A stretch of 64,000 bases of DNA from a virus: positions 48,192 through 112,191 of the IMG/VR virus record IMGVR_UViG_3300017917_003565; one strand, written 5' to 3'. Position numbers and translations under genes: made by a program. The notes below the pieces were generated by a model. That model did not search any database, was not told the DNA's origin, and saw only the letters and a list, made by a program, of their open reading frames with translations. Below, piece after piece: positions 1-64,000 of this stretch. Each line of letters opens with the position of its first letter. Position 1 is the stretch's first letter.

Positions 1-72
1 CAGATTTTCATAGGTTTTTTCTATTGTATTTTTTAATGACTGATATTAGGAAAATCTATAAGTCTCAAGAGA

Positions 73-1515
73 TCAAAACTTGGGTCGAGGATTAGGTCGG
101 TAGAGATCCATCTTGCCTTCGACCAGTTCGGACAAGATATTCATAACTTTGAAACTGATGGCAGTGTGAGAAGTGATGCCCTGTTGATGCATCTTGCCCA
201 ACACATATTGATGCCAAGCTGGACCATCGGGGTGATGATTTAAGTTGTTGGGGATCTTGAGTATTTCTGGATTGATTTTGTCTGCATGGAACATAACCGA
301 ACTCAAATCATCGGCTTCGCGTCCATCAAATGTGATGAATTCATCCAGCTCGGTCCCTACATTGATGTGCATGATATCTCGTGCCAGCTTGGCATCCAGT
401 AAATATTCCCATCCGATGTCACGCCAGTGCAATCTGCGCATGTCTTCAGACGTGTCTTCGTCCATGAGAGGATGATAAAATTTTACCGGCCGCTGATTCA
501 GAGCAAATCGATTCCTTGCTATATGGTGTTTGTAATCCAAAGGAACTCTGGGTCTTTCTAGACTGATTTCCGGTCTCCACTGCTCGGTAACATGCTCTCG
601 AGCATAGATTGGATAGCGAGTCATTTCTTCAAACTCTGCATAGTCATGTCCGGCCAACAATAGGTCATCCATGAACAAAATCCAATGCAACAGGCTTTCA
701 TTGCCTAGGTGTCCGCCAATGTGTGCTCCGTCTGGATATTTGACCAACATGTCAGCTGTGCTGTAGCACTGAACAAACTCGAACTCATAATGGTTAAACA
801 ATCGAAGATAATCTTCAAGAGTTACAGTTTCTTCAATGATGCCTCCTACTCTACCGGCCATGTGTTTCCATAAAGCTTCACGTGCTTGTATTTTTTCTGG
901 ATTCAAAAATGCCTGATTAGGACGCCACAATGGTGAAACTTCTGGTAGGTTTCTAAAATACAACAGAGTGGTCTTTTTTTCGTAGCCCAGTTTCATAATA
1001 AAACTCAAGCATACCAAGCTGTCAATGCCGCCGCTGTAGTGCAGATACACTTTGTCATGCATGGCATATATCTTGTGAAACTCCTCGATACAGCGTTTGT
1101 ACATCCGCTCAGTGTATTCGTCTAGGCTGAGATTTTTTTCAATCAAACTGACTTCGATGTGTTCATGTGTGACTAAGAATCTATAGCTGGCTGTGGGTAT
1201 AACCCAGTCTCTAAAAACAGTGCCAGTGCGGTAGTCAAACGACACTATCAGTGGAAAGTTGGCTGCGCTGAAATACATGCATCTTTCAATGCGCTCGTTC
1301 TTTAACTTGCGGAAATCGTTGGTGAGATACAGATCATCTCCATCTACTCGAGCAAAAATCTTGTCACCACGTGTCAGATCATAGTTCTGGTACAGACCAG
1401 GTGGAACATTGGCTGCATTACGATATTTTTGCAGTTTGAGTGCTTGGTGCCGCATGGGTTTTGGCGGCCGACATTTAGGCTTCCATTGGTAGCTTGGATC
1501 GATTAAATCAGACAC
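73..1515 (-). CDS. PP-loop ATP pyrophosphatase (asparagine-synthase-like fold)
   Basis: 480-residue protein. An SGGIDS motif at residues 161-166, preceded by hydrophobic YLHY, is the ATP-binding PP-loop of N-type ATP pyrophosphatases (asparagine synthetase B domain, QueC, TilS, ExsB). These adenylate a carboxyl or carbonyl group and then transfer N or S. The roughly 150 residues before the loop do not show an N-terminal catalytic Cys, so this is not a canonical glutamine-dependent asparagine synthetase. It is the last gene of the operon with the EcoRI-like nuclease, Dam and ABC-GNAT genes, 58 nt after the previous stop. A TTAAATAC late-type motif lies about 27 nt upstream. The substrate is unknown. 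A role in nucleotide or base modification is inferred from context only. Confidence 0.7.
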   Translation of the reverse strand: MSDLIDPSYQWKPKCRPPKPMRHQALKLQKYRNAANVPPGLYQNYDLTRGDKIFARVDGDDLYLTNDFRKLKNERIERCMYFSAANFPLIVSFDYRTGTVFRDWVIPTASYRFLVTHEHIEVSLIEKNLSLDEYTERMYKRCIEEFHKIYAMHDKVYLHYSGGIDSLVCLSFIMKLGYEKKTTLLYFRNLPEVSPLWRPNQAFLNPEKIQAREALWKHMAGRVGGIIEETVTLEDYLRLFNHYEFEFVQCYSTADMLVKYPDGAHIGGHLGNESLLHWILFMDDLLLAGHDYAEFEEMTRYPIYAREHVTEQWRPEISLERPRVPLDYKHHIARNRFALNQRPVKFYHPLMDEDTSEDMRRLHWRDIGWEYLLDAKLARDIMHINVGTELDEFITFDGREADDLSSVMFHADKINPEILKIPNNLNHHPDGPAWHQYVLGKMHQQGITSHTAISFKVMNILSELVEGKMDLYRPNPRPKF

Positions 1516-1541
1516 AGTGGGGGATTCTCCGGATTGCGTTG

Positions 1542-1549
1542 GTATTTAA
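1542..1549 (-). promoter_or_regulatory. Late-promoter-like motif TTAAATAC
   Basis: TTAAATAC on the minus strand, about 27 nt before the PP-loop gene start, in the short gap after the ABC-GNAT gene. It resembles the T4 late consensus TATAAATA and the other copies in this window. It would allow separate late expression of the PP-loop gene. No hairpin follows. Confidence 0.4.
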
Positions 1550-1573
1550 CTTTTGTTGCCGCCCGGACAAAAA

Positions 1574-2641
1574 TTACTGTTTGGGTCGGCCAATGTATTC
1601 GTGGCTATAGCACACTCGATGAGCATCACGAGCCGTAGTGGTGCCACCATAGCCGGGCATGGCTCGTACAGTGCCGTCTTTTTTGATGTAACTGGCTGCA
1701 CGGCTTTTACGATTGGTCGAAGTCGGCCGCCATAGAGGTGAATGCTCTCGGTGCTCGCCAAAGCTGGGATGAGCAGTTTTTGAAAAATATCTAAGGCCAC
1801 GATCCACATATATCTGAGCAATGGCATCACTGAAAGCAGTACCTATTCCCATACCTTGGAACTCAGGTAGCACAACTGTTCTATGACCGCGCCAGTATGA
1901 GTGTATGTCTCTGTTGGTGGAATGTATGGCAGCATGGAAGGCCACAGGTTTGTCGCCAATAAGTCCCACATAGCAATGGACTGATCGACTCATTCTAGTA
2001 TCTAGATAGTGATATTTTGAGAAATATCGCCAATAGTCCGGAGTTGTGCTTCGGATGGTGAGTGTGATCTTTGGTCGCCCCAATCGAAGAAGTGACCTCC
2101 GATTATCTAATACCTGTAGGTCGGTATCATACACCCAGTCTGGATCCAGCCAGTCTATTATGTCTCTGTGACAACTAGCGATATACAACACGCCAGGATT
2201 GCGGTCAAAATACTTACGAACGCTTAATGCCAAACTTTTGGCAGTATCACGATCAACCACCGATGTAAACTCGTCAATGATCGTGTGTCCTTGATCCAGG
2301 CCCATGGCGATTTCAAATCTATGAAACTCACCATTGCTCAGAGTACTGGGTTTACGGAACCAAGCAGGTATGGTTCTCAGACCACAAGCAAGTAACAGTT
2401 CTTCGCCACGTTCAGGTGTACTAAAGTTTTCAATAACTGTTTTATCATAATCAATATCAAAGTCAACATCAAAAGGCTTTGGATTATCTACAGTTCGAAG
2501 AATTGTAGTCTTGCCTGACCCCGAAGTTCCTACGATCAACACAATGCCTTGGGTAGGTAACTTGGGAATGACTATGTTGGGTTCAACATAGTCCTTGATA
2601 TCATAGCGTTGTTTGATTTCGTCAAGATAGTTGCCAGGCAT
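1574..2641 (-). CDS. ABC-type ATPase fused to GNAT acyltransferase domain (COG2401-like)
   Basis: 355 residues with two domains. N-terminal ABC ATPase: Walker A GTSGSGKTT at 38-46, signature LSNGE at 101-105, Walker B ending IIDE at 121-124, switch His158. C-terminal GNAT domain from about residue 195: a YFSKYHYLD segment and an acetyl-CoA loop QGMGIG at 262-267. There are no transmembrane segments, so this is a soluble ATPase and not a transporter. The architecture matches the family described as ABC ATPase fused to a predicted acetyltransferase. The FSKYHY segment reminds me of phage Mu Mom, a GNAT-fold DNA base modifier, but this is from memory and was not aligned. The start overlaps the end of the Dam gene by 20 nt. 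A role in base modification or protection is inferred from the neighbours. Confidence 0.75.
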   Translation of the reverse strand: MPGNYLDEIKQRYDIKDYVEPNIVIPKLPTQGIVLIVGTSGSGKTTILRTVDNPKPFDVDFDIDYDKTVIENFSTPERGEELLLACGLRTIPAWFRKPSTLSNGEFHRFEIAMGLDQGHTIIDEFTSVVDRDTAKSLALSVRKYFDRNPGVLYIASCHRDIIDWLDPDWVYDTDLQVLDNRRSLLRLGRPKITLTIRSTTPDYWRYFSKYHYLDTRMSRSVHCYVGLIGDKPVAFHAAIHSTNRDIHSYWRGHRTVVLPEFQGMGIGTAFSDAIAQIYVDRGLRYFSKTAHPSFGEHREHSPLWRPTSTNRKSRAASYIKKDGTVRAMPGYGGTTTARDAHRVCYSHEYIGRPKQ

Positions 2642-3575
2642 CCGAATATTCCATTATGCTGTCAAAGGTGTTTTTGGGAGTGGGCATGATGCTGGGACTA
2701 TACAACAAAATTTCTTGTGCGGACTTGGCGGTGCGCACTGTTTTATCATCTTTCTCTTCCGTGGCTCTGCGTCCAGCAGTGTACTTGATGTCGTAGTAGT
2801 TGATTGATAAATGCCCTCGGTTGGAGGTATAAAACGTGTCGGTGTCTCCGGCCATGCGATTGCAATACATGACCAGGTGTCCGGCTAAATCTGCTGATTT
2901 GCAAAAATCTATGAGCTTGACATGTGCCGTGTCATCAAACGTGGTACCGTACTGTGTGAAACTGTCTCGATATGGTGGATCAAAAAAGTAAAACGCACGG
3001 CCTGGAACTTGATCCACACAACTTTCCCAGGATCCGCTGTGTATAGTCACTCGTTGCAAGAAAGCATGCCATTCCATGACATTGGCTCGATCATACACTG
3101 ATCCGCGATGATTCAACAGGCCCGATGGGGTACAGAAACGACCTTTGGCTTCTTTGGTGCTTTGCCATATGCCGTTGAATGCTGTTTTCATAAGGAAGTA
3201 TAAACATGCGCTCTGGCGAGTGGGCGACCAGCTGGCCCAGTCAGTGATGTATTCTTTGCGTATCTGATAGTAGTAGGCCTTGCGGGCGTTGGCATCCATG
3301 GGCAGATAGGTGTTGCAATAGGCATCACATTCTTGTAGGAACACAGCCACATCGTTGCGTATGGCACGATACAGACCCACAATCTCTTCATTGATGTCAT
3401 TGAGAACAAAGTTTTGAACCGTGGGATTGTTTTCATATACATGGATCATCATGGCACCGCCGCCAAAGAATGGTTCCACGTAGGTGTCGTATCCGCTGAG
3501 AGGTAGCCCTGGGGCTTCCTGATACTTGGGTATCATTTTGCTCTTGCCGCCGGCCCACATGTACAATGGTTTCAT
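2622..3575 (-). CDS. dam: DNA adenine N6-methyltransferase, Dam/D12 (alpha) class
   Basis: 317 residues. N-terminal WAGGKSK at 7-13 and EPFFGGGA at 34-41 form the AdoMet-binding motifs, LND-IN at about 58-62 binds the ribose, and catalytic DPPY lies at 199-202. This motif order is that of alpha-class adenine methylases (Dam, T4 Dam, DpnM). It transfers a methyl group from AdoMet to N6 of adenine in a short DNA site. GATC is typical for the class but cannot be proved here. The start codon overlaps the stop of the EcoRI-like gene as TAATG, so the two are translationally coupled in the nuclease-then-methylase order of a restriction-modification pair. It could also act alone as a phage Dam that protects phage DNA. 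Confidence 0.9.
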   Translation of the reverse strand: MKPLYMWAGGKSKMIPKYQEAPGLPLSGYDTYVEPFFGGGAMMIHVYENNPTVQNFVLNDINEEIVGLYRAIRNDVAVFLQECDAYCNTYLPMDANARKAYYYQIRKEYITDWASWSPTRQSACLYFLMKTAFNGIWQSTKEAKGRFCTPSGLLNHRGSVYDRANVMEWHAFLQRVTIHSGSWESCVDQVPGRAFYFFDPPYRDSFTQYGTTFDDTAHVKLIDFCKSADLAGHLVMYCNRMAGDTDTFYTSNRGHLSINYYDIKYTAGRRATEEKDDKTVRTAKSAQEILLYSPSIMPTPKNTFDSIMEYSDAWQLS

Positions 3576-4456
3576 TAGGTATTTAATCTAGGGTTTACTG
3601 TGAGAATAAAATTGCTTTCATAGGCCTCGGCTATGTCTTTGGTAGAGTAGGCATTGGCCAACATGTCAAGAGCTAGATCCTTGGCTTCTGGCTTGTCCTC
3701 TCTACTGACTCGCACCCAGGCCTGTGCCAATGGATCACGCTTGTTTTGCAAGATTTCCATGAATTGATCATCGATGCTGTTGAGCTTTTGTTTGACCAGA
3801 ATATCTGCCATGATCTGCTCAGGAGTGAGAGTTTCTTCAAACAGTGACAAGAAATGATTGGTGCGAACCTTGCTGTCAAGATAGGGCTTGATATCATTGA
3901 ATTTGAGATCGTCTAGTTTCAGTGTGGACCTCATGATTTCAAAGATTTGTTCTTGACTGAATCCGTCGGGTGCATAATGCCATTTGACATTTGAGCCATG
4001 GATGATTTCCATGTTGGTACCATGTCTGTGCAACACTTCTCCTTGGGCCGCACCAGCACCGGTGGCAAAGGTCACATATTCGCAATCAGGGTTGATCGCG
4101 GTACAAATGTCATGATTGGTGCCCCAGCGTTCAATAGCATTGCCACCGGTGCCTTGATGCTTGGCTTCAAACACACATTTGAGTCGACGGTTTTTCACTG
4201 TTCTATCACCATCAAACCACATGCCGCCGTCGGGCACACAGCCTAACGTGATGCCCATGGACACCAGTTCTGGCAATCCAGCACGATCTCTCACGCTTTC
4301 GCTGATACGGTCACTGGTGAGATTCCTATGACCTTGTTCATAATGATATCGTTTTTGGGCCAAGGCAATGGCCTGCGAAACCACTCGGACATCGCCGTCG
4401 AGTTTTTTGGATTCTGCGCTGCCTGCTTCGGTACCTTTTTGTATGCCACCTGCCAT
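3575..4456 (-). CDS. EcoRI-family type II restriction endonuclease homologue
   Basis: 293 residues, close to EcoRI (277). The core matches the EcoRI/RsrI family: VPDGG with Asp76, then FEAKHQG with Glu97 and Lys99 (the PD...EAK metal-binding triad), then GNAIER at 105-110. In EcoRI that last segment carries the Asn and Arg residues that read the adenines of GAATTC. The active-site residues are therefore intact. The family cuts double-stranded DNA at a palindromic hexamer as a dimer with Mg2+. It is the first gene of the operon, 20 nt downstream of the predicted +1 of a strong sigma70-like promoter, with AAAGGGTG as ribosome-binding site. An active type II nuclease in a lytic phage is unusual. 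It could destroy host or rival-phage DNA while Dam or the downstream enzymes protect phage DNA (inference). Confidence 0.85.
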   Translation of the reverse strand: MAGGIQKGTEAGSAESKKLDGDVRVVSQAIALAQKRYHYEQGHRNLTSDRISESVRDRAGLPELVSMGITLGCVPDGGMWFDGDRTVKNRRLKCVFEAKHQGTGGNAIERWGTNHDICTAINPDCEYVTFATGAGAAQGEVLHRHGTNMEIIHGSNVKWHYAPDGFSQEQIFEIMRSTLKLDDLKFNDIKPYLDSKVRTNHFLSLFEETLTPEQIMADILVKQKLNSIDDQFMEILQNKRDPLAQAWVRVSREDKPEAKDLALDMLANAYSTKDIAEAYESNFILTVNPRLNT

Positions 4457-4482
4457 AAATCACCCTTTATAGTCTTTCTGCT

Positions 4483-4511
4483 AGTTTAACACAGAGTGAT
4501 TTTTTGGTCAA
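4483..4511 (-). promoter_or_regulatory. Sigma70-like promoter for the nuclease-methylase operon
   Basis: On the minus strand: -35 TTGACC (4511-4506), 17-nt spacer, -10 TAAACT (4488-4483). Predicted +1 is near 4476, 20 nt before the EcoRI-like start. The TGA inside TTGACC is also the stop codon of the upstream gene at 4508. Confidence 0.7.
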
Positions 4512-4753
4512 CCACCATATTTCAGCAGACACAACGTGTATTTCTGGGAATCAATGATTTCGGGTTCCCCAGTAATACCACCATCCTCGTCATAGATCGG
4601 TCGGAATCCATGTTGAGCTTCGCACCAATCCCAAAAGTTCCAATCAGTAGGATGATCTAACATGACCTTGCCTAGCATAGCCCAGTAGGCTTTACTATCG
4701 CCCACTACGGTGTCTAATCGTGCCGCCCGGTCTCGATAGAGATCATCGTTCAT
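4508..4753 (-). CDS. Small phage protein, unknown function (81 aa)
   Basis: Not recognised. It is an acidic, Trp-rich soluble protein with no signal peptide or membrane segment. It starts 11 nt inside the end of the preceding gene, and its TGA stop lies within the -35 box of the next promoter. The packing and position in a run of small genes under sigma70-like promoters fit an early host-takeover protein (inference). Confidence 0.65.
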   Translation of the reverse strand: MNDDLYRDRAARLDTVVGDSKAYWAMLGKVMLDHPTDWNFWDWCEAQHGFRPIYDEDGGITGEPEIIDSQKYTLCLLKYGG

Positions 4754-5063
4754 TGGGCCACCTTAGTTGAAAGAAGTTGAGTTCCTTGTCGGTGGCCAAG
4801 AAAAAATAAAATAGGTTATATTTGCTAGGATTGTCCCATGCCCAGTGTGGGTTTACTGTGTAACCATGATGTTCTAGGTAACCATGGTAACGTGCCTCGC
4901 AACTGTGTCCCCAGGTATCTGTGCACCAATTTTTCATGCGACGATACAGGTCTATCTTGGCAGGAAAATCTCGTAACTCGCCATCGTTGATGTGTATGCG
5001 ATACCGAGCAAAATGACTTCCTGTGTATCTGCGATCTATAAGTTTGATATCGTAGTTTTTCAT
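4743..5063 (-). CDS. Small phage protein with LxFFxLRW-type C-terminus (106 aa)
   Basis: I use the start MKNYDIKLID, three codons inside the longest frame; no strong Shine-Dalgarno decides it. The C-terminus FYFFLATDKELNFFQLRW resembles the tails of the 88-residue protein at 5967 (FFFDDERDCLAFVMKW) and the 79-residue protein at 6621 (IYSFRSDRDAVLFRLKF), so these look like members of one small-protein family. Function unknown. Overlaps the next gene by 11 nt. Confidence 0.65.
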   Translation of the reverse strand: MKNYDIKLIDRRYTGSHFARYRIHINDGELRDFPAKIDLYRRMKNWCTDTWGHSCEARYHGYLEHHGYTVNPHWAWDNPSKYNLFYFFLATDKELNFFQLRWPNER

Positions 5064-5310
5064 TTTGTTCACATGCTCTGCCAGGGCCGGCGGTTACTAT
5101 AGAAGCAATCTGTGCCACAACCAGTTGGTGGCACGTCTTGGTTGCCCGATGGGGCTCAGCAAGACAGGATTAACAACCTCGCCATCCGCTTCACGGCGCC
5201 CTGCGTTATCGTATTGCCAACGCCAGTTGGGTTTGACTGGGACCACCCGTAGTTCGCTAAAACCACTATCATGCGGGTCACACTAGACAGGCGCTACCTG
5301 TCACGAACCA
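5064..5310 (-). other. Intergenic stretch with two inverted repeats and a possible decayed small ORF
   Basis: About 247 nt with no convincing gene. It holds GTGCCAC/GTGGCAC arms at 5112-5118 and 5128-5134, and GACAGG/CCTGTC arms at 5286-5302. Minus frame 5282-5097 is open for 61 codons with phage-like composition (VPVKPNWRWQY..) but has no ATG and an in-frame TAG just upstream. Only a GTG at 5246 without a ribosome-binding site could start it. It may be a remnant gene or a structured RNA. Confidence 0.4.
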
Positions 5311-5505
5311 TTAGTGGAGAGTGTCTCCACCATCCACACCCCAAAATACCGATCCACCAGCATCATGAAGATCCTGCATTTTTTTGTTCATTACGGCTTC
5401 CTGTACTCTTAGTAATACTTCATCTATCTCGTCCTGTGTCAACATGCTTTCCGGCAACTTGCCTTCTAACACTGCCCAAATAATCATTTCTCTATCTTCG
5501 GTCAT
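5311..5505 (-). CDS. Small acidic phage protein, unknown (64 aa)
   Basis: Begins MTEDREMIIWAVLEGKLPESMLT, a helical acidic protein with no membrane segment and no recognised domain. It sits 8 nt after the stop of the 138-residue gene, in the same transcript as the gene at 5514. Real by packing and codon pattern; function unknown. Confidence 0.55.
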   Translation of the reverse strand: MTEDREMIIWAVLEGKLPESMLTQDEIDEVLLRVQEAVMNKKMQDLHDAGGSVFWGVDGGDTLH

Positions 5506-5513
5506 GCCAGTTC

Positions 5514-5930
5514 CTATCTACAATCACATTTCATCAATCGTTGGTCTCGATGTCTGCGCCAGACAGCATCCAGATCATCTGCACGGAATATCTTGTCAAA
5601 CAATCGGTCAGTAATGCCTTCTACACCAGCATAGACGATTTCTTGTGTGCCTTCCCACCATTCGTAGTCAAGATTCCACTTTGGTATCAGAGACCCACGG
5701 GCGTCGCTGTCATGCATGGGCACTATGTTGCGCCACTGTAGCATGAGGCGGTCCAAGGTTTCCTGCCAATACCAACGGCTCCATTCCGAACTAGCACGGC
5801 CCAGAGCTTCTCGGGCCGCATCCAATCTCAAACCAAGATTTTCCATTTCCAAGCCTATCATGCGCCAGTTACGCAGATCTGCTTGCACAGCCACAAACTC
5901 TATAGGGGTTGACTTGGCAAATAGGTTCAT
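5514..5930 (-). CDS. Early phage protein, unknown (138 aa), predicted leaderless mRNA
   Basis: Mostly helical soluble protein with many Trp and Arg residues; no recognised domain. The predicted transcription start of the upstream promoter (TTGACC-N18-TAAACT) falls on the A of this ATG (5930), and no Shine-Dalgarno sequence precedes it, so the message is predicted to be leaderless. Alternatively the gene is read from the longer transcript of its upstream neighbour. Confidence 0.65.
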   Translation of the reverse strand: MNLFAKSTPIEFVAVQADLRNWRMIGLEMENLGLRLDAAREALGRASSEWSRWYWQETLDRLMLQWRNIVPMHDSDARGSLIPKWNLDYEWWEGTQEIVYAGVEGITDRLFDKIFRADDLDAVWRRHRDQRLMKCDCR

Positions 5931-5936
5931 GATTTT

Positions 5937-5966
5937 AGTTTACTATACACAGTGGTTCCTGGTCAA
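5937..5966 (-). promoter_or_regulatory. Sigma70-like promoter, predicted +1 at the ATG of the next gene
   Basis: Minus strand: -35 TTGACC at 5966-5961, 18-nt spacer, -10 TAAACT at 5942-5937. +1 is predicted at 5930, the first base of the downstream ATG. A competing TATAGT at 5947-5942 would leave only 13 nt of spacer. Confidence 0.55.
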
Positions 5967-6233
5967 TCAAGACCATTTCATTACGAATGCCAGACAATCT
6001 CTTTCATCGTCAAAGAAAAAACAGTAGCGTCCGGGTTTGATGTCTGAACTCATTTCTATCAACTGCCAGCGCCATTCACCAATGATTTCGCTTTTGCACC
6101 AGCTCAGCACAGTTTCTATCGCGCCAAAAGGTTTGATGATTTCTTGTGCATAGCGGAAACTGTCACGATCTCTGACCCAATCCATCGGTGGCATCTGTGG
6201 ATCGGGCTTGACTTTGCTTTTAAGCTGGGTCAT
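5967..6233 (-). CDS. Small phage protein with (D/E)RDxxxFxxKW C-terminus (88 aa)
   Basis: Ends CFFFDDERDCLAFVMKWS, the tail shared with the proteins at 4743 and 6621. The N-terminal half is unlike them. Soluble, no signal peptide. The start overlaps the end of the gamma-glutamylcyclotransferase gene by 14 nt. Function unknown; early position. Confidence 0.65.
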   Translation of the reverse strand: MTQLKSKVKPDPQMPPMDWVRDRDSFRYAQEIIKPFGAIETVLSWCKSEIIGEWRWQLIEMSSDIKPGRYCFFFDDERDCLAFVMKWS

Positions 6234-6621
6234 AGATCAATCTATTGACGTGTTGCTTGGGTATACCCCAGAAATCATAGCTGTCTATGATGTCACGCAC
6301 ATAACCAGAACTAGGTGTGCCAGTTTTTGGATCATTCATTTCATAGAAGAAAAACTGTATGCCATCTTGTATCCAGGTACGTTTAACATAATAATATGGA
6401 AAACCTTCAAAATGATCCAGAGACTGTTCACAATCACGAGTAAGGCTCCACAACACACCCGGGCATTCGGCACCTGGCCGAGGTTCAATGGTGGCATGGC
6501 AGTAAAACTTCAGTTCCCAATCACGCAACATAAACGCACCCTTGGCTTGAGCTTGTGGGCATCTCCAATGCATCTGTCCTGGATGCATGTTAGCACCATA
6601 GGCAAAATATAAGTTTTCCAT
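6220..6621 (-). CDS. Gamma-glutamylcyclotransferase-like protein (AIG2/GGCT fold)
   Basis: 133 residues. The N-terminal YFAYGANM is the substrate-binding YGxN loop of the GGCT/AIG2 family, and LDHFEGFPYYYV supplies the general acid/base Glu72 at the expected place. Family members cyclise gamma-glutamyl peptides to 5-oxoproline (glutathione or gamma-glutamylamine turnover). The start overlaps the stop of the 79-residue gene by one base (TAATG). Phage homologues have no proven role. Possible roles are glutathione breakdown or removal of gamma-glutamyl groups from modified compounds (inference). Confidence 0.8.
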   Translation of the reverse strand: MENLYFAYGANMHPGQMHWRCPQAQAKGAFMLRDWELKFYCHATIEPRPGAECPGVLWSLTRDCEQSLDHFEGFPYYYVKRTWIQDGIQFFFYEMNDPKTGTPSSGYVRDIIDSYDFWGIPKQHVNRLIYDPA

Positions 6622-6860
6622 CAGCGTACGACCTCTCCAAACTTCAATCTAAAAAGCACAGCATCACGATCAGATCTGAAACTATAGATCATGCGATGTT
6701 CATCTATGTCAGTGATGTACCTGTCGCCAGGTAAACCAAACAACTCCAGGGCCTGGGCAGTCATTTCATTCCAGTTGTGCCAAGTTGTGCTCCAAGGCAC
6801 GCAACAATGATGAACATATTCAGGATCGCGCAAGATATGTTTTTTTGATATAGTCATCAC
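6621..6860 (-). CDS. Small phage protein, SDRDAxxFRLKF tail (79 aa)
   Basis: Contains a segment of the kind RYITDID..MIYSFRSDRDAVLFRLKF found in many small T4-like phage proteins, and shares its tail with the proteins at 4743 and 5967. No catalytic motif. It overlaps the upstream gene by about 40 nt, long for this genome, and the start could be either of two adjacent ATGs. Function unknown. Confidence 0.65.
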   Translation of the reverse strand: MMTISKKHILRDPEYVHHCCVPWSTTWHNWNEMTAQALELFGLPGDRYITDIDEHRMIYSFRSDRDAVLFRLKFGEVVR

Positions 6861-7071
6861 ACCAATCTATTCCCCCCGGAGCATAATACAGATGATTGTC
6901 AGTGATGTTGAAATGATTGCAAAAGCTCTGTCCGTATCTAATGCCATGCAGGGCTTCCCAGGTGTAATCCTTCTTCCACTGCTCAAAGTCTTCAAGATCT
7001 ATGGGCGCACGTGGTACACCTGATCGATCGGAAAAGGCCACAAACTGTTCAAAAACTTTTGCTCCGGTCAT
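6820..7071 (-). CDS. Early phage protein, unknown (83 aa)
   Basis: Start chosen at MTGAKVFEQF because this ATG overlaps the stop of the membrane-protein gene as TAATG, the standard junction in this genome. The longer frame would overlap that gene by about 70 nt. The sequence has aromatic and Asp/Asn-rich segments; no domain recognised. Confidence 0.6.
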   Translation of the reverse strand: MTGAKVFEQFVAFSDRSGVPRAPIDLEDFEQWKKDYTWEALHGIRYGQSFCNHFNITDNHLYYAPGGIDWCDDYIKKTYLARS

Positions 7072-7301
7072 TACAATATCCTTAGTAAACCATAAAAGTA
7101 TGCCAACAACAATCCAGCATTGACTACGACCAAACTCCATTCACGCCATACTATAGCGGTGATCAGCCAACACACTAGTCCAAGATTCCACAGATAAATG
7201 CTGGCAGGATACAAGCCCTCCACAATGGTCAATGCTGCCATCAGTGTTACAGCAGTACTGAACCATTTCATTTTTTCTGTCACAGACAGATCTGTATTCA
7301 T
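7071..7301 (-). CDS. Small inner-membrane protein, two to three helices (76 aa)
   Basis: After a short polar N-terminus the protein is almost wholly hydrophobic: helices at about 14-31, 36-50 and 55-75 separated by WREW. The pattern recalls short PnuC-like fragments common in aquatic phages, but no transport motif is visible. Coupled by one-base overlaps to both neighbours. Role unknown. Confidence 0.65.
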   Translation of the reverse strand: MNTDLSVTEKMKWFSTAVTLMAALTIVEGLYPASIYLWNLGLVCWLITAIVWREWSLVVVNAGLLLAYFYGLLRIL

Positions 7302-7792
7302 TATACTACAGGATCCCCATTGTTGTCAACTTCAATCCAAGTGTAATCTCCCAACCATTTGACCCTAGCTATGTATTGATAGTGATCCGGGGCACCTGTG
7401 CTCCATTGTGTAGGACCAAGATGCGTGAGTATAGTCGCTCCTAGTTTGTTGTCGTATGCCAACCAATAGATCTGATTATGATATACCTGGAACTGGTATC
7501 GAGCGGCATGGACAGCATCAGTTATCTCAAGCCTGCGCCGTATACTATTGGCCTGTTTTTGCAAAACAGCCACCAAAGACATGATCCTATCGTATTCTTG
7601 CTGAGCGTGTAAACGGGCCACGTTAAGCATGATGTCTTTTTGTTTTTCAACTGGTACCAGATCAAAAGCCGGAGCACCAACCTCCACAGGATAAGGCGTA
7701 GATGTACGGTTGATGAACTCCACCAGACTATTGCCCATGGTGGCATCGAAACTGGTGCGACCTTTGGCACGATTGCTAGATTCTTCACTCAA
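7301..7792 (-). CDS. DUF2452-like phage protein (163 aa)
   Basis: The N-terminal half is a long amphipathic helix (about 55-100). The C-terminal half, FQVYHNQIYWLAYD...QYIARVKWLGDYTW, has the pattern of DUF2452: a tyrosine-rich strand, a Gly/Pro turn, then an R-x-lgD-TW motif. The family is uncharacterised and occurs in bacteria and T4-like phages. Cytosolic. The family assignment is by remembered pattern. Confidence 0.55.
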   Translation of the reverse strand: MSEESSNRAKGRTSFDATMGNSLVEFINRTSTPYPVEVGAPAFDLVPVEKQKDIMLNVARLHAQQEYDRIMSLVAVLQKQANSIRRRLEITDAVHAARYQFQVYHNQIYWLAYDNKLGATILTHLGPTQWSTGAPDHYQYIARVKWLGDYTWIEVDNNGDPVV

Positions 7793-8489
7793 AAGTCAAC
7801 TCCGGTCGAACCACCTTCCAGAAATAAAAGTCATTCTGGCGATCATGCCCCAGTAGCCATTGCCCATTAAGCCGTAGTGTAGATTTAGTGTCCCACACAT
7901 GTTCTACTACGCTACGCAAGGGATTGTCGTAGGCCACAGACCACTGCACAGGATGTCCTGATGTTTCATCATGGAACCAATATTCCATGACTTCTCGACC
8001 TCGTCGGCTGTGGAAGATACGGCTGTGTTTACGGAGTTGTTTGGTGTGCCCTTCACGTAGGATAGACGGCGTGGCATCATTCAGTGTGGGTTGGATCAAG
8101 GTCTGTTCGATCAAGGTAATCCGCTGAATATCTTCTACATAGAAGTAAGGCAAGCGATAGATCATGCCACGATGGCATTCTCTCATGATACCACCGTTGC
8201 AGATGTCATAAAGATCACGACTAAACTGGCTAGGCTCGGTGTTGGATTTCAGTGCTCGTACGGCCAACTTGTTGCGATAATATTTACGAGTTGCATCAGC
8301 CATTTCTCGATCATGATCATGAGCTTCAATATCAGACCAGTCTACCCAACGCCGGTTGGGAAACTTGGTCCACACATGATATGCCGCCCACGACAACGCC
8401 AAGGGATCGGCTTTTTCAGTCAAGGGCCTGCGATCTTGTGCTCGTTGCTGTATCTCGTATTCTTCCAAAAAAGTTTCTGTATCTGCCAT
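7785..8489 (-). CDS. Phage protein of unknown function (234 aa)
   Basis: Start taken at MADTETFLEEYE (8489), 1 nt after the stop of the upstream gene; the longer frame would run 84 nt into that gene. Soluble, rich in Arg, His and Trp, with a central segment ICNGGIMRECHRGMIYRLPYFY. No domain recognised. Overlaps the DUF2452-like gene by 8 nt. Confidence 0.65.
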   Translation of the reverse strand: MADTETFLEEYEIQQRAQDRRPLTEKADPLALSWAAYHVWTKFPNRRWVDWSDIEAHDHDREMADATRKYYRNKLAVRALKSNTEPSQFSRDLYDICNGGIMRECHRGMIYRLPYFYVEDIQRITLIEQTLIQPTLNDATPSILREGHTKQLRKHSRIFHSRRGREVMEYWFHDETSGHPVQWSVAYDNPLRSVVEHVWDTKSTLRLNGQWLLGHDRQNDFYFWKVVRPELTFE

Positions 8490-8490
8490 A

Positions 8491-9216
8491 TCAGTCCCAC
8501 AATCCTTCGTAGTATTTGCCAAACAGTCGGAATCCGTTAGAGATGCGTTTTTGCACAGCCTCCATGCCTTCACGATCCCAATAACTGGTGTCGTTTGGAC
8601 CTCGCTTCATTTCGTAATACTTGTGTTCGCCCTTGGGCACTTCGTTGCCATCCTTGTCCACCGGAATCCACAGCAGGTCGATTTCACCTGAATGGAATTC
8701 GCTTTGCCAGTCGTCCTCGTTTTTCTTTTCAAAGGCAAAAATCATTTCGTCCAGGACCCAGTCCCAGCGCAGGAAGTGATTATCATCTGTGTCGTATTCG
8801 TTTTCCTTGGGTGGCGCGGCTGTGCTACGCAAGTGTTCGGGCACATCCTCGTCGTCTACCATAGGAGCGCCATGCTTGGTCGCTTTGAGTTGTCGCAACA
8901 TGGGCAACACGATGGAAGCCAAGGTCGAATCCATTGACCAGGTATCCCAGCGATCGATACGGACATATTCGACACGAGGATGGATCGTGTCTAGAACGCG
9001 GTTGATAAACCCAGATACGGGCGTTAACCGGTCGGCCCAGCGATCTACCCACTCAGGATGATCCACCCATTGGCTTTTTTCTCGCTTTTCATCTTCTAGA
9101 GTTTGTGTCAAAGTCCATCGACCGCACTTGCTCCAGTCTGTCCAAAAGAATACGCATTCGATGATCTTATAAGGCGAGATCCAGTGATTGCGGTAGTTTG
9201 ATTTATAAACTTTCAT
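8491..9216 (-). CDS. Conserved aquatic T4-like phage protein (241 aa)
   Basis: Start MKVYKSNYRN at 9216 is chosen because it forms an ATGA overlap with the stop of the previous gene. The C-terminus, KRISNGFRLFGKYYEGLWD, is a signature I associate with a widespread uncharacterised protein of cyanophages and other aquatic T4-like phages. It is highly charged, Trp-rich, with no membrane segment. Function unknown. Confidence 0.7.
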   Translation of the reverse strand: MKVYKSNYRNHWISPYKIIECVFFWTDWSKCGRWTLTQTLEDEKREKSQWVDHPEWVDRWADRLTPVSGFINRVLDTIHPRVEYVRIDRWDTWSMDSTLASIVLPMLRQLKATKHGAPMVDDEDVPEHLRSTAAPPKENEYDTDDNHFLRWDWVLDEMIFAFEKKNEDDWQSEFHSGEIDLLWIPVDKDGNEVPKGEHKYYEMKRGPNDTSYWDREGMEAVQKRISNGFRLFGKYYEGLWD

Positions 9217-9596
9217 TGTAATCCTTTTTGTTCTAGGCCTTGTTGATACCACTCGATGAATCTATTGCCTTCGGTCTGTTTCAAATCTATCATGCAACCA
9301 TCTTTAAACAAGGCTTCATACTCAATCCAGGCATTGGCTGAATAGCCACCTTGTTCCTGATTTTCTCTATAAAATCTTAGAGATCCAGAAAAATCATCGC
9401 ACCACTTCCAGTGATGATTCTTTGTATCTAAATACATGCCAAATAAATGGCTAGCATCATTGATCCATTCTGCATCATATTCTTCAACCCACAAACGTCC
9501 TAACTCATCTATTTTGTATTGATCCAACATCTGACGAGGAGTGTCTTTGCTTTGATACTTGTTGCCTTCAAACTCTACCCAGTCAAACATACCCAT
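9213..9596 (-). CDS. MGMFDxxxFEG-type phage protein (127 aa)
   Basis: Begins MGMFDWVEFEGNKYQSKDTP, like a family of small phage proteins whose N-terminus forms a beta-rich module. The C-terminal tail FIEWYQQGLEQKGLQ is repeated almost exactly in the Api92-like protein at 11831 (LTEWYKEGVEAKGLK), which suggests a shared docking tail. ATGA junction with the next gene. Function unknown. Confidence 0.7.
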   Translation of the reverse strand: MGMFDWVEFEGNKYQSKDTPRQMLDQYKIDELGRLWVEEYDAEWINDASHLFGMYLDTKNHHWKWCDDFSGSLRFYRENQEQGGYSANAWIEYEALFKDGCMIDLKQTEGNRFIEWYQQGLEQKGLQ

Positions 9597-9829
9597 TACT
9601 TGATTCCTAAAGTCAGAGGACTATGATCAAGATCACAAATATCTCGACCATTGATTGTGCCTTCGTAAAAATGTGCATCGGCGTCAATGATCTTGATTCT
9701 CATGTCACAATGTTTGATGTCGTAGTCTGTGAAGTTGTATTGTGCATCATAGACTCTAAACACAAATTTATTCGAGGCATGGCAATAGATCAAATCTCCA
9801 ACTTCACCATTAGCAGTTCGGCTCTTCAT
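9596..9829 (-). CDS. Small phage protein, beta-rich (77 aa)
   Basis: Start set at MKSRTANGEV (9829), which overlaps the stop of the 60-residue gene as TAATG. The longer open frame would overlap that gene by 85 nt and is rejected. It has short beta-like segments (IYCHASNKFVFRVYD); no recognised domain. Confidence 0.6.
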   Translation of the reverse strand: MKSRTANGEVGDLIYCHASNKFVFRVYDAQYNFTDYDIKHCDMRIKIIDADAHFYEGTINGRDICDLDHSPLTLGIK

Positions 9830-10011
9830 TACCACGATCCATCGTCCTTCCATATTCGTATTGTCAAAAACAACCAACCCAGGCTCACAGTCTGTGAGTG
9901 TGGGCCAGCCCATTCATCTTGGTAACGGTTGATCCAGGGTATCCATCGCCAATGCAAAGGATTCACAGTCACGATCAAGGACAGGCCGCTATACCGTAAC
10001 CAGTTAAACAC
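9829..10011 (-). CDS. Conserved 60-aa phage protein ending WKDDGSW
   Basis: MFNWLRYSGLSLIVTVNPLHW... and a C-terminal LTIRIWKDDGSW match a small protein seen widely in T4-like aquatic phages. Strongly hydrophobic and aromatic N-terminus, possibly membrane-associated or part of a complex. Overlaps the upstream gene by 8 nt. Unknown function; the family call is by recognition of the termini. Confidence 0.7.
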   Translation of the reverse strand: MFNWLRYSGLSLIVTVNPLHWRWIPWINRYQDEWAGPHSQTVSLGWLFLTIRIWKDDGSW

Positions 10012-10375
10012 TTTTGACTCCTTGTTCCACCCATTGTGCTAGAGCGTCATATTGCAGAGTGTCCCACTTGGTGTGCTCATCCATTATGTCGATCTGGATG
10101 TCTCGTTCTTTGGCCTGACACAACAAGTTGTTTAACACGGCCTGTCCATACCCATTGGTACCATATCCACCGTGACGACAACGATACACTGATCCTGAAG
10201 AACCATCAAAATCCCAAAATGAATCCTGCCACGTGGCACGCACTATGCCCGAGTTCAGTTTCCATGCGTCAGAACCTGTGTAACCTCCGGACCATGACGC
10301 AAATACCTTGTAGATGATTTCTTTGGGGGTGTGTATGCGCAACACCATCCAGCGATCTGGAACATACTCACTCAT
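10004..10375 (-). CDS. Conserved phage protein YKVFASWSGGYxGSDAWKLNSG type (123 aa)
   Basis: The central YKVFASWSGGY and KLNSGI segments are typical of a conserved uncharacterised T4-like phage protein. Gly- and Trp-rich, probably all-beta, followed by a helical C-terminus. The start overlaps the stop of the preceding gene (10375). Function unknown. Confidence 0.7.
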   Translation of the reverse strand: MSEYVPDRWMVLRIHTPKEIIYKVFASWSGGYTGSDAWKLNSGIVRATWQDSFWDFDGSSGSVYRCRHGGYGTNGYGQAVLNNLLCQAKERDIQIDIMDEHTKWDTLQYDALAQWVEQGVKSV

Positions 10376-10581
10376 CAGCTACCTCCTCCGACATAGACAT
10401 GATGCATCAAATAGTTGATCACTTGATCAGACCCCAGTACCCACTGTTGTTCTGGTGTGCGTCCATCAAAAGCACGATTAGGACTGCACCACCATTTTGG
10501 TGCCAAATCTGATCCTACCATGGCTGTGACCAAACGATCGGCAATGTACCGGAATTCTTTTTGAGTATCAACAGAGCTCAT
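10375..10581 (-). CDS. MbcA/ParS/Xre-like small protein (68 aa), predicted leaderless
   Basis: The core APKWWCSPNRAFDGRTPEQQW matches the W..PN.AfdGrTP pattern of the MbcA/ParS/Xre toxin-binding domain found in antitoxins, here without a DNA-binding domain. A phage copy could sequester a host toxin (inference). The start is set at the second ATG (MSSVDTQ) because the -10 box ends at 10588 and the predicted +1 is exactly 10581. The upstream ATG at 10587 lies between -10 and +1 and could not be transcribed from this promoter. Confidence 0.55.
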   Translation of the reverse strand: MSSVDTQKEFRYIADRLVTAMVGSDLAPKWWCSPNRAFDGRTPEQQWVLGSDQVINYLMHHVYVGGGS

Positions 10582-10587
10582 ATGCAT

Positions 10588-10616
10588 ATTATAACTGATC
10601 TATGATTTTTGATCAA
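10588..10616 (-). promoter_or_regulatory. Sigma70-like promoter TTGATC-N17-TATAAT
   Basis: Minus strand -35 TTGATC at 10616-10611 and a perfect -10 TATAAT at 10593-10588, spacer 17. The TGA in the -35 box is the stop codon of the metallophosphoesterase gene. +1 is predicted at 10581, the first base of an ATG. Confidence 0.75.
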
Positions 10617-11431
10617 TCGAGATCTAAGTACTGTAACTCAAAATGATTGGCTTGAGACTCATGCCCTACGTAACCTCTAGGGTTGCATACCACACGAGTG
10701 GTTCCAATATGGTAGTCACTATTGTTGTGCATGTGACCATGACAAACCAGTTTGATCTGTGGACGGTCCAACAAAAACTCCGAAAGATCGGTGTAGAAGT
10801 TACCGTTCATCAAAGTATCAGATTTGTAGCATTCGGCCACACTGAGCTCAGATGGTGCATGATGCACTACCAACACAAACTTTTCATCCGGTCGGCCTTC
10901 GGTCACGATACGGATATAATCCAGCATGGCCCGATGATCGGCCAAGGTATCTTCGGGTTGTAATCGGCTGGCATAACCGCCACCGCTGACACCGCGCCCG
11001 CTGTTACGACACACTCGGTAATCATTCATGCTCTTGCTGGCATTCCACATGGTCAAAGGATCTTCGTTGTTAAAGTCAGTCCAGAGTGTTCCGCCTACAA
11101 AGGTCACACCTTTGATGTCAATGGTGTTCTTGTCCAGCATGTGCAAGTTGGAACACTTCTGATTGTCTAGCATGGCCCGGAGGCGATGACGACTACGGGC
11201 AAAATCACCGCTGTAGTGTTCGTGGTTGCCTAGCACATATACAACCTTTTCAAACCGATCGCATACACGACGGAAAAAGGTCTGTACCCTACGACCCATA
11301 GGAGTGTCGTTGGTGGCATCTACCGCTTGGCAGATATCTCCAGCCAACACTAACACATCAGCTGCCTGTTCATTGAACAGCTCGATATCACCGAACTCTA
11401 GATGGATGTCAGACGCCAACGCCAGTTTCAT
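10613..11431 (-). CDS. Calcineurin-like metallophosphoesterase
   Basis: 272 residues with the family's metal-binding blocks in order: SDIHLE near the N-terminus, AGDIC, GNHEHYSGD, VVHHAPSE and a C-terminal CHGHMHNNSDY. All expected Asp/His/Asn ligands are present, so it should be an active binuclear metal phosphoesterase. The substrate is unknown; phage relatives include nucleases and cyclic-nucleotide or ADP-ribose phosphatases. A second, divergent copy lies at 41726 on the other strand. The start overlaps the next upstream gene by 23 nt. Confidence 0.85.
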   Translation of the reverse strand: MKLALASDIHLEFGDIELFNEQAADVLVLAGDICQAVDATNDTPMGRRVQTFFRRVCDRFEKVVYVLGNHEHYSGDFARSRHRLRAMLDNQKCSNLHMLDKNTIDIKGVTFVGGTLWTDFNNEDPLTMWNASKSMNDYRVCRNSGRGVSGGGYASRLQPEDTLADHRAMLDYIRIVTEGRPDEKFVLVVHHAPSELSVAECYKSDTLMNGNFYTDLSEFLLDRPQIKLVCHGHMHNNSDYHIGTTRVVCNPRGYVGHESQANHFELQYLDLD

Positions 11432-11801
11432 TTGTTTCCTGTTTTTTAAGATTAGCCAGTTCGGCCTTGAGTCGCTCGATTAGATCTGGATCGCCACCAC
11501 TGAGATATGCAATCTTGTCAGGATACAGTTCAGCGAATCGTTTGCGTATTTCGGCTAGGTCAGATCCTTGACACAGGAACTGACGATCGTTTTCACGATA
11601 AAAATACAGTTGTCCATTGTGTTCTTCTACCAACACACCCAACATCTGTTTTTCTACCTCTTGGGCAGCTTCACGTGCTAGATCACGGATCTGCACTTCA
11701 AACCGCCCAATGGCGCGGCGCACCAGATAAACCAGCAACAACACGCTGATGCCCATGCCGATCATGATACCAGCTATAAGATTTAGAGTACTACTTTCCA
11801 T
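11409..11801 (-). CDS. Membrane-anchored coiled-coil protein (130 aa)
   Basis: One transmembrane helix at about residues 8-28 is followed by a charged heptad-like segment (RRAIGRFEVQIRDLAREAAQE) and a small globular domain (LVEEHNGQLYFYRENDRQFL...). The last 30 residues are again helical. The globular part is a pattern I have seen in uncharacterised aquatic phage proteins. Probably inner membrane, cytoplasmic domain. Function unknown. Confidence 0.65.
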   Translation of the reverse strand: MESSTLNLIAGIMIGMGISVLLLVYLVRRAIGRFEVQIRDLAREAAQEVEKQMLGVLVEEHNGQLYFYRENDRQFLCQGSDLAEIRKRFAELYPDKIAYLSGGDPDLIERLKAELANLKKQETNETGVGV

Positions 11802-11830
11802 GTTTCACTCCAGGTTGATTAACACAGTGT

Positions 11831-12349
11831 TTATTTTAGTCCTTTGGCTTCTACACCTTCTTTGTACCACTCAGTCAAAGGTTCTGGTTCTTCATCTTCA
11901 ACATAGCCAAACGCTTCTTCGGCCATGGCCAGATACCCTTCACGATCAGAATTTGCGTCACGATGATCATCATCCAGGTATTCGCCATCCCAGATTACCC
12001 GGCCCACAAAGGCCATTCCGGGTTCCCAATATTCCAAGGTAAACTGCATCTGACTGTTTTGTTGCGCCCAGGTGTAAAAGGCTTCCACACAAGGACCCCA
12101 GGCCGTACTGAACTCAAATGTGACAGAATCTTCTTCGGGTTGATGCTCAAAATACACATCCGATATTTCCCATTTGGTACCCCAGTTGGCCACACGCCAC
12201 GAATACCAATCTTGGTCAGTTTCGTACTTGGGCTCGGGCACCATCCAGGCCAGCAACGGTGTGTCTTCATGATTGAGGATTTCAGTGATTTCCTGGATCA
12301 CCGACGCAGGACCTGAAATAGTTGCACGGTTGGAACACCAGTTGGGCAT
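11831..12349 (-). CDS. Api92-like / DUF1281-type phage protein (172 aa)
   Basis: MPNWCSNRATISGP followed by NWGTKWEISD and FSTAWGPCVEAF is the conserved pattern of Api92-like ferredoxin-fold phage proteins. Function unknown in all members. The C-terminal tail EWYKEGVEAKGLK is shared with the protein at 9213. It has its own promoter with a 22-nt leader and an AAAGG ribosome-binding site. Confidence 0.75.
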   Translation of the reverse strand: MPNWCSNRATISGPASVIQEITEILNHEDTPLLAWMVPEPKYETDQDWYSWRVANWGTKWEISDVYFEHQPEEDSVTFEFSTAWGPCVEAFYTWAQQNSQMQFTLEYWEPGMAFVGRVIWDGEYLDDDHRDANSDREGYLAMAEEAFGYVEDEEPEPLTEWYKEGVEAKGLK

Positions 12350-12377
12350 GATATACCTTTATTTACTGTAAAACTAC

Positions 12378-12406
12378 ATTATACAGCAAATGCCATTATT
12401 GGTCAA
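12378..12406 (-). promoter_or_regulatory. Sigma70-like promoter TTGACC-N17-TATAAT
   Basis: Minus strand -35 TTGACC at 12406-12401, -10 TATAAT at 12383-12378, spacer 17. Predicted +1 12371, giving a 22-nt leader to the Api92-like gene. A TAAATA-like AGTAAATA (12366-12359) also lies in the leader. Confidence 0.75.
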
Positions 12407-12410
12407 CCAA

Positions 12411-12439
12411 AGAAAAAGCCCTGGTATTGCGCCAGGGCT
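12411..12439 (-). terminator. Intrinsic terminator
   Basis: AGCCCTGG (12417-12424) and CCAGGGCT (12432-12439) form an 8-bp stem with a 7-nt loop. On the minus strand it is followed by a T-rich run. It ends transcription of the winged-helix gene before the next promoter. Confidence 0.8.
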
Positions 12440-12479
12440 TGGGCTCAGTGCTCGGTCTGAATCGAGCAGCGGGTGGGTA

Positions 12480-12743
12480 TTAGATACCCAATGCAAGAGC
12501 ACGGTAGCCAGCGGCTACCAACTTACGGCTGGGTTTGCCAAGCACATATTCTGTGACTTGTACGCCATTGCCTGCTTTGCGGCTGTTGGTGTAAACGGCA
12601 AAACCGTGGTTACGGATGCGGCTTACTTCAGCTGACAAATTCTTAACACCCATCTTTGATGCTTGGCTGGCTGTTAAGGCTTTACCACTTTGCAGTGCTT
12701 GGAAGACGCGGAAGGTCTTGGTTTCTGGATTGATAAACTTCAT
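12480..12743 (-). CDS. Winged-helix DNA-binding phage protein (87 aa)
   Basis: FRVFQALQSGKALTASQASKMGV-x-NLSAEVSRIRNHGFAVY has the helix-helix-helix then strand-hairpin order of a small winged helix, with the recognition helix around NLSAEVSRIR. The tail KPSRKLVAAGYRALA is typical of its phage family. Probably a transcription regulator, though a structural or architectural DNA role is possible. It stands alone between its own promoter and an intrinsic terminator, which suits a separately controlled regulator. Confidence 0.7.
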   Translation of the reverse strand: MKFINPETKTFRVFQALQSGKALTASQASKMGVKNLSAEVSRIRNHGFAVYTNSRKAGNGVQVTEYVLGKPSRKLVAAGYRALALGI

Positions 12744-12791
12744 TTGTGTTACCTTTCATGATAGTTCACTGTTTTTACACAGCGTAGGCTT

Positions 12792-12820
12792 AGTATAGCA
12801 TGCGCTGACTTGCTAAACAA
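12792..12820 (-). promoter_or_regulatory. Possible sigma70-like promoter TTGTTT-N17-TATACT
   Basis: Minus strand TTGTTT at 12820-12815 and TATACT at 12797-12792, spacer 17, upstream of the winged-helix gene with a roughly 40-nt leader and an AAAGGT ribosome-binding site. The -35 box is weaker than in the other promoters of the window. Confidence 0.45.
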
Positions 12821-12842
12821 CCTTGTTTGGTAAGCATTTAGC

Positions 12843-12850
12843 CATAAATA
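12843..12850 (+). promoter_or_regulatory. T4-type late promoter CATAAATA
   Basis: CATAAATA 22 nt before the ATG of the long fibre gene, with AAAAAAGG between as ribosome-binding site. It fits the (N)ATAAATA late motif of T4-like phages and drives a virion gene, as expected. Confidence 0.65.
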
Positions 12851-12872
12851 ACAAAAAAGGCTGAATCCACAC

Positions 12873-15800
12873 ATGACCCAATATGTTATCAACATCGGAG
12901 CCTTGCCCAATGATGGCACGGGCGATCCGCTTAGAACCGCTTTTAACGAAGTAAATCTCAACTTTGACCAGGTTTTCGCCGCGGGTCCGGTACTGAGCAA
13001 TATTCGGATAGCCAACAACACCATACTCACTACCAACACCAATGGAAACTTGGTTTTGGCACCCAATGGCATAGGCCTAGTGCAATCCAATGTCAGCATC
13101 GTGCCTAACTCGGCCAACATACGCAATCTAGGAAGCGCAGATCGTCGTTGGAGCACGGTGTACACACAGTATCTGGACGTTTCGGCCAATCTCACCATCA
13201 GCGGAAACATCATCTACAACGGCGACCTAAATGTGGCCGGAAATCTCACAGTCAATGGCGATCTTATCGAAGTCGGCAACATCGTCACAGACAGTAAAAC
13301 CATACAGTTAGCCAACACCGCAGGTACTACCGCCGCTGCCAACGGGTCGGGTATCACTGTGGGGGCCAACGATCTTATAGCCACTTACCTTTTTGACAGC
13401 TCAGCTGATGCCTGGACCACCAATATCGGCATTACGGCCGTGGGCAATATAGCAGCACCTTATTTCTTGGGCAACGGTAGCCAGCTTTCCGGCGTACGAG
13501 CAGATACCTTGGTCGGCAACACCCTGAGTTCCAATGTGTTGTTCTCCAGCCTAACTTCCGTGGGCACCTTGACTGCGCTAAATGTAACTGGCAATGTTTC
13601 AGCCACGGGCAACATCATTGGTGGCAATGTTGAAACCACAGGACTGATCACAGCCACGGGCAACATTATTGGCGGCAACATCACTACCACAGGCAATGTG
13701 TCTGCAGATTATGTCATAGTAGCCGGAGGAATCGTAGCCGAAGCATCGGCCAGTCCGGCTCCTAGCTTATCAGGATTTGGCAATATCACTAGCGGTAATC
13801 TTATCACCACAGGGATGGTAACAGCCACTGGCAATGTCACAGGTGGCAATGTTGCCAGCGGTAACCTGATCACTGGTGTAACTCTGCAGGTGTCTGATGC
13901 CACTGTGTATGGCAACGTTGACAGTGTCATGGTCAATGCCACGGGCAACGTAGTCGCAGGACAATATTTTATTGGTGACGGTAGTTTACTCACAGGCATT
14001 GGTGCCAGCTACAACGATGCTGACGTAGCCAACTTGTTGGCGGCATTCGGTGCTAATATTATCAACAGCACTGGCAACATCACCACCACTGCCAATGTGT
14101 CCGGCGGTTACATACTAGGAGATGGTAGCCAGCTTACCAACTTGCCAGTACAACCCGGCACTTATGGTGACTCCAACGTAGTCACATTGTTGGGTGCATT
14201 TGGCAGCAACAATGTATCGACCACGGGCAACATCACAGCCGGATTGTTGATAGGCAATGGATCGGTTCTAACTGACATCACTGGAGCCAACGTCACAGGA
14301 ACTGTGGCAAATGCGTCCTACGCCACTTCGGCAGGTTCCGCGACTACTGCCACTTCGGCCACTACTGCTAACACAGTGACTGACGCAGCACAACCCAATA
14401 TCACAAGTGTAGGCACATTGACCAGTGTGACCAGCTCGGGTAACGTACAAGGCGGTAACTTGTTGACTGGCGGACTAATTTCGGCCGCTGGTAATGTTAC
14501 AGGTGCTTATATATTTGGTAACGGTAGCCAACTCACTGACATCAATGCCGTCACGATAGATATAACCGATACCAACGGGTTGACCACCGTATACTACCCA
14601 ACTTTTGTAGAGAACAGAAGCACAGGACAGATCGCCCGTGCCGATGTGGACCTTTCATATCGCACAGACACCAATACGTTGACCGTGGGCAATCTATCAG
14701 CCACTGGCAACGTCACAGGCACATTTATACTTGGCAACGGATCACAACTTACTGGCATCATTAGTAGCTATGGCGATTCCAATGTGGCCACATTGTTGGC
14801 CAACTTTGGTTCCAACGCAGTATCAACCACAGGCAACGTGACCAGTGGTAATCTAACAACTTCTGGTACTGTGTCAGCCACAGGCAATGTCAACAGCAAC
14901 GAAATCAATGCCAATCGAGCGGTACTAGGAAACATTGGTGGTAGTAGTATTTCTGCCGATGGTCGTATTTTCACCAGCGGCAATGTGGTTGCAGGAAACG
15001 TAAACTCAAACGGTATACTTTTTTCCACAGGCAACATCGTTGGTCCACATGTCAATGTCACTGGAAATGTAGTAGCTGGCAATGTCAACTCCAATGGCTT
15101 GTTGTTTGCTGTCGGCAACATCGTTGGTGCTAACTTAGATTCTTATGGTATTATCACAGCGATTGGTAATGTCACTACCAATGCCAACGTCAATGCCAAC
15201 AACTTGCATGCATCAAATCGACTCAGTGTTACCGGTAACATAGTAGCCGGCAATGTCAACTCCAATGGCTTGTTGTTTGCTACAGGTAACGTAGTGGGCG
15301 GCAATGTCAACTCCAATGGTAGAATTTTTGCGTCAGGCAATATACAAGGTGCTAACATTGACACCACTGGATCAATTTCAGCTGTGGGTAATGTGATTGG
15401 TGATTACTTCTTTGGTAACGGTAGCCAACTTACTGGCATTGTAGTTTCTGGAGGAACTTCCATAGACAATGGCATATCAAATGTGAGCATAGCTTCTGCT
15501 AATGGTCCAATCACTGTGTCATACAATGGCAGCGGCAATACCTGGACATTTGGCAATACAAGTGTTCCACAAGCTCTGTATTGGCCGGATGGATCATTCC
15601 AGGCCACAGCCTTTGTGGGCCAGGCCACAGACTTGGTCAGTACAGGTAATGCCACAATCACCAGCGATGCGCTTGGTGTATCATATGTATGGACCTTTGA
15701 CGATATTGGAAATCTCACTCTGCCTACCAACGGTAGTATTGTTGTAGATGGCGGCGATGGTGCGATTGGCCCGGTCAGCGACGACTTAGTTATCTCATGG

Positions 15801-17027
15801 GACAACGAGGAAATCCGCTTGGTTTCTGTTCAAGGCAGCATTGAAATGCAGGCTGACAACGCATTCCGTGTACAGACCAGTTATGACGGTCCCAATGTCA
15901 TATATGGCAGCCGCTGGGAATTCAGCAACAACGAAATCGTCAACATCACCGGTGATTTTGGCATTGTGTCTGAAGTAGGAAACCTCACCCTGTCGGGCGG
16001 ACGTGATGGTGTCAACAGCGGCAATACCACAGTGCGAGCAGTTAATGTTGGCGTGTTGGTTGCTGACTGGGTATTTGACAACACTGGCAATCTTACAGCA
16101 CCCGGAAATATCATCACTACTGCCAATGTGTACGGTGATGTAGGATTGTTCAATGACATCAATCTTAATAATGCCGGCACTAACCGTATGCTCTATGTTG
16201 ATGGTGATCGCAACATCTACGACACTGATTTCTCTTATGATTCAGCTAACAGTGTTATATCTGGCACCGGCAACATCATAGCTGGTTATTTCATTGGTGA
16301 CGGTAGTCAACTTACAGGGTTGTCATCAAGTTATGGCAATGCCAACGTAGACGTTTACCTTAGCAGTGGCACCATGTCAGCTAATATCATTACCACAGGT
16401 AATGTAGATAGTGCCAATGTCAACACCAGCAGAATGGTTATAGGCAATATTGGTGGTAGCAGTATTTCTGCCGATGGTCGTATTTTCACCAGCGGCAACG
16501 TAGTAGCTGGCAATGTCAACTCCAATGGCATACTGTTTTCAACCGGCAATATCGTTGGTCCACATGTCAATGTCACTGGCAACGTAGTGGCCGGCAATGT
16601 CAACTCCAATGGCGTTATTTTTGCCACTGGTAATATTACTGCCGTGGGTAATATTATTACTTCGGCCAACGTAGTGGGCAACACCTCGGGCTACACCATT
16701 GGTTACAGAGATATACCACAGGTGGCTTTTTCAGCCAATACTACCGCAGCTCTTATTGACGCTGGTAAACATTATTATTCCACTACAGCAGGTAACTTGA
16801 ATCTAACTTTGCCCGATGATTCATCGGTGACATTCCCAGATGGCGCTACATTGACCATTGTACTCAATGCCGCAGGTAATGTCTTGGTCAGCCAAGGAAC
16901 AGGTGTTACCCTGTACCAAGCCGGTAGCGCAACTACAGGAAATCGAGTGGTAGGAGCCTATGGACTGGCCACAGTGATGAAAGTGTCTGCCAATACCTGG
17001 GTGATCAACGGAACAGGAGTGTACTAA
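12873..17027 (+). CDS. Giant repetitive virion fibre protein (1384 aa)
   Basis: Begins MTQYVINIGALPNDGTGDPL..AFNEVNLNFDQVF, an N-terminal attachment module typical of virion proteins of aquatic T4-like phages. The rest is built of short beta repeats rich in Gly, Asn and Thr: many copies of a TGNVxAGNVxSNG-like unit, and eight copies of a (L/F/I)G(N/D)GSxLTxI unit at intervals along the chain. This suggests a long trimeric beta-helical fibre. A 57-residue block is present twice, identical in protein (14928-15098 and 16443-16613). The C-terminal 90 residues lose the repeat. Likely a tail or head fibre that recognises the host surface. It is followed by a TAATG junction with a lectin gene, which may be the tip. 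Confidence 0.75.
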   Translation: MTQYVINIGALPNDGTGDPLRTAFNEVNLNFDQVFAAGPVLSNIRIANNTILTTNTNGNLVLAPNGIGLVQSNVSIVPNSANIRNLGSADRRWSTVYTQYLDVSANLTISGNIIYNGDLNVAGNLTVNGDLIEVGNIVTDSKTIQLANTAGTTAAANGSGITVGANDLIATYLFDSSADAWTTNIGITAVGNIAAPYFLGNGSQLSGVRADTLVGNTLSSNVLFSSLTSVGTLTALNVTGNVSATGNIIGGNVETTGLITATGNIIGGNITTTGNVSADYVIVAGGIVAEASASPAPSLSGFGNITSGNLITTGMVTATGNVTGGNVASGNLITGVTLQVSDATVYGNVDSVMVNATGNVVAGQYFIGDGSLLTGIGASYNDADVANLLAAFGANIINSTGNITTTANVSGGYILGDGSQLTNLPVQPGTYGDSNVVTLLGAFGSNNVSTTGNITAGLLIGNGSVLTDITGANVTGTVANASYATSAGSATTATSATTANTVTDAAQPNITSVGTLTSVTSSGNVQGGNLLTGGLISAAGNVTGAYIFGNGSQLTDINAVTIDITDTNGLTTVYYPTFVENRSTGQIARADVDLSYRTDTNTLTVGNLSATGNVTGTFILGNGSQLTGIISSYGDSNVATLLANFGSNAVSTTGNVTSGNLTTSGTVSATGNVNSNEINANRAVLGNIGGSSISADGRIFTSGNVVAGNVNSNGILFSTGNIVGPHVNVTGNVVAGNVNSNGLLFAVGNIVGANLDSYGIITAIGNVTTNANVNANNLHASNRLSVTGNIVAGNVNSNGLLFATGNVVGGNVNSNGRIFASGNIQGANIDTTGSISAVGNVIGDYFFGNGSQLTGIVVSGGTSIDNGISNVSIASANGPITVSYNGSGNTWTFGNTSVPQALYWPDGSFQATAFVGQATDLVSTGNATITSDALGVSYVWTFDDIGNLTLPTNGSIVVDGGDGAIGPVSDDLVISWDNEEIRLVSVQGSIEMQADNAFRVQTSYDGPNVIYGSRWEFSNNEIVNITGDFGIVSEVGNLTLSGGRDGVNSGNTTVRAVNVGVLVADWVFDNTGNLTAPGNIITTANVYGDVGLFNDINLNNAGTNRMLYVDGDRNIYDTDFSYDSANSVISGTGNIIAGYFIGDGSQLTGLSSSYGNANVDVYLSSGTMSANIITTGNVDSANVNTSRMVIGNIGGSSISADGRIFTSGNVVAGNVNSNGILFSTGNIVGPHVNVTGNVVAGNVNSNGVIFATGNITAVGNIITSANVVGNTSGYTIGYRDIPQVAFSANTTAALIDAGKHYYSTTAGNLNLTLPDDSSVTFPDGATLTIVLNAAGNVLVSQGTGVTLYQAGSATTGNRVVGAYGLATVMKVSANTWVINGTGVY
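14928..15098 (+). repeat. Fibre internal repeat, copy 1 (57 codons)
   Basis: Encodes GNIGGSSISADGRIFTSGNV... through ...VVAGNVNSNG. By my reading, copy 2 at 16443-16613 encodes the same 57 residues while 21 of 57 codons differ by synonymous changes. Confidence 0.85.
16443..16613 (+). repeat. Fibre internal repeat, copy 2 (57 codons)
   Basis: Same protein block as copy 1, about 1.5 kb downstream and in the same frame, with only synonymous differences. This indicates an old duplication held by selection on the protein, not a recent copy. Confidence 0.85.
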
Positions 17028-17752
17028 TGGCCGGTGCCTTGGGCATTATGGTTGCCCAGCCCGGGCAGATCATCACAAATGGATTGCAACTGTGGTTGGA
17101 TCCTGCCCTTTCGTCTAGTTATCCGGGCACAGGAACGTCGGTATATGATCTAAGTCCAAATCGTTACACCGCAACTTTGGTCAATGGTGTGACCTACAGC
17201 ACCGCACGAGCACCCAGTTTTGGCTTCAACGGTGCCACCAACTACAGATATATCAACACCGGACAGTATCTGAGTTCTGAAACCTTTACCTTGAGCTCAT
17301 GGTTCAAAAGTTCCGTTACTACCACTTACCAGATGTTGTTTTCAAAAGAACAAGTGGGTGGCAGTCCGTGGAACTATCGTTTGTATTTGGGTATAACAGA
17401 TGGTCGTATCTATGCTGACATGACCAATGGGACAACTGCATCATTGGCCGGATCTACCAATCTCTGTAACGGAGTGTGGCACAATGCTGTGTTTGTGCGT
17501 AGCGTGGCCTTGGATACCTTGTATCTTTATGTGGATGGAGCCTTGATTACTTCTATCACTGATGGCACCACAGGTGCCATGAGCAACAATCAAAATGTCT
17601 GGATTGGTTTGAGTGCTTTTACAGGTGCTAGTCCTACAGGCAGCTACCCTGTGAATGGACAGATAGGCCAGAGCTTGATTTACAACGTGGCTTTGACTGC
17701 GACGCAGGTCCAGCAAAACTTCAAAGCGATGAAATCAATCTACGGAGTCTAA
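17027..17752 (+). CDS. LamG/concanavalin-like lectin-domain virion protein (241 aa)
   Basis: From residue 15 the pattern GLQLWLDPALSSSYPGTGTS, FNGATNYRYI, FTLSSWFKS, WHNAVFVRS, LYLYVDGALI and GQIGQSLIYNVALT is that of Laminin-G/concanavalin A-like jelly-roll domains (LamG_3), which bind glycans. The start overlaps the stop of the fibre gene (TAATG), so the two are made together. Probably the receptor-binding tip or a decoration of the fibre. Its end overlaps the convergent SWIM gene by 18 nt. Confidence 0.8.
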   Translation: MAGALGIMVAQPGQIITNGLQLWLDPALSSSYPGTGTSVYDLSPNRYTATLVNGVTYSTARAPSFGFNGATNYRYINTGQYLSSETFTLSSWFKSSVTTTYQMLFSKEQVGGSPWNYRLYLGITDGRIYADMTNGTTASLAGSTNLCNGVWHNAVFVRSVALDTLYLYVDGALITSITDGTTGAMSNNQNVWIGLSAFTGASPTGSYPVNGQIGQSLIYNVALTATQVQQNFKAMKSIYGV

Positions 17753-18100
17753 CTGTAGAGTTGTAATATGCCGGCATTGGCCGCGAAACTTGAATCCTGA
17801 ACAAGTACAAGTCCAAGATCCTTGATTTTCATTCACAGTATAAACATCACCTTTTGAACCAGTGATGTTCCATACCCGGCCCTGCGGCTGTTCGGGCTTG
17901 ACCATCTTGAACTTCCAACGATTAGCCACTTCCACGAACTTGCGCCTGCGGCGATCTATAGTAGTAGGGCGATCAAAATATTCAGGTTTGCTTTCACCCC
18001 AACGACTATAGGCATAGATTTTATCACCATCCATGAGATACACATGATTGGGTTGACGATATTCGACATCCCACTTGGTGACTTCTTGCATGATTTTCAT
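17735..18100 (-). CDS. SWIM zinc-finger protein (121 aa)
   Basis: The C-terminal CTCSGFKFRGQCRH (Cys98, Cys100, Cys109, His111) is a CxCx(n)CxH SWIM zinc finger, a DNA- or protein-binding module. The N-terminal 90 residues are beta-like with a basic stretch (TTIDRRRRKF). The family occurs in phages and in bacterial recombination-associated proteins. Function here unknown. Convergent with the lectin gene; no terminator was seen between them. Confidence 0.75.
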   Translation of the reverse strand: MKIMQEVTKWDVEYRQPNHVYLMDGDKIYAYSRWGESKPEYFDRPTTIDRRRRKFVEVANRWKFKMVKPEQPQGRVWNITGSKGDVYTVNENQGSWTCTCSGFKFRGQCRHITTLQLDSVD

Positions 18101-18117
18101 TATGGAATCCTAAACGA

Positions 18118-18390
18118 TCAGCGTGATAGGTTGATTACACGACCTTGATATTCCATGAAACTTACACGCCATGGAATGAAAAAGACATGCCCCACTCGGC
18201 TGTGTTTATCGGTTTGCTCGTCACCGCCAAACACATCACGGGTGACTTCGACCTTGTAGGCTTGATAACCCATGTCTTGATTGTGGGCGTCAATCACACG
18301 ACCTTCAATGAAACTGTCACCACGCCCTACCATGGGTTTGAAATCGTAACCGCGGATCACATCACCTACCTGGACATTTAATGCAACCAT
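18118..18390 (-). CDS. Small phage protein, unknown (90 aa)
   Basis: MVALNVQVGDVIRGYDFKPMVGRGDSFIEGRV looks like a small beta-barrel. A 25-nt leader with AGGAG precedes the ATG. First gene of a transcript from the promoter at 18422-18450. No domain named. Confidence 0.6.
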   Translation of the reverse strand: MVALNVQVGDVIRGYDFKPMVGRGDSFIEGRVIDAHNQDMGYQAYKVEVTRDVFGGDEQTDKHSRVGHVFFIPWRVSFMEYQGRVINLSR

Positions 18391-18421
18391 TTTCGCTCCT
18401 GTTATCTAACTGTATAACAAT

Positions 18422-18450
18422 ATTATAGCAAAATGGGTTTTTTTAGTCAA
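18422..18450 (-). promoter_or_regulatory. Sigma70-like promoter TTGACT-N17-TATAAT
   Basis: Minus strand -35 TTGACT at 18450-18445, -10 TATAAT at 18427-18422, spacer 17 and an A-rich upstream part of the spacer. Leader of 25 nt to the 90-residue gene. Confidence 0.75.
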
Positions 18451-18481
18451 CCAAAATAGCCAGGATTTTAGGTGATATAAC

Positions 18482-18646
18482 TCACTGATTTTTAAGTGAT
18501 TTTTCGTGTGTTTCTTGGGATCTATCGAAACAATGTGGCGCCCAGCCACAGAATGCCACAGTCCAAGCCGTGGCCTCAGGAGAGCCCCAGGTCAGGAGAG
18601 TCATAGCGCCGGCGGCACCGGCTATCAAGATTGCGATGATTTTCAT
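18482..18646 (-). CDS. Small secreted or membrane peptide (54 aa)
   Basis: Begins MKIIAILIAGAAGAMTLLTWG: short basic N-terminus and one hydrophobic helix, then a Cys-containing tail (AFCGWAPHCFD) and a polar end. It could be an exported peptide or a single-span membrane protein. The start overlaps the stop of the upstream gene (TAATG), which supports it despite its size. Confidence 0.55.
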   Translation of the reverse strand: MKIIAILIAGAAGAMTLLTWGSPEATAWTVAFCGWAPHCFDRSQETHEKSLKNQ

Positions 18647-18900
18647 TAGGATTTCCTTTTGAGTTCACGTTCAGTATTTTGTTTTTCCATCTCATAGATG
18701 CTGTAACTAAAACGAAACCAGGCCCTAGCTGCATCACCAAGTACCACGATCAGTCCTACTGCGGTCAGAATCTGAGGCCACGGTGAAGGGCACCCTGCGA
18801 TCAAGGCCACGACGGCCAACATAGTGAGACTGAATCCATAAAAACTAGGGCTAGTCAGCGTGCCTTCAAACTGCCAGCGTAAATAACCTCGAATATTCAT
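18646..18900 (-). CDS. Two-helix membrane protein (84 aa)
   Basis: Hydrophobic segments at about 20-36 and 43-58 flanked by polar, positively charged ends (RWQFEGTL.., EMEKQNTERELKRKS). Leader of 24 nt with AGGAG. Probably inner membrane; holin-like in size, but no lysis genes adjoin. Unknown. Confidence 0.6.
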   Translation of the reverse strand: MNIRGYLRWQFEGTLTSPSFYGFSLTMLAVVALIAGCPSPWPQILTAVGLIVVLGDAARAWFRFSYSIYEMEKQNTERELKRKS

Positions 18901-18930
18901 TGTTTGCTCCTAGAGAATTGATAATGTCAT

Positions 18931-18959
18931 ATTGTAACAAAAGATTTATTTTGAGTCAA
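18931..18959 (-). promoter_or_regulatory. Sigma70-like promoter TTGACT-N17-TACAAT
   Basis: Minus strand -35 TTGACT at 18959-18954 and -10 TACAAT at 18936-18931, spacer 17. It lies partly in the end of the 128-residue gene and gives a 24-nt leader to the gene at 18646. Confidence 0.65.
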
Positions 18960-19332
18960 CCACTGGATGCCACCCCAACTGAGCCAAATCCCAACGTATT
19001 TCATCAGTGATCATGCCCTCGGGCACATAGCGTTTTTCAGATTCGGTAGGAGTGTAACCATCGCGATCGTGCCATACTCCCGACCCCGAACAGTACCAGT
19101 CCAGATAATCGCCATGGCCACGGATCTCGGCCACAATAGCACCAGCACTACGCCAGGAACAGGACCAAGTCTGATCTCTTAGAATCTCCCACACATCCTC
19201 TTCCTGCCATTCTTGATTGCACAAGGCCGCATAGAAGTTCTGGGCATAGGCATCGTCATTGCGAATTTTGTCCACAATCCAGTCGCATTGACACACATCC
19301 ATGTCCAAATGATGGGTGTGTTGTATGGTCAT
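18946..19332 (-). CDS. Conserved phage protein, CSWRSAGAIVAEIRGHGDYLDWYCSG type (128 aa)
   Basis: The segment WSCSWRSAGAIVAEIR followed by YLDWYCSG is a recurring signature in uncharacterised T4-like phage proteins. Cys-rich N-terminus (MDVCQCDW), so zinc binding is possible. Soluble. Overlaps the upstream gene by 4 nt (ATGA). Function unknown. Confidence 0.65.
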   Translation of the reverse strand: MTIQHTHHLDMDVCQCDWIVDKIRNDDAYAQNFYAALCNQEWQEEDVWEILRDQTWSCSWRSAGAIVAEIRGHGDYLDWYCSGSGVWHDRDGYTPTESEKRYVPEGMITDEIRWDLAQLGWHPVVDSK

Positions 19333-19679
19333 CTTTTCTGTGGGGGTTTAGGCAGTTGTGGGAGATTTTTCCAGTGTTCGATCCACCGTTGCTGATCCTC
19401 TAACTGGCGTTGTTGTGCTTCGTTCATCCGGCGTAATTCGTTGACATGATCTCGCTGTTCGTGTTGTGCCTGTGCCACGCGATCGATCTTTTGGTCCATG
19501 TAGTTTACACGCTGTTCCATAAGACCCAGGCGCTCTTTGAAATAATCTACATCGTGACCGCGGCTGGCTGCTATAGCGTACAGTATCACCACCATTGCCA
19601 ACAACATGGTACACAACATCCAGGCCACTTGAGCTCGCTCATCCGCAGTCATGTCAGACCATACACGAAAAGGGTTCAT
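19329..19679 (-). CDS. Membrane-anchored coiled-coil protein (116 aa)
   Basis: One transmembrane helix at about 19-38, then a long charged coiled coil (residues 45-105, heptad LMEQRVNYMDQKIDRVAQ) and a proline-rich end. It resembles spanin or i-spanin-like architecture in layout only. In a cluster with a small membrane protein and a D-Ala-D-Ala peptidase, so an envelope function is plausible (inference). Confidence 0.6.
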   Translation of the reverse strand: MNPFRVWSDMTADERAQVAWMLCTMLLAMVVILYAIAASRGHDVDYFKERLGLMEQRVNYMDQKIDRVAQAQHEQRDHVNELRRMNEAQQRQLEDQQRWIEHWKNLPQLPKPPQKR

Positions 19680-19837
19680 GCTCTGGGCCTCGCTTCACAC
19701 CATACCAGGTATCGGCTACCACTCTGCCGGGCCGCGGCATTGTAGATACGCACCTTATCTTCACACTGCGCTTGGGTGACAAAAGTATCAACATCTATGG
19801 CCCAGCCGTTCATGAACAAGACGAATATCCAGGCCAC
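19676..19837 (-). CDS. Small exported or membrane protein, GTG start (53 aa)
   Basis: Hydrophobic start VAWIFVLFMNGWAI, then VDTFVTQAQCEDKVRIYNAAARQSG..YLVWCEARP. The N-terminus looks like an uncleaved signal or short membrane helix, and the two Cys could form a disulfide. GTG start overlapping the TAG stop of the peptidase gene (TAGTG), preceded by GGAGG at good spacing. A four-base ATGA overlap links it to the next gene. Small proteins ending YxVWCxA are frequent in aquatic phages. Confidence 0.65.
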   Translation of the reverse strand: MAWIFVLFMNGWAIDVDTFVTQAQCEDKVRIYNAAARQSGSRYLVWCEARPRA

Positions 19838-20673
19838 TACATCCTCCAATCCAGATCCAGGTCGGCGATCTGGCCATCGGGTATGTGGTTTATCATCAGG
19901 CTCCGTGCTTCTTCTATCCTGGCCTGCTTGGTGCGAGATCCCAGGACCACTATGACGAATATCTGGCGATCGCGTTCCACTACCATGGCCACGCACCAGC
20001 CCGCGGGAGTAGTGTATCCGGTCTTGGATACCACGATGCTATCAAACTCTAGCAATAGGTTTCGATTGGTGTTGGGCAGTTCTATGGTACGGATCTTCTG
20101 CCCGTGATGTGTTTCGAATGTGGCCTGGCGTGCTGTGCTTGCTTCACGGATCAAGGGATAAGTGGCCGCGGCCAAGATCATTTCCGTGACTTCGCCGGCC
20201 GTGCTGACATTACCCGAACTCAAGCCCGAGGGATCCACGAACTTGGTGGTCGATAATTTTAGTGCTCGTGCCCGGCTATTCATGGCCTTAATAAATGCCT
20301 CTCTGCCTCCGGGGTAATCTGCGGCCAGTGTCTCTGCGGCCGCATTGTCCGAGCGTACCAGCATGGCTGCCAGTAAATCTCTGCGGCTGTATTCTTGCCG
20401 AGGAAGGTTACTTTTCACAGGAGTTATCAACCGTACCTTGGTATTCAAATATCGATGGTAGTCCAAGTACACCATAGCCGTCATGATCTTGGTTATCGAT
20501 GCTATGGACCGCTGTTGCGTGATATTGTTGCCCATGACTATATCGTCACTGCTCTTATTATACACTATCACGGCGCCCGCAGGTGTTTTTTGCCCCACAG
20601 TCAAAGCGGCCATAGTTCCAGGGTTGGCCCAGGCCGCGGTCGTGAACAAAAAGAAAGCGATAAAAATACGCAT
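19837..20673 (-). CDS. D-alanyl-D-alanine endo/carboxypeptidase (peptidase S11, PBP7/DacA type)
   Basis: 278 residues with signal peptide (MRIFIAFFLFTTAAWA). All three penicilloyl-serine motifs are intact: SITK at 59-62 (catalytic Ser59), SDN at 108-110 and KTG at 217-219. Length and the short C-terminus, without the extra beta domain and amphipathic anchor of DacA, fit the PBP7/PbpG endopeptidase branch. The product would act in the periplasm, trimming peptidoglycan stem peptides or cutting cross-links. It could weaken the wall for lysis or remodel it during infection. Its downstream neighbours are small membrane proteins. Unusual cargo for a phage; clearly of bacterial type. Confidence 0.85.
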   Translation of the reverse strand: MRIFIAFFLFTTAAWANPGTMAALTVGQKTPAGAVIVYNKSSDDIVMGNNITQQRSIASITKIMTAMVYLDYHRYLNTKVRLITPVKSNLPRQEYSRRDLLAAMLVRSDNAAAETLAADYPGGREAFIKAMNSRARALKLSTTKFVDPSGLSSGNVSTAGEVTEMILAAATYPLIREASTARQATFETHHGQKIRTIELPNTNRNLLLEFDSIVVSKTGYTTPAGWCVAMVVERDRQIFVIVVLGSRTKQARIEEARSLMINHIPDGQIADLDLDWRM

Positions 20674-20771
20674 CTGTTACTTATTCAAAAGTTAAGCCTC
20701 ACCTTTCCTACAAATCATTATTTCACTCCTAGTTTATTCTTAGCCATCCATTCAACATAAATCCGTCCCGT

Positions 20772-21116
20772 TCATGCTGCCGTCCTTTCACGCACATCGG
20801 TGTTCAAGTTAGGCCGCAGTTCGCGGATCAGAGCACGCTCGACCTGATGTGCCGCACTCTTGCCACGCACCACTGACACGATGCTGTAAGCGAAAGCACC
20901 AGGGCCACGATCACGCAGGGCTTCGTACAGGGCCCAACTCTTGTCTTCGGTGCGTGAGCGATACAGATGTTTATTCATACGCACACGGACTGACTTCAGC
21001 ACCGTGGATTCGGTCTTGGCAGTGACGCCGATGTAGAAATCTGTGCCCGACACGATCTTGTAAACGATGTGGGTACGATCTACTCGTTTTTTGCGGGATG
21101 TTTTTTTACTATGCAT
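20772..21116 (-). CDS. GIY-YIG-like nuclease-family protein (114 aa)
   Basis: [17 protein letters not shown] holds the two short strands of the GIY-YIG fold (VYK and YIG), then [22 protein letters not shown] and a C-terminal LRPNLNTD. Family members are homing or repair nucleases, and similar short proteins are common in cyanophages. No extra DNA-binding domain is seen. The start is set at [10 protein letters not shown] (21116) because the promoter's predicted +1 is exactly there; the ATG at 21122 lies upstream of +1. The N-terminus is strongly basic. Confidence 0.7.
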
Positions 21117-21122
21117 ACCCAT

Positions 21123-21151
21123 ATTATAGCAAAATGGGTTTTTTTGGTCAA
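21123..21151 (-). promoter_or_regulatory. Sigma70-like promoter TTGACC-N17-TATAAT
   Basis: Minus strand -35 TTGACC at 21151-21146, -10 TATAAT at 21128-21123, spacer 17. +1 predicted at 21116, the A of an ATG, so a leaderless mRNA for the GIY-YIG gene is expected. Confidence 0.8.
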
Positions 21152-21158
21152 TCTGGAC

Positions 21159-21210
21159 AGGTAAATGCTCACTAACCTATTGTTTTTGCTAAGTTAGTGC
21201 TTGCTTACCT
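21159..21210 (-). repeat. Two-block inverted repeat upstream of the GIY-YIG promoter
   Basis: Outer arms AGGTAA/TTACCT and inner arms ACTAAC/GTTAGT are separated by unpaired bases around a 15-16 nt loop. It lies just upstream of the -35 box and at the 3' end of the gene at 21209. It may end that gene's mRNA or be an operator. A related GGTTAGT/ACTAACC palindrome sits in the same place near the promoter at 59097. Confidence 0.5.
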
Positions 21211-21673
21211 AACTGTAAATCCAGCCCAGATTTTGTATTTTGTGTATCCACGTAAACACCGGAACATCAAATGTCAAGGTCCACTTACCGTTCCACCCCA
21301 GGTAACTTTGATTGGTCAACTGTTGCTGAAGTGCGACTCCACGTGATCGTTGCTCTTGGATCCAGAGTTTAGGATATCGAGGTTCATATACTCCGGCCCA
21401 CACAAACTTGGGATCACTGATGCCAAAGAAACTCACGTTGTTGATAATCACAGCCTTGTCAAGATTGTGTTCTGGCACGGTGTCGTGATCGCGTTTGTTC
21501 AAAAACTCCACTGTGAGATCACAGGGTTTATCGGATTCGAATTCAAACTCCAATGTGGCAGGTCTTGTGAGATCTCTTTCGCGCCGATCATCATTTACTG
21601 CCACACATATACGAGGTGGTTCGGAATGCCAAACCGGCACAAGAGTGATTGCAAGTTTAACTGGATGTTTCAT
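21209..21673 (-). CDS. Conserved T4-like phage protein ending TWIHKIQNLGWIYS (154 aa)
   Basis: Start taken at [11 protein letters not shown] (21673), 17 nt inside the end of the radical SAM gene; the longer frame overlaps much more. FFGISDPKFVWAGVYEP, YLGWNGKWTLTFDVPVFTWIH and the C-terminus mark a conserved uncharacterised all-beta protein of aquatic T4-like phages, possibly virion-associated. Coupled to the radical SAM gene, so they may act together. Confidence 0.65.
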   Translation of the reverse strand: MKHPVKLAITLVPVWHSEPPRICVAVNDDRRERDLTRPATLEFEFESDKPCDLTVEFLNKRDHDTVPEHNLDKAVIINNVSFFGISDPKFVWAGVYEPRYPKLWIQEQRSRGVALQQQLTNQSYLGWNGKWTLTFDVPVFTWIHKIQNLGWIYS

Positions 21674-22982
21674 AGTTGTATTTTTGCAACAACTCATGGA
21701 ATTCTGGATACAGCGTCCTGGCATTATAGCCATACACGCGATCCCAACGTTCACAATGACGTACCATGGTTTCGAGTTGTGTTTCACTGTCTGGGGGTGT
21801 TGGAGTGGTCAAAACATTCACGCACATCTCGATCTGTTGTTTGATTACCTGTTGATAGTTATTAGGATCGCTGGCATTGTAATCGCCCACAGAAGTCACA
21901 GCAGACAGTCTGTGTTGCAACTTCGAATATTTCTGTAGGTATTGTTTCTTTATGGACTCGGGCAAGATTTCTGCAGACAAAAATCTCGGGTTATAACAGA
22001 GATTGCTCTTCACTATCAACTGTTGGGTGAGAGCAAAATCCAACAGACCCGGATAATATCCAATGGTCAGTAGACTGGGCGCCGGACGCAGAGTCACTGT
22101 AATATTGGAACCATTGCAATGGGCTTGATATTGTTGTATATTAGACAGTACCAAAGCAGTATCAGTGCCTTGACGTTGGTAGGCATTGTGCTCATCCACG
22201 GTCTCTATACTGATCTCCATGCCCACTCTGCGAAATCGTTTGAGTTTTTCAATCAACTGAGGACGAAACACTGTACCATTGGTCACAAAACTAAAACAAA
22301 GGTCGAATCTTTCATGCTGAATCATGAAATCTATCAAATCTTCAAGTCTAGGAGTCAACAAGGTTTCACCGCCCATGAAATGAATGTTGTTGAGGCCAGG
22401 TAGATCTAATAACTGTTGTTTGAAACTGTTCCACACTTCGAGATTCTGTGTCCAGTCAGTGCCTAGATATTCGCGACTGGCATCAATGCCCCAACGTACC
22501 TCTTGACTGGCTATCACGCTGCTGGCTTGGGCATTACACATCTTACAGGCTAGATTACAGTAGTTGCCAAGATCGATGTGCAGGTCAATAGGTGTAGTAG
22601 TGGTGTATCCGTGATTGTTGGCGCTGTAAACAAACTTGGCGTGCCCGGGACTCTGTTGGAAACTGTCATTGAATGCAGACCTAGTGAAGATCACACTTTT
22701 CTGATTACTTTTGTGTCGACGACTGTTGCCATCGTGCGATTCTTCAATGTAACACCGTTGACACAACGACAATGGTGTGGTCGCCAGTATATTGGTTCTG
22801 AAATCACGCACAGGTTCACTGTTAAACCAATCCTGTATGCTCATACGAGCAATATTGTACTGAGTGTGGCCAGGCTGATACAACTTATGTGCTTCTTGGC
22901 AACAAATCCCTAGGTCACCGTTCCAATAAATGTGTAACTCGTACCAGGGTGTGTTGCAAAATATGTGTTGATTAGGCGTCAC
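21657..22982 (-). CDS. Radical SAM protein (twitch/SPASM type)
   Basis: 441 residues. CNLACKMC (Cys142, Cys146, Cys149) is the CxxxCxxC motif that binds the SAM-cleaving 4Fe-4S cluster, and MGGETLL follows as the GGE motif. Upstream, ICCQEA and LCQRCYIEE are Cys pairs like a SPASM/twitch auxiliary cluster, here N-terminal. Such proteins modify peptides or sugars by radical chemistry, and homologues are common in aquatic T4-like phages without known substrate. The start overlaps the end of clpP by 11 nt. Confidence 0.85.
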
Positions 22983-23568
22983 GCTTGGATATCACTCGGT
23001 CCGCCAGGCCATAGGTCACAGCTTCCTCTGCGCTCATGAAAAAATCACGTTCCATGTCACGAGCAAAATCATCATAGGTTTTGCCTGCGGTGTTATGTGT
23101 GACATAGATTTCTGTGAGATAACGTTTCATTTTCAAGATTTCTCGGGCTTGGATTTCAATATCAGTGGCCTGTCCTTCGGCACCACCACTGGGTTGATGG
23201 ATCATATTGCGTGAGTGCGGCAACATAAATCTCTTGCCTGCGGCACCGGCTGTGGCCAGCAATGACCCCATGCTACAGGCCTGCCCCATAACGATAGTTG
23301 ACACATCGCAACGAACATATTGCATGGTATCATAGATGCTCATACCTGCGGTGACTGATCCTCCAGGACTATTGATGTAAAACAAGATATCGCGATCAGG
23401 ATCTTCGGCCTCCAAAAACAGCATCTGTGCCACTATCAAACTGGCGCTGTGATTGTTGACATCCGAATCTAGCATAACGATACGGTCACGCAAAAGTCTG
23501 CTGTAGATATCATAACTGCGTTCACCTTTTGAGGTCTGTTCTACGACCATGGGGATTAGACTGGGCAC
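22972..23568 (-). CDS. clpP: ClpP protease subunit
   Basis: 198 residues, bacterial length. Catalytic triad in place: Ser99 in GQACSMGS, His124 in RNMIHQP, Asp175 in [20 protein letters not shown] is the oxyanion region. It forms a 14-mer proteolytic chamber for ClpX/ClpA. The N-terminal [21 protein letters not shown] includes the axial loop and processing region. The phage also encodes ClpX with an IGF docking loop (45784) and ClpS (42517). Expressed with the small gene upstream (8-nt gap) and the radical SAM gene downstream. It may assemble with host ClpP or form its own barrel. Confidence 0.95.
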
Positions 23569-23576
23569 AGGGTTCC

Positions 23577-23774
23577 TTATTTTGTAGGGTTAAAACTGCG
23601 CACCACTGATTCAGTGATGCTAAGACATACATTTGCTGCAGAATGATAGAACTGGGTCTGAGCATCAATGAGCTTGAGCACTTCTTGTTGCACAGTTTCA
23701 TCTTTGATCATGGATACGACAGCATTGTGTTTGAGTTTTTGCCAGCTGTCAATGTAATAGTGTGGGCCAAACAT
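23577..23774 (-). CDS. Small helical protein upstream of clpP (65 aa)
   Basis: [19 protein letters not shown]... is helical and soluble, with hydrophobic-face spacing like a short phasin or an adaptor. It is the first gene of the clpP transcript (8-nt gap) with AAAGGAG ahead of the ATG. Because of that position it could be a protease adaptor or substrate (inference). Not recognised. Confidence 0.6.
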
Positions 23775-23828
23775 AACTTCTCCTTTGTGGGTTAATGATA
23801 AGTATACTATATATTCAAAGCAGATACA

Positions 23829-25400
23829 ATGAGAAACTTAATCAATCTAATCACAAAATCCACCCTGACTGAAACATCTCGGGGACTATTGTATCGCTCA
23901 AAAGGCGATGGATTTTTCCAAGGTTCCAAAGACAATCCCACAGCCGAAATCGTGTTTGACCGAGTGGATTATTTTCCTGGGCAACCCGGAGCCTATGCCA
24001 ACTATGAAGAAATGTCTCGGGTTGGACAAGAACTGTTCCGCCAATATCCCAATGTGATCTGGAGCAACAAGCCCACCAATGCCAGCAAGGCCTTTGCTAT
24101 ATTGACGTTTGATGGTCCTGGCCCAGGACAAAAAACCTATTTTGGTAGATTTTTTTCAGAAATCAAACAGAACATGGCTGGTCTGTGGAAAAACAATGAG
24201 TTGCCGGGTGGGTGGCAACTCAACAAGCAGGTCAGCCTCAAAGGTTCATACTACAAACTCAAGCCCGTGGATCTGTTTCCACAAAACTCAACCTTTGCTA
24301 CACCAGCTGATGCAGTAGCGGCCATGGGCACCAGACCCGGAACCACACCAGACGAGTTGTCCAACATCAACAAGATACGTCCCGGCATGGACCAGTTACT
24401 GGGCGGCAAGTTGCCTACATTTGACAACGTAGGCGAAATGGCCACAGCAGTACGTGATGATCTAGGCGAAACCATTGGACCTATTGCACTGATTCAAGGC
24501 ATGATCAACTCCGGTGGTGCTGAAGCTGCCAGAAAAGATATACTAGGCGACCGTGGAAGTTTTTCAGGTAGCGCCATAAACTTTCCAGCGGCCAAAAACA
24601 ACGGCCTAGTAGACAGTTATCTGTTGCATCCGTCGGGCATAGAAATTGGTATTTCTAGCAAAGGCGAAAAAGGTGCATCTGCATCAGTCAAAAACATTGC
24701 CGATGGTATCGCGACCGCAAGAGAAAAGGGCATGAACAAACTGTTAAAACAGTATGCTCCACAGGTGGATGTGATTGAGAAAGTAGGAACCTTGGGGTCC
24801 GTGGACTTTCCTCTGGAGTTTGGTATTGAACAAGGACTGATTGATCCAGCCACAGCCAATACCATCAAACAGTTAATCAAATCAGGTGCCACCACCACAG
24901 ACAATCCGGCGGTGTTGGATCTAATGAAAGATATCAAGGCCAAGACTGACAATCCCCGATACAATGCTGGATATCACGCCCTGGCAAGTCTGGCACGCAA
25001 AGTAGCGGTCAACATCAACTCAGATCCCAAGTTTGGCGAAGCTGCGTTGAAGTTCTTGAATACCAGTCCGATTATACAACTTCACCTCAATGGCACCGAC
25101 AAAGGCGGCAACTACACTGTAACTGGGTTCACTTCAAAGTATCCTCCAGATTTTAAAGGTACTGTGGGCCTAGATGCTTCAAAAGTCTACGCTGCTACAG
25201 GAACCATTGGACGGGTGAGTTTCAGCTACAACGGTGGCGGTGACAAAGACACAGATGTCGATATTGATATCTCTCCAGCTCGAACTAAAACTCAAGACCT
25301 AGATGTAGTGAGCCAACAAAGAAGCAAGATCAAAGCGGCTCCTGCAGAACCAGAAAAACTAGGAACAGAAAAAACACTAGGACGCAAGCGCCAGCGTTAG
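23829..25400 (+). CDS. Large phage protein with possible PD-(D/E)xK-like core (523 aa)
   Basis: Not firmly recognised. The middle part VDSYLLHPSGIEIGISSKGEKGASASVKN has Asp, a Glu strand and a Lys (EIGISSK) arranged like nuclease-fold metal sites of restriction-type enzymes, then a Gly/Ala/Ser-rich loop. The C-terminal 60 residues are polar and end in a basic tail (KRQR). A single plus-strand gene between minus-strand units. Similar long proteins occur in aquatic T4-like phages. Alternatives: structural or capsid-associated protein. Promoter not evident; TATACT near 23803 is weak. Confidence 0.5.
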   Translation: MRNLINLITKSTLTETSRGLLYRSKGDGFFQGSKDNPTAEIVFDRVDYFPGQPGAYANYEEMSRVGQELFRQYPNVIWSNKPTNASKAFAILTFDGPGPGQKTYFGRFFSEIKQNMAGLWKNNELPGGWQLNKQVSLKGSYYKLKPVDLFPQNSTFATPADAVAAMGTRPGTTPDELSNINKIRPGMDQLLGGKLPTFDNVGEMATAVRDDLGETIGPIALIQGMINSGGAEAARKDILGDRGSFSGSAINFPAAKNNGLVDSYLLHPSGIEIGISSKGEKGASASVKNIADGIATAREKGMNKLLKQYAPQVDVIEKVGTLGSVDFPLEFGIEQGLIDPATANTIKQLIKSGATTTDNPAVLDLMKDIKAKTDNPRYNAGYHALASLARKVAVNINSDPKFGEAALKFLNTSPIIQLHLNGTDKGGNYTVTGFTSKYPPDFKGTVGLDASKVYAATGTIGRVSFSYNGGGDKDTDVDIDISPARTKTQDLDVVSQQRSKIKAAPAEPEKLGTEKTLGRKRQR

Positions 25401-26125
25401 TAGGTCAGGTGTGTGGTGGTCTTGAATGGCCGGCCAATGGCAGCATATTCCAGTTGCTTGATTATTTTCTTCTTCATCTTCTTGACTCGAGCATGGTCAT
25501 GATCCCAGTCAAAGGCTTTCAGAAACTTGTGATAACTGGTTTTTTTATGGCGCTTGGATTGCATGCTGTCCATGTAGCGTTTTATGCTTTGTGGTTCATG
25601 TCCAAATCTGTCCACTAGCTCGCAGGCGATGTTGAAACTGAATGCTCCCATTTCATCCCTGTGACCATAGTATTCTTGATCCATGCGTTGTTTGCGATAG
25701 TGAGCGGTGCTTTCATAGCCCGGAATGCATTTGAAGTTACGGCTGCGATACTGGCGCATGTGTATGATCTCGTGCAAGATGGTGTCCGAGAACAACTGGC
25801 ACAATCGAGTCCAACGATATTCGGTTAGACGTATTTTTTCATCCAAAGGATGATAGCACAGCAGTATTTCAATGAATCGTGATGTCTGATTGGAATCATA
25901 GTCGGCATAGTAGGTGCCGCCTAGATATATGCACCCTCTTTGTTGCGTGTAGTCGTTTTGTCTACGAACCACTCGCACCGGTAGATGAGATTTTATGTGA
26001 CGGCTGAGGATCTTTTGCAGATCTTTGACAGCCATACGCTTGCCAACCACATCACGCCCTGCTGAATAGAGCATGCTGTAGAGGTTTTCGCGATCTAGTA
26101 GACTCCAGTTAAAGTCCGGGCGCAT
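25397..26125 (-). CDS. Zincin-type metalloprotease, HExxH (242 aa)
   Basis: ILHEIIHM with His118, Glu119 and His122 is a zinc-protease HExxH helix, followed about 35 residues later by GHRDEMGAFSFNIACEL, which could supply the third ligand. Similar to SprT-like or phage-specific zincins; basic C-terminus (HARVKKMKKKIIKQLE). The start at MRPDFNW is chosen because a CTAAATAC late motif and a CGGAGA ribosome-binding site lie directly upstream; the longer frame would begin inside the phasin terminator region. The role may be prohead or host-protein processing (inference). Confidence 0.75.
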   Translation of the reverse strand: MRPDFNWSLLDRENLYSMLYSAGRDVVGKRMAVKDLQKILSRHIKSHLPVRVVRRQNDYTQQRGCIYLGGTYYADYDSNQTSRFIEILLCYHPLDEKIRLTEYRWTRLCQLFSDTILHEIIHMRQYRSRNFKCIPGYESTAHYRKQRMDQEYYGHRDEMGAFSFNIACELVDRFGHEPQSIKRYMDSMQSKRHKKTSYHKFLKAFDWDHDHARVKKMKKKIIKQLEYAAIGRPFKTTTHLTY

Positions 26126-26147
26126 TTCGGGTCTCCGATTGTACCCA

Positions 26148-26155
26148 GTATTTAG
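26148..26155 (-). promoter_or_regulatory. Late-promoter-like motif CTAAATAC
   Basis: 22 nt before the metalloprotease ATG. A small GGGT/ACCC pairing follows with the ribosome-binding site CGGAGA in its loop, echoing the motif-plus-hairpin layout at other late genes. Confidence 0.55.
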
Positions 26156-26166
26156 CGCAAAAAGTC

Positions 26167-26193
26167 GTAAAAAAGCCCGGAAAACTCCGGGCT
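26167..26193 (-). terminator. Intrinsic terminator after the phasin gene
   Basis: AGCCCGG (26174-26180) and CCGGGCT (26187-26193) form a 7-bp stem, followed on the minus strand by a run of six to seven T. Ends the phasin transcript. Confidence 0.85.
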
Positions 26194-26213
26194 GGGTGCT
26201 GACGCGGTGTAGA

Positions 26214-26480
26214 TTACACAGCCGCTTTGGCAGCTTTTTGTACAGACTTGACAAATGCTTCTGTGGAGTCTTTGGTTACTTTTTCCACGGTCTGGGCATA
26301 TTCAGTCACGCTGGCAGCAGTAGCACGTACAAAGCCAAACTGTGCCTTGCTGATGGTCTGAGCGGAATCACGCACTTGCTCGGGCAAATAAGTGATCAAG
26401 CTGGTAGCACCTTTTTCCATGTTGTCGATAGCCACGGTAAGGTCAAATAGTTTTGTGAAGTCGATTTTGTTGAAATCCAT
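26214..26480 (-). CDS. Phasin-like granule-associated protein (88 aa)
   Basis: MDFNKIDFTKLFDLTVAIDNMEKGATSLI then a long amphipathic helix and KDSTEAFVKSVQKAAKAAV fit the phasin family that coats polyhydroxyalkanoate granules. Shorter than bacterial phasins (usually 110-190). The start is the M preceded by AAAAGGAAACTAAA. It stands alone between a GATAAATA late motif and an intrinsic terminator, so it is probably strongly and separately expressed. It suggests a PHA-storing host. Alternative: a general helical chaperone-like or virion-associated protein. Confidence 0.7.
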   Translation of the reverse strand: MDFNKIDFTKLFDLTVAIDNMEKGATSLITYLPEQVRDSAQTISKAQFGFVRATAASVTEYAQTVEKVTKDSTEAFVKSVQKAAKAAV

Positions 26481-26559
26481 TTTAGTTTCCTTTTCAAATA
26501 AGCGAAATTTAAAGTTTCTACTGCCCGGCCTATCCAGCACAGTATTTCTTTAACAACTT

Positions 26560-26567
26560 TATTTATC
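26560..26567 (-). promoter_or_regulatory. Late-promoter-like motif GATAAATA
   Basis: Minus strand, about 80 nt before the phasin ATG. The leader contains TACTG/CAGTA arms around a GC-rich loop. Confidence 0.5.
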
Positions 26568-26619
26568 AAGTTTAACAGATTTTATATTGCAACGCAACAT
26601 TTTTTAGTACCTTTTTAGG

Positions 26620-27336
26620 CTATTTTGGAGAAATTGACCTTGGTCGAGCCAGCCCAAAAAACTCTAGTATGCGTATGTACATCCATCCTATATCAAATTC
26701 TCCTGGGCGTTTGCTGAACTTGGCGCTGGCGCCATCGCCGTGATGATTGTTATGCAGTTCTTCTCCACCAATCCATACAGCCCAAGGCCATAGATTGCGA
26801 CTAGTATCTTTAACATCATAGTTGCGATAACCCCACCAATGTGCAGCACCATTGATAACTCCTGCTGCCCAGAACGGAATCCAGATCATCTGCACCAACC
26901 AGATCCAAAATCCCCAACCACCAAAAACGGCTAAGTTTATGGCCAACATCAAAAATATACCCATGCGGCTGTGAGGTGTATAAAGTTTTTCTTCGATCCA
27001 GTCTGTGGGTGTGCCGTGCCCTAGTTCCTGTATCATGATCCTGTTGCGTGATGCTTTGATATACAAAAACGTTCCACCAAACAGCACACGCCATATTCCG
27101 TGCTGTTTGGGACTGTGCGGATCTGCTTCTGTGTCAGCAGCCTGATGATGTTTGCGATGTATGGCCACCCACTCACGGGTGATCATGCCAGTGGTCAGCC
27201 ATAGCCAAAAACGCATGAAATGTGTTACCGCAGGATGGAAGCTCACTGCACGATGCGCCTGGCTACGGTGTAGATACAGTGTAACACAAGCTATGGTGAT
27301 TTGAACCATCACCAGGGTATAGATTAATTCAGTCAT
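26620..27336 (-). CDS. Membrane fatty acid (acyl-CoA delta-9 type) desaturase
   Basis: 238 residues. The three His boxes of the diiron desaturase family are present: HRSQAH (23-28), HRKHH (60-64) and HNNHH (195-199), in four to five hydrophobic segments. It introduces a double bond in acyl chains using O2 and reduced ferredoxin or cytochrome. Slightly shorter than bacterial DesC-type enzymes but complete. It lies 3 nt after a GNAT gene in the same transcript. It may tune membrane fluidity or the lipid pool of the infected cell (inference). Confidence 0.9.
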   Translation of the reverse strand: MTELIYTLVMVQITIACVTLYLHRSQAHRAVSFHPAVTHFMRFWLWLTTGMITREWVAIHRKHHQAADTEADPHSPKQHGIWRVLFGGTFLYIKASRNRIMIQELGHGTPTDWIEEKLYTPHSRMGIFLMLAINLAVFGGWGFWIWLVQMIWIPFWAAGVINGAAHWWGYRNYDVKDTSRNLWPWAVWIGGEELHNNHHGDGASAKFSKRPGEFDIGWMYIRILEFFGLARPRSISPK

Positions 27337-27339
27337 ATA

Positions 27340-27891
27340 TTACTTAGCTGGGATCCAGTTGGCGGACAACAGCCGTGTCCAAATATTGCGATTGACTGTC
27401 ACAAACTCTTTGCCCACAGAAATCACCGATGGTGGCGGCAACGGTACGTCTACCTCGCCAGATCCTTGATAATGTTGCACTTCTAGTCCGTATTTTTGGC
27501 ATAGATGTTTCACTGGTTGATTCCAGCTCAAACAATGCAGATACAGCCTACGATAACCACGATTTTGTACCCAGGTCACAGATTCGTCCATGAGACGGTC
27601 TGCGATGCCTTGCCCTCGATATGCTGGATCTACTATGATGCCAAACTCCACATCAGACTCTCCATGGGTGGCCATGTGCAACACCCCTACCCAACGATCA
27701 TTGTGATCGCTAGCCACCAAAAAATAGTGTCGATCTGGCGTCTGGAGTATGCGTGACACTAGATTCTTGATAAATCCTTGAGATGCCAGCACTCCAAAAT
27801 AGTTTTTCAGCGTGTCCGCGCTCTGCCGAGACAACCAGGTCTCATACTCCTGGTAACGGTCCTGAGGCAACAACATCGTAGTGACTACCAT
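27340..27891 (-). CDS. GNAT family N-acetyltransferase (183 aa)
   Basis: VEFGIIVDPAYRGQGIADRLMDESVTWVQNRGYRRLYLHC contains the strand 4, the R/QxxGxG/A acetyl-CoA loop (RGQGIA) and helix 3 of the GNAT fold. The substrate may be a protein N-terminus, an amino group or a small molecule and cannot be read. The start overlaps the stop of a 42-residue gene (TAATG). Co-transcribed with the desaturase. Confidence 0.85.
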   Translation of the reverse strand: MVVTTMLLPQDRYQEYETWLSRQSADTLKNYFGVLASQGFIKNLVSRILQTPDRHYFLVASDHNDRWVGVLHMATHGESDVEFGIIVDPAYRGQGIADRLMDESVTWVQNRGYRRLYLHCLSWNQPVKHLCQKYGLEVQHYQGSGEVDVPLPPPSVISVGKEFVTVNRNIWTRLLSANWIPAK

Positions 27892-28019
27892 TATTTTTTA
27901 TAATGATCCTGGGCTCGTTTCCATTGCTGGTTGCGTGCCAGGTGTGCTGCATAGCTGGCATGGGTCAACATCTCCATGAAATCCAAAATACCCTTGATTG
28001 TTTTCTTTAAAACTGTCAT
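27891..28019 (-). CDS. Microprotein (42 aa), first gene of the GNAT-desaturase transcript
   Basis: MTVLKKTIKGILDFMEMLTHASY... is amphipathic, with a basic C-terminus (KRAQDHYKK). ATG preceded by CAAGGAAC, and a TAATG overlap to the GNAT gene. Supported by context more than by sequence; unknown function. Confidence 0.55.
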   Translation of the reverse strand: MTVLKKTIKGILDFMEMLTHASYAAHLARNQQWKRAQDHYKK

Positions 28020-28038
28020 GTTTGTTCCTTGTTGTTCG

Positions 28039-28073
28039 GTAGAAACCTCTCATGGTTTCTACTGATATTTATA
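28039..28073 (-). promoter_or_regulatory. Late promoter TATAAATA followed by a perfect 9-bp hairpin
   Basis: Minus strand TATAAATA at 28073-28066, then GTAGAAACC (28062-28054), a 6-nt loop and GGTTTCTAC (28047-28039). With T4 late spacing the RNA would begin inside the first arm and keep a 7-bp stem at its 5' end. Same layout as the clpS, hsp20 and groES leaders. Confidence 0.65.
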
Positions 28074-28114
28074 TGTTGCACCCGCACATAATAACGAAAC
28101 ATAACGATGGCCGC

Positions 28115-28122
28115 GATAAATA
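28115..28122 (+). promoter_or_regulatory. Late-promoter-like motif GATAAATA
   Basis: 15 nt before the ATG at 28138 with CAAGGAG between. Divergent from the minus-strand late promoter at 28073. Confidence 0.55.
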
Positions 28123-28137
28123 CCACACAAGGAGATC

Positions 28138-28311
28138 ATGATGTTATCATTTCTTAAAAAGTTTTTTGGTACTAAACCTTCGGTAAATCCCTGCGGTGAT
28201 GCACCTTACAAGGTAGAAACTGTGGAAGCTAAACCTGTTGCGCCCAAAAAGTCCCCAGCCAAACCCCGCTCAACCCAGAAACCTCGTAGTTCAAAAACTA
28301 AGAAACAATAA
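28138..28311 (+). CDS. Small basic protein, Lys/Pro-rich tail (57 aa)
   Basis: MMLSFLKKFFGTKPSVN..APYKVETVEAKPV then a Lys, Pro and Ser-rich tail (KKSPAKPRSTQKPRSSKTKK). An N-terminal amphipathic helix and a histone-like basic tail suggest nucleic acid or membrane-surface binding. Similar small FLKxxFG...PYKVE proteins occur in cyanophages. AAGGAG before ATGATG. The end overlaps the convergent membrane-protein gene by 14 nt. Confidence 0.65.
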   Translation: MMLSFLKKFFGTKPSVNPCGDAPYKVETVEAKPVAPKKSPAKPRSTQKPRSSKTKKQ

Positions 28312-28600
28312 AATATCGTATCAGGCCAATACTGTCGATAATGACCAAGAACACAGCATTGGCCAGCAATCCAAAACTCCTGCGAGTCCAACAGGCATAG
28401 GCGCTGCATACACACCCAGTGATAAAAATACTGTAGAGTGGTACCACAGGAATGTGTGGCACAGTGATAGCAAATATGATGGCGGATATCACGCTACAGG
28501 CCCAGGCTGTGACTTCCAAACAAAATCTCAAGCGGTTGGATGCCCAGTCGTGACGTACATAAGTGCAGATGTTTTGCACTACTGTTCCAACAAAATCCAT
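28298..28600 (-). CDS. Membrane protein, three helices (100 aa)
   Basis: Hydrophobic helices at about 28-47, 52-68 and 76-98; ends in a hydrophobic LIRYFIVS. Polar N-terminus TYVRHDWASNRLRF. The stop of the UV endonuclease gene overlaps its ATG (TAATG). Not assigned; PnuC-fragment-like in general appearance. Confidence 0.6.
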   Translation of the reverse strand: MDFVGTVVQNICTYVRHDWASNRLRFCLEVTAWACSVISAIIFAITVPHIPVVPLYSIFITGCVCSAYACWTRRSFGLLANAVFLVIIDSIGLIRYFIVS

Positions 28601-29637
28601 TACATCAGCCCTAGTTCTACCGCACGTTCATAGACCTGCTGGCTGGCAAGATTTTTACCTTTGGCTTCGACCTGAATGTCAAACTCGGAACTAAACGACA
28701 AGGCCCAGTCATTGACCTGTGTGTTCCACATAAAGTCCGAGTGGGCACGCAGTTTTTGTTTTTTTAGACCCTGGTCAAGAAGTGTTGCAAGATCAGGTCT
28801 AGTTCGGGTACAATGATCCACAACAACATCTTCGCGACTAACACTGTAATGCATAGCAGGGCGCACACCACGCCAACTGTCAATAACCCGCTTCGTACGA
28901 TCATCCTGGGCAGTGATATATTCACCGGTGTTGATCCAGTGGTGATGTATATCCAATACAAGAGCAACATGCTCGCCCACAGCAAGAGTAGTGTCAAGAC
29001 CATTTGATATTTCGTCGTTTTCTATAGTTATGAGGTTGCGAGCCTCGGGGCTAAGTTTGCCCAGAGTCTGCAGGAACTTGGTGGCACCGCCCTTGCCTGA
29101 CAAGTGTACATTGATCTTGAATCCAGAATCATGCCATTCGGCGCCATAGCCCATCCAGCGGGCCATGTCTGCATGGTATTCAAACTCTAAGATACTGCGT
29201 TCTACGATGCCGTCATTTTCTGACGCCAGCACACAAAACTGTCCTGGATGAAAACTTAATCGCACATCCAGTCTGCGAGCTGTTTCACCGATGGGTGCAA
29301 AAATCCGTTCCAAATGACGCTGGATGTCGGGTTGTTGCCACCAGTCGATCCATGATGGTTCTGTGTAGCCCTGTAGCATTTCACTACCCAAGCGAACCAT
29401 TCTGCGTTCTGGGGGTAACGTAGCCACACGTTCAATCAGGCGCACAGCAGCCGCGGCATTGTGATTCATGATGTCCCACTGACGCTGTTCAGCTTCATCT
29501 TTGTGTTCGCGTAACCAACGCATTGTAGTTGAACGCCCGTTAAGGTCCCGATCTTTTGCGTTGACTTTCATGCCGCCACATTCTGAGGGGTCATTGAGCC
29601 ATTTGCAGCAGAAGCCAATGCGTTTGAGTGTTGTCAT
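28600..29637 (-). CDS. uvsE: UV DNA damage endonuclease (UvdE/UvsE)
   Basis: 345 residues, a TIM-barrel metal enzyme. Family landmarks: RIGFCCKW at the N-terminus, LSFHPGQFCVLAS, TIENDE, VLDIHHHWI and MHYSVSRE, which supply the His, Glu and Asp metal ligands. It nicks DNA 5' to cyclobutane dimers, 6-4 products and abasic sites, starting an alternative excision repair. Useful for a phage in sunlit water. Own sigma70-like promoter, 23-nt leader. Confidence 0.9.
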   Translation of the reverse strand: MTTLKRIGFCCKWLNDPSECGGMKVNAKDRDLNGRSTTMRWLREHKDEAEQRQWDIMNHNAAAAVRLIERVATLPPERRMVRLGSEMLQGYTEPSWIDWWQQPDIQRHLERIFAPIGETARRLDVRLSFHPGQFCVLASENDGIVERSILEFEYHADMARWMGYGAEWHDSGFKINVHLSGKGGATKFLQTLGKLSPEARNLITIENDEISNGLDTTLAVGEHVALVLDIHHHWINTGEYITAQDDRTKRVIDSWRGVRPAMHYSVSREDVVVDHCTRTRPDLATLLDQGLKKQKLRAHSDFMWNTQVNDWALSFSSEFDIQVEAKGKNLASQQVYERAVELGLM

Positions 29638-29655
29638 AGTCGCGATTGTTGAGTG

Positions 29656-29663
29656 TATAAATA
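29656..29663 (+). promoter_or_regulatory. Late promoter TATAAATA
   Basis: Plus strand, a perfect T4 late motif, about 65 nt before the duplicated gene pair at 29729. It lies in the leader of the divergent UV endonuclease transcript, so early leftward and late rightward transcription overlap here. Confidence 0.6.
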
Positions 29664-29666
29664 GTT

Positions 29667-29695
29667 ATTATAGCATCATTTGATTAAAATATCAA
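29667..29695 (-). promoter_or_regulatory. Sigma70-like promoter TTGATA-N17-TATAAT
   Basis: Minus strand -35 TTGATA at 29695-29690, -10 TATAAT at 29672-29667, spacer 17. +1 near 29660; 23-nt leader to the UV endonuclease gene. Confidence 0.75.
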
Positions 29696-29728
29696 GAGAA
29701 TGCGAACGACTGCAAAAGGAGACCCAAA

Positions 29729-30025
29729 ATGGCAGACACAATCCGAACTATCAGCAGATATTCTTGCCCTCTTATAAACAATCCTAACAACAAGGATGTG
29801 CCCGGAGTACAGGATTGGTTTGATTATATCGGTCCAAAACTGGACCAAATGGTAGCCGAAGGCAAAACTACCATGCGTAACGCCATTCTAGGACCGCAGG
29901 GACCCACTGAGTGGGAATATATCCGCACCTGGAGAGACGAAGCAGCGGCACAGGAGTTCTGTGATTATGCTGATCTCAAACGAGGACATAGATTGATCTC
30001 TCGTACCATTGAACCCATAGTATAA
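29729..30025 (+). CDS. Tandem paralogue 1, small soluble phage protein (98 aa)
   Basis: MADTIRTISRYSCPL...GPKLDQMVAEGKT...GPTEWEYIRTWRDEAAAQEF. Nearly the same as the next gene apart from an insert NNPNNKD after the CPL segment. AAAGGAG precedes the ATG. No known domain; the size and pattern suggest a ferredoxin-like dimer (ABM-like), but this is a guess. Confidence 0.7.
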   Translation: MADTIRTISRYSCPLINNPNNKDVPGVQDWFDYIGPKLDQMVAEGKTTMRNAILGPQGPTEWEYIRTWRDEAAAQEFCDYADLKRGHRLISRTIEPIV

Positions 30026-30033
30026 GGACACCC

Positions 30034-30318
30034 ATGGCCGATACCATAAGAACCATCAGCAGATATTCCTGCCCGTTGATAGATTTGTGTAAACCAGGAG
30101 TACAGGATTGGTATGACTACATTGGACCCAAACTGGACCAAATGGTAGCCGAAGGTAAAACCGAACGACGCAACGCCATACTAGGTGAACAAGGGCCCAC
30201 CGAGTGGGAATATATCCGCACCTGGAGAGACGAAGCAGCAGCTCAAGAATTTTGTGACTTTGCTGATCTCAAACGAGGTCATAGATTGATCTCGCGCAGG
30301 ATCGAACCCATAACCTAG
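30034..30318 (+). CDS. Tandem paralogue 2, small soluble phage protein (94 aa)
   Basis: Copy of the preceding gene, starting 8 nt after its stop; most residues are identical and the N- and C-termini are conserved. It keeps Cys near residue 13 and adds another Cys after the CPL segment. The pair is an in-place duplication, either for dosage or for a heterodimer. The end overlaps the convergent gene by 4 nt. Confidence 0.7.
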   Translation: MADTIRTISRYSCPLIDLCKPGVQDWYDYIGPKLDQMVAEGKTERRNAILGEQGPTEWEYIRTWRDEAAAQEFCDFADLKRGHRLISRRIEPIT

Positions 30319-30875
30319 TCTGTTTTTAACAATGCCAGGACACCCTGCAGGGTGTCTTGGGTAAAGTTTGGTACACCTTCCAACTCTTTCATAGGATCTC
30401 CAAGATGATCCACCAAGACCCATTGTACCTGGGTGTTTTCTGTCATGACTTGTCTGATCAAGGTGCGATAGTTCTGCGCAGCATGTTCCTGTAGACGATC
30501 AGGATTTTTAGCCCGAACTCTCCAGTCAAACCCCAGCAACAACACGATATCACTTTGGCTGCTGGCCAGGTGCATGGCAATGATTTCTTCTTTGTTGTCC
30601 AGATCCAGCACTGTGGTAGCACCATATAGTTTCACAGGCGAAGGTCGATCCAGTGTTTGGAACAATGATTCAGGAATATAAAAGTTACAATGATCCTGGA
30701 ATCGTCGAGCTGTCAACGATTGCGCTCGATCCAAATCATTGCAGATCACATTGTCGGTGCCGCAGGCTCGCCAGGTCTGCCAGCCTCCCCAGAACGACCC
30801 AATGGCTTTCAACTGACTAAGATCAACCATGGGGTCTGGTATGTAATGATTGGCCAACACCCAGCTTATATTCAT
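30315..30875 (-). CDS. Conserved phage protein beside the structural gene (186 aa)
   Basis: Start at MNISWVLANHYIPDP chosen for its ATGA overlap with the structural gene upstream. IGSFWGGWQTWRACGTDNVICND and a C-terminal alpha/beta pattern (DIVLLLGFDWRV) recall a protein regularly found in virion gene clusters of aquatic T4-like phages. Function unknown; an assembly role is plausible. Confidence 0.65.
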   Translation of the reverse strand: MNISWVLANHYIPDPMVDLSQLKAIGSFWGGWQTWRACGTDNVICNDLDRAQSLTARRFQDHCNFYIPESLFQTLDRPSPVKLYGATTVLDLDNKEEIIAMHLASSQSDIVLLLGFDWRVRAKNPDRLQEHAAQNYRTLIRQVMTENTQVQWVLVDHLGDPMKELEGVPNFTQDTLQGVLALLKTD

Positions 30876-32152
30876 TCTGCGCTCTTGAGTGTTTGCCACT
30901 TGAAGGCGCCCAAGCATACCCAGGCAAACACACGATCATTTGCTGGATTGGCGTTAAACACTATGTCTCCACGAGTACCGGACCATCCTGGAACCTGGGC
31001 CGAATGGCTGATACGATGTTGTCCTACCTGCAGTTGTTTGATCGTGGTCAACCCAGTGACAGCAACCTCTATTTGTGGTTCACGGTTCACTCCTATGACC
31101 AGGCTTTGATCTCTGTTGGTACCCATATAGGCCTGGTTGAGTTTGTGTTTACCGATCACTATGCTGACTTCTTCATCCCAGATGCCTAGAGCTTTTTCTG
31201 GAGTGTCGTTGTTGATGCCCACACGCTTGTTTAACACAGTCATGGTGGTGTTGTTAAATCTGGCTTCACCTTGCACACGTAAACTACGGAGTCTGCCCAC
31301 AGATTGCAGATTACTGTCGACCACGGTGTCTGTGAGTCGGTTGCCTTCGATCACCGGATCATCTCCCAGTCGTATCTGTTCAAACTTGATGCCTTGGCTT
31401 TGTATCTGCTCAGTGACTTCCTGTACCAAGCGGCCGTTCCATTCTGCGGTCAACTTGTCCAGAGTCTGCTGGCTAATATGACTAGACAATGCAGACCAGG
31501 AATCGTTGTCGGTGTTAATGCTGCCGGTGACCACGAGATTTTGTACCTGCAGTGATTCCTGTGCCTGTATATTTTTAGCATGTAACACATTTTCTATCAC
31601 CACTGCATCATCCATCACAGTGAGTTCACACTGTCCCGCACGATCTACGATGCCAGAACTGGTAAAGTTTTCTAGTAGTCCTGTGGTGAATCGTTGCATG
31701 TAATCTTCCACATACTGTTTGATCGACGGACCAAGATCTATGTTTCCTAGTCGCGCAAGAGTTTCTTGCGCCACGGCTTGGGTTATCAATCTTTCTACCT
31801 GGGCTTGCCAGGCAGGGTCTTGCCCAAATTGGTCCACAGATGACTGTATTATTTGTTCTACCGCTGAATCCACAGAGTGTTTGATCTTGTTGTGATCCAC
31901 AAACTGTTGTACGCCCGGGATCAACCCGGCTTCAAACATTTCATTTACACTGGTCTTGACTGCTTGTATGATTTCCGGCATGGTCTCGCTGTTGGCAAAC
32001 TTGGCCAGGATTCGATCTTGGGTGTATTGCAAGATCTTTTGTTCTAGAGATTCTATCCATTGATCAGAAGTCAACACGTCCAGTACCTGTTGGTTGACTT
32101 CCGTGGCAATCTGTTTTTGTATCATGTCAGTGATGGCTTGTGTATCAAGCAT
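30872..32152 (-). CDS. Virion structural/fibre protein with helical shaft (426 aa)
   Basis: The first 150 residues are helical (TDMIQKQIATEVNQQVLDVL.., repeated amphipathic helices). Then come beta-repeat elements (NVLHAKNIQAQESLQVQNL, VVTGSINTDNDSW) and a C-terminal module with RVGINNDTPEKALGIWDEE and WSGTRGDIVFNANP, typical of phage fibre tips and chaperone-like ends. Probably a tail or whisker-type fibre. Confidence 0.7.
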   Translation of the reverse strand: MLDTQAITDMIQKQIATEVNQQVLDVLTSDQWIESLEQKILQYTQDRILAKFANSETMPEIIQAVKTSVNEMFEAGLIPGVQQFVDHNKIKHSVDSAVEQIIQSSVDQFGQDPAWQAQVERLITQAVAQETLARLGNIDLGPSIKQYVEDYMQRFTTGLLENFTSSGIVDRAGQCELTVMDDAVVIENVLHAKNIQAQESLQVQNLVVTGSINTDNDSWSALSSHISQQTLDKLTAEWNGRLVQEVTEQIQSQGIKFEQIRLGDDPVIEGNRLTDTVVDSNLQSVGRLRSLRVQGEARFNNTTMTVLNKRVGINNDTPEKALGIWDEEVSIVIGKHKLNQAYMGTNRDQSLVIGVNREPQIEVAVTGLTTIKQLQVGQHRISHSAQVPGWSGTRGDIVFNANPANDRVFAWVCLGAFKWQTLKSAE

Positions 32153-33068
32153 GTTGTCTCCTGGTATCCAAGGTCACACAATGAAATCCACCGCCCAAGG
32201 TGCGGCTGTGACTCAAAGTCAATGGTATAACATCAAAACGGTGTTGCTTCAATCGATCAATGAGTTGTGTCTGCGCCGCATCCATGATCACTGTTTCCGG
32301 ATCCAGTACCAGCATGTTCATGGCTATCCATTTTGACGCATAGGGATATTGATAAAAACTCTGCGGCACTATCATATCATCAGTGACCCAGATCTTTTCC
32401 CAATGATCAAATGCCTTGGGACAGTTGTCGGGCGTTACTCGATTGGCATTGAGCAGGACCAGGCCTTGCCGCAAAGGTACTATGGTCGAATCAATATGTA
32501 CCCCTGAATAAAAGTTACAGAGTTCGATGTTGATGTGAGGGAACTGGGCACATAACCACTCATAGGCTGCACGATTGCCTGACGCAGACTCCAGGAACAA
32601 CCATGTGTTTCCCAGTCTGCACACATTGGCTGCATCTAATATCATCCCCTGATCTCTCGGCATGCGTATCACAGTTCGGGCATCTTCCAATAATCTGCTG
32701 TAGTTTTGGATCTCTTGATCGCGGCAAGGATACATCATGTTGACATCCACTACTACATCACCATGTATCAGCAGTCGATCTCGAGGACAATAGTTGTACA
32801 TGCCTTGAGTCTGTACAAAATCCATGAGACGCGGTCTGTACACTGTGGCACCATAGCGTGCCAGTGTTTCGCATAGGCCGTCTAGCTCTCGATTGGTTTG
32901 ATCTATGATATGCCCGGGAACAGGACCCGATGGAACCGGTGATTCAGTCCAGGTAGTCTTTGAACCTTCGTTAGCAAACACCGGATCAGTGCTGGGCCAG
33001 TTGGCCGCTGTGGCCGATCCTACTATGATGGACTGCAACGGATCCCATTCATTGCGAGTATCAACCAT
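32145..33068 (-). CDS. Amidinotransferase-family enzyme (GATM-like)
   Basis: 307 residues. RNEWDPLQSIIVGS at the N-terminus, GMILDAANVCRLG, the HIDSTIVPL segment (His-Asp) and a C-terminal GGGFHCVTLD with the nucleophilic Cys match the beta/alpha propeller amidinotransferases (glycine amidinotransferase, StrB-type). They move an amidino group from arginine to an amine. With SpeD at 35380 this points to amine or polyamine chemistry. Overlaps both neighbours by 8 nt. Confidence 0.85.
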   Translation of the reverse strand: MVDTRNEWDPLQSIIVGSATAANWPSTDPVFANEGSKTTWTESPVPSGPVPGHIIDQTNRELDGLCETLARYGATVYRPRLMDFVQTQGMYNYCPRDRLLIHGDVVVDVNMMYPCRDQEIQNYSRLLEDARTVIRMPRDQGMILDAANVCRLGNTWLFLESASGNRAAYEWLCAQFPHINIELCNFYSGVHIDSTIVPLRQGLVLLNANRVTPDNCPKAFDHWEKIWVTDDMIVPQSFYQYPYASKWIAMNMLVLDPETVIMDAAQTQLIDRLKQHRFDVIPLTLSHSRTLGGGFHCVTLDTRRQHA

Positions 33069-33600
33069 CTACATGTCCTGTGATCTGTAGAGTATATCTG
33101 GGAGCCAGTCCTAGGTTGGCTGCCATGTGAGGAGTATCGTAGGCCCATTCTACCACAGCACCTGCTCGCCAGTCCACAAAAGCTCGATCTTGGTATTCAG
33201 CATAGTGGCCAGGTTGCCAGTCTTCTAAAAATATCACGGCTCTACGGATGGTATGTTCAAGACCTTGTAGATCAAAAAGTTCAATATACTTTTTATAGAG
33301 ATCACTGTGAGTGGGCAATATGGTGCCGGGCCCCATACGATAATAACTGGTCCCAACATCACGCCACCCTTGGCCTTCGAAGATTTCTATGAATCGATTA
33401 TTCCAGGCAGGTTGAGGACTGCGCATGTCACACATGGCCCCGGTAAAGTTATTGCCGTATCCTTGGTTCAACCAGATTTCCACCTGGTCTGGATCGTTGA
33501 ATGCTTCAGTAATATACTCCAACGATTTGTAAGATTCATCCCAAAAAGGATACAGTTGATACCTGTGTGTTTGGTGTTTTTTAGTAGGTGTAGACTGCAT
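33061..33600 (-). CDS. 2-oxoglutarate/Fe(II) oxygenase-like protein (179 aa)
   Basis: LPTHSDLYKKYIELF carries a His-x-Asp pair; the distal ...EWAYDTPHMAANLGLAPRYTLQITG carries a His and the Arg that binds 2-oxoglutarate, in the order of aspartyl/asparaginyl hydroxylase-like double-stranded beta-helix enzymes. The substrate is unknown; such genes are frequent in aquatic phages. Coupled to the amidinotransferase gene. Confidence 0.7.
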   Translation of the reverse strand: MQSTPTKKHQTHRYQLYPFWDESYKSLEYITEAFNDPDQVEIWLNQGYGNNFTGAMCDMRSPQPAWNNRFIEIFEGQGWRDVGTSYYRMGPGTILPTHSDLYKKYIELFDLQGLEHTIRRAVIFLEDWQPGHYAEYQDRAFVDWRAGAVVEWAYDTPHMAANLGLAPRYTLQITGHVDG

Positions 33601-33601
33601 C

Positions 33602-33609
33602 AATAAATA
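33602..33609 (+). promoter_or_regulatory. Late-type motif AATAAATA, 7 nt before ATG
   Basis: The motif ends 7 nt before the ATG at 33617. With T4 late spacing the +1 would fall about 2 nt before the start codon, giving a leaderless mRNA. Confidence 0.55.
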
Positions 33610-33616
33610 TTTTCCT

Positions 33617-34921
33617 ATGACTGTTCCTTTAGATTTGATGTATCATTACATACACGACGTTGCCTGTAAAATCTATGGAGGTAACACGTTAATTTATCGT
33701 TTCTGGCCACACGGAAGTAAAAATATAACCAATCTGGCTCTCATGGGCAAGCACGATATCCTAACACGAGTGACCAGTCCACAGATCTGGTGCAACGATC
33801 AAGAACCTCTAGATCATGAATATTATCGTATTAATCTGCACAACGAGTTTACCGAAAAGCATCTGCGTTCCATACTGGTATTGAAATCTATTGCACAGTA
33901 TCGTCAGCGTATCAATCTCAACTATGCCTACAATGCTTTTACCAAAAGTATCTTGTTACACAGCGAGCGCAGATCCGCAGAAGTAGAAAAATACATCCGT
34001 GACGGCGAACTGATTCCTGTATACTATTGGAATCATGCTATAGTGGCACTTGATTGGTATCGTTATGCGCAGTACACTACATTTGCCAAACTGCCGCAGA
34101 CCAAGAAGTTTTTGATCTACAATCGAGCCTGGAGCGGTACTAGAGAATATCGCATCAAGTTTGCAGATCTTTTACAACATCATGATCTAGTTAGACAGTG
34201 CCAGACCACGTTCAACTCAGTCGATCCTGAGTCAGGATCGCGCTATCAAGATCATGTGTTCCGAAATCCCCAATGGAAACCTGTGCATCAGTTGGAAGAT
34301 TGTTTTGAATCTAATGCCACACCCAGCACGGCCAGTGCGGACTTTGTGGCCGAGGACTACAATGGCACCGATATTGAAGTGGTATTAGAAACCCTGTTCG
34401 ACGATGGTCGTTTGCACCTCACAGAAAAAAGCCTGCGGCCCATGGCCTGCGGTCAGCCTTTTATATTGGCAGCTCCTCATGGTAGCCTGCAATATCTACG
34501 TGACTATGGATTTCGGACCTTTGATACAGTATGGAACGAAGACTACGACACTATTGAAGATCCTGAGCAAAGGTTACAGGCCATTGTAGATTTAATGTGT
34601 GAAATCACCACCTGGACACCTGCAGTGAGACAGCAAAAGTTGGCCCAGGCCCAGGCTATCGCAGATCACAATCGAGCTTGGTTTTTTGATCCGGTATTTG
34701 GTCGTACAATCGAAAACGAACTAGAAACCAACATGCGAGCTGGCATAGAAGAGCTAAAATCTGCAGGTCTCAATGCCAACTACATCGCACACTGGCCCGT
34801 GGCATTATCATATCCGGAGGTTGCTGCCTGGTATCATGAACTGGGTGTGCCTACGGATCATCATCGTTTCCTTGGGCAGTTAAACAACCGTATCAAAGAA
34901 CTCAAACAAAAGATATCCTAA
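33617..34921 (+). CDS. Putative glycosyltransferase-like phage protein (434 aa)
   Basis: The block HLTEKSLRPMACGQPFILAAPHGSLQYLRDYGFRTFD is a conserved feature of large aquatic-phage proteins. It resembles the nucleotide-sugar-binding part of GT10- or exostosin-like glycosyltransferases (E-K-...-P-x-x-x-G-x-P-x-i). The N-terminal part is less clear. It might glycosylate virion proteins, lipids or DNA. Leaderless late expression predicted. Confidence 0.5.
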   Translation: MTVPLDLMYHYIHDVACKIYGGNTLIYRFWPHGSKNITNLALMGKHDILTRVTSPQIWCNDQEPLDHEYYRINLHNEFTEKHLRSILVLKSIAQYRQRINLNYAYNAFTKSILLHSERRSAEVEKYIRDGELIPVYYWNHAIVALDWYRYAQYTTFAKLPQTKKFLIYNRAWSGTREYRIKFADLLQHHDLVRQCQTTFNSVDPESGSRYQDHVFRNPQWKPVHQLEDCFESNATPSTASADFVAEDYNGTDIEVVLETLFDDGRLHLTEKSLRPMACGQPFILAAPHGSLQYLRDYGFRTFDTVWNEDYDTIEDPEQRLQAIVDLMCEITTWTPAVRQQKLAQAQAIADHNRAWFFDPVFGRTIENELETNMRAGIEELKSAGLNANYIAHWPVALSYPEVAAWYHELGVPTDHHRFLGQLNNRIKELKQKIS

Positions 34922-35133
34922 TCAGCTTTGATACCATTCATAGTCACATGAGTCAACCATCGGTTGGTTTCTGATTGCACTTCTGGCAATCGAGATGGCA
35001 TGTACCAGAGATTCAAAAAAGTATAGACCCAGCAATCAAACATCCAGTTACAATAGCTGTTGACTGGTTGCAACACGAATGCCAGATTGGGATCTTCTGC
35101 TGCTTGTTGCCAATGATCAGCCCAGGGCATCAT
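34918..35133 (-). CDS. Small phage protein, unknown (71 aa)
   Basis: MMPWADHWQQAAEDPNLAFVL.. with many aromatic residues and a central Cys pair region. Start chosen for the ATGA overlap with the membrane protein upstream. Convergent with the long plus-strand gene (4-nt overlap). Confidence 0.55.
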   Translation of the reverse strand: MMPWADHWQQAAEDPNLAFVLQPVNSYCNWMFDCWVYTFLNLWYMPSRLPEVQSETNRWLTHVTMNGIKAD

Positions 35134-35312
35134 TGTGGTCTGCTCTGGATGAATGCCTGCGACAACCCGTATTCTGCAAACACAAAGAAAACAACACACA
35201 GTATCAGGAGTCCCAGCAGGGATTTGCCAGATCCTAGCACAGACTTGACGCATAGGTATAAAAACCCATACAAAAAAGCCAACAATATCACTATACACAC
35301 AAATGCCAACAT
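35130..35312 (-). CDS. Two-helix membrane protein (60 aa)
   Basis: MLAFVCIVILLAFLYGFLYLC, a Ser/Gly/Lys loop, then LLGLLILCVVFFVFAEYGL. Start preceded by TTAGGAG. Overlaps the next gene as ATGA. Holin-like in topology, but no evidence for lysis. Confidence 0.6.
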   Translation of the reverse strand: MLAFVCIVILLAFLYGFLYLCVKSVLGSGKSLLGLLILCVVFFVFAEYGLSQAFIQSRPQ

Positions 35313-35355
35313 AGGTCTATCTCCTAACCAGCAGTACATTTTTTTCTATCGTTAT

Positions 35356-35371
35356 GTATTTAACTTAAATA
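35356..35371. promoter_or_regulatory. Back-to-back divergent late motifs
   Basis: GTATTTAACTTAAATA: minus strand TTAAATAC (35363-35356) for the membrane-protein gene and plus strand CTTAAATA (35364-35371) for speD. The two motifs abut, so only one polymerase at a time could bind. The plus motif lies 8 nt before the speD ATG (leaderless). Confidence 0.55.
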
Positions 35372-35379
35372 TCTACCTT

Positions 35380-35730
35380 ATGTATTGGGGATATCACTTA
35401 CTGCTTGACTGTTCAGGATGCACGGGTATAGACAGTCGCGACAACATCTACCGTTTTGTCAAAGATCTGGTGGCACGCATAGACATGACCGCACACGGAG
35501 AACCCATTATCGAGTACTTGTTACCCGGAGATCCCAAACAAGGTTATAGTCTCATGCAGTTGATCACCACTTCGAATATTGCTGGGCATTTCATGGAACT
35601 GGATGGCACAGCCTATTTTGATATATTTTCGTGCAAAGAGTTTGATATTGAAGTGGCTAAGCAAGTGGTGCGTGATTATTTTGCACCCGATCGTATGCGT
35701 GTGAATTTCCTGACACGTCATGCCGATTGA
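35380..35730 (+). CDS. speD: S-adenosylmethionine decarboxylase proenzyme (SpeD-like)
   Basis: 116 residues, the length of bacterial SpeD class 1B. MYWGYHLLLDCSGCTG matches the N-terminus, and LITTSNIAGHFMELDGTAYFDIFSCKEFD matches the self-cleavage region (Ser that becomes the pyruvoyl group, His, then DiFsC). It makes decarboxylated AdoMet for spermidine synthesis. The start is ATG 35380 and not the longer frame, because the late motif lies immediately upstream. Overlaps the next gene by 11 nt. Confidence 0.8.
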   Translation: MYWGYHLLLDCSGCTGIDSRDNIYRFVKDLVARIDMTAHGEPIIEYLLPGDPKQGYSLMQLITTSNIAGHFMELDGTAYFDIFSCKEFDIEVAKQVVRDYFAPDRMRVNFLTRHAD

Positions 35731-36469
35731 GTTTCCGATACGTGTGCCTTACACCACTGCACCCCACATGGTGCGCAACACTGGTGCTATATTTCGTAGA
35801 GATCCCAGACCTCGGTACCTACGCCAGAAAAAACAAGAACTAGAAAAGTACGACACTGACCTCTGGGCCGATATGCCAAAATCTCGCGAGTTGATACAAC
35901 AAGCTACCCGAGAGTTGGGTCTGGTACAAACTTCCAACATCGTGAACTTTGCTCTGCAGATTGAAGAAGATGTAGCCATCATGCATCAAGGGCACCTAGT
36001 GGCTATATGTTTTTGTTTTCCTAGTTCGTGGATTCCGCGAGAACGCATAGGAATGTCATTAACTGATATTCATACACCTGTGGCTGACGGAGATCGATTG
36101 AGAACCATGAGCCAAAGAATAGCCGAAACCATGGCTGATCCCAAATCGGGCAGTTTTCTCAGACATGTGTGGACTGTTGCTACTTCAGGCGAGCTCAGTC
36201 AACATCCTTCCAACAAATCCGATCTTGTACCCAACAGCATTGACGATCTTTGGTTTAGATTAGAAACACAGACCACCATGCCTTTGGGTGATGGAGAGAG
36301 CAGTGTATTTTTTGTTCATGTGGAAACAGAACCGTTGTCTAACAGTTGGTCGCAACCAGACCGTCGTGCCCTGTTAATTGATAGTGTCAACTCAATGACT
36401 GATGCTGTGTTAGAGTATAAAAATCTACACACCATTAAAGAAATTTTCAACAAAAAAAAGACCCCGTAA
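35720..36469 (+). CDS. DUF3445 / heme-dependent oxidative N-demethylase-like protein (249 aa)
   Basis: VAICFCFPSSWIPRERIGMSLTDIHTPV followed by RLRTMSQRIAETM is the core of DUF3445, linked to heme-dependent oxidative N-demethylase alpha subunits. The substrate in phages is unknown. Follows speD in the same transcript with an 11-nt overlap, so a link to amine metabolism is plausible (inference). Its last codons form part of the terminator hairpin on the other strand. Confidence 0.7.
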   Translation: MPIEFPIRVPYTTAPHMVRNTGAIFRRDPRPRYLRQKKQELEKYDTDLWADMPKSRELIQQATRELGLVQTSNIVNFALQIEEDVAIMHQGHLVAICFCFPSSWIPRERIGMSLTDIHTPVADGDRLRTMSQRIAETMADPKSGSFLRHVWTVATSGELSQHPSNKSDLVPNSIDDLWFRLETQTTMPLGDGESSVFFVHVETEPLSNSWSQPDRRALLIDSVNSMTDAVLEYKNLHTIKEIFNKKKTP

Positions 36470-36476
36470 CGGGGCC
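36452..36476 (-). terminator. Strong intrinsic terminator
   Basis: Minus strand GGCCCCG-TTA-CGGGGTC followed by eight T. It ends leftward transcription from the 37-40 kb operon and from the short leader at 36531. Confidence 0.9.
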
Positions 36477-36520
36477 TCAAATGTGTTACGGGGTCGACTC
36501 CTTGTAGTTGTAATGTCGAC
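36452..36520 (-). ncRNA. Candidate small structured RNA
   Basis: A TTAAATAC late motif (36531-36524) is followed at once by GGGTCGAC/GTCGACCC arms (36522-36515 and 36498-36491) with AAGGAG in the loop, then the terminator. There is no ORF. Arm GACCCCGTAAC (36460-36470) can also pair with GTTACGGGGTC (36485-36495), an 11-bp alternative. It would make an RNA of about 65 nt. Not a known family that I recognise. Confidence 0.5.
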
Positions 36521-36523
36521 CCT

Positions 36524-36531
36524 GTATTTAA
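36524..36531 (-). promoter_or_regulatory. Late-promoter-like motif TTAAATAC
   Basis: Directly followed by an 8-bp palindrome, as at groES, hsp20 and clpS, but here no gene follows before the terminator. Confidence 0.5.
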
Positions 36532-36723
36532 GAATGCATCTTAAAAAACATTTCTACTCAGTTTACTACTACACTCTAGAGCGAACATCTGATTGCCAAT
36601 GTTTGCCACAGGTCTTTAGATATGAAGTCTGTCCTTTGATGTTTCTGTTTTCATAAATCTGCGAAGGGCGCGAACACCCGGGCCAGATGCACCAGGGTGC
36701 CGGAGTGTTGGGCACCGGTGTAC
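36532..36723 (-). other. Non-coding gap with GC-rich hairpins
   Basis: About 190 nt with no supported gene. On the minus strand it contains GGTGCC/GGCACC arms and a GGGTG-TTCG-CGCCC hairpin with a UUCG-type tetraloop (around 36660-36720). It is probably the 3' untranslated part of the operon above, with stabilising structures. Confidence 0.4.
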
Positions 36724-36885
36724 TCATCTAGATTCAACTCTCCACATAGATTCCCGATGATCTTGTTCAACACCGTTGGTATCTTGTTCATCGTCTTGAT
36801 ATTCTTCCAGATGCTCAAGACTGGAACGATCTTTGCGCAGTTTTACTATGTACTCGGACAAGGTTCTAATGGTGTGCCCTTCCAT
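36724..36885 (-). CDS. Small charged protein (53 aa)
   Basis: MEGHTIRTLSEYIVKLRKDRSSLEHLEEYQDDEQD... is helical then acidic. GAGGAG lies 6 nt before the ATG, and an AATAAATA late motif stands upstream. Last gene of the operon. Unknown. Confidence 0.55.
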   Translation of the reverse strand: MEGHTIRTLSEYIVKLRKDRSSLEHLEEYQDDEQDTNGVEQDHRESMWRVESR

Positions 36886-36905
36886 GATTTCTCCTCTAAC
36901 ACACC

Positions 36906-36913
36906 TATTTATT
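36906..36913 (-). promoter_or_regulatory. Late-promoter-like motif AATAAATA
   Basis: 21 nt before the ATG at 36885, overlapping the last codons of the gene at 36909. Confidence 0.45.
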
Positions 36914-37391
36914 TCCCTCCAGCCAAGGGATTGTCCAACGCCTTTTGTATTTTAACATCAACTTCTTTGCGTACCGCTCTAATGTCTTGCTCGGTCTCTC
37001 GACTGAGTTGTTTGCCATCGCGTTCCACTTGCTCTACCACCTTTTCCAATCTACGGATGTCTGCTTTGAGATCATTCTTGATGTCCTGTGTATATTGAAC
37101 TGACTTCTCTGAGTTCTGCATGGTGATTTCCATCTTTTTGTTCAACTCGCTCAGATCTGGTGCCACATACTCGGCAATCTTTTTCTTCATGCCTTGGTAG
37201 TCCTTGTACACTTCAAAGGCTCCATACAATCCGCCCAAGGTAGAACTTATGATAGTTGCTGCTACCATGAGCTTGGCAGGTGTAAACTCGTAACCACCTA
37301 TGCTGATCACGGTGTCCTTGCTCATGTATTTTTTGGCCGCGGCTTCGAGCTCATCGACCTTGCTGTTTACGTCTTTTATTTCTGTAGCCAT
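36909..37391 (-). CDS. Membrane protein with long coiled coil (160 aa)
   Basis: N-terminal helix, one hydrophobic segment at about 38-58 (KLMVAATIISSTLGGLYGAF), then a long charged coiled coil (70-150) with regular heptads. Similar designs are seen in virion-cluster proteins of aquatic T4-like phages. It begins inside the end of the 45-residue gene (16-nt overlap). Confidence 0.6.
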   Translation of the reverse strand: MATEIKDVNSKVDELEAAAKKYMSKDTVISIGGYEFTPAKLMVAATIISSTLGGLYGAFEVYKDYQGMKKKIAEYVAPDLSELNKKMEITMQNSEKSVQYTQDIKNDLKADIRRLEKVVEQVERDGKQLSRETEQDIRAVRKEVDVKIQKALDNPLAGGK

Positions 37392-37513
37392 TTTAATAAT
37401 CCTTTAATCATGCTGGGTTTACGCTCACGAACTTCTGCATCATGCAGATCCATGTAGCGTTGGATGTATTTTGTGTTGTTAAGAATGTAATCCATTCTTT
37501 GTTGTGTGTTCAT
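37376..37513 (-). CDS. Small protein (45 aa)
   Basis: MNTQQRMDYILNNTKYIQRYMDLHDAEVRERKPSMIKGLLKWLQK. A strong AAGGAG stands 6 nt before the ATG. Basic amphipathic C-terminus. The end overlaps the next gene start by 16 nt. Unknown. Confidence 0.55.
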   Translation of the reverse strand: MNTQQRMDYILNNTKYIQRYMDLHDAEVRERKPSMIKGLLKWLQK

Positions 37514-37532
37514 ATGATTCTCCTTGTTTTGA

Positions 37533-37736
37533 TTATTTTTTATCCAACCACGGATCCTTGCCGCCGGACCTTTTTATCTGCTGTGCCAATAAATCAATCT
37601 GTTGCTGTAGTTCCGTGTTTTTTCTTTCTATCGCACTCATGCGATGTTTGTCTGCATCTTGATCCCATTTGACCCATAAACACACAAAAGCTGATACAAG
37701 GCTTATGGTATAGATAGCAAATATGATACCGTCCAT
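37533..37736 (-). CDS. Single-span membrane protein with coiled coil (67 aa)
   Basis: Transmembrane helix at 4-24, then KHRMSAIERKNTELQQQIDLLAQQIK coiled coil. Resembles small i-spanin-like or division-protein-like anchors in layout only. TAATG junction with the gene upstream. Confidence 0.6.
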   Translation of the reverse strand: MDGIIFAIYTISLVSAFVCLWVKWDQDADKHRMSAIERKNTELQQQIDLLAQQIKRSGGKDPWLDKK

Positions 37737-37900
37737 TATCGTCGCCCTATCATGAGTCTGTTGAGATACTGGTGATATTCCAGTTCATCCTTAAGATCGC
37801 ATATTCGGATGTAACAGTATACGATGCTTACTGAGCACGCCATCCACCATACCATAAACAAGTATTCAGCTAGGGTGTGTCCTAAATACAATTCATTCAT
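37736..37900 (-). CDS. Small membrane protein (54 aa)
   Basis: MNELYLGHTLAEYLFMVWWMACSVSIVYCYIRI then a polar helix DLKDELEYHQYLNRL. AGGAGC precedes the ATG, 8 nt after the stop of the secreted Cys-repeat gene. The start and TAATG coupling support it. Confidence 0.55.
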   Translation of the reverse strand: MNELYLGHTLAEYLFMVWWMACSVSIVYCYIRICDLKDELEYHQYLNRLMIGRR

Positions 37901-37908
37901 GTCTGCTC

Positions 37909-40125
37909 CTATCTATTTTTATATTGTGCATCCACCATCTCTGTGTGCAATCTGTCAGATCCTGTCATGAATCTACGTCCAGCTGGATTGTCTATATTAC
38001 GCTGACCTTTGTAGATCTCAAATGGTCGGTAACCCACGGCATCTGGCAGAACTGCTTTGCCATAGGCGTCAAATCCCGGAGTGAATCCCATGGCTTGGAT
38101 TACTACATTCTGCACAGCCACTTGAGCTTCTATAGTTGCAGCCTCGCCCATCTTGCTGGCAAGATTTTTGCCTTCTTCTACGGCTTTGGTACGTGCGGCT
38201 TCTAATCTGCGTTCGGCCAAGGCTTGACGTGTGGTCTTAGGTTGATCAGTAGAGGATGAACTGGCACTGGTTTTTGGTGCTGATGAATCTTTTGAATCTA
38301 CAGTCTTGGTTTCTTCTTTCTTTTCTTCTTTGGTTGCTACTACTGTGGCAATCACCGGTTGTGGTGCAGGCACCAATGGAACCGTGGCAGTGGTTGCTTG
38401 AGCTGGACTGGCCGAAGTAGCAGTAGCGGTTACTGTTTGATTGACCACCGGGTCTGCTATCACTGGTGGGTTGCTACTTTGATTGGTGGTGGTGGCCACC
38501 ACCACTGTTTCTTGCACTGGAGTAGACACGGTTGGTGTTGATGATCCTATGTTAAGGATATTTTTCTTGGCATAGGCCTCGGCATAGTTGGGACATTGAT
38601 TGCTGTACAACCCATCAAGATTACATTGTTGTGCAAAATATGCCTGGGCATACCCAGTGCATCCTGTGTCATACAGAGGGTTGGCAGTACATTGTTGCAC
38701 ATAATAGGCATCAGCATATCCTGGACATTGACTGTTGTACAAAGGATTCAAACTGCACTGTTGTGAAAAATAGGCCTGAGTATACCCAGGGCAGTTAGGA
38801 GAATACAAAGGATTAGCTGTGCATTGATAAACGAAATATGCGGCGGCATAGCCCGGGCATTGGGTATTATACAGGGCCGAGATGGTGCATTGTTGTGCGA
38901 AGTAAGCCTCGGCATACCCAGGGCAGGCAGGATTAGTCAGAGGATTAGAACAGTCAGTGGCCTGCGTGGAGTTAAGGCTCCAATCGGCAACCGATTTTCC
39001 AGGTATGCCAAAAAACTGATGTGTCTTTTCTCCCAAAGCCAGATTACCGATGGTTCCAATGGTCACTGTCTGCTGTGAATTTATGGAAGTATAGTTAGCT
39101 CCAATGTAGCCAGTGGGTCTCAGTTCTAGATTAAATGTGTTGAGGTTGGCACCATTGCTGATGTCTCCAATGTTTTTCCAGTGATAGCGTATGTGATTGG
39201 CATCTTTGGTGGTGTAGAATTCTGATGTTGGACCGGGATAGAGATCAGTCCAAAATGGTGCTATCAAGTAGTTGATCCTACTGCCAAGGCTGGCAGTATT
39301 TTGACCAAGGTCGGGCCCGCCACAGCAATAGGCCCACCCACCATCATTGGGTTCAATGAGGCTGAGAGGATCTAGAAAACTGACCACACCATTGCTGTGC
39401 ATCCAGGAGTTGGTAAACACCCGGCCATAGAAAGGAAATCCAAATGGCAAAGGCACATGAGCATAAGAATCATCACCAAATGTATAGTAGGTTTTGTAAC
39501 CCGGGCACGATGGCGACGATTGTGGGTTGACCACACAAGGATCTACACTATAGTTTAATCCCACATTGACGTTGCGTATCTGAGGACCGTAGTATCCTCC
39601 CCAGAATTTGTTATCCTGTCCGGAGAAACTGACTTCGAGATTGCCCACTGAAGCCAGGCCATAGGATTGGCTGAAATTCTGTGTGCCACTCTGTGTATAC
39701 CATTGATTGCCTTGCACAGGCATGGAATAGTTATAGGTCTGCAAGGCCGACCCTGTGGGGCTGGTCAGTCGGATCTGTCCAGTGAGTGATCCCTGACTTT
39801 CACCAAAGTTGTAATATTGCCAAGAGTAGTTATAACCACTGATCTGTATGCCTGTGCCACTGAGTGCTTGATTGATGGCTATGGCCTGCGCCACTGTGCC
39901 AGACTGCCAGGAAAAATAAATGGTATTGTTGGAAGAATTATAACCCGGAGGCCCACCTTCTCCTGGAGCACCGCCACCGGTGCCGGTGTAAGGTACCGCA
40001 CCAGACCAGGTATTGTTTATAAGATTGGGTGTGGTAGATGTCTGTGCTCGTACTGGTGCACTGAGCCATACATAAAACAGGCACAGGTACATAACCAGAA
40101 GAAAACGAGCAAACAGTCGCATCAC
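37909..40125 (-). CDS. Secreted Cys-repeat protein with NIDO-like region (738 aa)
   Basis: Signal peptide MMRLFARFLLVMYLCLFYVWLSAPVRA. Residues about 30-200 are Asn, Gly and Tyr-rich beta. At about 225-345 a NIDO-like pattern (SWMHSNGVVSFLDP, IAPFWTDLYPG) appears. Then about six tandem repeats of around 24 residues with consensus C-x-NPLY-x3-CPGYAxAYFxQQ, each with two Cys (disulfide pairs expected). Next is a Thr/Val/Lys low-complexity linker and a helical C-terminal domain ending in RRFMTGSDRLHTEMV. Exported, so it acts in the periplasm or at the surface, perhaps as an adhesin or envelope-lysis factor. Operon with another secreted protein (4-nt overlap). Confidence 0.7.
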   Translation of the reverse strand: MMRLFARFLLVMYLCLFYVWLSAPVRAQTSTTPNLINNTWSGAVPYTGTGGGAPGEGGPPGYNSSNNTIYFSWQSGTVAQAIAINQALSGTGIQISGYNYSWQYYNFGESQGSLTGQIRLTSPTGSALQTYNYSMPVQGNQWYTQSGTQNFSQSYGLASVGNLEVSFSGQDNKFWGGYYGPQIRNVNVGLNYSVDPCVVNPQSSPSCPGYKTYYTFGDDSYAHVPLPFGFPFYGRVFTNSWMHSNGVVSFLDPLSLIEPNDGGWAYCCGGPDLGQNTASLGSRINYLIAPFWTDLYPGPTSEFYTTKDANHIRYHWKNIGDISNGANLNTFNLELRPTGYIGANYTSINSQQTVTIGTIGNLALGEKTHQFFGIPGKSVADWSLNSTQATDCSNPLTNPACPGYAEAYFAQQCTISALYNTQCPGYAAAYFVYQCTANPLYSPNCPGYTQAYFSQQCSLNPLYNSQCPGYADAYYVQQCTANPLYDTGCTGYAQAYFAQQCNLDGLYSNQCPNYAEAYAKKNILNIGSSTPTVSTPVQETVVVATTTNQSSNPPVIADPVVNQTVTATATSASPAQATTATVPLVPAPQPVIATVVATKEEKKEETKTVDSKDSSAPKTSASSSSTDQPKTTRQALAERRLEAARTKAVEEGKNLASKMGEAATIEAQVAVQNVVIQAMGFTPGFDAYGKAVLPDAVGYRPFEIYKGQRNIDNPAGRRFMTGSDRLHTEMVDAQYKNR

Positions 40126-40658
40126 TGTTTCTCAGTAGGCCGATCAGGAATAACCGCTGGTGATTTAGTAGCGTAATGCCCTACATTCTCTTTTTTGGCC
40201 GAATCTAACACACCACGGCGTTCCCATTCTGTGCGAGCATCGGTGCCGATTTTGCCCTCCACTGGGCAGGGCGTGCCAGCCGCCATCATGGCAGTGAATA
40301 TACGATCATCTTGACAAAGCGTGGCCACAGCAGCCACTTTCATGCCCATGTCGTAGAGATTTTTACTGAGTTTGATGCGCTCGCAGTTCATGTCTCGCAT
40401 GGTTCCTCCCACGGAGATACCCAAGATCTGTGTTTGAACTGCACCTGATGCTGCCACAGCACACACATCATTGTTGATGGTGGTCACGGCAGGTGCCACA
40501 GCCGTGGGCGGCGGCGACTTGACCGTGGTTTCGCTGGTGTTGTGAGTGGTGCTACGCGAGGTTGAATCAGTGACGATTGGTTGTGCTTGTACTGGCAGTA
40601 CAAGCAAGGAAGCGGATATCACGGCCCATCCGCCAAGGCTTGCAAGTTTTTTGAACAT
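40122..40658 (-). CDS. Secreted phage protein, conserved in aquatic phages (178 aa)
   Basis: Signal peptide MFKKLASLGGWAVISASLLVLPVQA. After a Thr/Ser/Pro-rich linker the conserved part CERIKLSKNLYDMGMKVAAVATLCQDDRIFTAMMAAGTPCPVEGKIG has four Cys. This core recurs in aquatic T4-like phages next to Cys-repeat proteins, so the two probably work together outside the cytoplasm. Function unknown. Confidence 0.7.
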   Translation of the reverse strand: MFKKLASLGGWAVISASLLVLPVQAQPIVTDSTSRSTTHNTSETTVKSPPPTAVAPAVTTINNDVCAVAASGAVQTQILGISVGGTMRDMNCERIKLSKNLYDMGMKVAAVATLCQDDRIFTAMMAAGTPCPVEGKIGTDARTEWERRGVLDSAKKENVGHYATKSPAVIPDRPTEKQ

Positions 40659-40693
40659 TTTTCATTGGATTGGTTTTGCCAATCTTCTCCACG

Positions 40694-40727
40694 TGTTCCT
40701 CTTAGTGGGAACATCGCATGTATTTAA
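40694..40727 (-). promoter_or_regulatory. Late motif TTAAATAC plus hairpin leader of the secreted-protein operon
   Basis: TTAAATAC at 40727-40720, then TGTTCC (40713-40708), an 8-nt loop and GGAACA (40699-40694). Stem of 6 bp, weaker than at clpS or hsp20 but the same order. Confidence 0.5.
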
Positions 40728-40756
40728 CTCAAAATGTCCTGCAAAAAATGCTGGTA

Positions 40757-41311
40757 TTAAATGGTTATAGGCAACCACAGCCATATGGCCTGGCTCATGA
40801 GTAACATGGCCAAAGAACCTACCGCGATACTGGCCTTGTACATCTTGGTATTCACTGCCAATATACTGGCAGTCAACAACACGATGGCTATTTGAAACAA
40901 ACTGCCAGCATAGGTATACCAGGGGCTGCGATTTTTAGCTTCAGAGCGCACAGCTTCATGAGCTCGAGCTTTGGCCATGAGTTCTTGTTTGCCCTCGCCA
41001 GATTTAGGATCTGACTCATAGCGATCAATCTTGGCCTGTAGATCTGAAGCCTTGCGCTTGTCACCGGCACGCACAGCATCTTCTTGTGCCATTTCGGCCA
41101 AAGTCTGCTTGATTGATTTGGCTTGATAGAATGCCCAGGTGTTGTTAGCGTCTATGGTGTTGTTTAATATTTTGCTTGAATTAGCACCACCCATAAGTGT
41201 GTTGATAGCCAACATGGCAGCCAGTACTGTGATTACCCAACCAGCTTTATCTTTGATCTGTGCTTCACGTTCACTGCGGCTCAGTGGTTTGACTTCTTTG
41301 ACTTCGCTCAT
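40757..41311 (-). CDS. DUF4337-like membrane protein (184 aa)
   Basis: Helix at about 24-42, then NNTIDANNTWAFYQAKSIKQTLAE, a coiled-coil middle and two C-terminal membrane helices (about 133-155 and 160-180). The ANNTWAFYQAKSIKQ signature and topology fit DUF4337, an uncharacterised inner-membrane family. The ribosome-binding site AGGAG is inside the stem of the leader hairpin. Confidence 0.65.
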   Translation of the reverse strand: MSEVKEVKPLSRSEREAQIKDKAGWVITVLAAMLAINTLMGGANSSKILNNTIDANNTWAFYQAKSIKQTLAEMAQEDAVRAGDKRKASDLQAKIDRYESDPKSGEGKQELMAKARAHEAVRSEAKNRSPWYTYAGSLFQIAIVLLTASILAVNTKMYKASIAVGSLAMLLMSQAIWLWLPITI

Positions 41312-41317
41312 TGTAGG

Positions 41318-41348
41318 CTCCTATTGTTTTAATAATAGGAGTATTTAG
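41318..41348 (-). promoter_or_regulatory. Late motif CTAAATAC plus hairpin that buries the ribosome-binding site
   Basis: CTAAATAC at 41348-41341, then arms CTCCTATT (41341-41334) and AATAGGAG (41325-41318), 8 bp. The AGGAG that serves the DUF4337-like gene (6 nt before ATG) is in the second arm. Full-length RNA would hide it. An RNA that starts 6 nt after the motif would keep only about 3 bp and leave it open. Confidence 0.5.
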
Positions 41349-41351
41349 CGT

Positions 41352-41699
41352 TTATTTTCGTATGACCGGGGACCAGTCGCTGGGAAGATCCTGTGTTTTC
41401 AATCGTTGGATTCGTGCACCAAACTCCGCATAAAATGAATCTAGTTCATTGCCCCATTTGCCTGTGAGATGTCCAATGGCCTGTTCACAGAAGTCCCAGT
41501 TTTTTTCTGCATAGTTTTTGATCAACTTGGCATGTAGTTCTTTGTTGGCATCCAGATTGGTCAACTCAGCAATGGGCACGTTTTCTACCACGCAGTAAGC
41601 GGTGTGTTTGTTGCCATCCGCCAACAGCAGAGTGTCTAACTCTAAAATGGTGTACTTGTCTTGATCTTCGGGCAGTGCTTCTTTGAATATTATGTTCAT
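41352..41699 (-). CDS. Small phage protein, unknown (115 aa)
   Basis: MNIIFKEALPEDQDKYTILELDTLLLADG.. alpha/beta soluble protein with an acidic N-terminus and helical C-terminus. CAGAGGTTTATACC precedes the ATG (AGAGG as ribosome-binding site). No domain recognised. Confidence 0.6.
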   Translation of the reverse strand: MNIIFKEALPEDQDKYTILELDTLLLADGNKHTAYCVVENVPIAELTNLDANKELHAKLIKNYAEKNWDFCEQAIGHLTGKWGNELDSFYAEFGARIQRLKTQDLPSDWSPVIRK

Positions 41700-41711
41700 G
41701 GTATAAACCTC

Positions 41712-41719
41712 TGTAAATA
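41712..41719 (+). promoter_or_regulatory. Late-type motif TGTAAATA, 6 nt before ATG
   Basis: Ends 6 nt before the start at 41726; T4 late spacing puts +1 at 41725, so a leaderless mRNA is predicted. Confidence 0.5.
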
Positions 41720-41725
41720 GTTATC

Positions 41726-42520
41726 ATGCAGTTAGCCTTTGATTTAATTTCTGACTTACATGTTGAAACCTGGCCCGAAGATTTTGATTGGTCGTCTCAG
41801 GCTACCAGTGCTTATTGTGTAGTAGCTGGTGATGTATGCCGAGACCGAGATCTCTTGGTTCGTGCCCTTACCAATCTGGGACAGAGTTATCCTGGTGGAG
41901 TGTTCTACATCGACGGCAATGATGAGCATCGTAACCATTTGGAAGACCTCGGTAACAGTTATCTTGACCTAGATCATTTGGTCAGACCCATAGACAACTT
42001 GGTGTACCTACAGGACAATGTGGTGATCATCAATGGTGTAGCGTTCCTTGGAGCCAACGGTTGGTGGAACTTTGAGTTTGGCAGTGATATTGACGCTGAA
42101 CAAACACAGATGTGGTATCAACACAAACTAGGATTATCGGATCAGGCAATCGCAAGCATTGTTAGTTGCGCCAACGGTGACGCAGCTTATTTGATCAACA
42201 GCGTGAAGAAACTGCAAACACACAAAGAAGTTCATGCCATAGTCATGATCAGTCACACTGTGCCATCACCAGAGTTGGTGGCTCATGATCCTGAGTTGGC
42301 TGATACCTATAGATTCAACTGTGTTGGCAACAATCTGCTGCTACATGCCTTGGCAGCAGATTCAGAAAAAAAGATCAATACCTGGTGCTTTGGACACTAT
42401 CACAGCGCAGTGGATCAACTACACAATGGTATACGCTGGGTCAACAACTGCCGAGGCCGTGGGGATTCTCCTTGGCGGCAACACACTTATTTTCCCAAAA
42501 GAATCGAGATCAACTACTAG
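41726..42520 (+). CDS. Calcineurin-like metallophosphoesterase, second copy (264 aa)
   Basis: FDLISDLHVETWP (Asp and His ligands), VVAGDVCRD, IDGNDEHRN (the usual GNHE is GNDE here), MISHTVPS and CFGHYHSAVD. The His-to-Asp change in the GNHE block may alter activity. About the size of the copy at 10613 but divergent. Single plus-strand gene, convergent with clpS (4-nt overlap). Substrate unknown. Confidence 0.8.
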   Translation: MQLAFDLISDLHVETWPEDFDWSSQATSAYCVVAGDVCRDRDLLVRALTNLGQSYPGGVFYIDGNDEHRNHLEDLGNSYLDLDHLVRPIDNLVYLQDNVVIINGVAFLGANGWWNFEFGSDIDAEQTQMWYQHKLGLSDQAIASIVSCANGDAAYLINSVKKLQTHKEVHAIVMISHTVPSPELVAHDPELADTYRFNCVGNNLLLHALAADSEKKINTWCFGHYHSAVDQLHNGIRWVNNCRGRGDSPWRQHTYFPKRIEINY

Positions 42521-42825
42521 GAGATTTCAGGTTCTAGTTTAACCTGGAGAGGATAGTTGTTGGTACGAGCCTGTACCGTGACTTCAATGCCTTTTTGTTC
42601 GGCGATTTCATAGGGCAACACGGCTACCACTGCAGATCCTTCTTCGTGTATGTCATAGGTGATTTTGACTGCGGTCTGTTCGGTATAATCAAAGCTGGAT
42701 ACCAGCGTTTCTATCACAAACTCCATGGGGGTGGCATTGTCGTTGAGATATATGACCTTGAACATGGGCGGTTCTGCTAGACCATGATTGGTTTTAACTT
42801 TTGTAGCGGTATCTGCCTGAGACAT
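42517..42825 (-). CDS. clpS: ClpS, N-end-rule adaptor of Clp protease
   Basis: 102 residues, the standard length. FKVIYLNDNATPMEFVIETLVSSF matches the N-degron pocket (NDxxTPMEFV), and IHEEGSAVVAVLPYEIAEQK contains the conserved His and the rest of the pocket. ClpS delivers proteins with N-terminal Leu, Phe, Tyr or Trp to ClpA (or ClpC). No phage ClpA is in the window, so it may redirect the host ClpAP. Own late motif with a strong 5' hairpin. Confidence 0.92.
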   Translation of the reverse strand: MSQADTATKVKTNHGLAEPPMFKVIYLNDNATPMEFVIETLVSSFDYTEQTAVKITYDIHEEGSAVVAVLPYEIAEQKGIEVTVQARTNNYPLQVKLEPEIS

Positions 42826-42842
42826 AAAGAGTCCTTGATTGT

Positions 42843-42875
42843 AGTGGAGAGCAACATGCCCTCCACTGTATTTAC
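42843..42875 (-). promoter_or_regulatory. clpS leader: late motif plus 11-bp hairpin
   Basis: Minus strand GTAAATAC at 42875-42868, then AGTGGAGGGCA (42867-42857), a 3-nt loop TGT and TGCTCTCCACT (42853-42843). 11 bp with one G-U. CAAGGA lies between hairpin and ATG. Confidence 0.7.
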
Positions 42876-42884
42876 TATATTATA

Positions 42885-43325
42885 CTATTTTGTGTACGAG
42901 ATCGCAATGGTCTTTGGCTTGGCAGCTTCAGGCACACGACGCTCAAGACGCACGGTCAAGATACCATTTGTGCATTCTGCGCTGACTACTTCCACATAGT
43001 CGGCCATGGTAAATGTGCGTACAAAACGACGAGCACTGATTCCTTGATGCAGATACTCTGTGCCTAAAACCATGGCTTCAGGTTGCTTCTCACCGGTGAT
43101 CACTAGTTCTCCATCCTTGACAGAAACTTCGATCTCACCATCCACAAAGCCGGCTACGGCTACCTGTATTTCAAAGGTATCGTCACCTGTTTTAAGTATG
43201 TTATAGGGCGGATAGTTGGTTCCACTGGCATGATCGATTTGATCCATGATACGACCAAACAAACGATCTACACCAATGCTGTTGCGATAAAATGGAGTAA
43301 GATCCATAGCTGTGATTTTTGTCAT
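42885..43325 (-). CDS. Small heat shock protein Hsp20/IbpA type
   Basis: 146 residues. LTPFYRNSIGVDRLFGRIMD at the N-terminus, YNILKTGDDTFEIQVAVAGF starting the alpha-crystallin domain, ELVITGEKQ, and near the end a GILTVRLERRVPE motif. IbpA-like N- and C-termini. Holds unfolded proteins in oligomers for refolding. A regulated leader upstream (TATAAATA and hairpin) is copied at groES. Confidence 0.92.
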   Translation of the reverse strand: MTKITAMDLTPFYRNSIGVDRLFGRIMDQIDHASGTNYPPYNILKTGDDTFEIQVAVAGFVDGEIEVSVKDGELVITGEKQPEAMVLGTEYLHQGISARRFVRTFTMADYVEVVSAECTNGILTVRLERRVPEAAKPKTIAISYTK

Positions 43326-43401
43326 AATATTCTCCTTTCATTAAGCAAGTTATGACTGTAGTGTAGACCCGACCATCGGCGTCTACACTACTATTTATAA
43401 C
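43326..43401 (-). promoter_or_regulatory. hsp20 leader: TATAAATA plus 11-bp palindrome
   Basis: TATAAATA at 43399-43392; arms GTAGTGTAGAC (43391-43381) and GTCTACACTAC (43368-43358) around a 12-nt loop; then ACTTGCTTAAT and a GGAG ribosome-binding site before ATG. Blocks AAGCAAGT, AGTGTAGACCC, GGCGTCTACA and TATTTATAAC (plus-strand reading) recur in the groES leader. Confidence 0.75.
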
Positions 43402-43415
43402 AGATTATCTCTGTT

Positions 43416-45340
<1,925 letters not shown>

Positions 45341-45424
45341 AGTTAATCCTTGTAAAGTAAAGCACACCACTGATCAGGATGGTCAGCGGTAATCTTGATA
45401 GGTTGTTTGGAAGTTGACGCTAGG

Positions 45425-45448
45425 TCAGAAGATATATTGCATTGACAT
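45425..45448 (-). CDS. Possible 7-residue leader peptide before groES
   Basis: MSMQYIF then TGA. Its ATG has a perfect GGAGG ribosome-binding site inherited from the duplicated leader, in the place where hsp20 begins in the other copy. Between it and groES lies an ACCGCTGA/TCAGTGGT hairpin. Either a relic of the duplication or a translated attenuator. Confidence 0.4.
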   Translation of the reverse strand: MSMQYIF

Positions 45449-45516
45449 GTTATTCCTCCTTAATCTAAGCAAGTAATAGTGTAGACCCATTGGGCGTCTA
45501 CAAAACATATTTATAA
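45449..45516 (-). promoter_or_regulatory. groESL leader: TATAAATA plus palindrome, copy of the hsp20 leader
   Basis: TATAAATA at 45515-45508, arms TGTAGAC (45502-45496) and GTCTACA (45486-45480), then TACTTGCTTAGAT and AAGGAGGAAT. Aligns over about 65 nt with the hsp20 leader, including the ribosome-binding site. Confidence 0.75.
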
Positions 45517-45565
45517 CACTTTTTCCTGGATCTGTCAATATGACAATGACAGTTTTGGAAAGATA

Positions 45566-45787
45566 TCAGTAGAGTTTTTTAGGCAACTGTTGGTCACGCA
45601 GTTTGCGCAACCATCTTGCTCGGGCAGCGCCCTTTTTGCGTTTGCGCACAGTCGTGGGTTTTTCGTAGGTTTCACGGCTTCGTAGTTCATCTAGTAGGCC
45701 AGATTCCTGCACCTTTTTCTTAAACTTACGTAGAGCTTTTTCTACGTTGCCATCTTTGACAATCACACCCTTGCGATATTCTTTCAC
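45566..45787 (-). CDS. rpsU: Ribosomal protein bS21
   Basis: 73 residues, GTG start. [52 protein letters not shown] is bS21, with a basic C-terminal helix that contacts 16S rRNA near the anti-Shine-Dalgarno. Phage bS21 is known in large aquatic phages and is thought to replace the host copy to favour phage mRNA. GTGA overlap with clpX, so the two are translated together. Confidence 0.95.
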
Positions 45788-46980
45788 GTATTTTCCTGTA
45801 CCAGTGTCATGGGTGTATTTACCTGGGTTTTATTGATAACCACACGCAGAATATTGTTGCGGGCGTACCTGGACAGATCAAACATGTGCGGCAACAATAC
45901 TCTCTCCAGCTCGCTGTGCAGGCCTCGGGCACCAGTATGAGTGTTTAATGTTCGTTCTGCTATCTGTTCCAGGCTTTCCTGATCAAACTCCAGTTCCACG
46001 CCATCGGCGCTAAACAAGGTCTGATATTGTTTGACAAAGTTTCCTCGTACCTGTGTCAAAATACTGATCAACTGTGCCTTGTCGAGATCGTGTAGATTTA
46101 CATAGGTACCAAATCTACCCACAAACTCAGGAATCATACCATACTTGACTAAGTCATCTGGAATCACTGTTTCCATAGGTATTGCTCGGTCACTTAGTTG
46201 TGCTCCAAATCCAATAGCAGTACCTCGGATCCTGTTTTGTATGATCTTGTCAAGACCCACAAATGCGCCTCCGGCTATGAATAAGATATTGGTAGTATCG
46301 ATCTCTACAGTTTCTCCTGCGGAAGTTTTTCTGGTACCCATAGCAGGTATGCGACACTTGGTGCCTTCGATAAGTTTTAACAAGGCCTGTTGTACTCCTT
46401 CTCCCGACACATCTCTGCTGACTGTGGCACTTTCACTTTTCCTGGCGATTTTGTCAATCTCATCTAAAAAAACTATGCCTCTTTGGCATGCGTCAATGTC
46501 TCCGTTGGCCGCTGTGTACAATCTTGAGATCATGCTTTCTACATCATCGCCCACATACCCTGCTTCAGTCAAGCAAGTGGCATCTGCTATCACAAACGGC
46601 ACTTCAAGATATCGAGCCACGGTGCGGGCCATCAAGGTCTTGCCAGTTCCTGTGGGTCCAATCATCAGTAGATTGGCCTTTTGTATCTCCATGCCTGGGC
46701 GGTTGATACGTTTGTAGTGATTGGCCACGGCCACGCTCAGCACGACCTTGGCTTGGTCCTGACCTACCACACACTGATCTAGATAATCACGTATGTCATG
46801 CGGATCCGGAATCTTTATGGCCGTGGATTTTTTCTGTGCAGTGGTTTTGGTGTCTCTCAGCAGAGTGCTACAAAGATCCACACATTCGTTGCAGATTGCT
46901 ACTTTATGACTGACAATGAGTTTGTTGACTTGATCCTTGTGTTTGTCACAAAAACTGCAATGATCATTGTTCACGGTCAT
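45784..46980 (-). CDS. clpX: ClpX, ATP-dependent unfoldase
   Basis: 398 residues, near bacterial length. N-terminal zinc-binding domain (Cys8, Cys11, Cys30, Cys33). AAA+ core: Walker A GPTGTGKT, pore loop GYVG, Walker B IVFLDEID, arginine finger in PEFVGRF and sensor 2 GARGL. The IGF tripeptide in AIGFGAQ docks ClpP, so it should work with the phage or host ClpP. Immediately downstream of the 519-residue membrane protein (1-nt gap) and coupled to rpsU. Confidence 0.96.
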
Positions 46981-46981
46981 G

Positions 46982-48541
46982 TTATGCTGATCCTTGTTGG
47001 TTGGTCAACTTTCTTTCAATGCTGTCACGTTCGGCGTCGCTGAGTAGATCTGGATCGTATTCGCCAGATTCAATCTTGGCTATGAGATGATCAATGTAGG
47101 CATCATCATAGGCATAGATGTCGGTCAAAGCCTTGTCTACTTCTACCCAGAGATTTCCATTGAACTTGTACAAGGTGCTGGGCAACTGATCCACACGCAG
47201 GAACATATCACCTTTCTTGGGATTAAATGGAAAACTGGTTCCAAATCCTTTGACTTCTCCTTTGAGTCCTGTGGGTGCATTATCAGCTTCTAATCCCTGT
47301 GTGGCCATTACACGGGCCTGGAACTCGGAATCTTGCCAGGGCAACTGTTGTATGGCTCCTGAAGCCAGGAGATATCGTTGGCGTTTGAGAGTGTCATCAG
47401 GATTTTCAACCTTCCAGGCACGTTCAGCCAGTTTTTCTGGTGTGTTGATGTTTTCATCCGTGGATTCGTCGGGCAGTGTAGGGGTATTGAGAGGGGCATG
47501 CTCGGCTTCGGAGTCACGTATGACCAATCGCTTGGCATTGGCCCACATGCTGTCAAGGCCTTCAAATATGGACTTTTTCTTGATGGGTTCTTCGACGGGT
47601 GGTTCATATGTACCTGTGTCGATGGACTGAGCCACATTCCGAGCTCGATCAAAAAACACTGTGGTGTCTGTATCTACCTTAGCTTCTTGAAGTTGAGCAT
47701 TGAGTTGATTTATCTGGTCGTCGCTGAGCGAGTTGTTGTCCGGCTCGTAATCAGTGCGTCGTTTACCTGTGGCAAATATGTTTACACCCTGTTCCCATTC
47801 CAAGGTCTTGGTCGCGGCCAACAACAAGGTCAGAGCTAATGGATCAAACACTATGACGATCAAAATAATGACCCAACGCACAGCCTTTTCTAACACATTG
47901 GCCTCAGGATTGTCGCCATAGATCAAAGCCGCTATGTATTTGATTGGCCCAACTTCAGCCTCGACTTTCCGTGCTTCGCTGGCTATAGGTGCTCGTTGTT
48001 CTTGTAGTTTGACGATTTCAGCCTGAGCCCGAGAGATGTCTGCGTTGAGTCTGTTGCGTTCAGTACCCTGGCTACGTCGAAGATTGGCCGCACGTTGCGC
48101 ACCTTGTTCGTCGTTGCTGCGGGCCATCTGTTGATCCACTGCTTCGTCCATCTGCCGCAGAGCCTTGCGAGCGGCTTCGATGTTATCACGCTGTGATTTT
48201 ATTTTGTCGTCAAATATGGCTACCTGGGCCTGTATATCACCTGACGGAACTGCTTGATCTAGGTGCGCTTTGGACAAGAATCCAAACACACCCATGCTGG
48301 TAAGAACCATGAGTATGGCCACTGCGCTTGATAGATATATTTTGTATTGTAGTTCGGCTCGGTGCCAGTATCTATGTAACCACAAGGTACTGACTATTTT
48401 GCCCACTTCTAGGCTCGATCCCAAGATCACAATGGGCCAAAAAGCCGCGGCAAATATAGCCGTAAGGCCTAGTATAGAATAATAGGCAGCACTGACCGAG
48501 ATGATCAGTGCAGTTGCGAGAGTAAGTAAACCAAACCACAT
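46982..48541 (-). CDS. Large membrane protein with coiled coil, conserved in aquatic phages (519 aa)
   Basis: Membrane helices at about 3-22, 25-42 and 68-92, a long coiled coil (100-205), another helix at about 220-242 and a charged, mostly disordered C-terminal half. Polar WLHRYWHRAE between helices. Similar proteins occur in cyanophages without known function. Predicted to be leaderless from GGTAAATA. First gene of the ClpX-bS21 transcript, so a link to envelope proteolysis or virion assembly is possible (inference). Confidence 0.6.
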   Translation of the reverse strand: MWFGLLTLATALIISVSAAYYSILGLTAIFAAAFWPIVILGSSLEVGKIVSTLWLHRYWHRAELQYKIYLSSAVAILMVLTSMGVFGFLSKAHLDQAVPSGDIQAQVAIFDDKIKSQRDNIEAARKALRQMDEAVDQQMARSNDEQGAQRAANLRRSQGTERNRLNADISRAQAEIVKLQEQRAPIASEARKVEAEVGPIKYIAALIYGDNPEANVLEKAVRWVIILIVIVFDPLALTLLLAATKTLEWEQGVNIFATGKRRTDYEPDNNSLSDDQINQLNAQLQEAKVDTDTTVFFDRARNVAQSIDTGTYEPPVEEPIKKKSIFEGLDSMWANAKRLVIRDSEAEHAPLNTPTLPDESTDENINTPEKLAERAWKVENPDDTLKRQRYLLASGAIQQLPWQDSEFQARVMATQGLEADNAPTGLKGEVKGFGTSFPFNPKKGDMFLRVDQLPSTLYKFNGNLWVEVDKALTDIYAYDDAYIDHLIAKIESGEYDPDLLSDAERDSIERKLTNQQGSA

Positions 48542-48548
48542 AATCTAA

Positions 48549-48556
48549 TATTTACC
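48549..48556 (-). promoter_or_regulatory. Late-type motif GGTAAATA, 7 nt before ATG
   Basis: Ends 7 nt before the ATG at 48541; predicted leader about 2 nt. Fourth member of the set of late motifs that abut a start codon. Confidence 0.5.
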
Positions 48557-48557
48557 G

Positions 48558-49013
48558 TTAGTTCCAGGTCCTGTGATCCTCGGCCACACATTCCATGCCA
48601 TCATATTCCTCGATGATCCATGACACATCGGCAGGTATCCGTACCACTTTTAATCGGGCATGTTCTCCCCAGCAGGCAGGTCCCAATTCTCGGACCAGTT
48701 GCACCAGCACAGGATCATCTCTGGGAATGTCATTGCCGCTCCAATGGCGTTGATTCACTATAATGTGCGGGCCCCAGCGATCATTGCTATGGCGATCATC
48801 TCTGGGTATGGTATGATAAGGTATTTTATTGCGCTCTAGCCAGGCGATTTCAGTATCTCGACTGAGTCCATAGCCTCCGTGTTGACAGTTGATCACAATG
48901 TCACGGAATCCGCGTAGATGTTGTATCAACAGGTCGTGATCTGGGTTTGATCTACTGTCAATCGGGTTGCCACAGGTAGGGCATCTTTGACCGTTTATTT
49001 CTTGCCCGGCCAT
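48558..49013 (-). CDS. Zinc-ribbon-containing conserved phage protein (151 aa)
   Basis: CPTCGN near the N-terminus is a zinc-knuckle half. Core INCQHGGYGLSRDTEIAWLERNK and a C-terminal EYDGMECVAEDHRTW are signatures I associate with a protein conserved in many large viruses (FGGFxLS and EYDGxExV). Function unknown. Overlaps the next gene by 19 nt. Confidence 0.65.
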   Translation of the reverse strand: MAGQEINGQRCPTCGNPIDSRSNPDHDLLIQHLRGFRDIVINCQHGGYGLSRDTEIAWLERNKIPYHTIPRDDRHSNDRWGPHIIVNQRHWSGNDIPRDDPVLVQLVRELGPACWGEHARLKVVRIPADVSWIIEEYDGMECVAEDHRTWN

Positions 49014-49207
49014 GTCTTACTAAACAGATTGAATTCACGTTCGTTGGTTATGATACGAGATTCTAATCTGTCAACCCTGCGCTGTAGATTGATGGTGCGT
49101 ATCAGTAGGATAGCCAAAGCTGCGATCAGCAGAGTTATGGTAACACCCCACCCGGCAATAATACCATAGGTCCATAACCACAAAGAATCTACTGCGTCGG
49201 CCAGCAA
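48995..49207 (-). CDS. Single-span membrane protein with coiled coil (70 aa)
   Basis: Helix at about 15-36 (IIAGWGVTITLLIAALAILL) followed by RTINLQRRVDRLESRIITNE coiled coil. Unknown; small scaffold or spanin-like shape. Confidence 0.55.
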   Translation of the reverse strand: MLADAVDSLWLWTYGIIAGWGVTITLLIAALAILLIRTINLQRRVDRLESRIITNEREFNLFSKTWPGKK

Positions 49208-49208
49208 G

Positions 49209-49340
49209 TTAACGGGATTGATTTTGTTTTCCTATCGAACGTTGTTTATAATCACATAATACATGATAACCCATCTGATAGCAAGAACAGTGATTGCCTA
49301 ATATCTTGCGGGCCAACCAAATTCGAAATCGTTTGATCAT
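49209..49340 (-). CDS. Small basic protein (43 aa)
   Basis: MIKRFRIWLARKILGNHCSCYQMGYHV.. amphipathic basic N-terminus and three Cys, so it may bind membrane or zinc. ATG overlaps the stop of the BAX-inhibitor gene (TGATG). Confidence 0.5.
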   Translation of the reverse strand: MIKRFRIWLARKILGNHCSCYQMGYHVLCDYKQRSIGKQNQSR

Positions 49341-50023
49341 CAATCTTTCTTGCCGCCAAACAACTGTAGTAAGCTGAGGAATAGATTGATAAAGTCCAGA
49401 TACAAACTCAATGCACCCAGGATCTCCATTTTGCCGTCGTTTTCGTAGCTGACCATTTCACGGATCTTTTGTGTGTCATAGGCGGTAAGGCCCAGAAACA
49501 CTAACACAGCAATAGCCGAAATCACCATTTGGAACAACGTAGATCCAAGGAAGATGTTGATCACAGAAGCGATGATGATAGCGATTAGACCAATGGTCAA
49601 GAAACTGCCAAAGCCCGATAGATCCTTCTTGGTAAAATAACCATAAAAACTCATCACACCGAACAAAACCGCGCCGGCCATGAATGCACTCACGATGGAT
49701 CCCAAGTTGTATACATGGAAGATCGTGGCGAAACTCAACCCCATGAGAGCCGCGAAACCATGTAAGAAAGCCTGTGCCGCGAACTTGGTCATGCGTTCAT
49801 AGGCAAATCCTGCTGCCAATATGGCCACCAATGGTGCAAAAATCACCACCCATTTCATGGCGCCTGTAAAGAAAAACTGCATGGCACTGGCGCTGCTGGC
49901 CACCAACAGGCTGACTATCATGCTGGTCACTACAGCCAAGCCCATGTTTCCATACACCCGCCCCATGGCAGCATTTATGGCACTGGCTGATCTGTAAATA
50001 CCTATCATCGTATTAGTATACAT
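49340..50023 (-). CDS. BAX inhibitor-1 family (YbhL/YccA) seven-helix membrane protein
   Basis: 227 residues with seven hydrophobic helices. LTAYDTQKIREM and GALSLYLDFINLFLSLL contain the conserved Asp pair of the TMBIM/BI-1 fold, which forms a pH-sensitive ion leak. The bacterial relative YccA binds and restrains the FtsH protease. A phage copy could guard envelope proteases or delay death of the host (inference). AAGGAG before ATG. Confidence 0.9.
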   Translation of the reverse strand: MYTNTMIGIYRSASAINAAMGRVYGNMGLAVVTSMIVSLLVASSASAMQFFFTGAMKWVVIFAPLVAILAAGFAYERMTKFAAQAFLHGFAALMGLSFATIFHVYNLGSIVSAFMAGAVLFGVMSFYGYFTKKDLSGFGSFLTIGLIAIIIASVINIFLGSTLFQMVISAIAVLVFLGLTAYDTQKIREMVSYENDGKMEILGALSLYLDFINLFLSLLQLFGGKKD

Positions 50024-50034
50024 TGTCTATCTCC

Positions 50035-50715
50035 TTATTCAGTAACAAATTCTTTCACCATTGGAAAGATCTTGGCAATAACTTCTGCACAGAGTCTAGC
50101 TATGTCTCTGTGCTCTTTCTGCGTACCATTGCCAGACCGCAGTTCTATGAAATGCACCCAACTTCTAAGAGTACCGTTCATGTATATCCTACTGGACGTG
50201 ATACCTTCAGGCAACACTGCACGAGCTTGTTCTTTGGCTATGCCACGTGTCACTGCCCATTTGTAGGTGTTCCTGGCCAACTCGATCACTTCTCTTTGTT
50301 TGGCCCGCCATTCATCTTGCAGTATGGCATGCCCTAGAGTGGAGTCCAGTTCCACACTGTTTTGTCGATTATGGGGATCTTGTAATCTAGCTTCTCTAAT
50401 CACAAACTCCAGATCTTTCACAGGATCTGCATAGCGTTGGCTGAACTCTTGGAAACTGAAACTGCGATGACGCAAGATCTGTCGGGCGATGTCTCGTGTG
50501 GTTTCTATTTCCACACAAGCTGACACCATCTCCAAGGGTGACCAGTGCTGGTGTTTGACCAAGTACCGGATGAGTTTTTCCGAAGTTTCGGTGTTGAACT
50601 GATTGGCAGGATTTGAAACCCTGGCACAGAATGCTATAAGTTCCTGGGCATCATCGATACCCTGGGCACTGAAATCCTCAACCGGCTGACTGTATGATAT
50701 CAGTTTGACTTTCAT
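50035..50715 (-). CDS. thyX: Flavin-dependent thymidylate synthase ThyX
   Basis: 226 residues. RHRSFSFQEFSQRY at 82-95 is the ThyX signature RHRxxSxQExSxRY; Arg and Ser/Gln residues for FAD and dUMP binding are present, with N-terminal EMVSACVEI and a C-terminal NGTLRSWVHFIELR block. Makes dTMP from dUMP using methylene-THF and NADPH. Part of the phage nucleotide supply with NrdA/B. Confidence 0.95.
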   Translation of the reverse strand: MKVKLISYSQPVEDFSAQGIDDAQELIAFCARVSNPANQFNTETSEKLIRYLVKHQHWSPLEMVSACVEIETTRDIARQILRHRSFSFQEFSQRYADPVKDLEFVIREARLQDPHNRQNSVELDSTLGHAILQDEWRAKQREVIELARNTYKWAVTRGIAKEQARAVLPEGITSSRIYMNGTLRSWVHFIELRSGNGTQKEHRDIARLCAEVIAKIFPMVKEFVTE

Positions 50716-50718
50716 AGT

Positions 50719-50889
50719 TTACTCAGGATGTTGATCCTGTTCATTCCTGTCGGTTTCTTCTTGATTTGCTTGCCATTCTTCCAACTTGGCCTGATATGCT
50801 TCTTCTGTGAGCCCATGCCATCCAATGCATTGACCGGTAGGACTGCGCCCACAACCGCAAGAATATTTAGCACCTGTTTTGGACATCAT
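50719..50889 (-). CDS. CDGSH-like iron-sulfur microprotein (56 aa)
   Basis: CGCGRSPTGQCIGWH follows the CxC...C...H ligand spacing of CDGSH domains, though the D-G-S core is changed (CIGWH). It would carry a 2Fe-2S cluster with three Cys and one His. Then LTEEAYQAKLEEWQA and an acidic tail. ATGATG start overlapping the upstream stop (ATGA). Possible redox partner for the desaturase or radical enzymes (guess). Confidence 0.6.
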   Translation of the reverse strand: MMSKTGAKYSCGCGRSPTGQCIGWHGLTEEAYQAKLEEWQANQEETDRNEQDQHPE

Positions 50890-51380
50890 TCTGCTTGCTC
50901 CTCAAAATCTACCATGTTGCCGGCGTCGTCTGCACAGACCAATCTCACACGGTTTCCTGCTTGATCCAAGATTTCAATAGGACCCCAGATCCACATCTGT
51001 GTGTCATTAGAAATCCAATCTTCTTCTTCCAGGGCATAAAATCCTTCTTCATCTACCAGCTCTTCTAGCCGCTCACGTTCATCGTCGTCCATGTCCTCGG
51101 GCCAGTCTACTTCTTCCCAACAGCCGTCCCAGGTTTCTATGAGTTCAACGTCTTCGATGTTAGGACCTGGGCAGTTATACATGTCCACACTGTCTAAGTT
51201 ACCATCTCCGCCGGGCACATAATCAAACTCAAACTCAGGAGGATTGTCATCGCTAGTGGTGACTAACCATGACCCCGCACGCCATCCGGTACGGCGTACA
51301 ATCACAAGATCATCCTTGCTGAAATGTTCATGTTCTTCGATGCTCTTTTTATAGTAAGTCTTGACCGTAAACTGTGCCAT
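50886..51380 (-). CDS. Acidic phage protein, unknown (164 aa)
   Basis: MAQFTVKTYYKKSIEEHEHFSKDDLVIVRRTGWRAGSW.. then a very acidic middle (WPEDMDDDERERLEELVDEEGFYALEEEDW). Beta-barrel N-terminal part, acidic mimic-like centre. Could resemble DNA-mimic inhibitors in charge only. Begins 1 nt after the upstream stop. Confidence 0.55.
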   Translation of the reverse strand: MAQFTVKTYYKKSIEEHEHFSKDDLVIVRRTGWRAGSWLVTTSDDNPPEFEFDYVPGGDGNLDSVDMYNCPGPNIEDVELIETWDGCWEEVDWPEDMDDDERERLEELVDEEGFYALEEEDWISNDTQMWIWGPIEILDQAGNRVRLVCADDAGNMVDFEEQAE

Positions 51381-51381
51381 G

Positions 51382-52581
51382 TTATTGTTTATCCTTTTCA
51401 AAATCAAAGTTTTTCAATATCTTGTCTAGCTCTGCTATAGGATTCCAATCTGCAGGTGTAGCAGGCTGACAATATTTCTTACGATTAGACAACCCCTTCT
51501 TGCTTTCTGCACTGTAATCCAGCCAGTCAATCTTTTTGCTGTCGCATTCTGGGCAGTGATGATCATAGGTATCATCATCGCACCGCATAGAATCCTGCAT
51601 GCCTACCCATCCACAAGTTTTGCATCTTGCATCGGGTGGTTCAGGTGGTTGGTTAGCCCAGTCTGAGGTATCCCAGTTGTACCCTTGCCAAGTCACGATA
51701 CCTTCGTGATCCTTGGCACGAAACACGCCATATTCAAAGTCTCCAAAGTTATTGCCATCCCAGTACAGACTACCATAGGTTGACCCATAACCATAGTTGC
51801 AACTATACCAGCCTGGATGTACAGGTCTATGTTGTTGATAGTCAATCTTGGGGCTAGATTCCCAATCGCGAGGGCTCGGTCCAAAGGACGGTTCTCCCCA
51901 GTCCTTTTCGCCAGGTTCGTAGCGTTCCCAGTTGCCTTCATCATCAGTGAGTCGGACCATGTCCATGTCCGAACTTTTACCATCGGTGCTGCCGCCCCAG
52001 TTTTCAATCTCTTCACCATCATAGTACACACGATTTACTAATTCTTCACCATCTATTTCGTCATAGTGTAGTTCCAGTAACTCGATGTTGAATGGAGCTT
52101 GAAGCTCAATCTTGCCTTCAAAAAATGTGCCTTTTTCATTAGAGCTACCGATAAAAACCACTTCTCCTTTTTTCTTTGATCCAACCCAGACTTCATCTTG
52201 GCAAGACCAGGCTGGGCTGTCGTCGCACCCATCACAATCATCTAGGCTTTTTTGAAACACAGTGGCGCCATTTTCGTCTTCGATTTGTAAGGTTCCGGCA
52301 CTCCTGCTCACCCCGTTGGTATGAGCCATGTCGTCGCATTCATACCACGAGCCCGGCGGAAATGGCAACAGATCCTCGTCAAGCCCTATTTTTTCTGCGG
52401 CATCCGAATCCCAGGCCAGATCCATCAAGTTGACTTGATGTTTCATACAGTAGTCCCAGACCTCGGGTCGCACAGTGCCCATGACTTTTTCACCTCCATA
52501 TCCCCACAGGCTGATACTGTAGGTTCTAGGGGTGAATCTTAAAGTTTCGATCAGTTGTTGCTTTTCTTCTTTGGTAGCCAT
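51382..52581 (-). CDS. Acidic protein with C-terminal zinc ribbon (399 aa)
   Basis: MATKEEKQQLIETLRFTPRTYSISLWGYGGEKVMG... is predominantly beta and highly acidic. The C-terminal part has a zinc ribbon (CKTCGWVG...HHCPECDSKK). The middle contains repeated YYDGEEIENWGG and WERYEPGEKDW segments. Conserved in some large aquatic phages; no function known. Confidence 0.55.
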   Translation of the reverse strand: MATKEEKQQLIETLRFTPRTYSISLWGYGGEKVMGTVRPEVWDYCMKHQVNLMDLAWDSDAAEKIGLDEDLLPFPPGSWYECDDMAHTNGVSRSAGTLQIEDENGATVFQKSLDDCDGCDDSPAWSCQDEVWVGSKKKGEVVFIGSSNEKGTFFEGKIELQAPFNIELLELHYDEIDGEELVNRVYYDGEEIENWGGSTDGKSSDMDMVRLTDDEGNWERYEPGEKDWGEPSFGPSPRDWESSPKIDYQQHRPVHPGWYSCNYGYGSTYGSLYWDGNNFGDFEYGVFRAKDHEGIVTWQGYNWDTSDWANQPPEPPDARCKTCGWVGMQDSMRCDDDTYDHHCPECDSKKIDWLDYSAESKKGLSNRKKYCQPATPADWNPIAELDKILKNFDFEKDKQ

Positions 52582-52588
52582 GATATTC

Positions 52589-52675
52589 CTATTGTGTCGC
52601 AAATTGACGTAGACGTTTCAAGACCTTAGCAATACGCCATTTGACATAGGCGATCCATTCTTTGGGATGTATCAT
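52589..52675 (-). CDS. Basic microprotein (28 aa)
   Basis: MIHPKEWIAYVKWRIAKVLKRLRQFATQ, amphipathic, strongly basic, could coat a membrane. The start overlaps the 38-residue gene (ATGA). GGAGA before the ATG. Modest support, from the overlap and ribosome-binding site. Confidence 0.4.
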   Translation of the reverse strand: MIHPKEWIAYVKWRIAKVLKRLRQFATQ

Positions 52676-52788
52676 TTTATTTCTCCATTCATATAATCAA
52701 ATATTTTGATCACAATAAAAATCAATAACAAAGCCACAGCCATGGTGACCACAGCTTCTATCAACCATGATTCTACAAAATCAAACAC
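52672..52788 (-). CDS. Single-span membrane microprotein, GTG start (38 aa)
   Basis: One long helix, VESWLIEAVVTMAVALLLIFIVIKIF. The GTG start sits in the end of the 93-residue gene (8-nt overlap), and its stop overlaps the next ATG. Weak support apart from the coupling. Confidence 0.4.
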   Translation of the reverse strand: MFDFVESWLIEAVVTMAVALLLIFIVIKIFDYMNGEIK

Positions 52789-53062
52789 AGTGGTTGCCCC
52801 ATGTTTGTTCTTGTTCGTTCCAGTGCCTTATATCATATAGTCGAACACCGATGCCATATCCTAGCACGCCTATAACGATCTCTAATCCAGCGTGATCTTG
52901 CTGGCGACACAGTTCAAATTCTGCGTCTACCAATGCATCACTGTAGTAGGTGTGTTCTATTTCCCAGGCCAGATTCTTGGAAAGTTTACCATGCAATGAT
53001 CCTAGGTTACGAAAAAACTCTCGTTTCCAAGGTGTGTCGACGTGCAATCTAAAACTAATCAT
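52781..53062 (-). CDS. Small phage protein, unknown (93 aa)
   Basis: MISFRLHVDTPWKREFFRNLGSLHGKLSKNLAWEIEHTYYSDAL.. then beta-rich VIGVLGYGIGVRLYDIRHWNEQEQ. Start chosen for the TAATG overlap with the 43-residue gene. Conserved-looking; role unknown. Confidence 0.55.
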   Translation of the reverse strand: MISFRLHVDTPWKREFFRNLGSLHGKLSKNLAWEIEHTYYSDALVDAEFELCRQQDHAGLEIVIGVLGYGIGVRLYDIRHWNEQEQTWGNHCV

Positions 53063-53193
53063 TAAACCTTCTTTGCTTCGGAGTAGACACCCAGTGTAAA
53101 AAACATAGTGGCTATAGCTAACGCCGGGCCGTGGCCCGAAACTACTCCTTCTAATACTGCGATGATTGCCAAAACCCAAATCATCAATCTCAT
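53062..53193 (-). CDS. Small membrane protein (43 aa)
   Basis: MRLMIWVLAIIAVLEGVVSG then PALAIATMFFTLGVY: two hydrophobic segments. GGGAGAAAAACT before the ATG, whose first bases overlap the end of the ligase gene. Unknown. Confidence 0.5.
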   Translation of the reverse strand: MRLMIWVLAIIAVLEGVVSGHGPALAIATMFFTLGVYSEAKKV

Positions 53194-54554
53194 AGTTTTT
53201 CTCCCGCTTCAAATCCACGGAAACGAACAAATCTTGGAAATCTTAGGCTATAAGATCCGTCTTGATTTTGGGTGACTGCATCGGCCTGAATTTCGATCGT
53301 GTGACCCAATAAGCTATGCCTACTAGCCCAATATTGATCGCGATCAAGATCACTAAACCCACTACCAACGTTGACTCGAATCCTGCGGTCATTGTCTTCT
53401 CCTTCACAGATTATAGCACCCAGGCGATTTAGATTGCGACCTGTGCCTTCCTCGAATCCCACGATATTTAGGTCCACAGTGATGGTGGGTTTCCATTTCA
53501 TCCAAAAACTGCTACGTCGGCACTCGTAAGGTGCGCCCACGTCCTTGATCATGATGCCTTCGTAACCTTCTTTCACAGCATCCTGAGCAAAACGAGTCAT
53601 GATATCTTGACCTTCTGCGGTGTCAAGATCCACATCCATGCCCGGCATCACACGTAGATTGGGTTGTGTTTCGATTTCTTCCTTGTTGATATCTAGGATC
53701 AAGGTACGCTTGTGTTGTTGGGAATTCCAATACCCACGTTCGAAGTCTACCAAAGGAATCACATCAAAAATGTAGTAGGTCATGTCTTTGGTTTGCACAT
53801 CGCTCTTGCGTTGTGCCTGTTTCATCAGGGCCTGGAAACTTTTTCCCACGATCTCACCATCCAGGATAAAAGGTCCTCGAGTGTCAGAACTAAGTCTACC
53901 TTTGATATTGCGTATCTGCTCTTCAATGGCAGGAAAGTTTTCAAAGATCTTGCCGTTGCGACTGTACAAGGTCACACGATTCTTGGTACACAAGGCCAGC
54001 ACACGCACACCATCCAACTTGCACTCTATACGTTTGATCCCTTTCATCTTGCTAGGATGATCGTTGGAGTCTGTAGCTAACTGACAAGTGAATACAGGTA
54101 TCTTCCACTCAGTCTTGCCCAGAACCTTGTTCAAAGTCTTGTCACTGATACCACAGCGCAGGTCCTTGATAATGACTCTGCGGCACAAACCATTCCACTC
54201 TTCTGAGTCAAACAATTCTGACATTTGTTCAATGTGGCGTTTGGCTTCATGACCAGTTAGGCTACGAGTTCTCAATCCTTCGAGCATGGCCCAGAATCTA
54301 GGCCAGGGATTAGGAGCATTAGTAATACCTTCTGTTTCAGGAACTTGTTTGACACCAAACACATGGAAAGGATTGTAGGCCTCGTAGCAGTTAAACAAGA
54401 AACACTGGGCGTTGGCACTGCCCAACTTTGCAGCCATCAAGGCCTTTTCTATGACCTTTTCTTTGTGCAGCCTGCTGTCGGAACTTTCAAGGTCACGGAT
54501 CCAATCTGCGGCCAATTTTAATCCTTCGAACTTGACATCTTGTGTGTCTAACAT
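53190..54554 (-). CDS. ATP-dependent DNA ligase (T4 gp30 type)
   Basis: 454 residues. Motif I ECKLDGVRV with the adenylated Lys, motif III SRNGK-like, motif IV FILDGEIVG, motif V GYEGIMIKD and KWKPTI, then a C-terminal OB fold (RLGAIICEGED...IRVNVGSGFSD). N-terminal domain of about 150 residues as in T4 ligase. Seals nicks in phage DNA. AGTAAATA abuts the ATG on the upstream side, which is odd, as +1 from that motif would fall inside the gene. Confidence 0.93.
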   Translation of the reverse strand: MLDTQDVKFEGLKLAADWIRDLESSDSRLHKEKVIEKALMAAKLGSANAQCFLFNCYEAYNPFHVFGVKQVPETEGITNAPNPWPRFWAMLEGLRTRSLTGHEAKRHIEQMSELFDSEEWNGLCRRVIIKDLRCGISDKTLNKVLGKTEWKIPVFTCQLATDSNDHPSKMKGIKRIECKLDGVRVLALCTKNRVTLYSRNGKIFENFPAIEEQIRNIKGRLSSDTRGPFILDGEIVGKSFQALMKQAQRKSDVQTKDMTYYIFDVIPLVDFERGYWNSQQHKRTLILDINKEEIETQPNLRVMPGMDVDLDTAEGQDIMTRFAQDAVKEGYEGIMIKDVGAPYECRRSSFWMKWKPTITVDLNIVGFEEGTGRNLNRLGAIICEGEDNDRRIRVNVGSGFSDLDRDQYWASRHSLLGHTIEIQADAVTQNQDGSYSLRFPRFVRFRGFEAGEKL

Positions 54555-54592
54555 TATTTACTAGCTCCCAGAGTACGATTATGTTAGATGTT

Positions 54593-55321
54593 TTAGTTCA
54601 CAGTGTATTGACCGATCACTGCACCAGGTTTTTTCAAGGCTTCGGCACGTCGTGCTTTGTATTCCTCGTTGTCAACCTGGACCAAGCCCATGGTAGTCTG
54701 AGTACCATCAGGATTGATCACACTGATTTTGTCGGACTTTTTGTCAGCGGGTTCAACAGTGGGTGCCTGCTTGGTTTCATTGGTGATGTTGTCTAGTTCT
54801 TTGAACGCACCAGGAGCTCGGGCAGCCGCATCTTTGGCTGACTTCAGCACATTCTTGTCACCAATAGGTAGGGTAACCAACACATAGGTGCGGATGCGAT
54901 TGCCTTCGCTGACATGTTTCATCTCCACCGTTTCTACACCAGTGATGTCCACATCTGGGCACATGCTACGCAAAGCCATTTCACTTTGATCCGTACTGGC
55001 ATCACCGTTGTCACTTCTAAAAATCTTGACTTGGCTACGCACCTTGCCGCCGGCTGCTGTACAAATCTTGGCATAGGCGATGCTCTTAGCCTTGATATCA
55101 GCAAAACCAAAATCTCCACTGGTCGCGGTACCATTTTCAAAAATATATCCAGGAGCCTTGGGTAGCTTGCTCATCCAGGCTGGCGCCTGTTCGACCGCAG
55201 AGTTCATCTGGGCCGTTTGTAACTTGCTCTGGCTACTGTACTGAGCACTGTAATCCGGGCCTTTGGTGCCACAGGCGCTGAGTACTCCGGTTGCCACTAA
55301 TGCTAATGCTAGTTTCTTCAT
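54593..55321 (-). CDS. Lipoprotein, LPP20-like (242 aa)
   Basis: Start MKKLALALVATGVLSACGTK with lipobox LSAC (Cys17 lipidated). Then PAWMSKLPKAPGYIFENGTATSGDFGFADIKAKSIAYAKICTAAGG.., which fits LPP20-type outer membrane lipoproteins. The longer upstream start is rejected because the promoter's +1 (55347) is after it. GAAAGAGG is the ribosome-binding site. Possibly superinfection exclusion at the envelope (guess). Confidence 0.7.
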   Translation of the reverse strand: MKKLALALVATGVLSACGTKGPDYSAQYSSQSKLQTAQMNSAVEQAPAWMSKLPKAPGYIFENGTATSGDFGFADIKAKSIAYAKICTAAGGKVRSQVKIFRSDNGDASTDQSEMALRSMCPDVDITGVETVEMKHVSEGNRIRTYVLVTLPIGDKNVLKSAKDAAARAPGAFKELDNITNETKQAPTVEPADKKSDKISVINPDGTQTTMGLVQVDNEEYKARRAEALKKPGAVIGQYTVN

Positions 55322-55353
55322 TTTGATACCTCTTTCAAGTATGTAACTGTCAC

Positions 55354-55382
55354 AGTTTAACACAAGTTTTACCATTTGTCAA
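55354..55382 (-). promoter_or_regulatory. Sigma70-like promoter TTGACA-N17-TAAACT
   Basis: Minus strand, perfect -35 TTGACA at 55382-55377, -10 TAAACT at 55359-55354, spacer 17, +1 near 55347. Leader 26 nt to the lipoprotein. Confidence 0.75.
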
Positions 55383-55932
55383 CCACCTTCCAATCTGGAC
55401 CGTGAGAACGACAGATAACGCCTTGCCGTTGCACCAGATCTCCACTGCGGATTTCGGGCTCGATAAACCAACGACATTGGGTGCCGCGGTAGTTGAACTG
55501 TCGAGGAAAGTTTGGGTGTGGTCTTACTTCGCTTTCCCGTATCTGATCTCCGATGCGCACTCTGCGCACTTGTATTTCAGGCTGATCGGTACAGACCATG
55601 TTCTGCTCTACCACCATGCGACCACCATCTGCACGACTCAAACTTTGGGCACGACCTTGATCCACAGCACCACGGCAAAGATCTCGTTCGCTAAGACTGC
55701 GTGGACCAATGTTTTCTCCTTCGGCTGTGATCCAGGCGCCATTTACCTGTGCTCGAAATGAAACAATACATTTGTTCTGTGTAGGGCTGATTGGCACCAC
55801 CAAAGGTTCTACATCAGCCACGCTGGTAATACTGATCGCGGTCTGATTGGACATGGCTGATCGCACATAGCAATCGGCCTGTGCTGTGGTGGATAGGCCC
55901 AAGGCTAGGATCAGCGTTGTAGTGCGGAACAT
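55369..55932 (-). CDS. Secreted protein, unknown (187 aa)
   Basis: Start MFRTTTLILALGLSTTAQA has a signal peptide. The mature part has six Cys and SERDLCRGAVDQGRAQSL and RGTQCRWFIEPEIRSGDLVQRQGVICR, typical of secreted proteins of aquatic phages. Overlaps the small lipoprotein gene by 22 nt. Confidence 0.65.
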   Translation of the reverse strand: MFRTTTLILALGLSTTAQADCYVRSAMSNQTAISITSVADVEPLVVPISPTQNKCIVSFRAQVNGAWITAEGENIGPRSLSERDLCRGAVDQGRAQSLSRADGGRMVVEQNMVCTDQPEIQVRRVRIGDQIRESEVRPHPNFPRQFNYRGTQCRWFIEPEIRSGDLVQRQGVICRSHGPDWKVVDKW

Positions 55933-56186
55933 GATGCTCTCAATGACCAAATGTTATTTTTCAACCGAGTGTAATATCTGCGATCTTCTGTGGTGATAGG
56001 GCGTGATTGGAAATATCGATGATAGGTATCAATCTGCTGTTGCAAAAACTCCACCTGAGATTTGGCTTGCCTGCAATCGGCTTTGAAGCCTGACATAGCC
56101 GAACGATCAAACTCCTGCGTGGGTTGAGTGGCACAACCGACCAATAATAACACCGCAGAAATCATGACCTTTTTCATTGTTGGCAT
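55911..56186 (-). CDS. Small lipoprotein (91 aa)
   Basis: MPTMKKVMISAVLLLVGCATQ: hydrophobic signal with lipobox LVGC. The mature part is helical (KADCRQAKSQVEFLQQQIDTYHRYF). Start could also be MKKV 9 nt later. Envelope protein of unknown role, in a cluster of three exported products. Confidence 0.6.
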   Translation of the reverse strand: MPTMKKVMISAVLLLVGCATQPTQEFDRSAMSGFKADCRQAKSQVEFLQQQIDTYHRYFQSRPITTEDRRYYTRLKNNIWSLRASCSALQR

Positions 56187-56188
56187 AG

Positions 56189-56599
56189 TTACCATGAAGA
56201 GTTGTAGAAAACTTTGAGCCCCAGAAACAGTTCAGCCCTAGCATTCTTGATGAACTCCAGATCGTCATTGTAGTATTCTGCATCAGCTGGGTTACCAAAG
56301 AAAAATCCCGAAGTCTCAGGCAGTTCGCCGTTGATCACATCATATTCCAGTCGCTCTAGCATGTCATAAGTGATCTCTAACTCATCACCGTTGAAACTTC
56401 CTGAGTTGCCGGCACTCTCCCACTCGGCCTTGAACCAGCCGTGTAGTCCAGGGTGCTTGCGCCAGTAGGCGATCTCTCGAGGACGGCTCACAGTCCGGCT
56501 GACAAATTCATTGGTGCCTTCGGCCGCTTCGGCCGTTTCCCAGAACTCATCATACTGGCCGGCACGGCTGGCCACGTATGCGTACATGTCTAATCCCAT
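56189..56599 (-). CDS. MGLDMYA-type conserved protein (136 aa)
   Basis: MGLDMYAYVASRAG with REIAYWRKHPGLHGWFK is a signature of a widely spread uncharacterised family in phages and bacteria. Acidic C-terminus. Overlaps the neighbour at 56599 by one base (TAATG). Confidence 0.7.
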   Translation of the reverse strand: MGLDMYAYVASRAGQYDEFWETAEAAEGTNEFVSRTVSRPREIAYWRKHPGLHGWFKAEWESAGNSGSFNGDELEITYDMLERLEYDVINGELPETSGFFFGNPADAEYYNDDLEFIKNARAELFLGLKVFYNSSW

Positions 56600-56934
56600 T
56601 ACACTATCCTCGCTGGTTCTGTTGCTCGATCTGAATAAAAACGGTGTCCAATCCGCCGTACAGTATCAGCCATATTCTGCGGGTTAGCTTCAAATGCTGC
56701 TATGATGTCATTTACTGTAATACCTTCTTCCACAGAGACAAGGTAAATCTCATAGTGTCGTTGCATATTGGCCTGTGCTCTGAGCCGCCAATGTAAGAGA
56801 TTAGGCGGTGCAGGCAACTTTGACACATCTTCGCCTTTCAACATGGCCCACATGCGTTGCTGATCAATGTCGGTAACGTTGACAGCGGCTTCTAGGCCGT
56901 TGCAATCCCACATCAATGCTATAGTGTCGCTCAT
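56599..56934 (-). CDS. Phage protein, unknown (111 aa)
   Basis: MSDTIALMWDCNGLEAAVNVTDIDQQRMWAMLKGED.. then an amphipathic middle and a basic C-terminus. Soluble. No domain named. Begins 1 nt after the previous stop. Confidence 0.6.
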   Translation of the reverse strand: MSDTIALMWDCNGLEAAVNVTDIDQQRMWAMLKGEDVSKLPAPPNLLHWRLRAQANMQRHYEIYLVSVEEGITVNDIIAAFEANPQNMADTVRRIGHRFYSDRATEPARIV

Positions 56935-56935
56935 G

Positions 56936-57118
56936 CTATGTCCTATGTCCTTCTTTTCTAAACTGCTGTCTCAAAAACCATTTGTGGCGGCGGAAATATT
57001 CTGGTAAATCATATTCCAATGAAATATTATGTAACAACAGTTCGTCTCTGTGCTGGAACCAACGATCTTGGCACCACACTCGGAATCTGCCGGGCATCTT
57101 TATTTGGTCTTTATCCAT
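56936..57118 (-). CDS. Small phage protein (60 aa)
   Basis: MDKDQIKMPGRFRVWCQDRWFQHRDELLL.. basic and aromatic, ends FRKEGHRT. Overlaps the upstream gene by 19 nt. Unknown. Confidence 0.5.
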   Translation of the reverse strand: MDKDQIKMPGRFRVWCQDRWFQHRDELLLHNISLEYDLPEYFRRHKWFLRQQFRKEGHRT

Positions 57119-57312
57119 TCTATAACCTGTTGTGCTTCTGGAAATCCCTGTTGCTCTTTGGCACGAACCACAGCTTCAATCATCTCCCATTGTGTTTCGT
57201 GCAAGCCATTTACAAAGGTCATGATCTGGTCACGAGTCAAGGTCATCCGGATGCTGTCAATCACGTATTTTTTACGACGTGCGCGATCTTGATTAGAATC
57301 AGTTGGTTCCAT
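57100..57312 (-). CDS. Small phage protein (70 aa)
   Basis: Start MEPTDSNQDRARRKKYV chosen because it overlaps the upstream stop by only 14 nt and follows AGGAGAGAAGAA. Helical. Contains LTRDQIMTFVNGLHETQWEMIEA. Unknown. Confidence 0.55.
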   Translation of the reverse strand: MEPTDSNQDRARRKKYVIDSIRMTLTRDQIMTFVNGLHETQWEMIEAVVRAKEQQGFPEAQQVIEWIKTK

Positions 57313-57442
57313 TTCTTCTCTCCTGTTCCAAGGCTTCAAGCAAGGCTTGGATAAACATCTGGCTTTGTTGCATCCAGATGGGACTGTTTATGATAGTATA
57401 ACCATGATCCATGGCTATGTCACGAATGTCCTGCTCAGTCAA
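57299..57442 (-). CDS. Small protein, TTG start (47 aa)
   Basis: Reads LTEQDIRDIAMDHGYTIINSPIW from a TTG that overlaps the upstream stop as TTGA, with GGAG 8 nt ahead. A later ATG (MDHGYT) is also possible. Helical end EALEQERRNGTN. Low-to-medium support. Confidence 0.45.
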   Translation of the reverse strand: MTEQDIRDIAMDHGYTIINSPIWMQQSQMFIQALLEALEQERRNGTN

Positions 57443-57828
57443 ACTGTTGCTCCATAGTGTTCTGCATCTGCGTTGGCCGATGCCTCGGCATAGCACATTG
57501 GATCGCTGTAACGATCGTTGAGTTCGGCATACTCGATCACGGGTTCCTTGAAAGTGATAGAGCCTTCATAGTCCAGTTGTGATTTTTCAAACCAACTAAG
57601 ATAGTCATCAGACTCCACACTCCATCCGATAATCTGTGTTTGAAAGTATGGATCGTTTCGTTCAATGTCTCCGCGGACCATTTCCACGATTTCAGCAAGG
57701 TCCACACCAGAAGGAATGCCAGTGATTTTGAACTCTGAACCGCCCTTGGCCTTCCAATAAAACTCACCGGTGAAACCCTGATGAGCAGCATAGTTTTCGT
57801 GGTCTTGGGTGGAAATAACTAGCATCAT
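57439..57828 (-). CDS. Conserved T4-like phage protein, STQDHENYAAHQGFTGEFYWKAKGG type (129 aa)
   Basis: The N-terminal part is a signature I know from several T4-like phages. Then FKITGIPSGVDLAEIVEMVRGDIE and a Tyr/Glu-rich end. First gene of the transcript from the 57861-57889 promoter, AAGGAG with 26-nt leader. Function unknown. Confidence 0.7.
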   Translation of the reverse strand: MMLVISTQDHENYAAHQGFTGEFYWKAKGGSEFKITGIPSGVDLAEIVEMVRGDIERNDPYFQTQIIGWSVESDDYLSWFEKSQLDYEGSITFKEPVIEYAELNDRYSDPMCYAEASANADAEHYGATV

Positions 57829-57860
57829 ATCCTTCGCTCCTTTTTAGTTTCTATACACAT

Positions 57861-57889
57861 ATTATAGCAAAAAAGGATTTTTTGGTCAA
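57861..57889 (-). promoter_or_regulatory. Sigma70-like promoter TTGACC-N17-TATAAT
   Basis: Minus strand -35 TTGACC at 57889-57884 and perfect -10 at 57866-57861, spacer 17, A-rich spacer. The TGA in -35 is the stop of the upstream gene (57886). Confidence 0.8.
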
Positions 57890-58152
57890 TCCCAGGACTT
57901 TTTGTCGCCATACTGCTCATTGTAATCGTAGCCGGCCATGTATTCGGCGATTTCGGCCTCATTGAGATCAGTGACCTTTTCACCGTGGCCGGTGCCTTGG
58001 GTCCACCAGTGCGGATCACGGGGACGGCCGTAATACGAGTCGGCACTACCGCGGTCAAATAAACCACCATGCAGTTTTCGATCAAACTGTGGACCACGCA
58101 AGGCCTGGATGACTAGTTCTTGTTCTTGTTCAGTAAGAATATGGAAATACAT
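57886..58152 (-). CDS. Conserved phage protein, RGSADSYYGRPRDPHW type (88 aa)
   Basis: Start at MYFHILTEQEQELV with AAGGAG 5 nt ahead. FDRGSADSYYGRPRDPHWW is a recurring phage signature. Helical C-terminus EAEIAEYMAGYDYNEQYG. Unknown function. Confidence 0.65.
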   Translation of the reverse strand: MYFHILTEQEQELVIQALRGPQFDRKLHGGLFDRGSADSYYGRPRDPHWWTQGTGHGEKVTDLNEAEIAEYMAGYDYNEQYGDKKSWD

Positions 58153-58172
58153 ATTGGCTCCTTGTGTCATGT

Positions 58173-58634
58173 TTAACTCCCGGTGTGTAGTCGTAAATGC
58201 CCAGGTTTATCCGCAATGGGTGTGAACGCCTCGATGAAGCAGTGATGACCATCTCCCGAGGCTCGAATGGCAGCATCTGCGGCACGATAGAGGCTGAGCC
58301 AATCATGGCCTTCGATCCGACGCACCACTTCGCCACCGTTGCCCCAGTGTTCATCGTACACCACATACTCAGCATCTCCGTAGTCGTGTAGTTGGGTCAT
58401 GCTTTCCACTTGGTACAGGCTCCAGATGCTTTTCAAGCCGTGGTGCTCCTGCCAGTGTCGATATTGGGCATGCTTTTGATCAAAGGCCTGATTGTCCTGC
58501 TCGTAGGCGCCCTTGAGGGCGGCCCGGATGCGTTCGGCGCCCACCTTGCCGTCGAGACCCCGGTACTCCAGGTCCCACAGGGTGTTGTGTATGACCTTAA
58601 ACTCTTCTGCGGTTAAAGTTGGATTACAGTTCAT
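58173..58634 (-). CDS. Phage protein, unknown (153 aa)
   Basis: MNCNPTLTAEEFKVIHNTLWDLEYRGLDGKVGAERIRAAL.. helical, ends with a beta part (HCFIEAFTPIADKPGHLRLH). Probably soluble. Overlaps none; 13 nt after the previous stop. Confidence 0.6.
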   Translation of the reverse strand: MNCNPTLTAEEFKVIHNTLWDLEYRGLDGKVGAERIRAALKGAYEQDNQAFDQKHAQYRHWQEHHGLKSIWSLYQVESMTQLHDYGDAEYVVYDEHWGNGGEVVRRIEGHDWLSLYRAADAAIRASGDGHHCFIEAFTPIADKPGHLRLHTGS

Positions 58635-58647
58635 TGACGTCTCCTAT

Positions 58648-58893
58648 CTATTTTACAGACCACTGTTCACTTCGTTCCGGCACATATTCACCAAACTCGT
58701 TGCCAAGATAATGCACCGCGAGCTTGTTTTCGATCATGGCCGAAAGATCACCATAGCCGTGCTCGAGATAAAACTGTATTGGGCATCTGCGCCAGGAACG
58801 GCATTGAAGAAACTCCAAGTAATATCGTCTATGCTCAGAAGATGCAGCATCGAAGTAGACAGTGGGCCTGGCCTTGATATCAAGGATGCTCAC
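58648..58893 (-). CDS. Conserved phage protein, SILDIKARPTVYFDA type (81 aa)
   Basis: GTG start overlapping the upstream stop (GTGA). SILDIKARPTVYFDAASSEHRRYYLEFLQCRSWRRCPIQFYLEHG is a known T4-like small protein pattern. Unknown function; alpha/beta. Confidence 0.65.
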   Translation of the reverse strand: MSILDIKARPTVYFDAASSEHRRYYLEFLQCRSWRRCPIQFYLEHGYGDLSAMIENKLAVHYLGNEFGEYVPERSEQWSVK

Positions 58894-59066
58894 CCTACCA
58901 CCTGCGATGCCCCAATGCCACAAGCGGCAAAGAATCGTTGCTCATCAAATTTTGAGTTGGCTACTTTGCAGGCACTTGCCACTGCTACTGCAGCCTGGAG
59001 ACGAGCATGGGAATCCATGATCGAGTTGATGTACATGGCGAGTAGTTCAAAGTGTTTCTTAGACAT
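58890..59066 (-). CDS. Small helical protein (58 aa)
   Basis: MSKKHFELLAMYINSIMDSHARLQAAVAVASACKVANSKFD.. amphipathic helices, ending GIGASQVVG. Own promoter with a 24-nt leader and AGGAGCCACAGT. Too short for routine gene calls. Confidence 0.6.
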   Translation of the reverse strand: MSKKHFELLAMYINSIMDSHARLQAAVAVASACKVANSKFDEQRFFAACGIGASQVVG

Positions 59067-59096
59067 ACTGTGGCTCCTATCATTTACTATATCTAT

Positions 59097-59125
59097 ATTA
59101 TAGCAAATAAGCCATTTTGGGTCAA
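59097..59125 (-). promoter_or_regulatory. Sigma70-like promoter TTGACC-N17-TATAAT
   Basis: Minus strand -35 TTGACC at 59125-59120, -10 TATAAT at 59102-59097, spacer 17. Leader 24 nt to the 58-residue gene. Confidence 0.8.
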
Positions 59126-59130
59126 CCGCA

Positions 59131-59148
59131 GGTTAGTACGCACTAACC
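59131..59148 (-). repeat. Palindrome GGTTAGT-ACGC-ACTAACC
   Basis: A perfect 7-bp inverted repeat 5 nt upstream of a -35 box, related to the ACTAAC/GTTAGT pair near 21171. Position suits an operator; it could also be an RNA hairpin after the terminator at 59150. Confidence 0.5.
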
Positions 59149-59149
59149 A

Positions 59150-59176
59150 TAAAAAAACCCTACACATAGTAGGGTT
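59150..59176 (-). terminator. Intrinsic terminator
   Basis: AACCCTAC (59156-59163) and GTAGGGTT (59169-59176), 8 bp with a 5-nt loop, then T8 on the minus strand. Ends the small secreted protein transcript. Confidence 0.85.
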
Positions 59177-59196
59177 TTCCCGACAAAAACTGACTA

Positions 59197-59394
59197 TTAT
59201 TTCTTGGCGTCTTTCTTTTCGTCTTTTTTCGCTTCTGCTGGTTTAGCGGCAGCTGGTTTGGCTTCCTCTTTTTTAGCAGGAGCAGCAGCAGCTGGTTTGG
59301 CTTCTGCTTTTTTCTCGTCTTTCTTGGCAGGAGCCTGAGCGAAAGCGGTCACGGTAAACAAAGATGCTACTACGGCTAATACTGCTGATTTCAT
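59197..59394 (-). CDS. Exported Lys/Ala-rich repeat protein (65 aa)
   Basis: MKSAVLAVVASLFTVTAFAQA is a signal peptide. The rest is made of KKDEKKAEAKPAAA-like repeats of Lys, Ala, Glu and Pro, extended or helical and very basic. Such proteins may coat polysaccharide or outer membrane or act as spacers. Start MKSAV chosen for the ribosome-binding site GAAAGG. Alone between two regulatory elements, likely abundant. Confidence 0.65.
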   Translation of the reverse strand: MKSAVLAVVASLFTVTAFAQAPAKKDEKKAEAKPAAAAPAKKEEAKPAAAKPAEAKKDEKKDAKK

Positions 59395-59499
59395 GTTATT
59401 TCCTTTCGAAATGAAATTCACACCTTTCTGGGCGTGGAATGTTTAACGCCTCAGTCAGTGTAGTTTGGGTTTTTGAATCACTGCTAGATCACAGATTGG

Positions 59500-60423
59500 T
59501 TACGTCGGAGTGCTCGGGATCTGTGCATTGGTATTTATCCCGGCACTGTTCAGCGCAGCCTGGTTCCTACCTTCTCTGAGCGTGCCTACCACAGCTTGTC
59601 CGGTAAAGGTTTGCACATCAGCTACTCCTTCCCAGAATACACCAAGCCCTCCAGGTTCAACTTTTTGTCCATACCCGGGCAAACTGTTGACCAATCCTAG
59701 CACCGTAGGATTGCCTATGGCCACTAGGTTACCAAAATCTATACCGGCTTGGATCTGTAGGTACTGCTCTTGAGACACTTGAGAACCCATGGAGGTGAAA
59801 TAGGAATTCAGCGCAGAAACTTGGGCAGAACTGTTGCTTATGATATTGGCCACTTCTATCTGTGCCACTGGTATCAGTCCGGGACCAGTAGGAGGAGTAT
59901 CTCCGCCCGTGCCAGTGATAGCAGCATCTGCGGCCGGCGCCAAGACGTTGCCCATGCCATCTGTGGTAGCTGTGTAGGTGCCGGCCCCCGGAGTTCCTCC
60001 AGGAATAATCACTGGGCCAAGGCTGGTATCTCCATAGGTGCCATTGACCACAGCATTCATGGTTTGATATATAGTGGTCAGATACACCACATTAGTGTTG
60101 GCCAATGTACTGACTGTGTTGGCAAAGTTATCGGTTGCTTTGTATCCAGCAGCTAATCCCATCACATCGCACACCGTCACAGGCTGACCATTGGTACCTC
60201 CAATGTTGGCCAGAAAAGTGGCCACGGATGCTGGTACCGGTGTTGCAAGATTAGCTATGAGAGAAAGATTGTTGGTACTTTGCATGCCCACCACAGTGTT
60301 GGCATATACCGGAAGAGTCATGTTACAGATGCCTGATACCTGTTGCAGACTTGTGGCTAGGGCCTTGCAGGCCAGAGCCTGGTCGGCCGGTACTATTTGA
60401 CTGAGTCTATCGTAGGCTATCAT
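59500..60423 (-). CDS. Virion structural protein, Ala/Gly/Thr-rich (307 aa)
   Basis: Helical, Ala-rich N-terminal part (MIAYDRLSQIVPADQALACKALATSLQQ), a Gly/Pro/Thr-rich centre (IPGGTPGAGTYTATTDG) and a C-terminal VEPGGLGVFWEGVADVQTFTGQAV region. With its upstream partner it seems to be half of a large structural gene, split here in two by an ATGA junction. Probably a baseplate or tail protein. Confidence 0.6.
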   Translation of the reverse strand: MIAYDRLSQIVPADQALACKALATSLQQVSGICNMTLPVYANTVVGMQSTNNLSLIANLATPVPASVATFLANIGGTNGQPVTVCDVMGLAAGYKATDNFANTVSTLANTNVVYLTTIYQTMNAVVNGTYGDTSLGPVIIPGGTPGAGTYTATTDGMGNVLAPAADAAITGTGGDTPPTGPGLIPVAQIEVANIISNSSAQVSALNSYFTSMGSQVSQEQYLQIQAGIDFGNLVAIGNPTVLGLVNSLPGYGQKVEPGGLGVFWEGVADVQTFTGQAVVGTLREGRNQAALNSAGINTNAQIPSTPT

Positions 60424-61364
60424 ATAAGGCTACTTACTACATAAGGTGGCAACAGAGTGCTAAGTTCAGAATTTACAGCGCCATCACTGTCAAGGTAGAT
60501 AGGTTTGGATCCATTAGGAGTAGGCGCCAATAAACTCAAGTAACTGTTGGGAAATATTTTGATGGGATTCAACAGATCAGCCATGGTTTCAATGCCTGGT
60601 GTGGTTACCTGCAACACCTGCAGTATCTGTGCCAGATCATTGTCTTTGATCTGTGTCATGGCGCGATACATGGCACGTTGTGTGCTATCAACCAATGACA
60701 CTGAAGGATTGGTAATGTTTATCACGATCTCTTGACTGATGCCGGCCTGTACAAATGCCGCAGTCAATGTAGGATTGACCCCACCTACTGCAAACAACTG
60801 ACGTGTCAGTGCCAAAGGACTGCCAAAGTCAAAGAGATCTGCTAGATTGATCAAGCGTCCTAGACGCACAAGATCAGCACCAAAGGCCACGGTATTGTTG
60901 CTGACAGAATCAATACCACCAGTGATGGTGTCATTCATGTTGGTAAATGTATTGCCAAGATAACTTTGGCTGTTGACCGCTGCATTTACATAGGTAGTGG
61001 TCTGGCTGGCATAACCCTGGGCCTGATTCACAGCCTGGGTCAGCTGTGCCACGTTATTGCCACAGATATCCACGGTAGCCTGGGCAAGCACGGCCACTGT
61101 CATCTGGGTGCCGATTGAGTTGTAATCAGGGGGCACACTGTTGCTGAAGGCTGCACAAGTATTAGCGGCCAGAGTTTCCACAGCCACCGAAGCATTGGCA
61201 CTGATATTGCCGCTGGTTGCTACCGCAAGAAATGGCGTCATCAATGACGTGGATTCGTAGCTGTTGATCGCAGAGATCAAGTTGGCGTTGATGCCAATGC
61301 CCTGGTTCTGCAACAGACCAGCAGCGGCATTGAGTTGTAAAGGAGTCAGTTGTGGGCCAGCCAT
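60420..61364 (-). CDS. Virion structural protein, Ala/Asn-rich (314 aa)
   Basis: MAGPQLTPLQLNAAAGLLQNQGIGINANLISAINSYESTSLM, strongly Ala/Asn/Thr-rich with long helices, few Lys. The second part, LVRLGRLINLADLFDFGSPLALTRQLF, looks globular. It follows the PAAR gene by 3 nt and overlaps the 307-residue gene by 4 nt, so it is likely part of the baseplate or tail tip. Confidence 0.6.
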   Translation of the reverse strand: MAGPQLTPLQLNAAAGLLQNQGIGINANLISAINSYESTSLMTPFLAVATSGNISANASVAVETLAANTCAAFSNSVPPDYNSIGTQMTVAVLAQATVDICGNNVAQLTQAVNQAQGYASQTTTYVNAAVNSQSYLGNTFTNMNDTITGGIDSVSNNTVAFGADLVRLGRLINLADLFDFGSPLALTRQLFAVGGVNPTLTAAFVQAGISQEIVINITNPSVSLVDSTQRAMYRAMTQIKDNDLAQILQVLQVTTPGIETMADLLNPIKIFPNSYLSLLAPTPNGSKPIYLDSDGAVNSELSTLLPPYVVSSLI

Positions 61365-61367
61365 GGA

Positions 61368-61652
61368 TCAACCCACAAACACGTCTGGACTGCTGGTAGC
61401 TCGAGGATGTCCGCAGGTATCAACATCACCAACCAAGACCACTGGTATACCGTTGATCAAAACTGTGAAGTTGCTGGATGTAGTCACTGCGGCACAGTGG
61501 GCGCCACAACCGGGGCGGCCGCAACAAGGGTGAGGACTGACTGGCGACCCTTGGATGGCTATGACCTGTCCATTGACCAAAACGGAAGGGTCACCGCTCA
61601 TTATCACTCCACCTGCGCTGTTGGCATCACCTACCCGTTCTACTGCTGGCAT
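61368..61652 (-). CDS. PAAR-domain tail-spike tip
   Basis: 94 residues. RVGDANSAGGVIMSGDPSVLVNGQ, the Cys/His cluster HPCCGRPGCGAHC and FTVLINGIPVVLVGDVDTCGH are the PAAR beta-repeats and zinc site that cap a gp5/VgrG spike. Shows that the phage has a contractile or spike-bearing tail. Confidence 0.9.
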   Translation of the reverse strand: MPAVERVGDANSAGGVIMSGDPSVLVNGQVIAIQGSPVSPHPCCGRPGCGAHCAAVTTSSNFTVLINGIPVVLVGDVDTCGHPRATSSPDVFVG

Positions 61653-61656
61653 TGAC

Positions 61657-61959
61657 TTATCCCATTAAAATCTTGCTGTTTCTCACTGGCTTGATTCCAG
61701 TAGTGGCTTCTACATAGCTGTCCTGTACTTCGTCTCGGCTGACAGCGATCAAAGCCACTTGACTTTTATTTATAGTCACATTTTTTTCAGGATTAGCAGT
61801 AAACAAGGAAAATATCATCTGTATGCCTTGCTGACTGGGTACCACTGTGAGTGGGCGAGAGAGTGTATAGGTGTCAGCATCTTCTGCAGTGATTTTTGCT
61901 ACCATTTCGTCGCCATTGGCGATTTTAATCGTGTAAACTTGATCTAGTTCTACTTTCAT
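61657..61959 (-). CDS. Small beta-barrel phage protein (100 aa)
   Basis: Start MKVELDQVYTIKIANGDEMVAKI with AAGGATAAC ahead. Strands VYTIKI, DTYTLSRPLTVV, GIQMIFSLF look like an Sm-like or OB barrel, common in phage operons. Unknown role. Directly after glutaredoxin. Confidence 0.6.
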   Translation of the reverse strand: MKVELDQVYTIKIANGDEMVAKITAEDADTYTLSRPLTVVPSQQGIQMIFSLFTANPEKNVTINKSQVALIAVSRDEVQDSYVEATTGIKPVRNSKILMG

Positions 61960-61960
61960 G

Positions 61961-62188
61961 TTATCCTTGTAAGTGTTTGCGTAACTCTGTGAATCCACCA
62001 ATCAACTGGTCGTCTAAAAAAATCTGTGGCACTGTGCGGGCCGTGGGAACTGCTTCCAACAGTTGATCGCGGGTCCAATCGCGATTGATGTTGCGTTCTT
62101 CATACTCGATGCCTTTTAACTTGAGCAAGTTTTTTGCTTGATCGCAAAAAGGGCAGGCATCTTTGCTCCATACCACTGCTTTCATCAT
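61961..62188 (-). CDS. Glutaredoxin
   Basis: 75 residues. CPFC (Cys12, Cys15) active site, RTVPQIFLDDQLIGGFTEL cis-Pro and GG motif. Electron donor for NrdA/B, two genes upstream. ATGA overlap with the methyltransferase gene. Confidence 0.92.
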   Translation of the reverse strand: MMKAVVWSKDACPFCDQAKNLLKLKGIEYEERNINRDWTRDQLLEAVPTARTVPQIFLDDQLIGGFTELRKHLQG

Positions 62189-62754
62189 GCTTCCTTTATG
62201 TGTAATGTTTTGATCTTTTTCTGGAACTTGATCTCTTTGATATAGAAATCAAAATCTTCTGGAAAGTACTGTGATAGATCGCCACCATCAACTATCAGCA
62301 CACACCGGAATTTTTTATGATTTAGTTCCATAAAGTCTGTGATATTATGTAGTCGATCGCCCAGCCCCTGTGTGCTTTTTCCGCCACTCCAATGTCCAAA
62401 CACATCCTTGACTATGAGCAAATCGGCAGCAGGCACATCCAGAGTCTCGGTACAGATAAAAGTCTTGTTGGGGTCACGGGCACGAGCAAGATCGATGGCG
62501 GTCTGGCTCACATCGATCCCGGTGTAGGCCACTGCTCCCCAGTCAAAGTTATCGTAAACTCCGGTGTCACCACAACCATAGTCTACCACTGACCGTATGT
62601 GATTTTTGGCCACAAACTCACTGAGAAACTTATGATATTCTTTGGTCCTTTCTGGAAAACTTTCTGGACCGCTAAGGCTGGAAGGATTTTTGTGTTTGGT
62701 TACCCAGGCTCCGGTGCGATAGATTTGTTCAAAGATTTCTGTCATTGATGTCAT
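62185..62754 (-). CDS. SAM-dependent class I methyltransferase
   Basis: 189 residues. VVDYGCGDTGVYDNFDW is motif I for AdoMet binding, TGIDVSQTAIDLARA motif II, LLIVKDVFGHW motif IV-like. Substrate unknown: small molecule or base. Start at MTSMTEIFEQIY, 14 nt after the nrdB stop, with AGGATCG ahead. In the nucleotide operon. Confidence 0.8.
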   Translation of the reverse strand: MTSMTEIFEQIYRTGAWVTKHKNPSSLSGPESFPERTKEYHKFLSEFVAKNHIRSVVDYGCGDTGVYDNFDWGAVAYTGIDVSQTAIDLARARDPNKTFICTETLDVPAADLLIVKDVFGHWSGGKSTQGLGDRLHNITDFMELNHKKFRCVLIVDGGDLSQYFPEDFDFYIKEIKFQKKIKTLHIKEA

Positions 62755-62768
62755 GATCGATCCTGTGA

Positions 62769-63869
62769 TCAAAGGCTGGGCAAAGCATCATAGTCAATCT
62801 TGTCACTCATGACACCGATCACATAGTTAGTTGATTCATTTTCCTGCAAAGCAGTCTGCTTGTTTGACGTGTTGACATGTTTGTTAAACCAAGGAATAGG
62901 CGTGGTCTTGGGCGCCGGCGATTGATACTTGACTCCAATCTCTTTGAGAGCATTAACCGCGGTATAATCCACAAAGTCGCGCAAGATATTGGCGTTGAGA
63001 CCAATCACCGGACCTTTCTTAAACAGGTAATCGGCCCAGGTCTTTTCTTCACGGATCACATCTTCGTACATGGCATACACTTCGGCTTCACATTCCACAC
63101 GAGCACGAGCGAATCTTGGATCCTCTTTGACCACTTGATTGATCATCCATGCAGTCCAGTCCTTGTGTAAGATTTCGTCTTGCAAGATAAGTTGGATGAT
63201 GTTGCCATTGCCGATGAATATGCGATTCTCAACCATGGCCAACGATGTGGCAAAGCTAACCATGAAGCGGAAGGCTTCCAACCCGTAGCTGGCGTTGAGT
63301 GCCAGCCAAATGGCTTTGACATGTTCGTATTCGTCAAACTTTTCTTGCAGTTCTTTACGGCAGTTGATCATGTGCAAACGATCGTAATAACGTCCAATGC
63401 TGGATGCCATGCTCACGATCTCCTCTGTGTCGTGGATCTTGTTAAACTCTTCTTTGGGCACGTTGTAGATGTTACGGATAATGTGTGAATAGCTACGACT
63501 GTGGATGTTGGTTTCAAAAAATCCCCAGTTGTACATGAGTGCTTCTAATTCAGGAATACTCACCACAGGAGTGAATACCTGTGTGGGTCCACGTCCTTGC
63601 AGGCTGTCCAAGGCTGTTTGGCGCAACAGGTTAGAAGTAAAGATATGACGCACCGTGTCCGACGCTTCTTTGAAGTCTGCGGCATCTTTGGTTAGACTAA
63701 TCTCTTCTGGGACCCAGAAGAATCCGCGTGCCTCTTGTTCAAACTTGGCCACTTTGTTGTATTTGACTTCTTCAAATCGTTGAATGGTCACAGGCCCAGC
63801 AGGATCCAAGAACATCTTGCGATTGAGATAATCGGTTTTTGTTTTTAAGTTGTATTGTGCTTGACTCAT
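62769..63869 (-). CDS. nrdB: Ribonucleotide reductase class Ia beta subunit
   Basis: 366 residues from MSQAQYNLKTKTDYLN. FFETNIHSRSYSHI holds a metal-binding ExxH and a Tyr for the radical; EILHKDWTAWM holds the second ExxH. C-terminal tail ...VIGVMSDKIDYDALPSL docks to NrdA. Supplies dNTPs. Follows nrdA with a short gap containing a hairpin. Confidence 0.95.
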   Translation of the reverse strand: MSQAQYNLKTKTDYLNRKMFLDPAGPVTIQRFEEVKYNKVAKFEQEARGFFWVPEEISLTKDAADFKEASDTVRHIFTSNLLRQTALDSLQGRGPTQVFTPVVSIPELEALMYNWGFFETNIHSRSYSHIIRNIYNVPKEEFNKIHDTEEIVSMASSIGRYYDRLHMINCRKELQEKFDEYEHVKAIWLALNASYGLEAFRFMVSFATSLAMVENRIFIGNGNIIQLILQDEILHKDWTAWMINQVVKEDPRFARARVECEAEVYAMYEDVIREEKTWADYLFKKGPVIGLNANILRDFVDYTAVNALKEIGVKYQSPAPKTTPIPWFNKHVNTSNKQTALQENESTNYVIGVMSDKIDYDALPSL

Positions 63870-63884
63870 TTTAATAGTTTCCTG

Positions 63885-63904
63885 ATGCAAGTACGATCTT
63901 GCAT
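63885..63904 (-). repeat. Hairpin between nrdA and nrdB
   Basis: ATGCAAG (63904-63898), 6-nt loop, CTTGCAT (63891-63885), right after the nrdA stop. No T-run follows, so not a terminator; may stabilise or process the mRNA and set the NrdA:NrdB ratio. Confidence 0.5.
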
Positions 63905-64000
63905 TATAGTTTACATGCCTCACAGTCTTCGGCATTGTCGATATCAACTGATTCTATCTGTACTTCAACAGTTGGCGACGGTGCAGATTTGCTGCCGGCC
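63904..64000 (-). CDS. nrdA: Ribonucleotide reductase alpha subunit, 3' end only (partial)
   Basis: The last 31 codons read AGSKSAPSPTVEVQIESV.. ending CEACKL, the C-terminal Cys pair that re-reduces the active site and is itself reduced by glutaredoxin. The 5' part continues beyond the window. Confidence 0.8.
   Translation of the reverse strand, partial: AGSKSAPSPTVEVQIESVDIDNAEDCEACKL

Follow-up and report, generated by a model that had tools for sequence, protein, structure and literature searches.

Late promoters joined to ROSE-like leaders at phage chaperone genes: a proposed two-key switch among several devices adjoining TAAATA

Seven TAAATA motifs, each followed closely by a hairpin, were studied in a window of 64,000 nucleotides of viral DNA (positions 48,192 to 112,191 of IMG/VR record IMGVR_UViG_3300017917_003565). 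We propose, with a probability of roughly 0.8, that at the strongest of these promoter-plus-palindrome sites phage chaperone genes are governed by two-key switches, the remaining sites being different devices. The proposal builds on what is directly seen: the position of the sites, their architecture, their covariation, their conservation across distant T4-like phages and a late sigma factor in relatives.

Hairpins beside a T4-type late motif

The first-pass annotation had placed motifs with adjoining inverted repeats at 28073, 36531, 40727, 41348, 42875, 43399 and 45515; all seven are present as placed, on the minus strand. In the coordinates of our analysis the first T of TAAATA lies at 28071, 36530, 40726, 41347, 42874, 43397 and 45513, and at every site the hairpin starts 0-7 nt past the motif. 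Hairpin energies are, in the same order, -11.4, -12.7, -5.9, -8.0, -16.9, -15.8 and -7.8 kcal/mol, the weakest (40726) having 6 bp. The two counter-examples given at the time, 12843 and 28115, are indeed devoid of a real hairpin (0 and -1.0).

Could AT-rich intergenic DNA beside TAAATA yield such hairpins unaided? For the set as a whole chance is refuted, and we give it next to no weight. The shuffled control that had been called for (52 nt downstream of TAAATA, dinucleotide-preserving, 200 rounds) gave a mean of 0.57 sites at or below -7 kcal/mol, with a maximum of 3, against 7 of 33 in the window; at or below -10 kcal/mol there are 4, against 0.14. The whole 112-kb record has 9 of 57 sites at or below -7 kcal/mol (shuffled 0.98, maximum 5), and a control drawn from the genome background expects 2.7 at or below -7.5, where 9 of 57 are found. 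When 20 other AT-rich hexamers were tried, only ATAAAT, which overlaps TATAAATA, was similar to TAAATA. Hairpin starts in 80 related viral contigs form a sharp peak at offsets 0-5. Covariation, the other check suggested, also speaks against chance, unevenly: it is strong for hsp20 and clpS, amounts to a single change at 40726, and is absent or contrary at 28071 and 41347. Some single sites of the wider record do lie within chance, and the 41347 hairpin is not kept in relatives L002 and L058.

The full upstream motif TATAAATA stands at only 3 of the 7 sites; 5 copies were found where 1.3 were expected. A gp55-type sigma factor (phrog_234, E about 1e-24) is present in 5/5 relatives of 320-349 kb and in 0/14 control genomes; the window's own record, which is partial, gave no gp55 match. 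The late promoters are of T4 type by two marks, the TATAAATA-like box that late genes carry and the gp55 late sigma of the relatives. The box of T4 sits at -13 to -6 (PMC2988020), a geometry that would put +1 about 5 nt past TAAATA.

ROSE-like leaders of hsp20 and groES

The features that carry the proposal are the following.

43392..43399, minus strand: T4-type late promoter TATAAATA of hsp20 (TAAATA upstream of hsp20 in 65/68 relatives)
43358..43391, minus strand: ROSE-like stem I of hsp20, GTAGTGTAGAC-G(bulge)-CCGA-TGG-TCGG-GTCTACACTAC (covariation, model R1, Rfam ROSE_3)
43332..43348, minus strand: ROSE anti-Shine-Dalgarno TTGCT (43348-43344) facing the Shine-Dalgarno sequence (SD) AAGGAG (43337-43332) (relatives)
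42885..43325, minus strand: hsp20, small heat-shock protein (phrog_432, E 4.4e-37)
45508..45515, minus strand: late promoter TATAAATA of the groES-groEL leader (motif)
45446..45507, minus strand: ROSE-like element that runs to the ATG of a leader ORF (R1 47.3 bits, E 1.1e-6 in 1.47 Mb)
45425..45448, minus strand: 7-codon leader ORF MSMQYIF behind the ROSE-like element, about 85 nt before groES (sequence)
45053..45340, minus strand: groES (translation; blastp relatives)
43416..45041, minus strand: groEL (phrog_5725, E 1.5e-177)

At the hsp20 site, R1, a model made from jumbo-phage relatives with cultured phages left out, scores 79.7 bits (43323-43397), and the top Rfam match is ROSE_3, at full length but, with 25.1 bits, below gathering. 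In the stem I alignment (A1) 97.2% of cells are paired and 7/11 pairs show double changes; 0/500 shuffles were as good, and slid controls were 30-49% paired. The arrangement TTGC/TCGC..GGAG is kept upstream of hsp20 in 65/68 relatives, UYGC..GGAG together with TAAATA in 64/68. Among the exceptions are L024 and L063, where a ROSE-like element lies on dnaK just upstream of hsp20, and L007, whose ROSE-like leader stands behind dnaK without TAAATA. With its covarying stem, bulged G and UUGCU facing the SD, 43399 is, on architecture, a well-supported candidate for a ROSE-like RNA thermometer. Nearest-neighbour folding (ViennaRNA), a model without the non-standard pairs of ROSE, gave no clear temperature-dependent opening of the SD.

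The groES leader repeats this layout, with a stem (45480-45502), TTGCT (45472-45468) and the SD AAGGAGG (45461-45455), and 45515 may, with equally good architectural support, be read as a ROSE-like thermometer. The same arrangement is found in L062, L014, L016, L017 and L019, and short leader ORFs occur likewise in L062, L014 and G021. Two facts count against a thermometer on groES: the window's element precedes the 7-codon ORF, not groES itself, and in L017, L035, L062 and L070 a further promoter, sigma70-like, lies closer to groES. The palindromes had been described as unrelated in sequence, which does not hold for this pair, since 43399 and 45515 share GTAGACGCC...GGTCTAC and, downstream, ACTTGCTTA. 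Both sites precede heat-shock genes.

In the proposed switch the late promoter would be one key. The second helix, UUGCU against AAGGAG, would hold the ribosome-binding site shut at low temperature and is predicted to open on warming; hsp20 and the groES leader would then be made late, and only in a hot cell. The conserved G of UGUAG, which opens stem I, falls at the predicted +1. The transcription start, the actual melting and the heat induction are what we infer here.

Other identities of these stems were rejected. Terminators are ruled out for the ROSE and clpS stems, no U run standing behind them, and CIRCE or another operator at hsp20 and clpS is ruled out by compensating changes and the asymmetric bulge. 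We also discarded bacterial hsp20 relatives (GTDB: Sphingomonas, Zobellella, an Aeromonadales MAG) as a clue to the host, their identity being only 43-45%; among those scanned there was no ROSE_3 and one weak ROSE_2 match, in Zobellella. The window's DNA found no match among cultured phages.

Recurrence in other phages and the closest known systems

The element shows three traits of ROSE-like thermometers: in a terminal stem U(U/C)GCU lies opposite the SD (43348-43332, 45472-45455 and, by inspection, all sampled cyanophages), the upstream hairpin has the ROSE_3 shape and covaries, and a heat-shock gene follows (hsp20, groES leader, dnaK). On hsp20 leaders of cultured phages R1 gives 55.7 bits for Melnitz (E 6e-10), 39.0 for AG-345-L05, 38.7 for S-SM1, 36.1 for Syn30, 34.3 for ACG-2014d and 33.1 for S-RIM8, part of these scores coming from the TAAATA and AUG columns that the model includes. 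In the whole 141-kb genome of Pelagibacter phage Mosig hsp20 is the match. Through 1.47 Mb (five related records) 11/11 gene-assigned matches stand before hsp20, groES or a gene of phasin type; two further ones are weak (E 0.7 and 2.6). The element lies on dnaK where dnaK leads the operon, and on groES elsewhere in one genome. Phasin-like genes are illustrated by a weak site in the window:

26478..26552, minus strand: a weak ROSE-like element preceding the phasin-like gene at 26480-26214 (R1 22.8 bits, E 0.82)

Comparable sites precede phasin-like genes in about 17 relatives (E 1e-6 to 5e-3), and here the element stands behind sigma70-like, host-type promoters.

Full-length alignments to ROSE_3 (1-69) reach 29.8 bits in L062, 34.1 in Melnitz (E 0.0025) and 36.7 in the record of L044 (E 3.8e-7 per genome). 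Because even the best phage score, 36.7 bits, stays below the gathering cut-off of 43 bits, we file these elements as ROSE-like and not as members of ROSE_3. Counts from the genome search with RF02523 are lower bounds, as it at first overlooked the window's own hsp20 site. Only a record named 'Pseudomonas phage Y7' scores above gathering, with 69.2 bits; it is unverified and possibly host DNA.

Judged from sequence, the promoter plus ROSE-like arrangement on heat-shock genes appears in many T4-like phages, marine cyanophages included, for which we found no report of such an element in the literature. We lean towards a wider reading, less firmly than towards the switch itself: T4-like phages of very different bacteria would share a heat-shock regulon. 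It would comprise hsp20, joined in jumbo phages by groES, dnaK and a gene for a phasin-like protein, and would be doubly controlled, by a late promoter of gp55 type and by a ROSE-like thermometer. If so, producing virions would recruit additional chaperones only when the cell is warm or under heat stress. Very few phages are known to carry an RNA thermometer, and here a ROSE-like element stands at hsp20 in most phages sampled: freshwater jumbo phages, marine cyanophages and a Pelagibacter phage. This suggests a reason for the phage small heat-shock protein, guarding virion assembly during warming. Cultured phages with such leaders offer systems for studying whether temperature controls a viral gene, a question relevant to phage activity in warming waters.

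The nearest relatives of the element are ROSE_3 (RF02523) and ROSE_2 (RF01832), which belong to small heat-shock genes of bacteria. They share with it stem I (GAUGCC..GGGUC) and its bulged G, UUGCU/UCGCU facing the SD, an equal distance to AUG, a place upstream of hsp20-type genes, and full-length ROSE_3 alignments. Unlike them, the phage elements are joined to a T4-type late promoter, have stem I where the mRNA is predicted to begin, score below gathering, and are also placed on dnaK, on a leader ORF of groES and on a gene of phasin type. Temperature-sensing 5'UTRs, predicted in the present case, are described for lambda cIII, SPbeta blyA (fourU) and a Caudoviricetes sigma70 (fourU); none of these is presented there as ROSE-type, as belonging to a chaperone gene or as linked to late transcription by its promoter (PMC11182007).

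The clpS hairpin and the remaining sites

All seven sites had been taken for one class of late promoters. That idea is not supported: at least five different devices adjoin the motif, other late motifs of the cassette lack a recurring hairpin, and ROSE-like elements also follow sigma70-like promoters. The cassette's other conserved late-promoter motifs (window sites 48554 and 45821) have no such hairpin, and none recurs among relatives at the p519 and p73 types, conserved in 77/80 and 58/58 loci respectively. A motif-plus-hairpin pattern can thus conceal several unrelated devices. The related suggestion of a 5' RNA structure acting on translation is well supported at 43399 and 45515 by their ROSE architecture and plausible at 41348 and 40727; at 42875 the covarying stem is of RNA type.

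42843..42874, minus strand: late promoter TAAATA (42874-42869) and perfect 11-bp palindrome AGTGGAGGGCA-tgt-TGCTCTCCACT (42867-42843) of clpS (relatives)
42517..42825, minus strand: clpS, Clp protease adaptor (PF02617, E 8.1e-25)
41318..41347, minus strand: TAAATA, then directly CTCCTATT..AATAGGAG, masking the SD AGGAG of a DUF4337 gene (T4 gene e geometry)
40659..40726, minus strand: TAAATA, hairpin TGTTCC..GGAACA (40713-40694), SD GGAG, and hairpin GATTGGcaaaaCCAATC (40684-40668) between SD and AUG (relatives)
36450..36530, minus strand: TAAATA, hairpin GGGTCGAC..GTCGACCC with exposed ACTACAAGGA, terminator hairpin, T8; no ORF (sequence)
28039..28071, minus strand: TAAATA and GTAGAAACC..GGTTTCTAC (sequence, not pairing, kept in look-alikes)

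The clpS hairpin is separate from the ROSE-like sites, strongly covarying and conserved across the lineage, about 60 relatives having it with compensatory changes; it is probably the structured 5' end of a late mRNA. Loose UYGC..GG matches in 17 clpS leaders fall inside hairpins and were taken as false positives. The hairpins might all be mere 5'-terminal stem-loops of free sequence, shielding late mRNAs from decay, a reading somewhat short of even odds that is a leading one for clpS alone. There, offsets 2-8 are paired in 54-55/55 sequences with 3-5 pair types each, the stem has -12 to -20 kcal/mol with the SD outside it and no U run behind, and a +1 at offset 5 would leave a 5'-terminal stem of about 6 bp. 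Plain protection, however, has no need of the bulged G, CC..GG inner stem, UUGCU and SD that hsp20, groES and dnaK also keep, and at clpS itself the pairs at offsets 1-4 covary, yet under T4 geometry would be untranscribed from this promoter. A slightly less favoured possibility is that the whole 11-bp stem matters before the late period, in read-through RNA from hsp20 (or as DNA), the late promoter removing the outer arm as in T4 gene e: offsets 0-3 are Watson-Crick in 189/220 cases, against at most 169 in shuffles, and the geometry is that of T4 e, where the 5' arm comes directly after TAAATA (PMC3014915). The outer pairs are nevertheless less constrained than the inner ones, and neither the SD nor the AUG of clpS is masked, both standing past the stem (stem to AUG 13-30 nt).

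The other option raised at the outset, that separate regulators bind the palindromes as operators in DNA, we regard as improbable, and it survives only at 28073, probably a protein-binding site. Its repeat AGTAGAAACCA is kept in look-alike sites, recurring there upstream of the promoter beside TTGCGTTGCAACA, and its pairing is broken in L017, L022 and L166. The hsp20 and clpS stems, on the other hand, vary freely with compensation, and the asymmetric bulge of hsp20 is unlike a protein-bound dyad.

At 41347 the 5' arm is promoter-proximal and the SD lies in the 3' arm, the geometry of T4 gene e, soc, 49 and I-TevI, whose SD is masked in early RNA and freed by a late promoter (PMC3014915). As in that group, TAAATA is followed directly by the SD-pairing arm, part of which late RNA would miss, so 41348 is plausibly a lysozyme-like mask that would hide the SD only in read-through RNA; unlike there, the gene is DUF4337, and the two relatives that have it, L002 and L058, do not keep the hairpin. 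Site 40727 plausibly combines a hairpin with a split ribosome-binding site like those of T4 genes 25 and 38 (PMC3014915): the hairpin at 40684-40668 lies between SD and AUG and would bring a spacing of about 28 nt to about 11, though the gene is another (phrog_20531) and a second hairpin stands at the promoter. Both L001 and L002 keep this arrangement, and in the first hairpin one pair has changed on both sides, from G-C to A-T.

Finally, 36531 precedes no gene and has a terminator about 50 nt on; it is probably the start of a late small RNA ending there. Its loop ACTACAAGGA resembles a CsrA site and may equally be an ordinary SD-like word. A homologue of 36450..36530 is present in L001 (79% over 82 nt).

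Hairpins behind the late promoter motif

The first-pass annotation had described TAAATA motifs, the core of T4-type late promoters, followed directly by inverted repeats at seven sites of the minus strand (28071, 36530, 40726, 41347, 42874 at clpS, 43397 at hsp20 and 45513 in the groES leader), and a check of the sequence together with folding finds all seven in place. When a hairpin is counted if it starts 0-7 nt behind TAAATA with a stability of -7 kcal/mol or better, 7 of the 33 TAAATA sites in the window carry one, against 0.57 in dinucleotide shuffles. Over the full 112-kb virus record, of which the window covers 64 kb, the corresponding figures are 9 of 57 and 0.98. Among 80 contigs encoding homologues of a 519-aa gene (window 46982-48541), hairpin starts peak at offsets 0-5 after TAAATA, with 44-78 sites per offset there and usually fewer than 15 elsewhere, and the peak is largely due to a pair of orthologous sites, one ahead of hsp20 and one ahead of clpS. 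In relatives, the hsp20 and clpS stems covary; at 28071, look-alike sites conserve sequence instead of pairing.

Both genes belong to a cassette shared with relatives, in the minus-strand order p519 - clpX-like - p73 - (groES-groEL or dnaK in some) - hsp20 - clpS - p115. Products assigned in it are:

ClpS: cassette, minus strand, PF02617
Hsp20: cassette, minus strand, phrog_432
GroEL: cassette, minus strand, phrog_5725

Nearly every relative also has TAAATA ahead of p519 and of p73, and folding finds no stable hairpin at their window copies (48554 and 45821, respectively). A gene for a gp55-type late sigma factor is present in all five relatives tested (320-349 kb), including the record of L002, one of the closest to the window. 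In other jumbo phages (loci L125 and L128), hsp20 adjoins clpS in PA5oct and lies close to it in Phosso.

Elsewhere among the genomes compared, a large MNxHELDSY protein has its ATG inside the hairpin behind TAAATA (G000:6302, minus strand; G010:287152; G016:3474, minus strand; G008:179681). This ATG comes 5-8 nt after TAAATA, which could leave the late mRNA with little or no leader. The gene of an xSRNRAxKAQ protein is preceded by TAAATA with hairpins that differ in sequence (G000:21231; G002:14445; G010:262943, minus strand).

ROSE-like leaders of heat-shock genes

At hsp20, the RNA thermometer family ROSE_3 is the top Rfam match (window 43388-43320, minus strand; 25.1 bits); in relatives and in phage Melnitz the matches are full-length and reach 36.7 bits, under the gathering score. 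An alignment of 52 leaders displays double changes at 7 of the 11 pairs of stem I, one of which switches between G-C (26) and C-G (21), and none of the shuffles equals this covariation. Downstream of the stem come UUGCU and AAGGAG, a combination that is the ROSE signature (PMC11342760), and TAAATA occurs together with this signature in 64 of 68 hsp20 leaders. Where dnaK lies upstream of hsp20, it is on dnaK that the element sits. The hsp20 and groES elements are ROSE-like, and as thermometers they would melt, and induce their genes, upon heating.

Leader ORFs of 7-14 codons lie between the ROSE element and groES in the window (45425-45448, minus strand), in L062, L014 and G021; thermal gating may possibly act on leader translation, and not on groES directly. 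The groES upstream regions of contigs L017, L019, L035, L062 and L070 contain good sigma70-like promoters (TTGACA-N17-TATAAT-like), which would provide groES there with an extra, host-type promoter.

A covariance model built from the aligned leaders, R1, matches the hsp20 leaders of cultured phages left out of its construction. On whole records it picks out hsp20 in the Pelagibacter phage Mosig, groES in the record of L076 and a phasin-like gene in some 17 jumbo phages. PA5oct and Phosso possess the same ROSE parts by inspection, with weak R1 scores (18.6 and 18.4 bits, E about 0.5). Since TAAATA is missing from some leaders that contain ROSE parts (S-RSM4, ACG-2014f, C48C1), and since phasin-like genes use sigma70-like boxes as promoters (seen in relatives), promoter and thermometer are separate modules. 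The phasin-like protein, about 90 aa long, matches Phasin_2 below cut-off (E about 0.002); in the window (26214-26552, minus strand, leader included) as in L242-L257 and L259, its gene combines a ROSE-like leader, weak in the window, with a TGTTGCATTGCAACA-type palindrome.

The device, being ROSE-like, is of a kind already known. What is likely to be new is that it occurs in phages and that it is coupled to late promoters: the literature searched, short of most subscription papers, yielded a report of neither, and no paper combining cyanophage, hsp20 and thermometer. A 2024 paper names only three phage thermometers, none called ROSE (PMC11182007).

The clpS stem and the remaining sites

At clpS, about 60 relatives carry a near-perfect stem, 7-11 bp long, immediately behind TAAATA. 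Each of the 55 distinct sequences forms the pairs at offsets 3-8, with several pair types in use; at the outer end, offset 0 is paired in 34 of 55 and offset 1 in 49 of 55. The Shine-Dalgarno sequence lies outside the stem, unmasked. By T4 geometry the five outer pairs would precede +1, hence either transcription starts elsewhere, or read-through RNA or DNA also matters. The stem might protect the 5' end of the mRNA, or it might exert control within read-through RNA; we hold the two accounts to be about equally probable.

Site 36530 runs into a terminator with no ORF between, as does its counterpart in L001, an arrangement that probably represents a late small RNA gene:

Window 36450-36530, minus strand (L001:18040-18121): candidate late small RNA gene, with promoter, hairpin carrying ACTACAAGGA in its loop, and terminator

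Site 40726, conserved in the related contigs L001 and L002, resembles T4 gene 25, with a hairpin between Shine-Dalgarno sequence and AUG that is invariant in both. Site 41347 is like T4 gene e, having the same layout as the T4 sequence itself (PMC3014915); its hairpin is not conserved in the two relatives compared. The window further encodes, on the minus strand, a Bax1-I family membrane protein (49340-50023; PF01027, E 1.7e-54) and a fatty-acid desaturase (26620-27336; PF00487).
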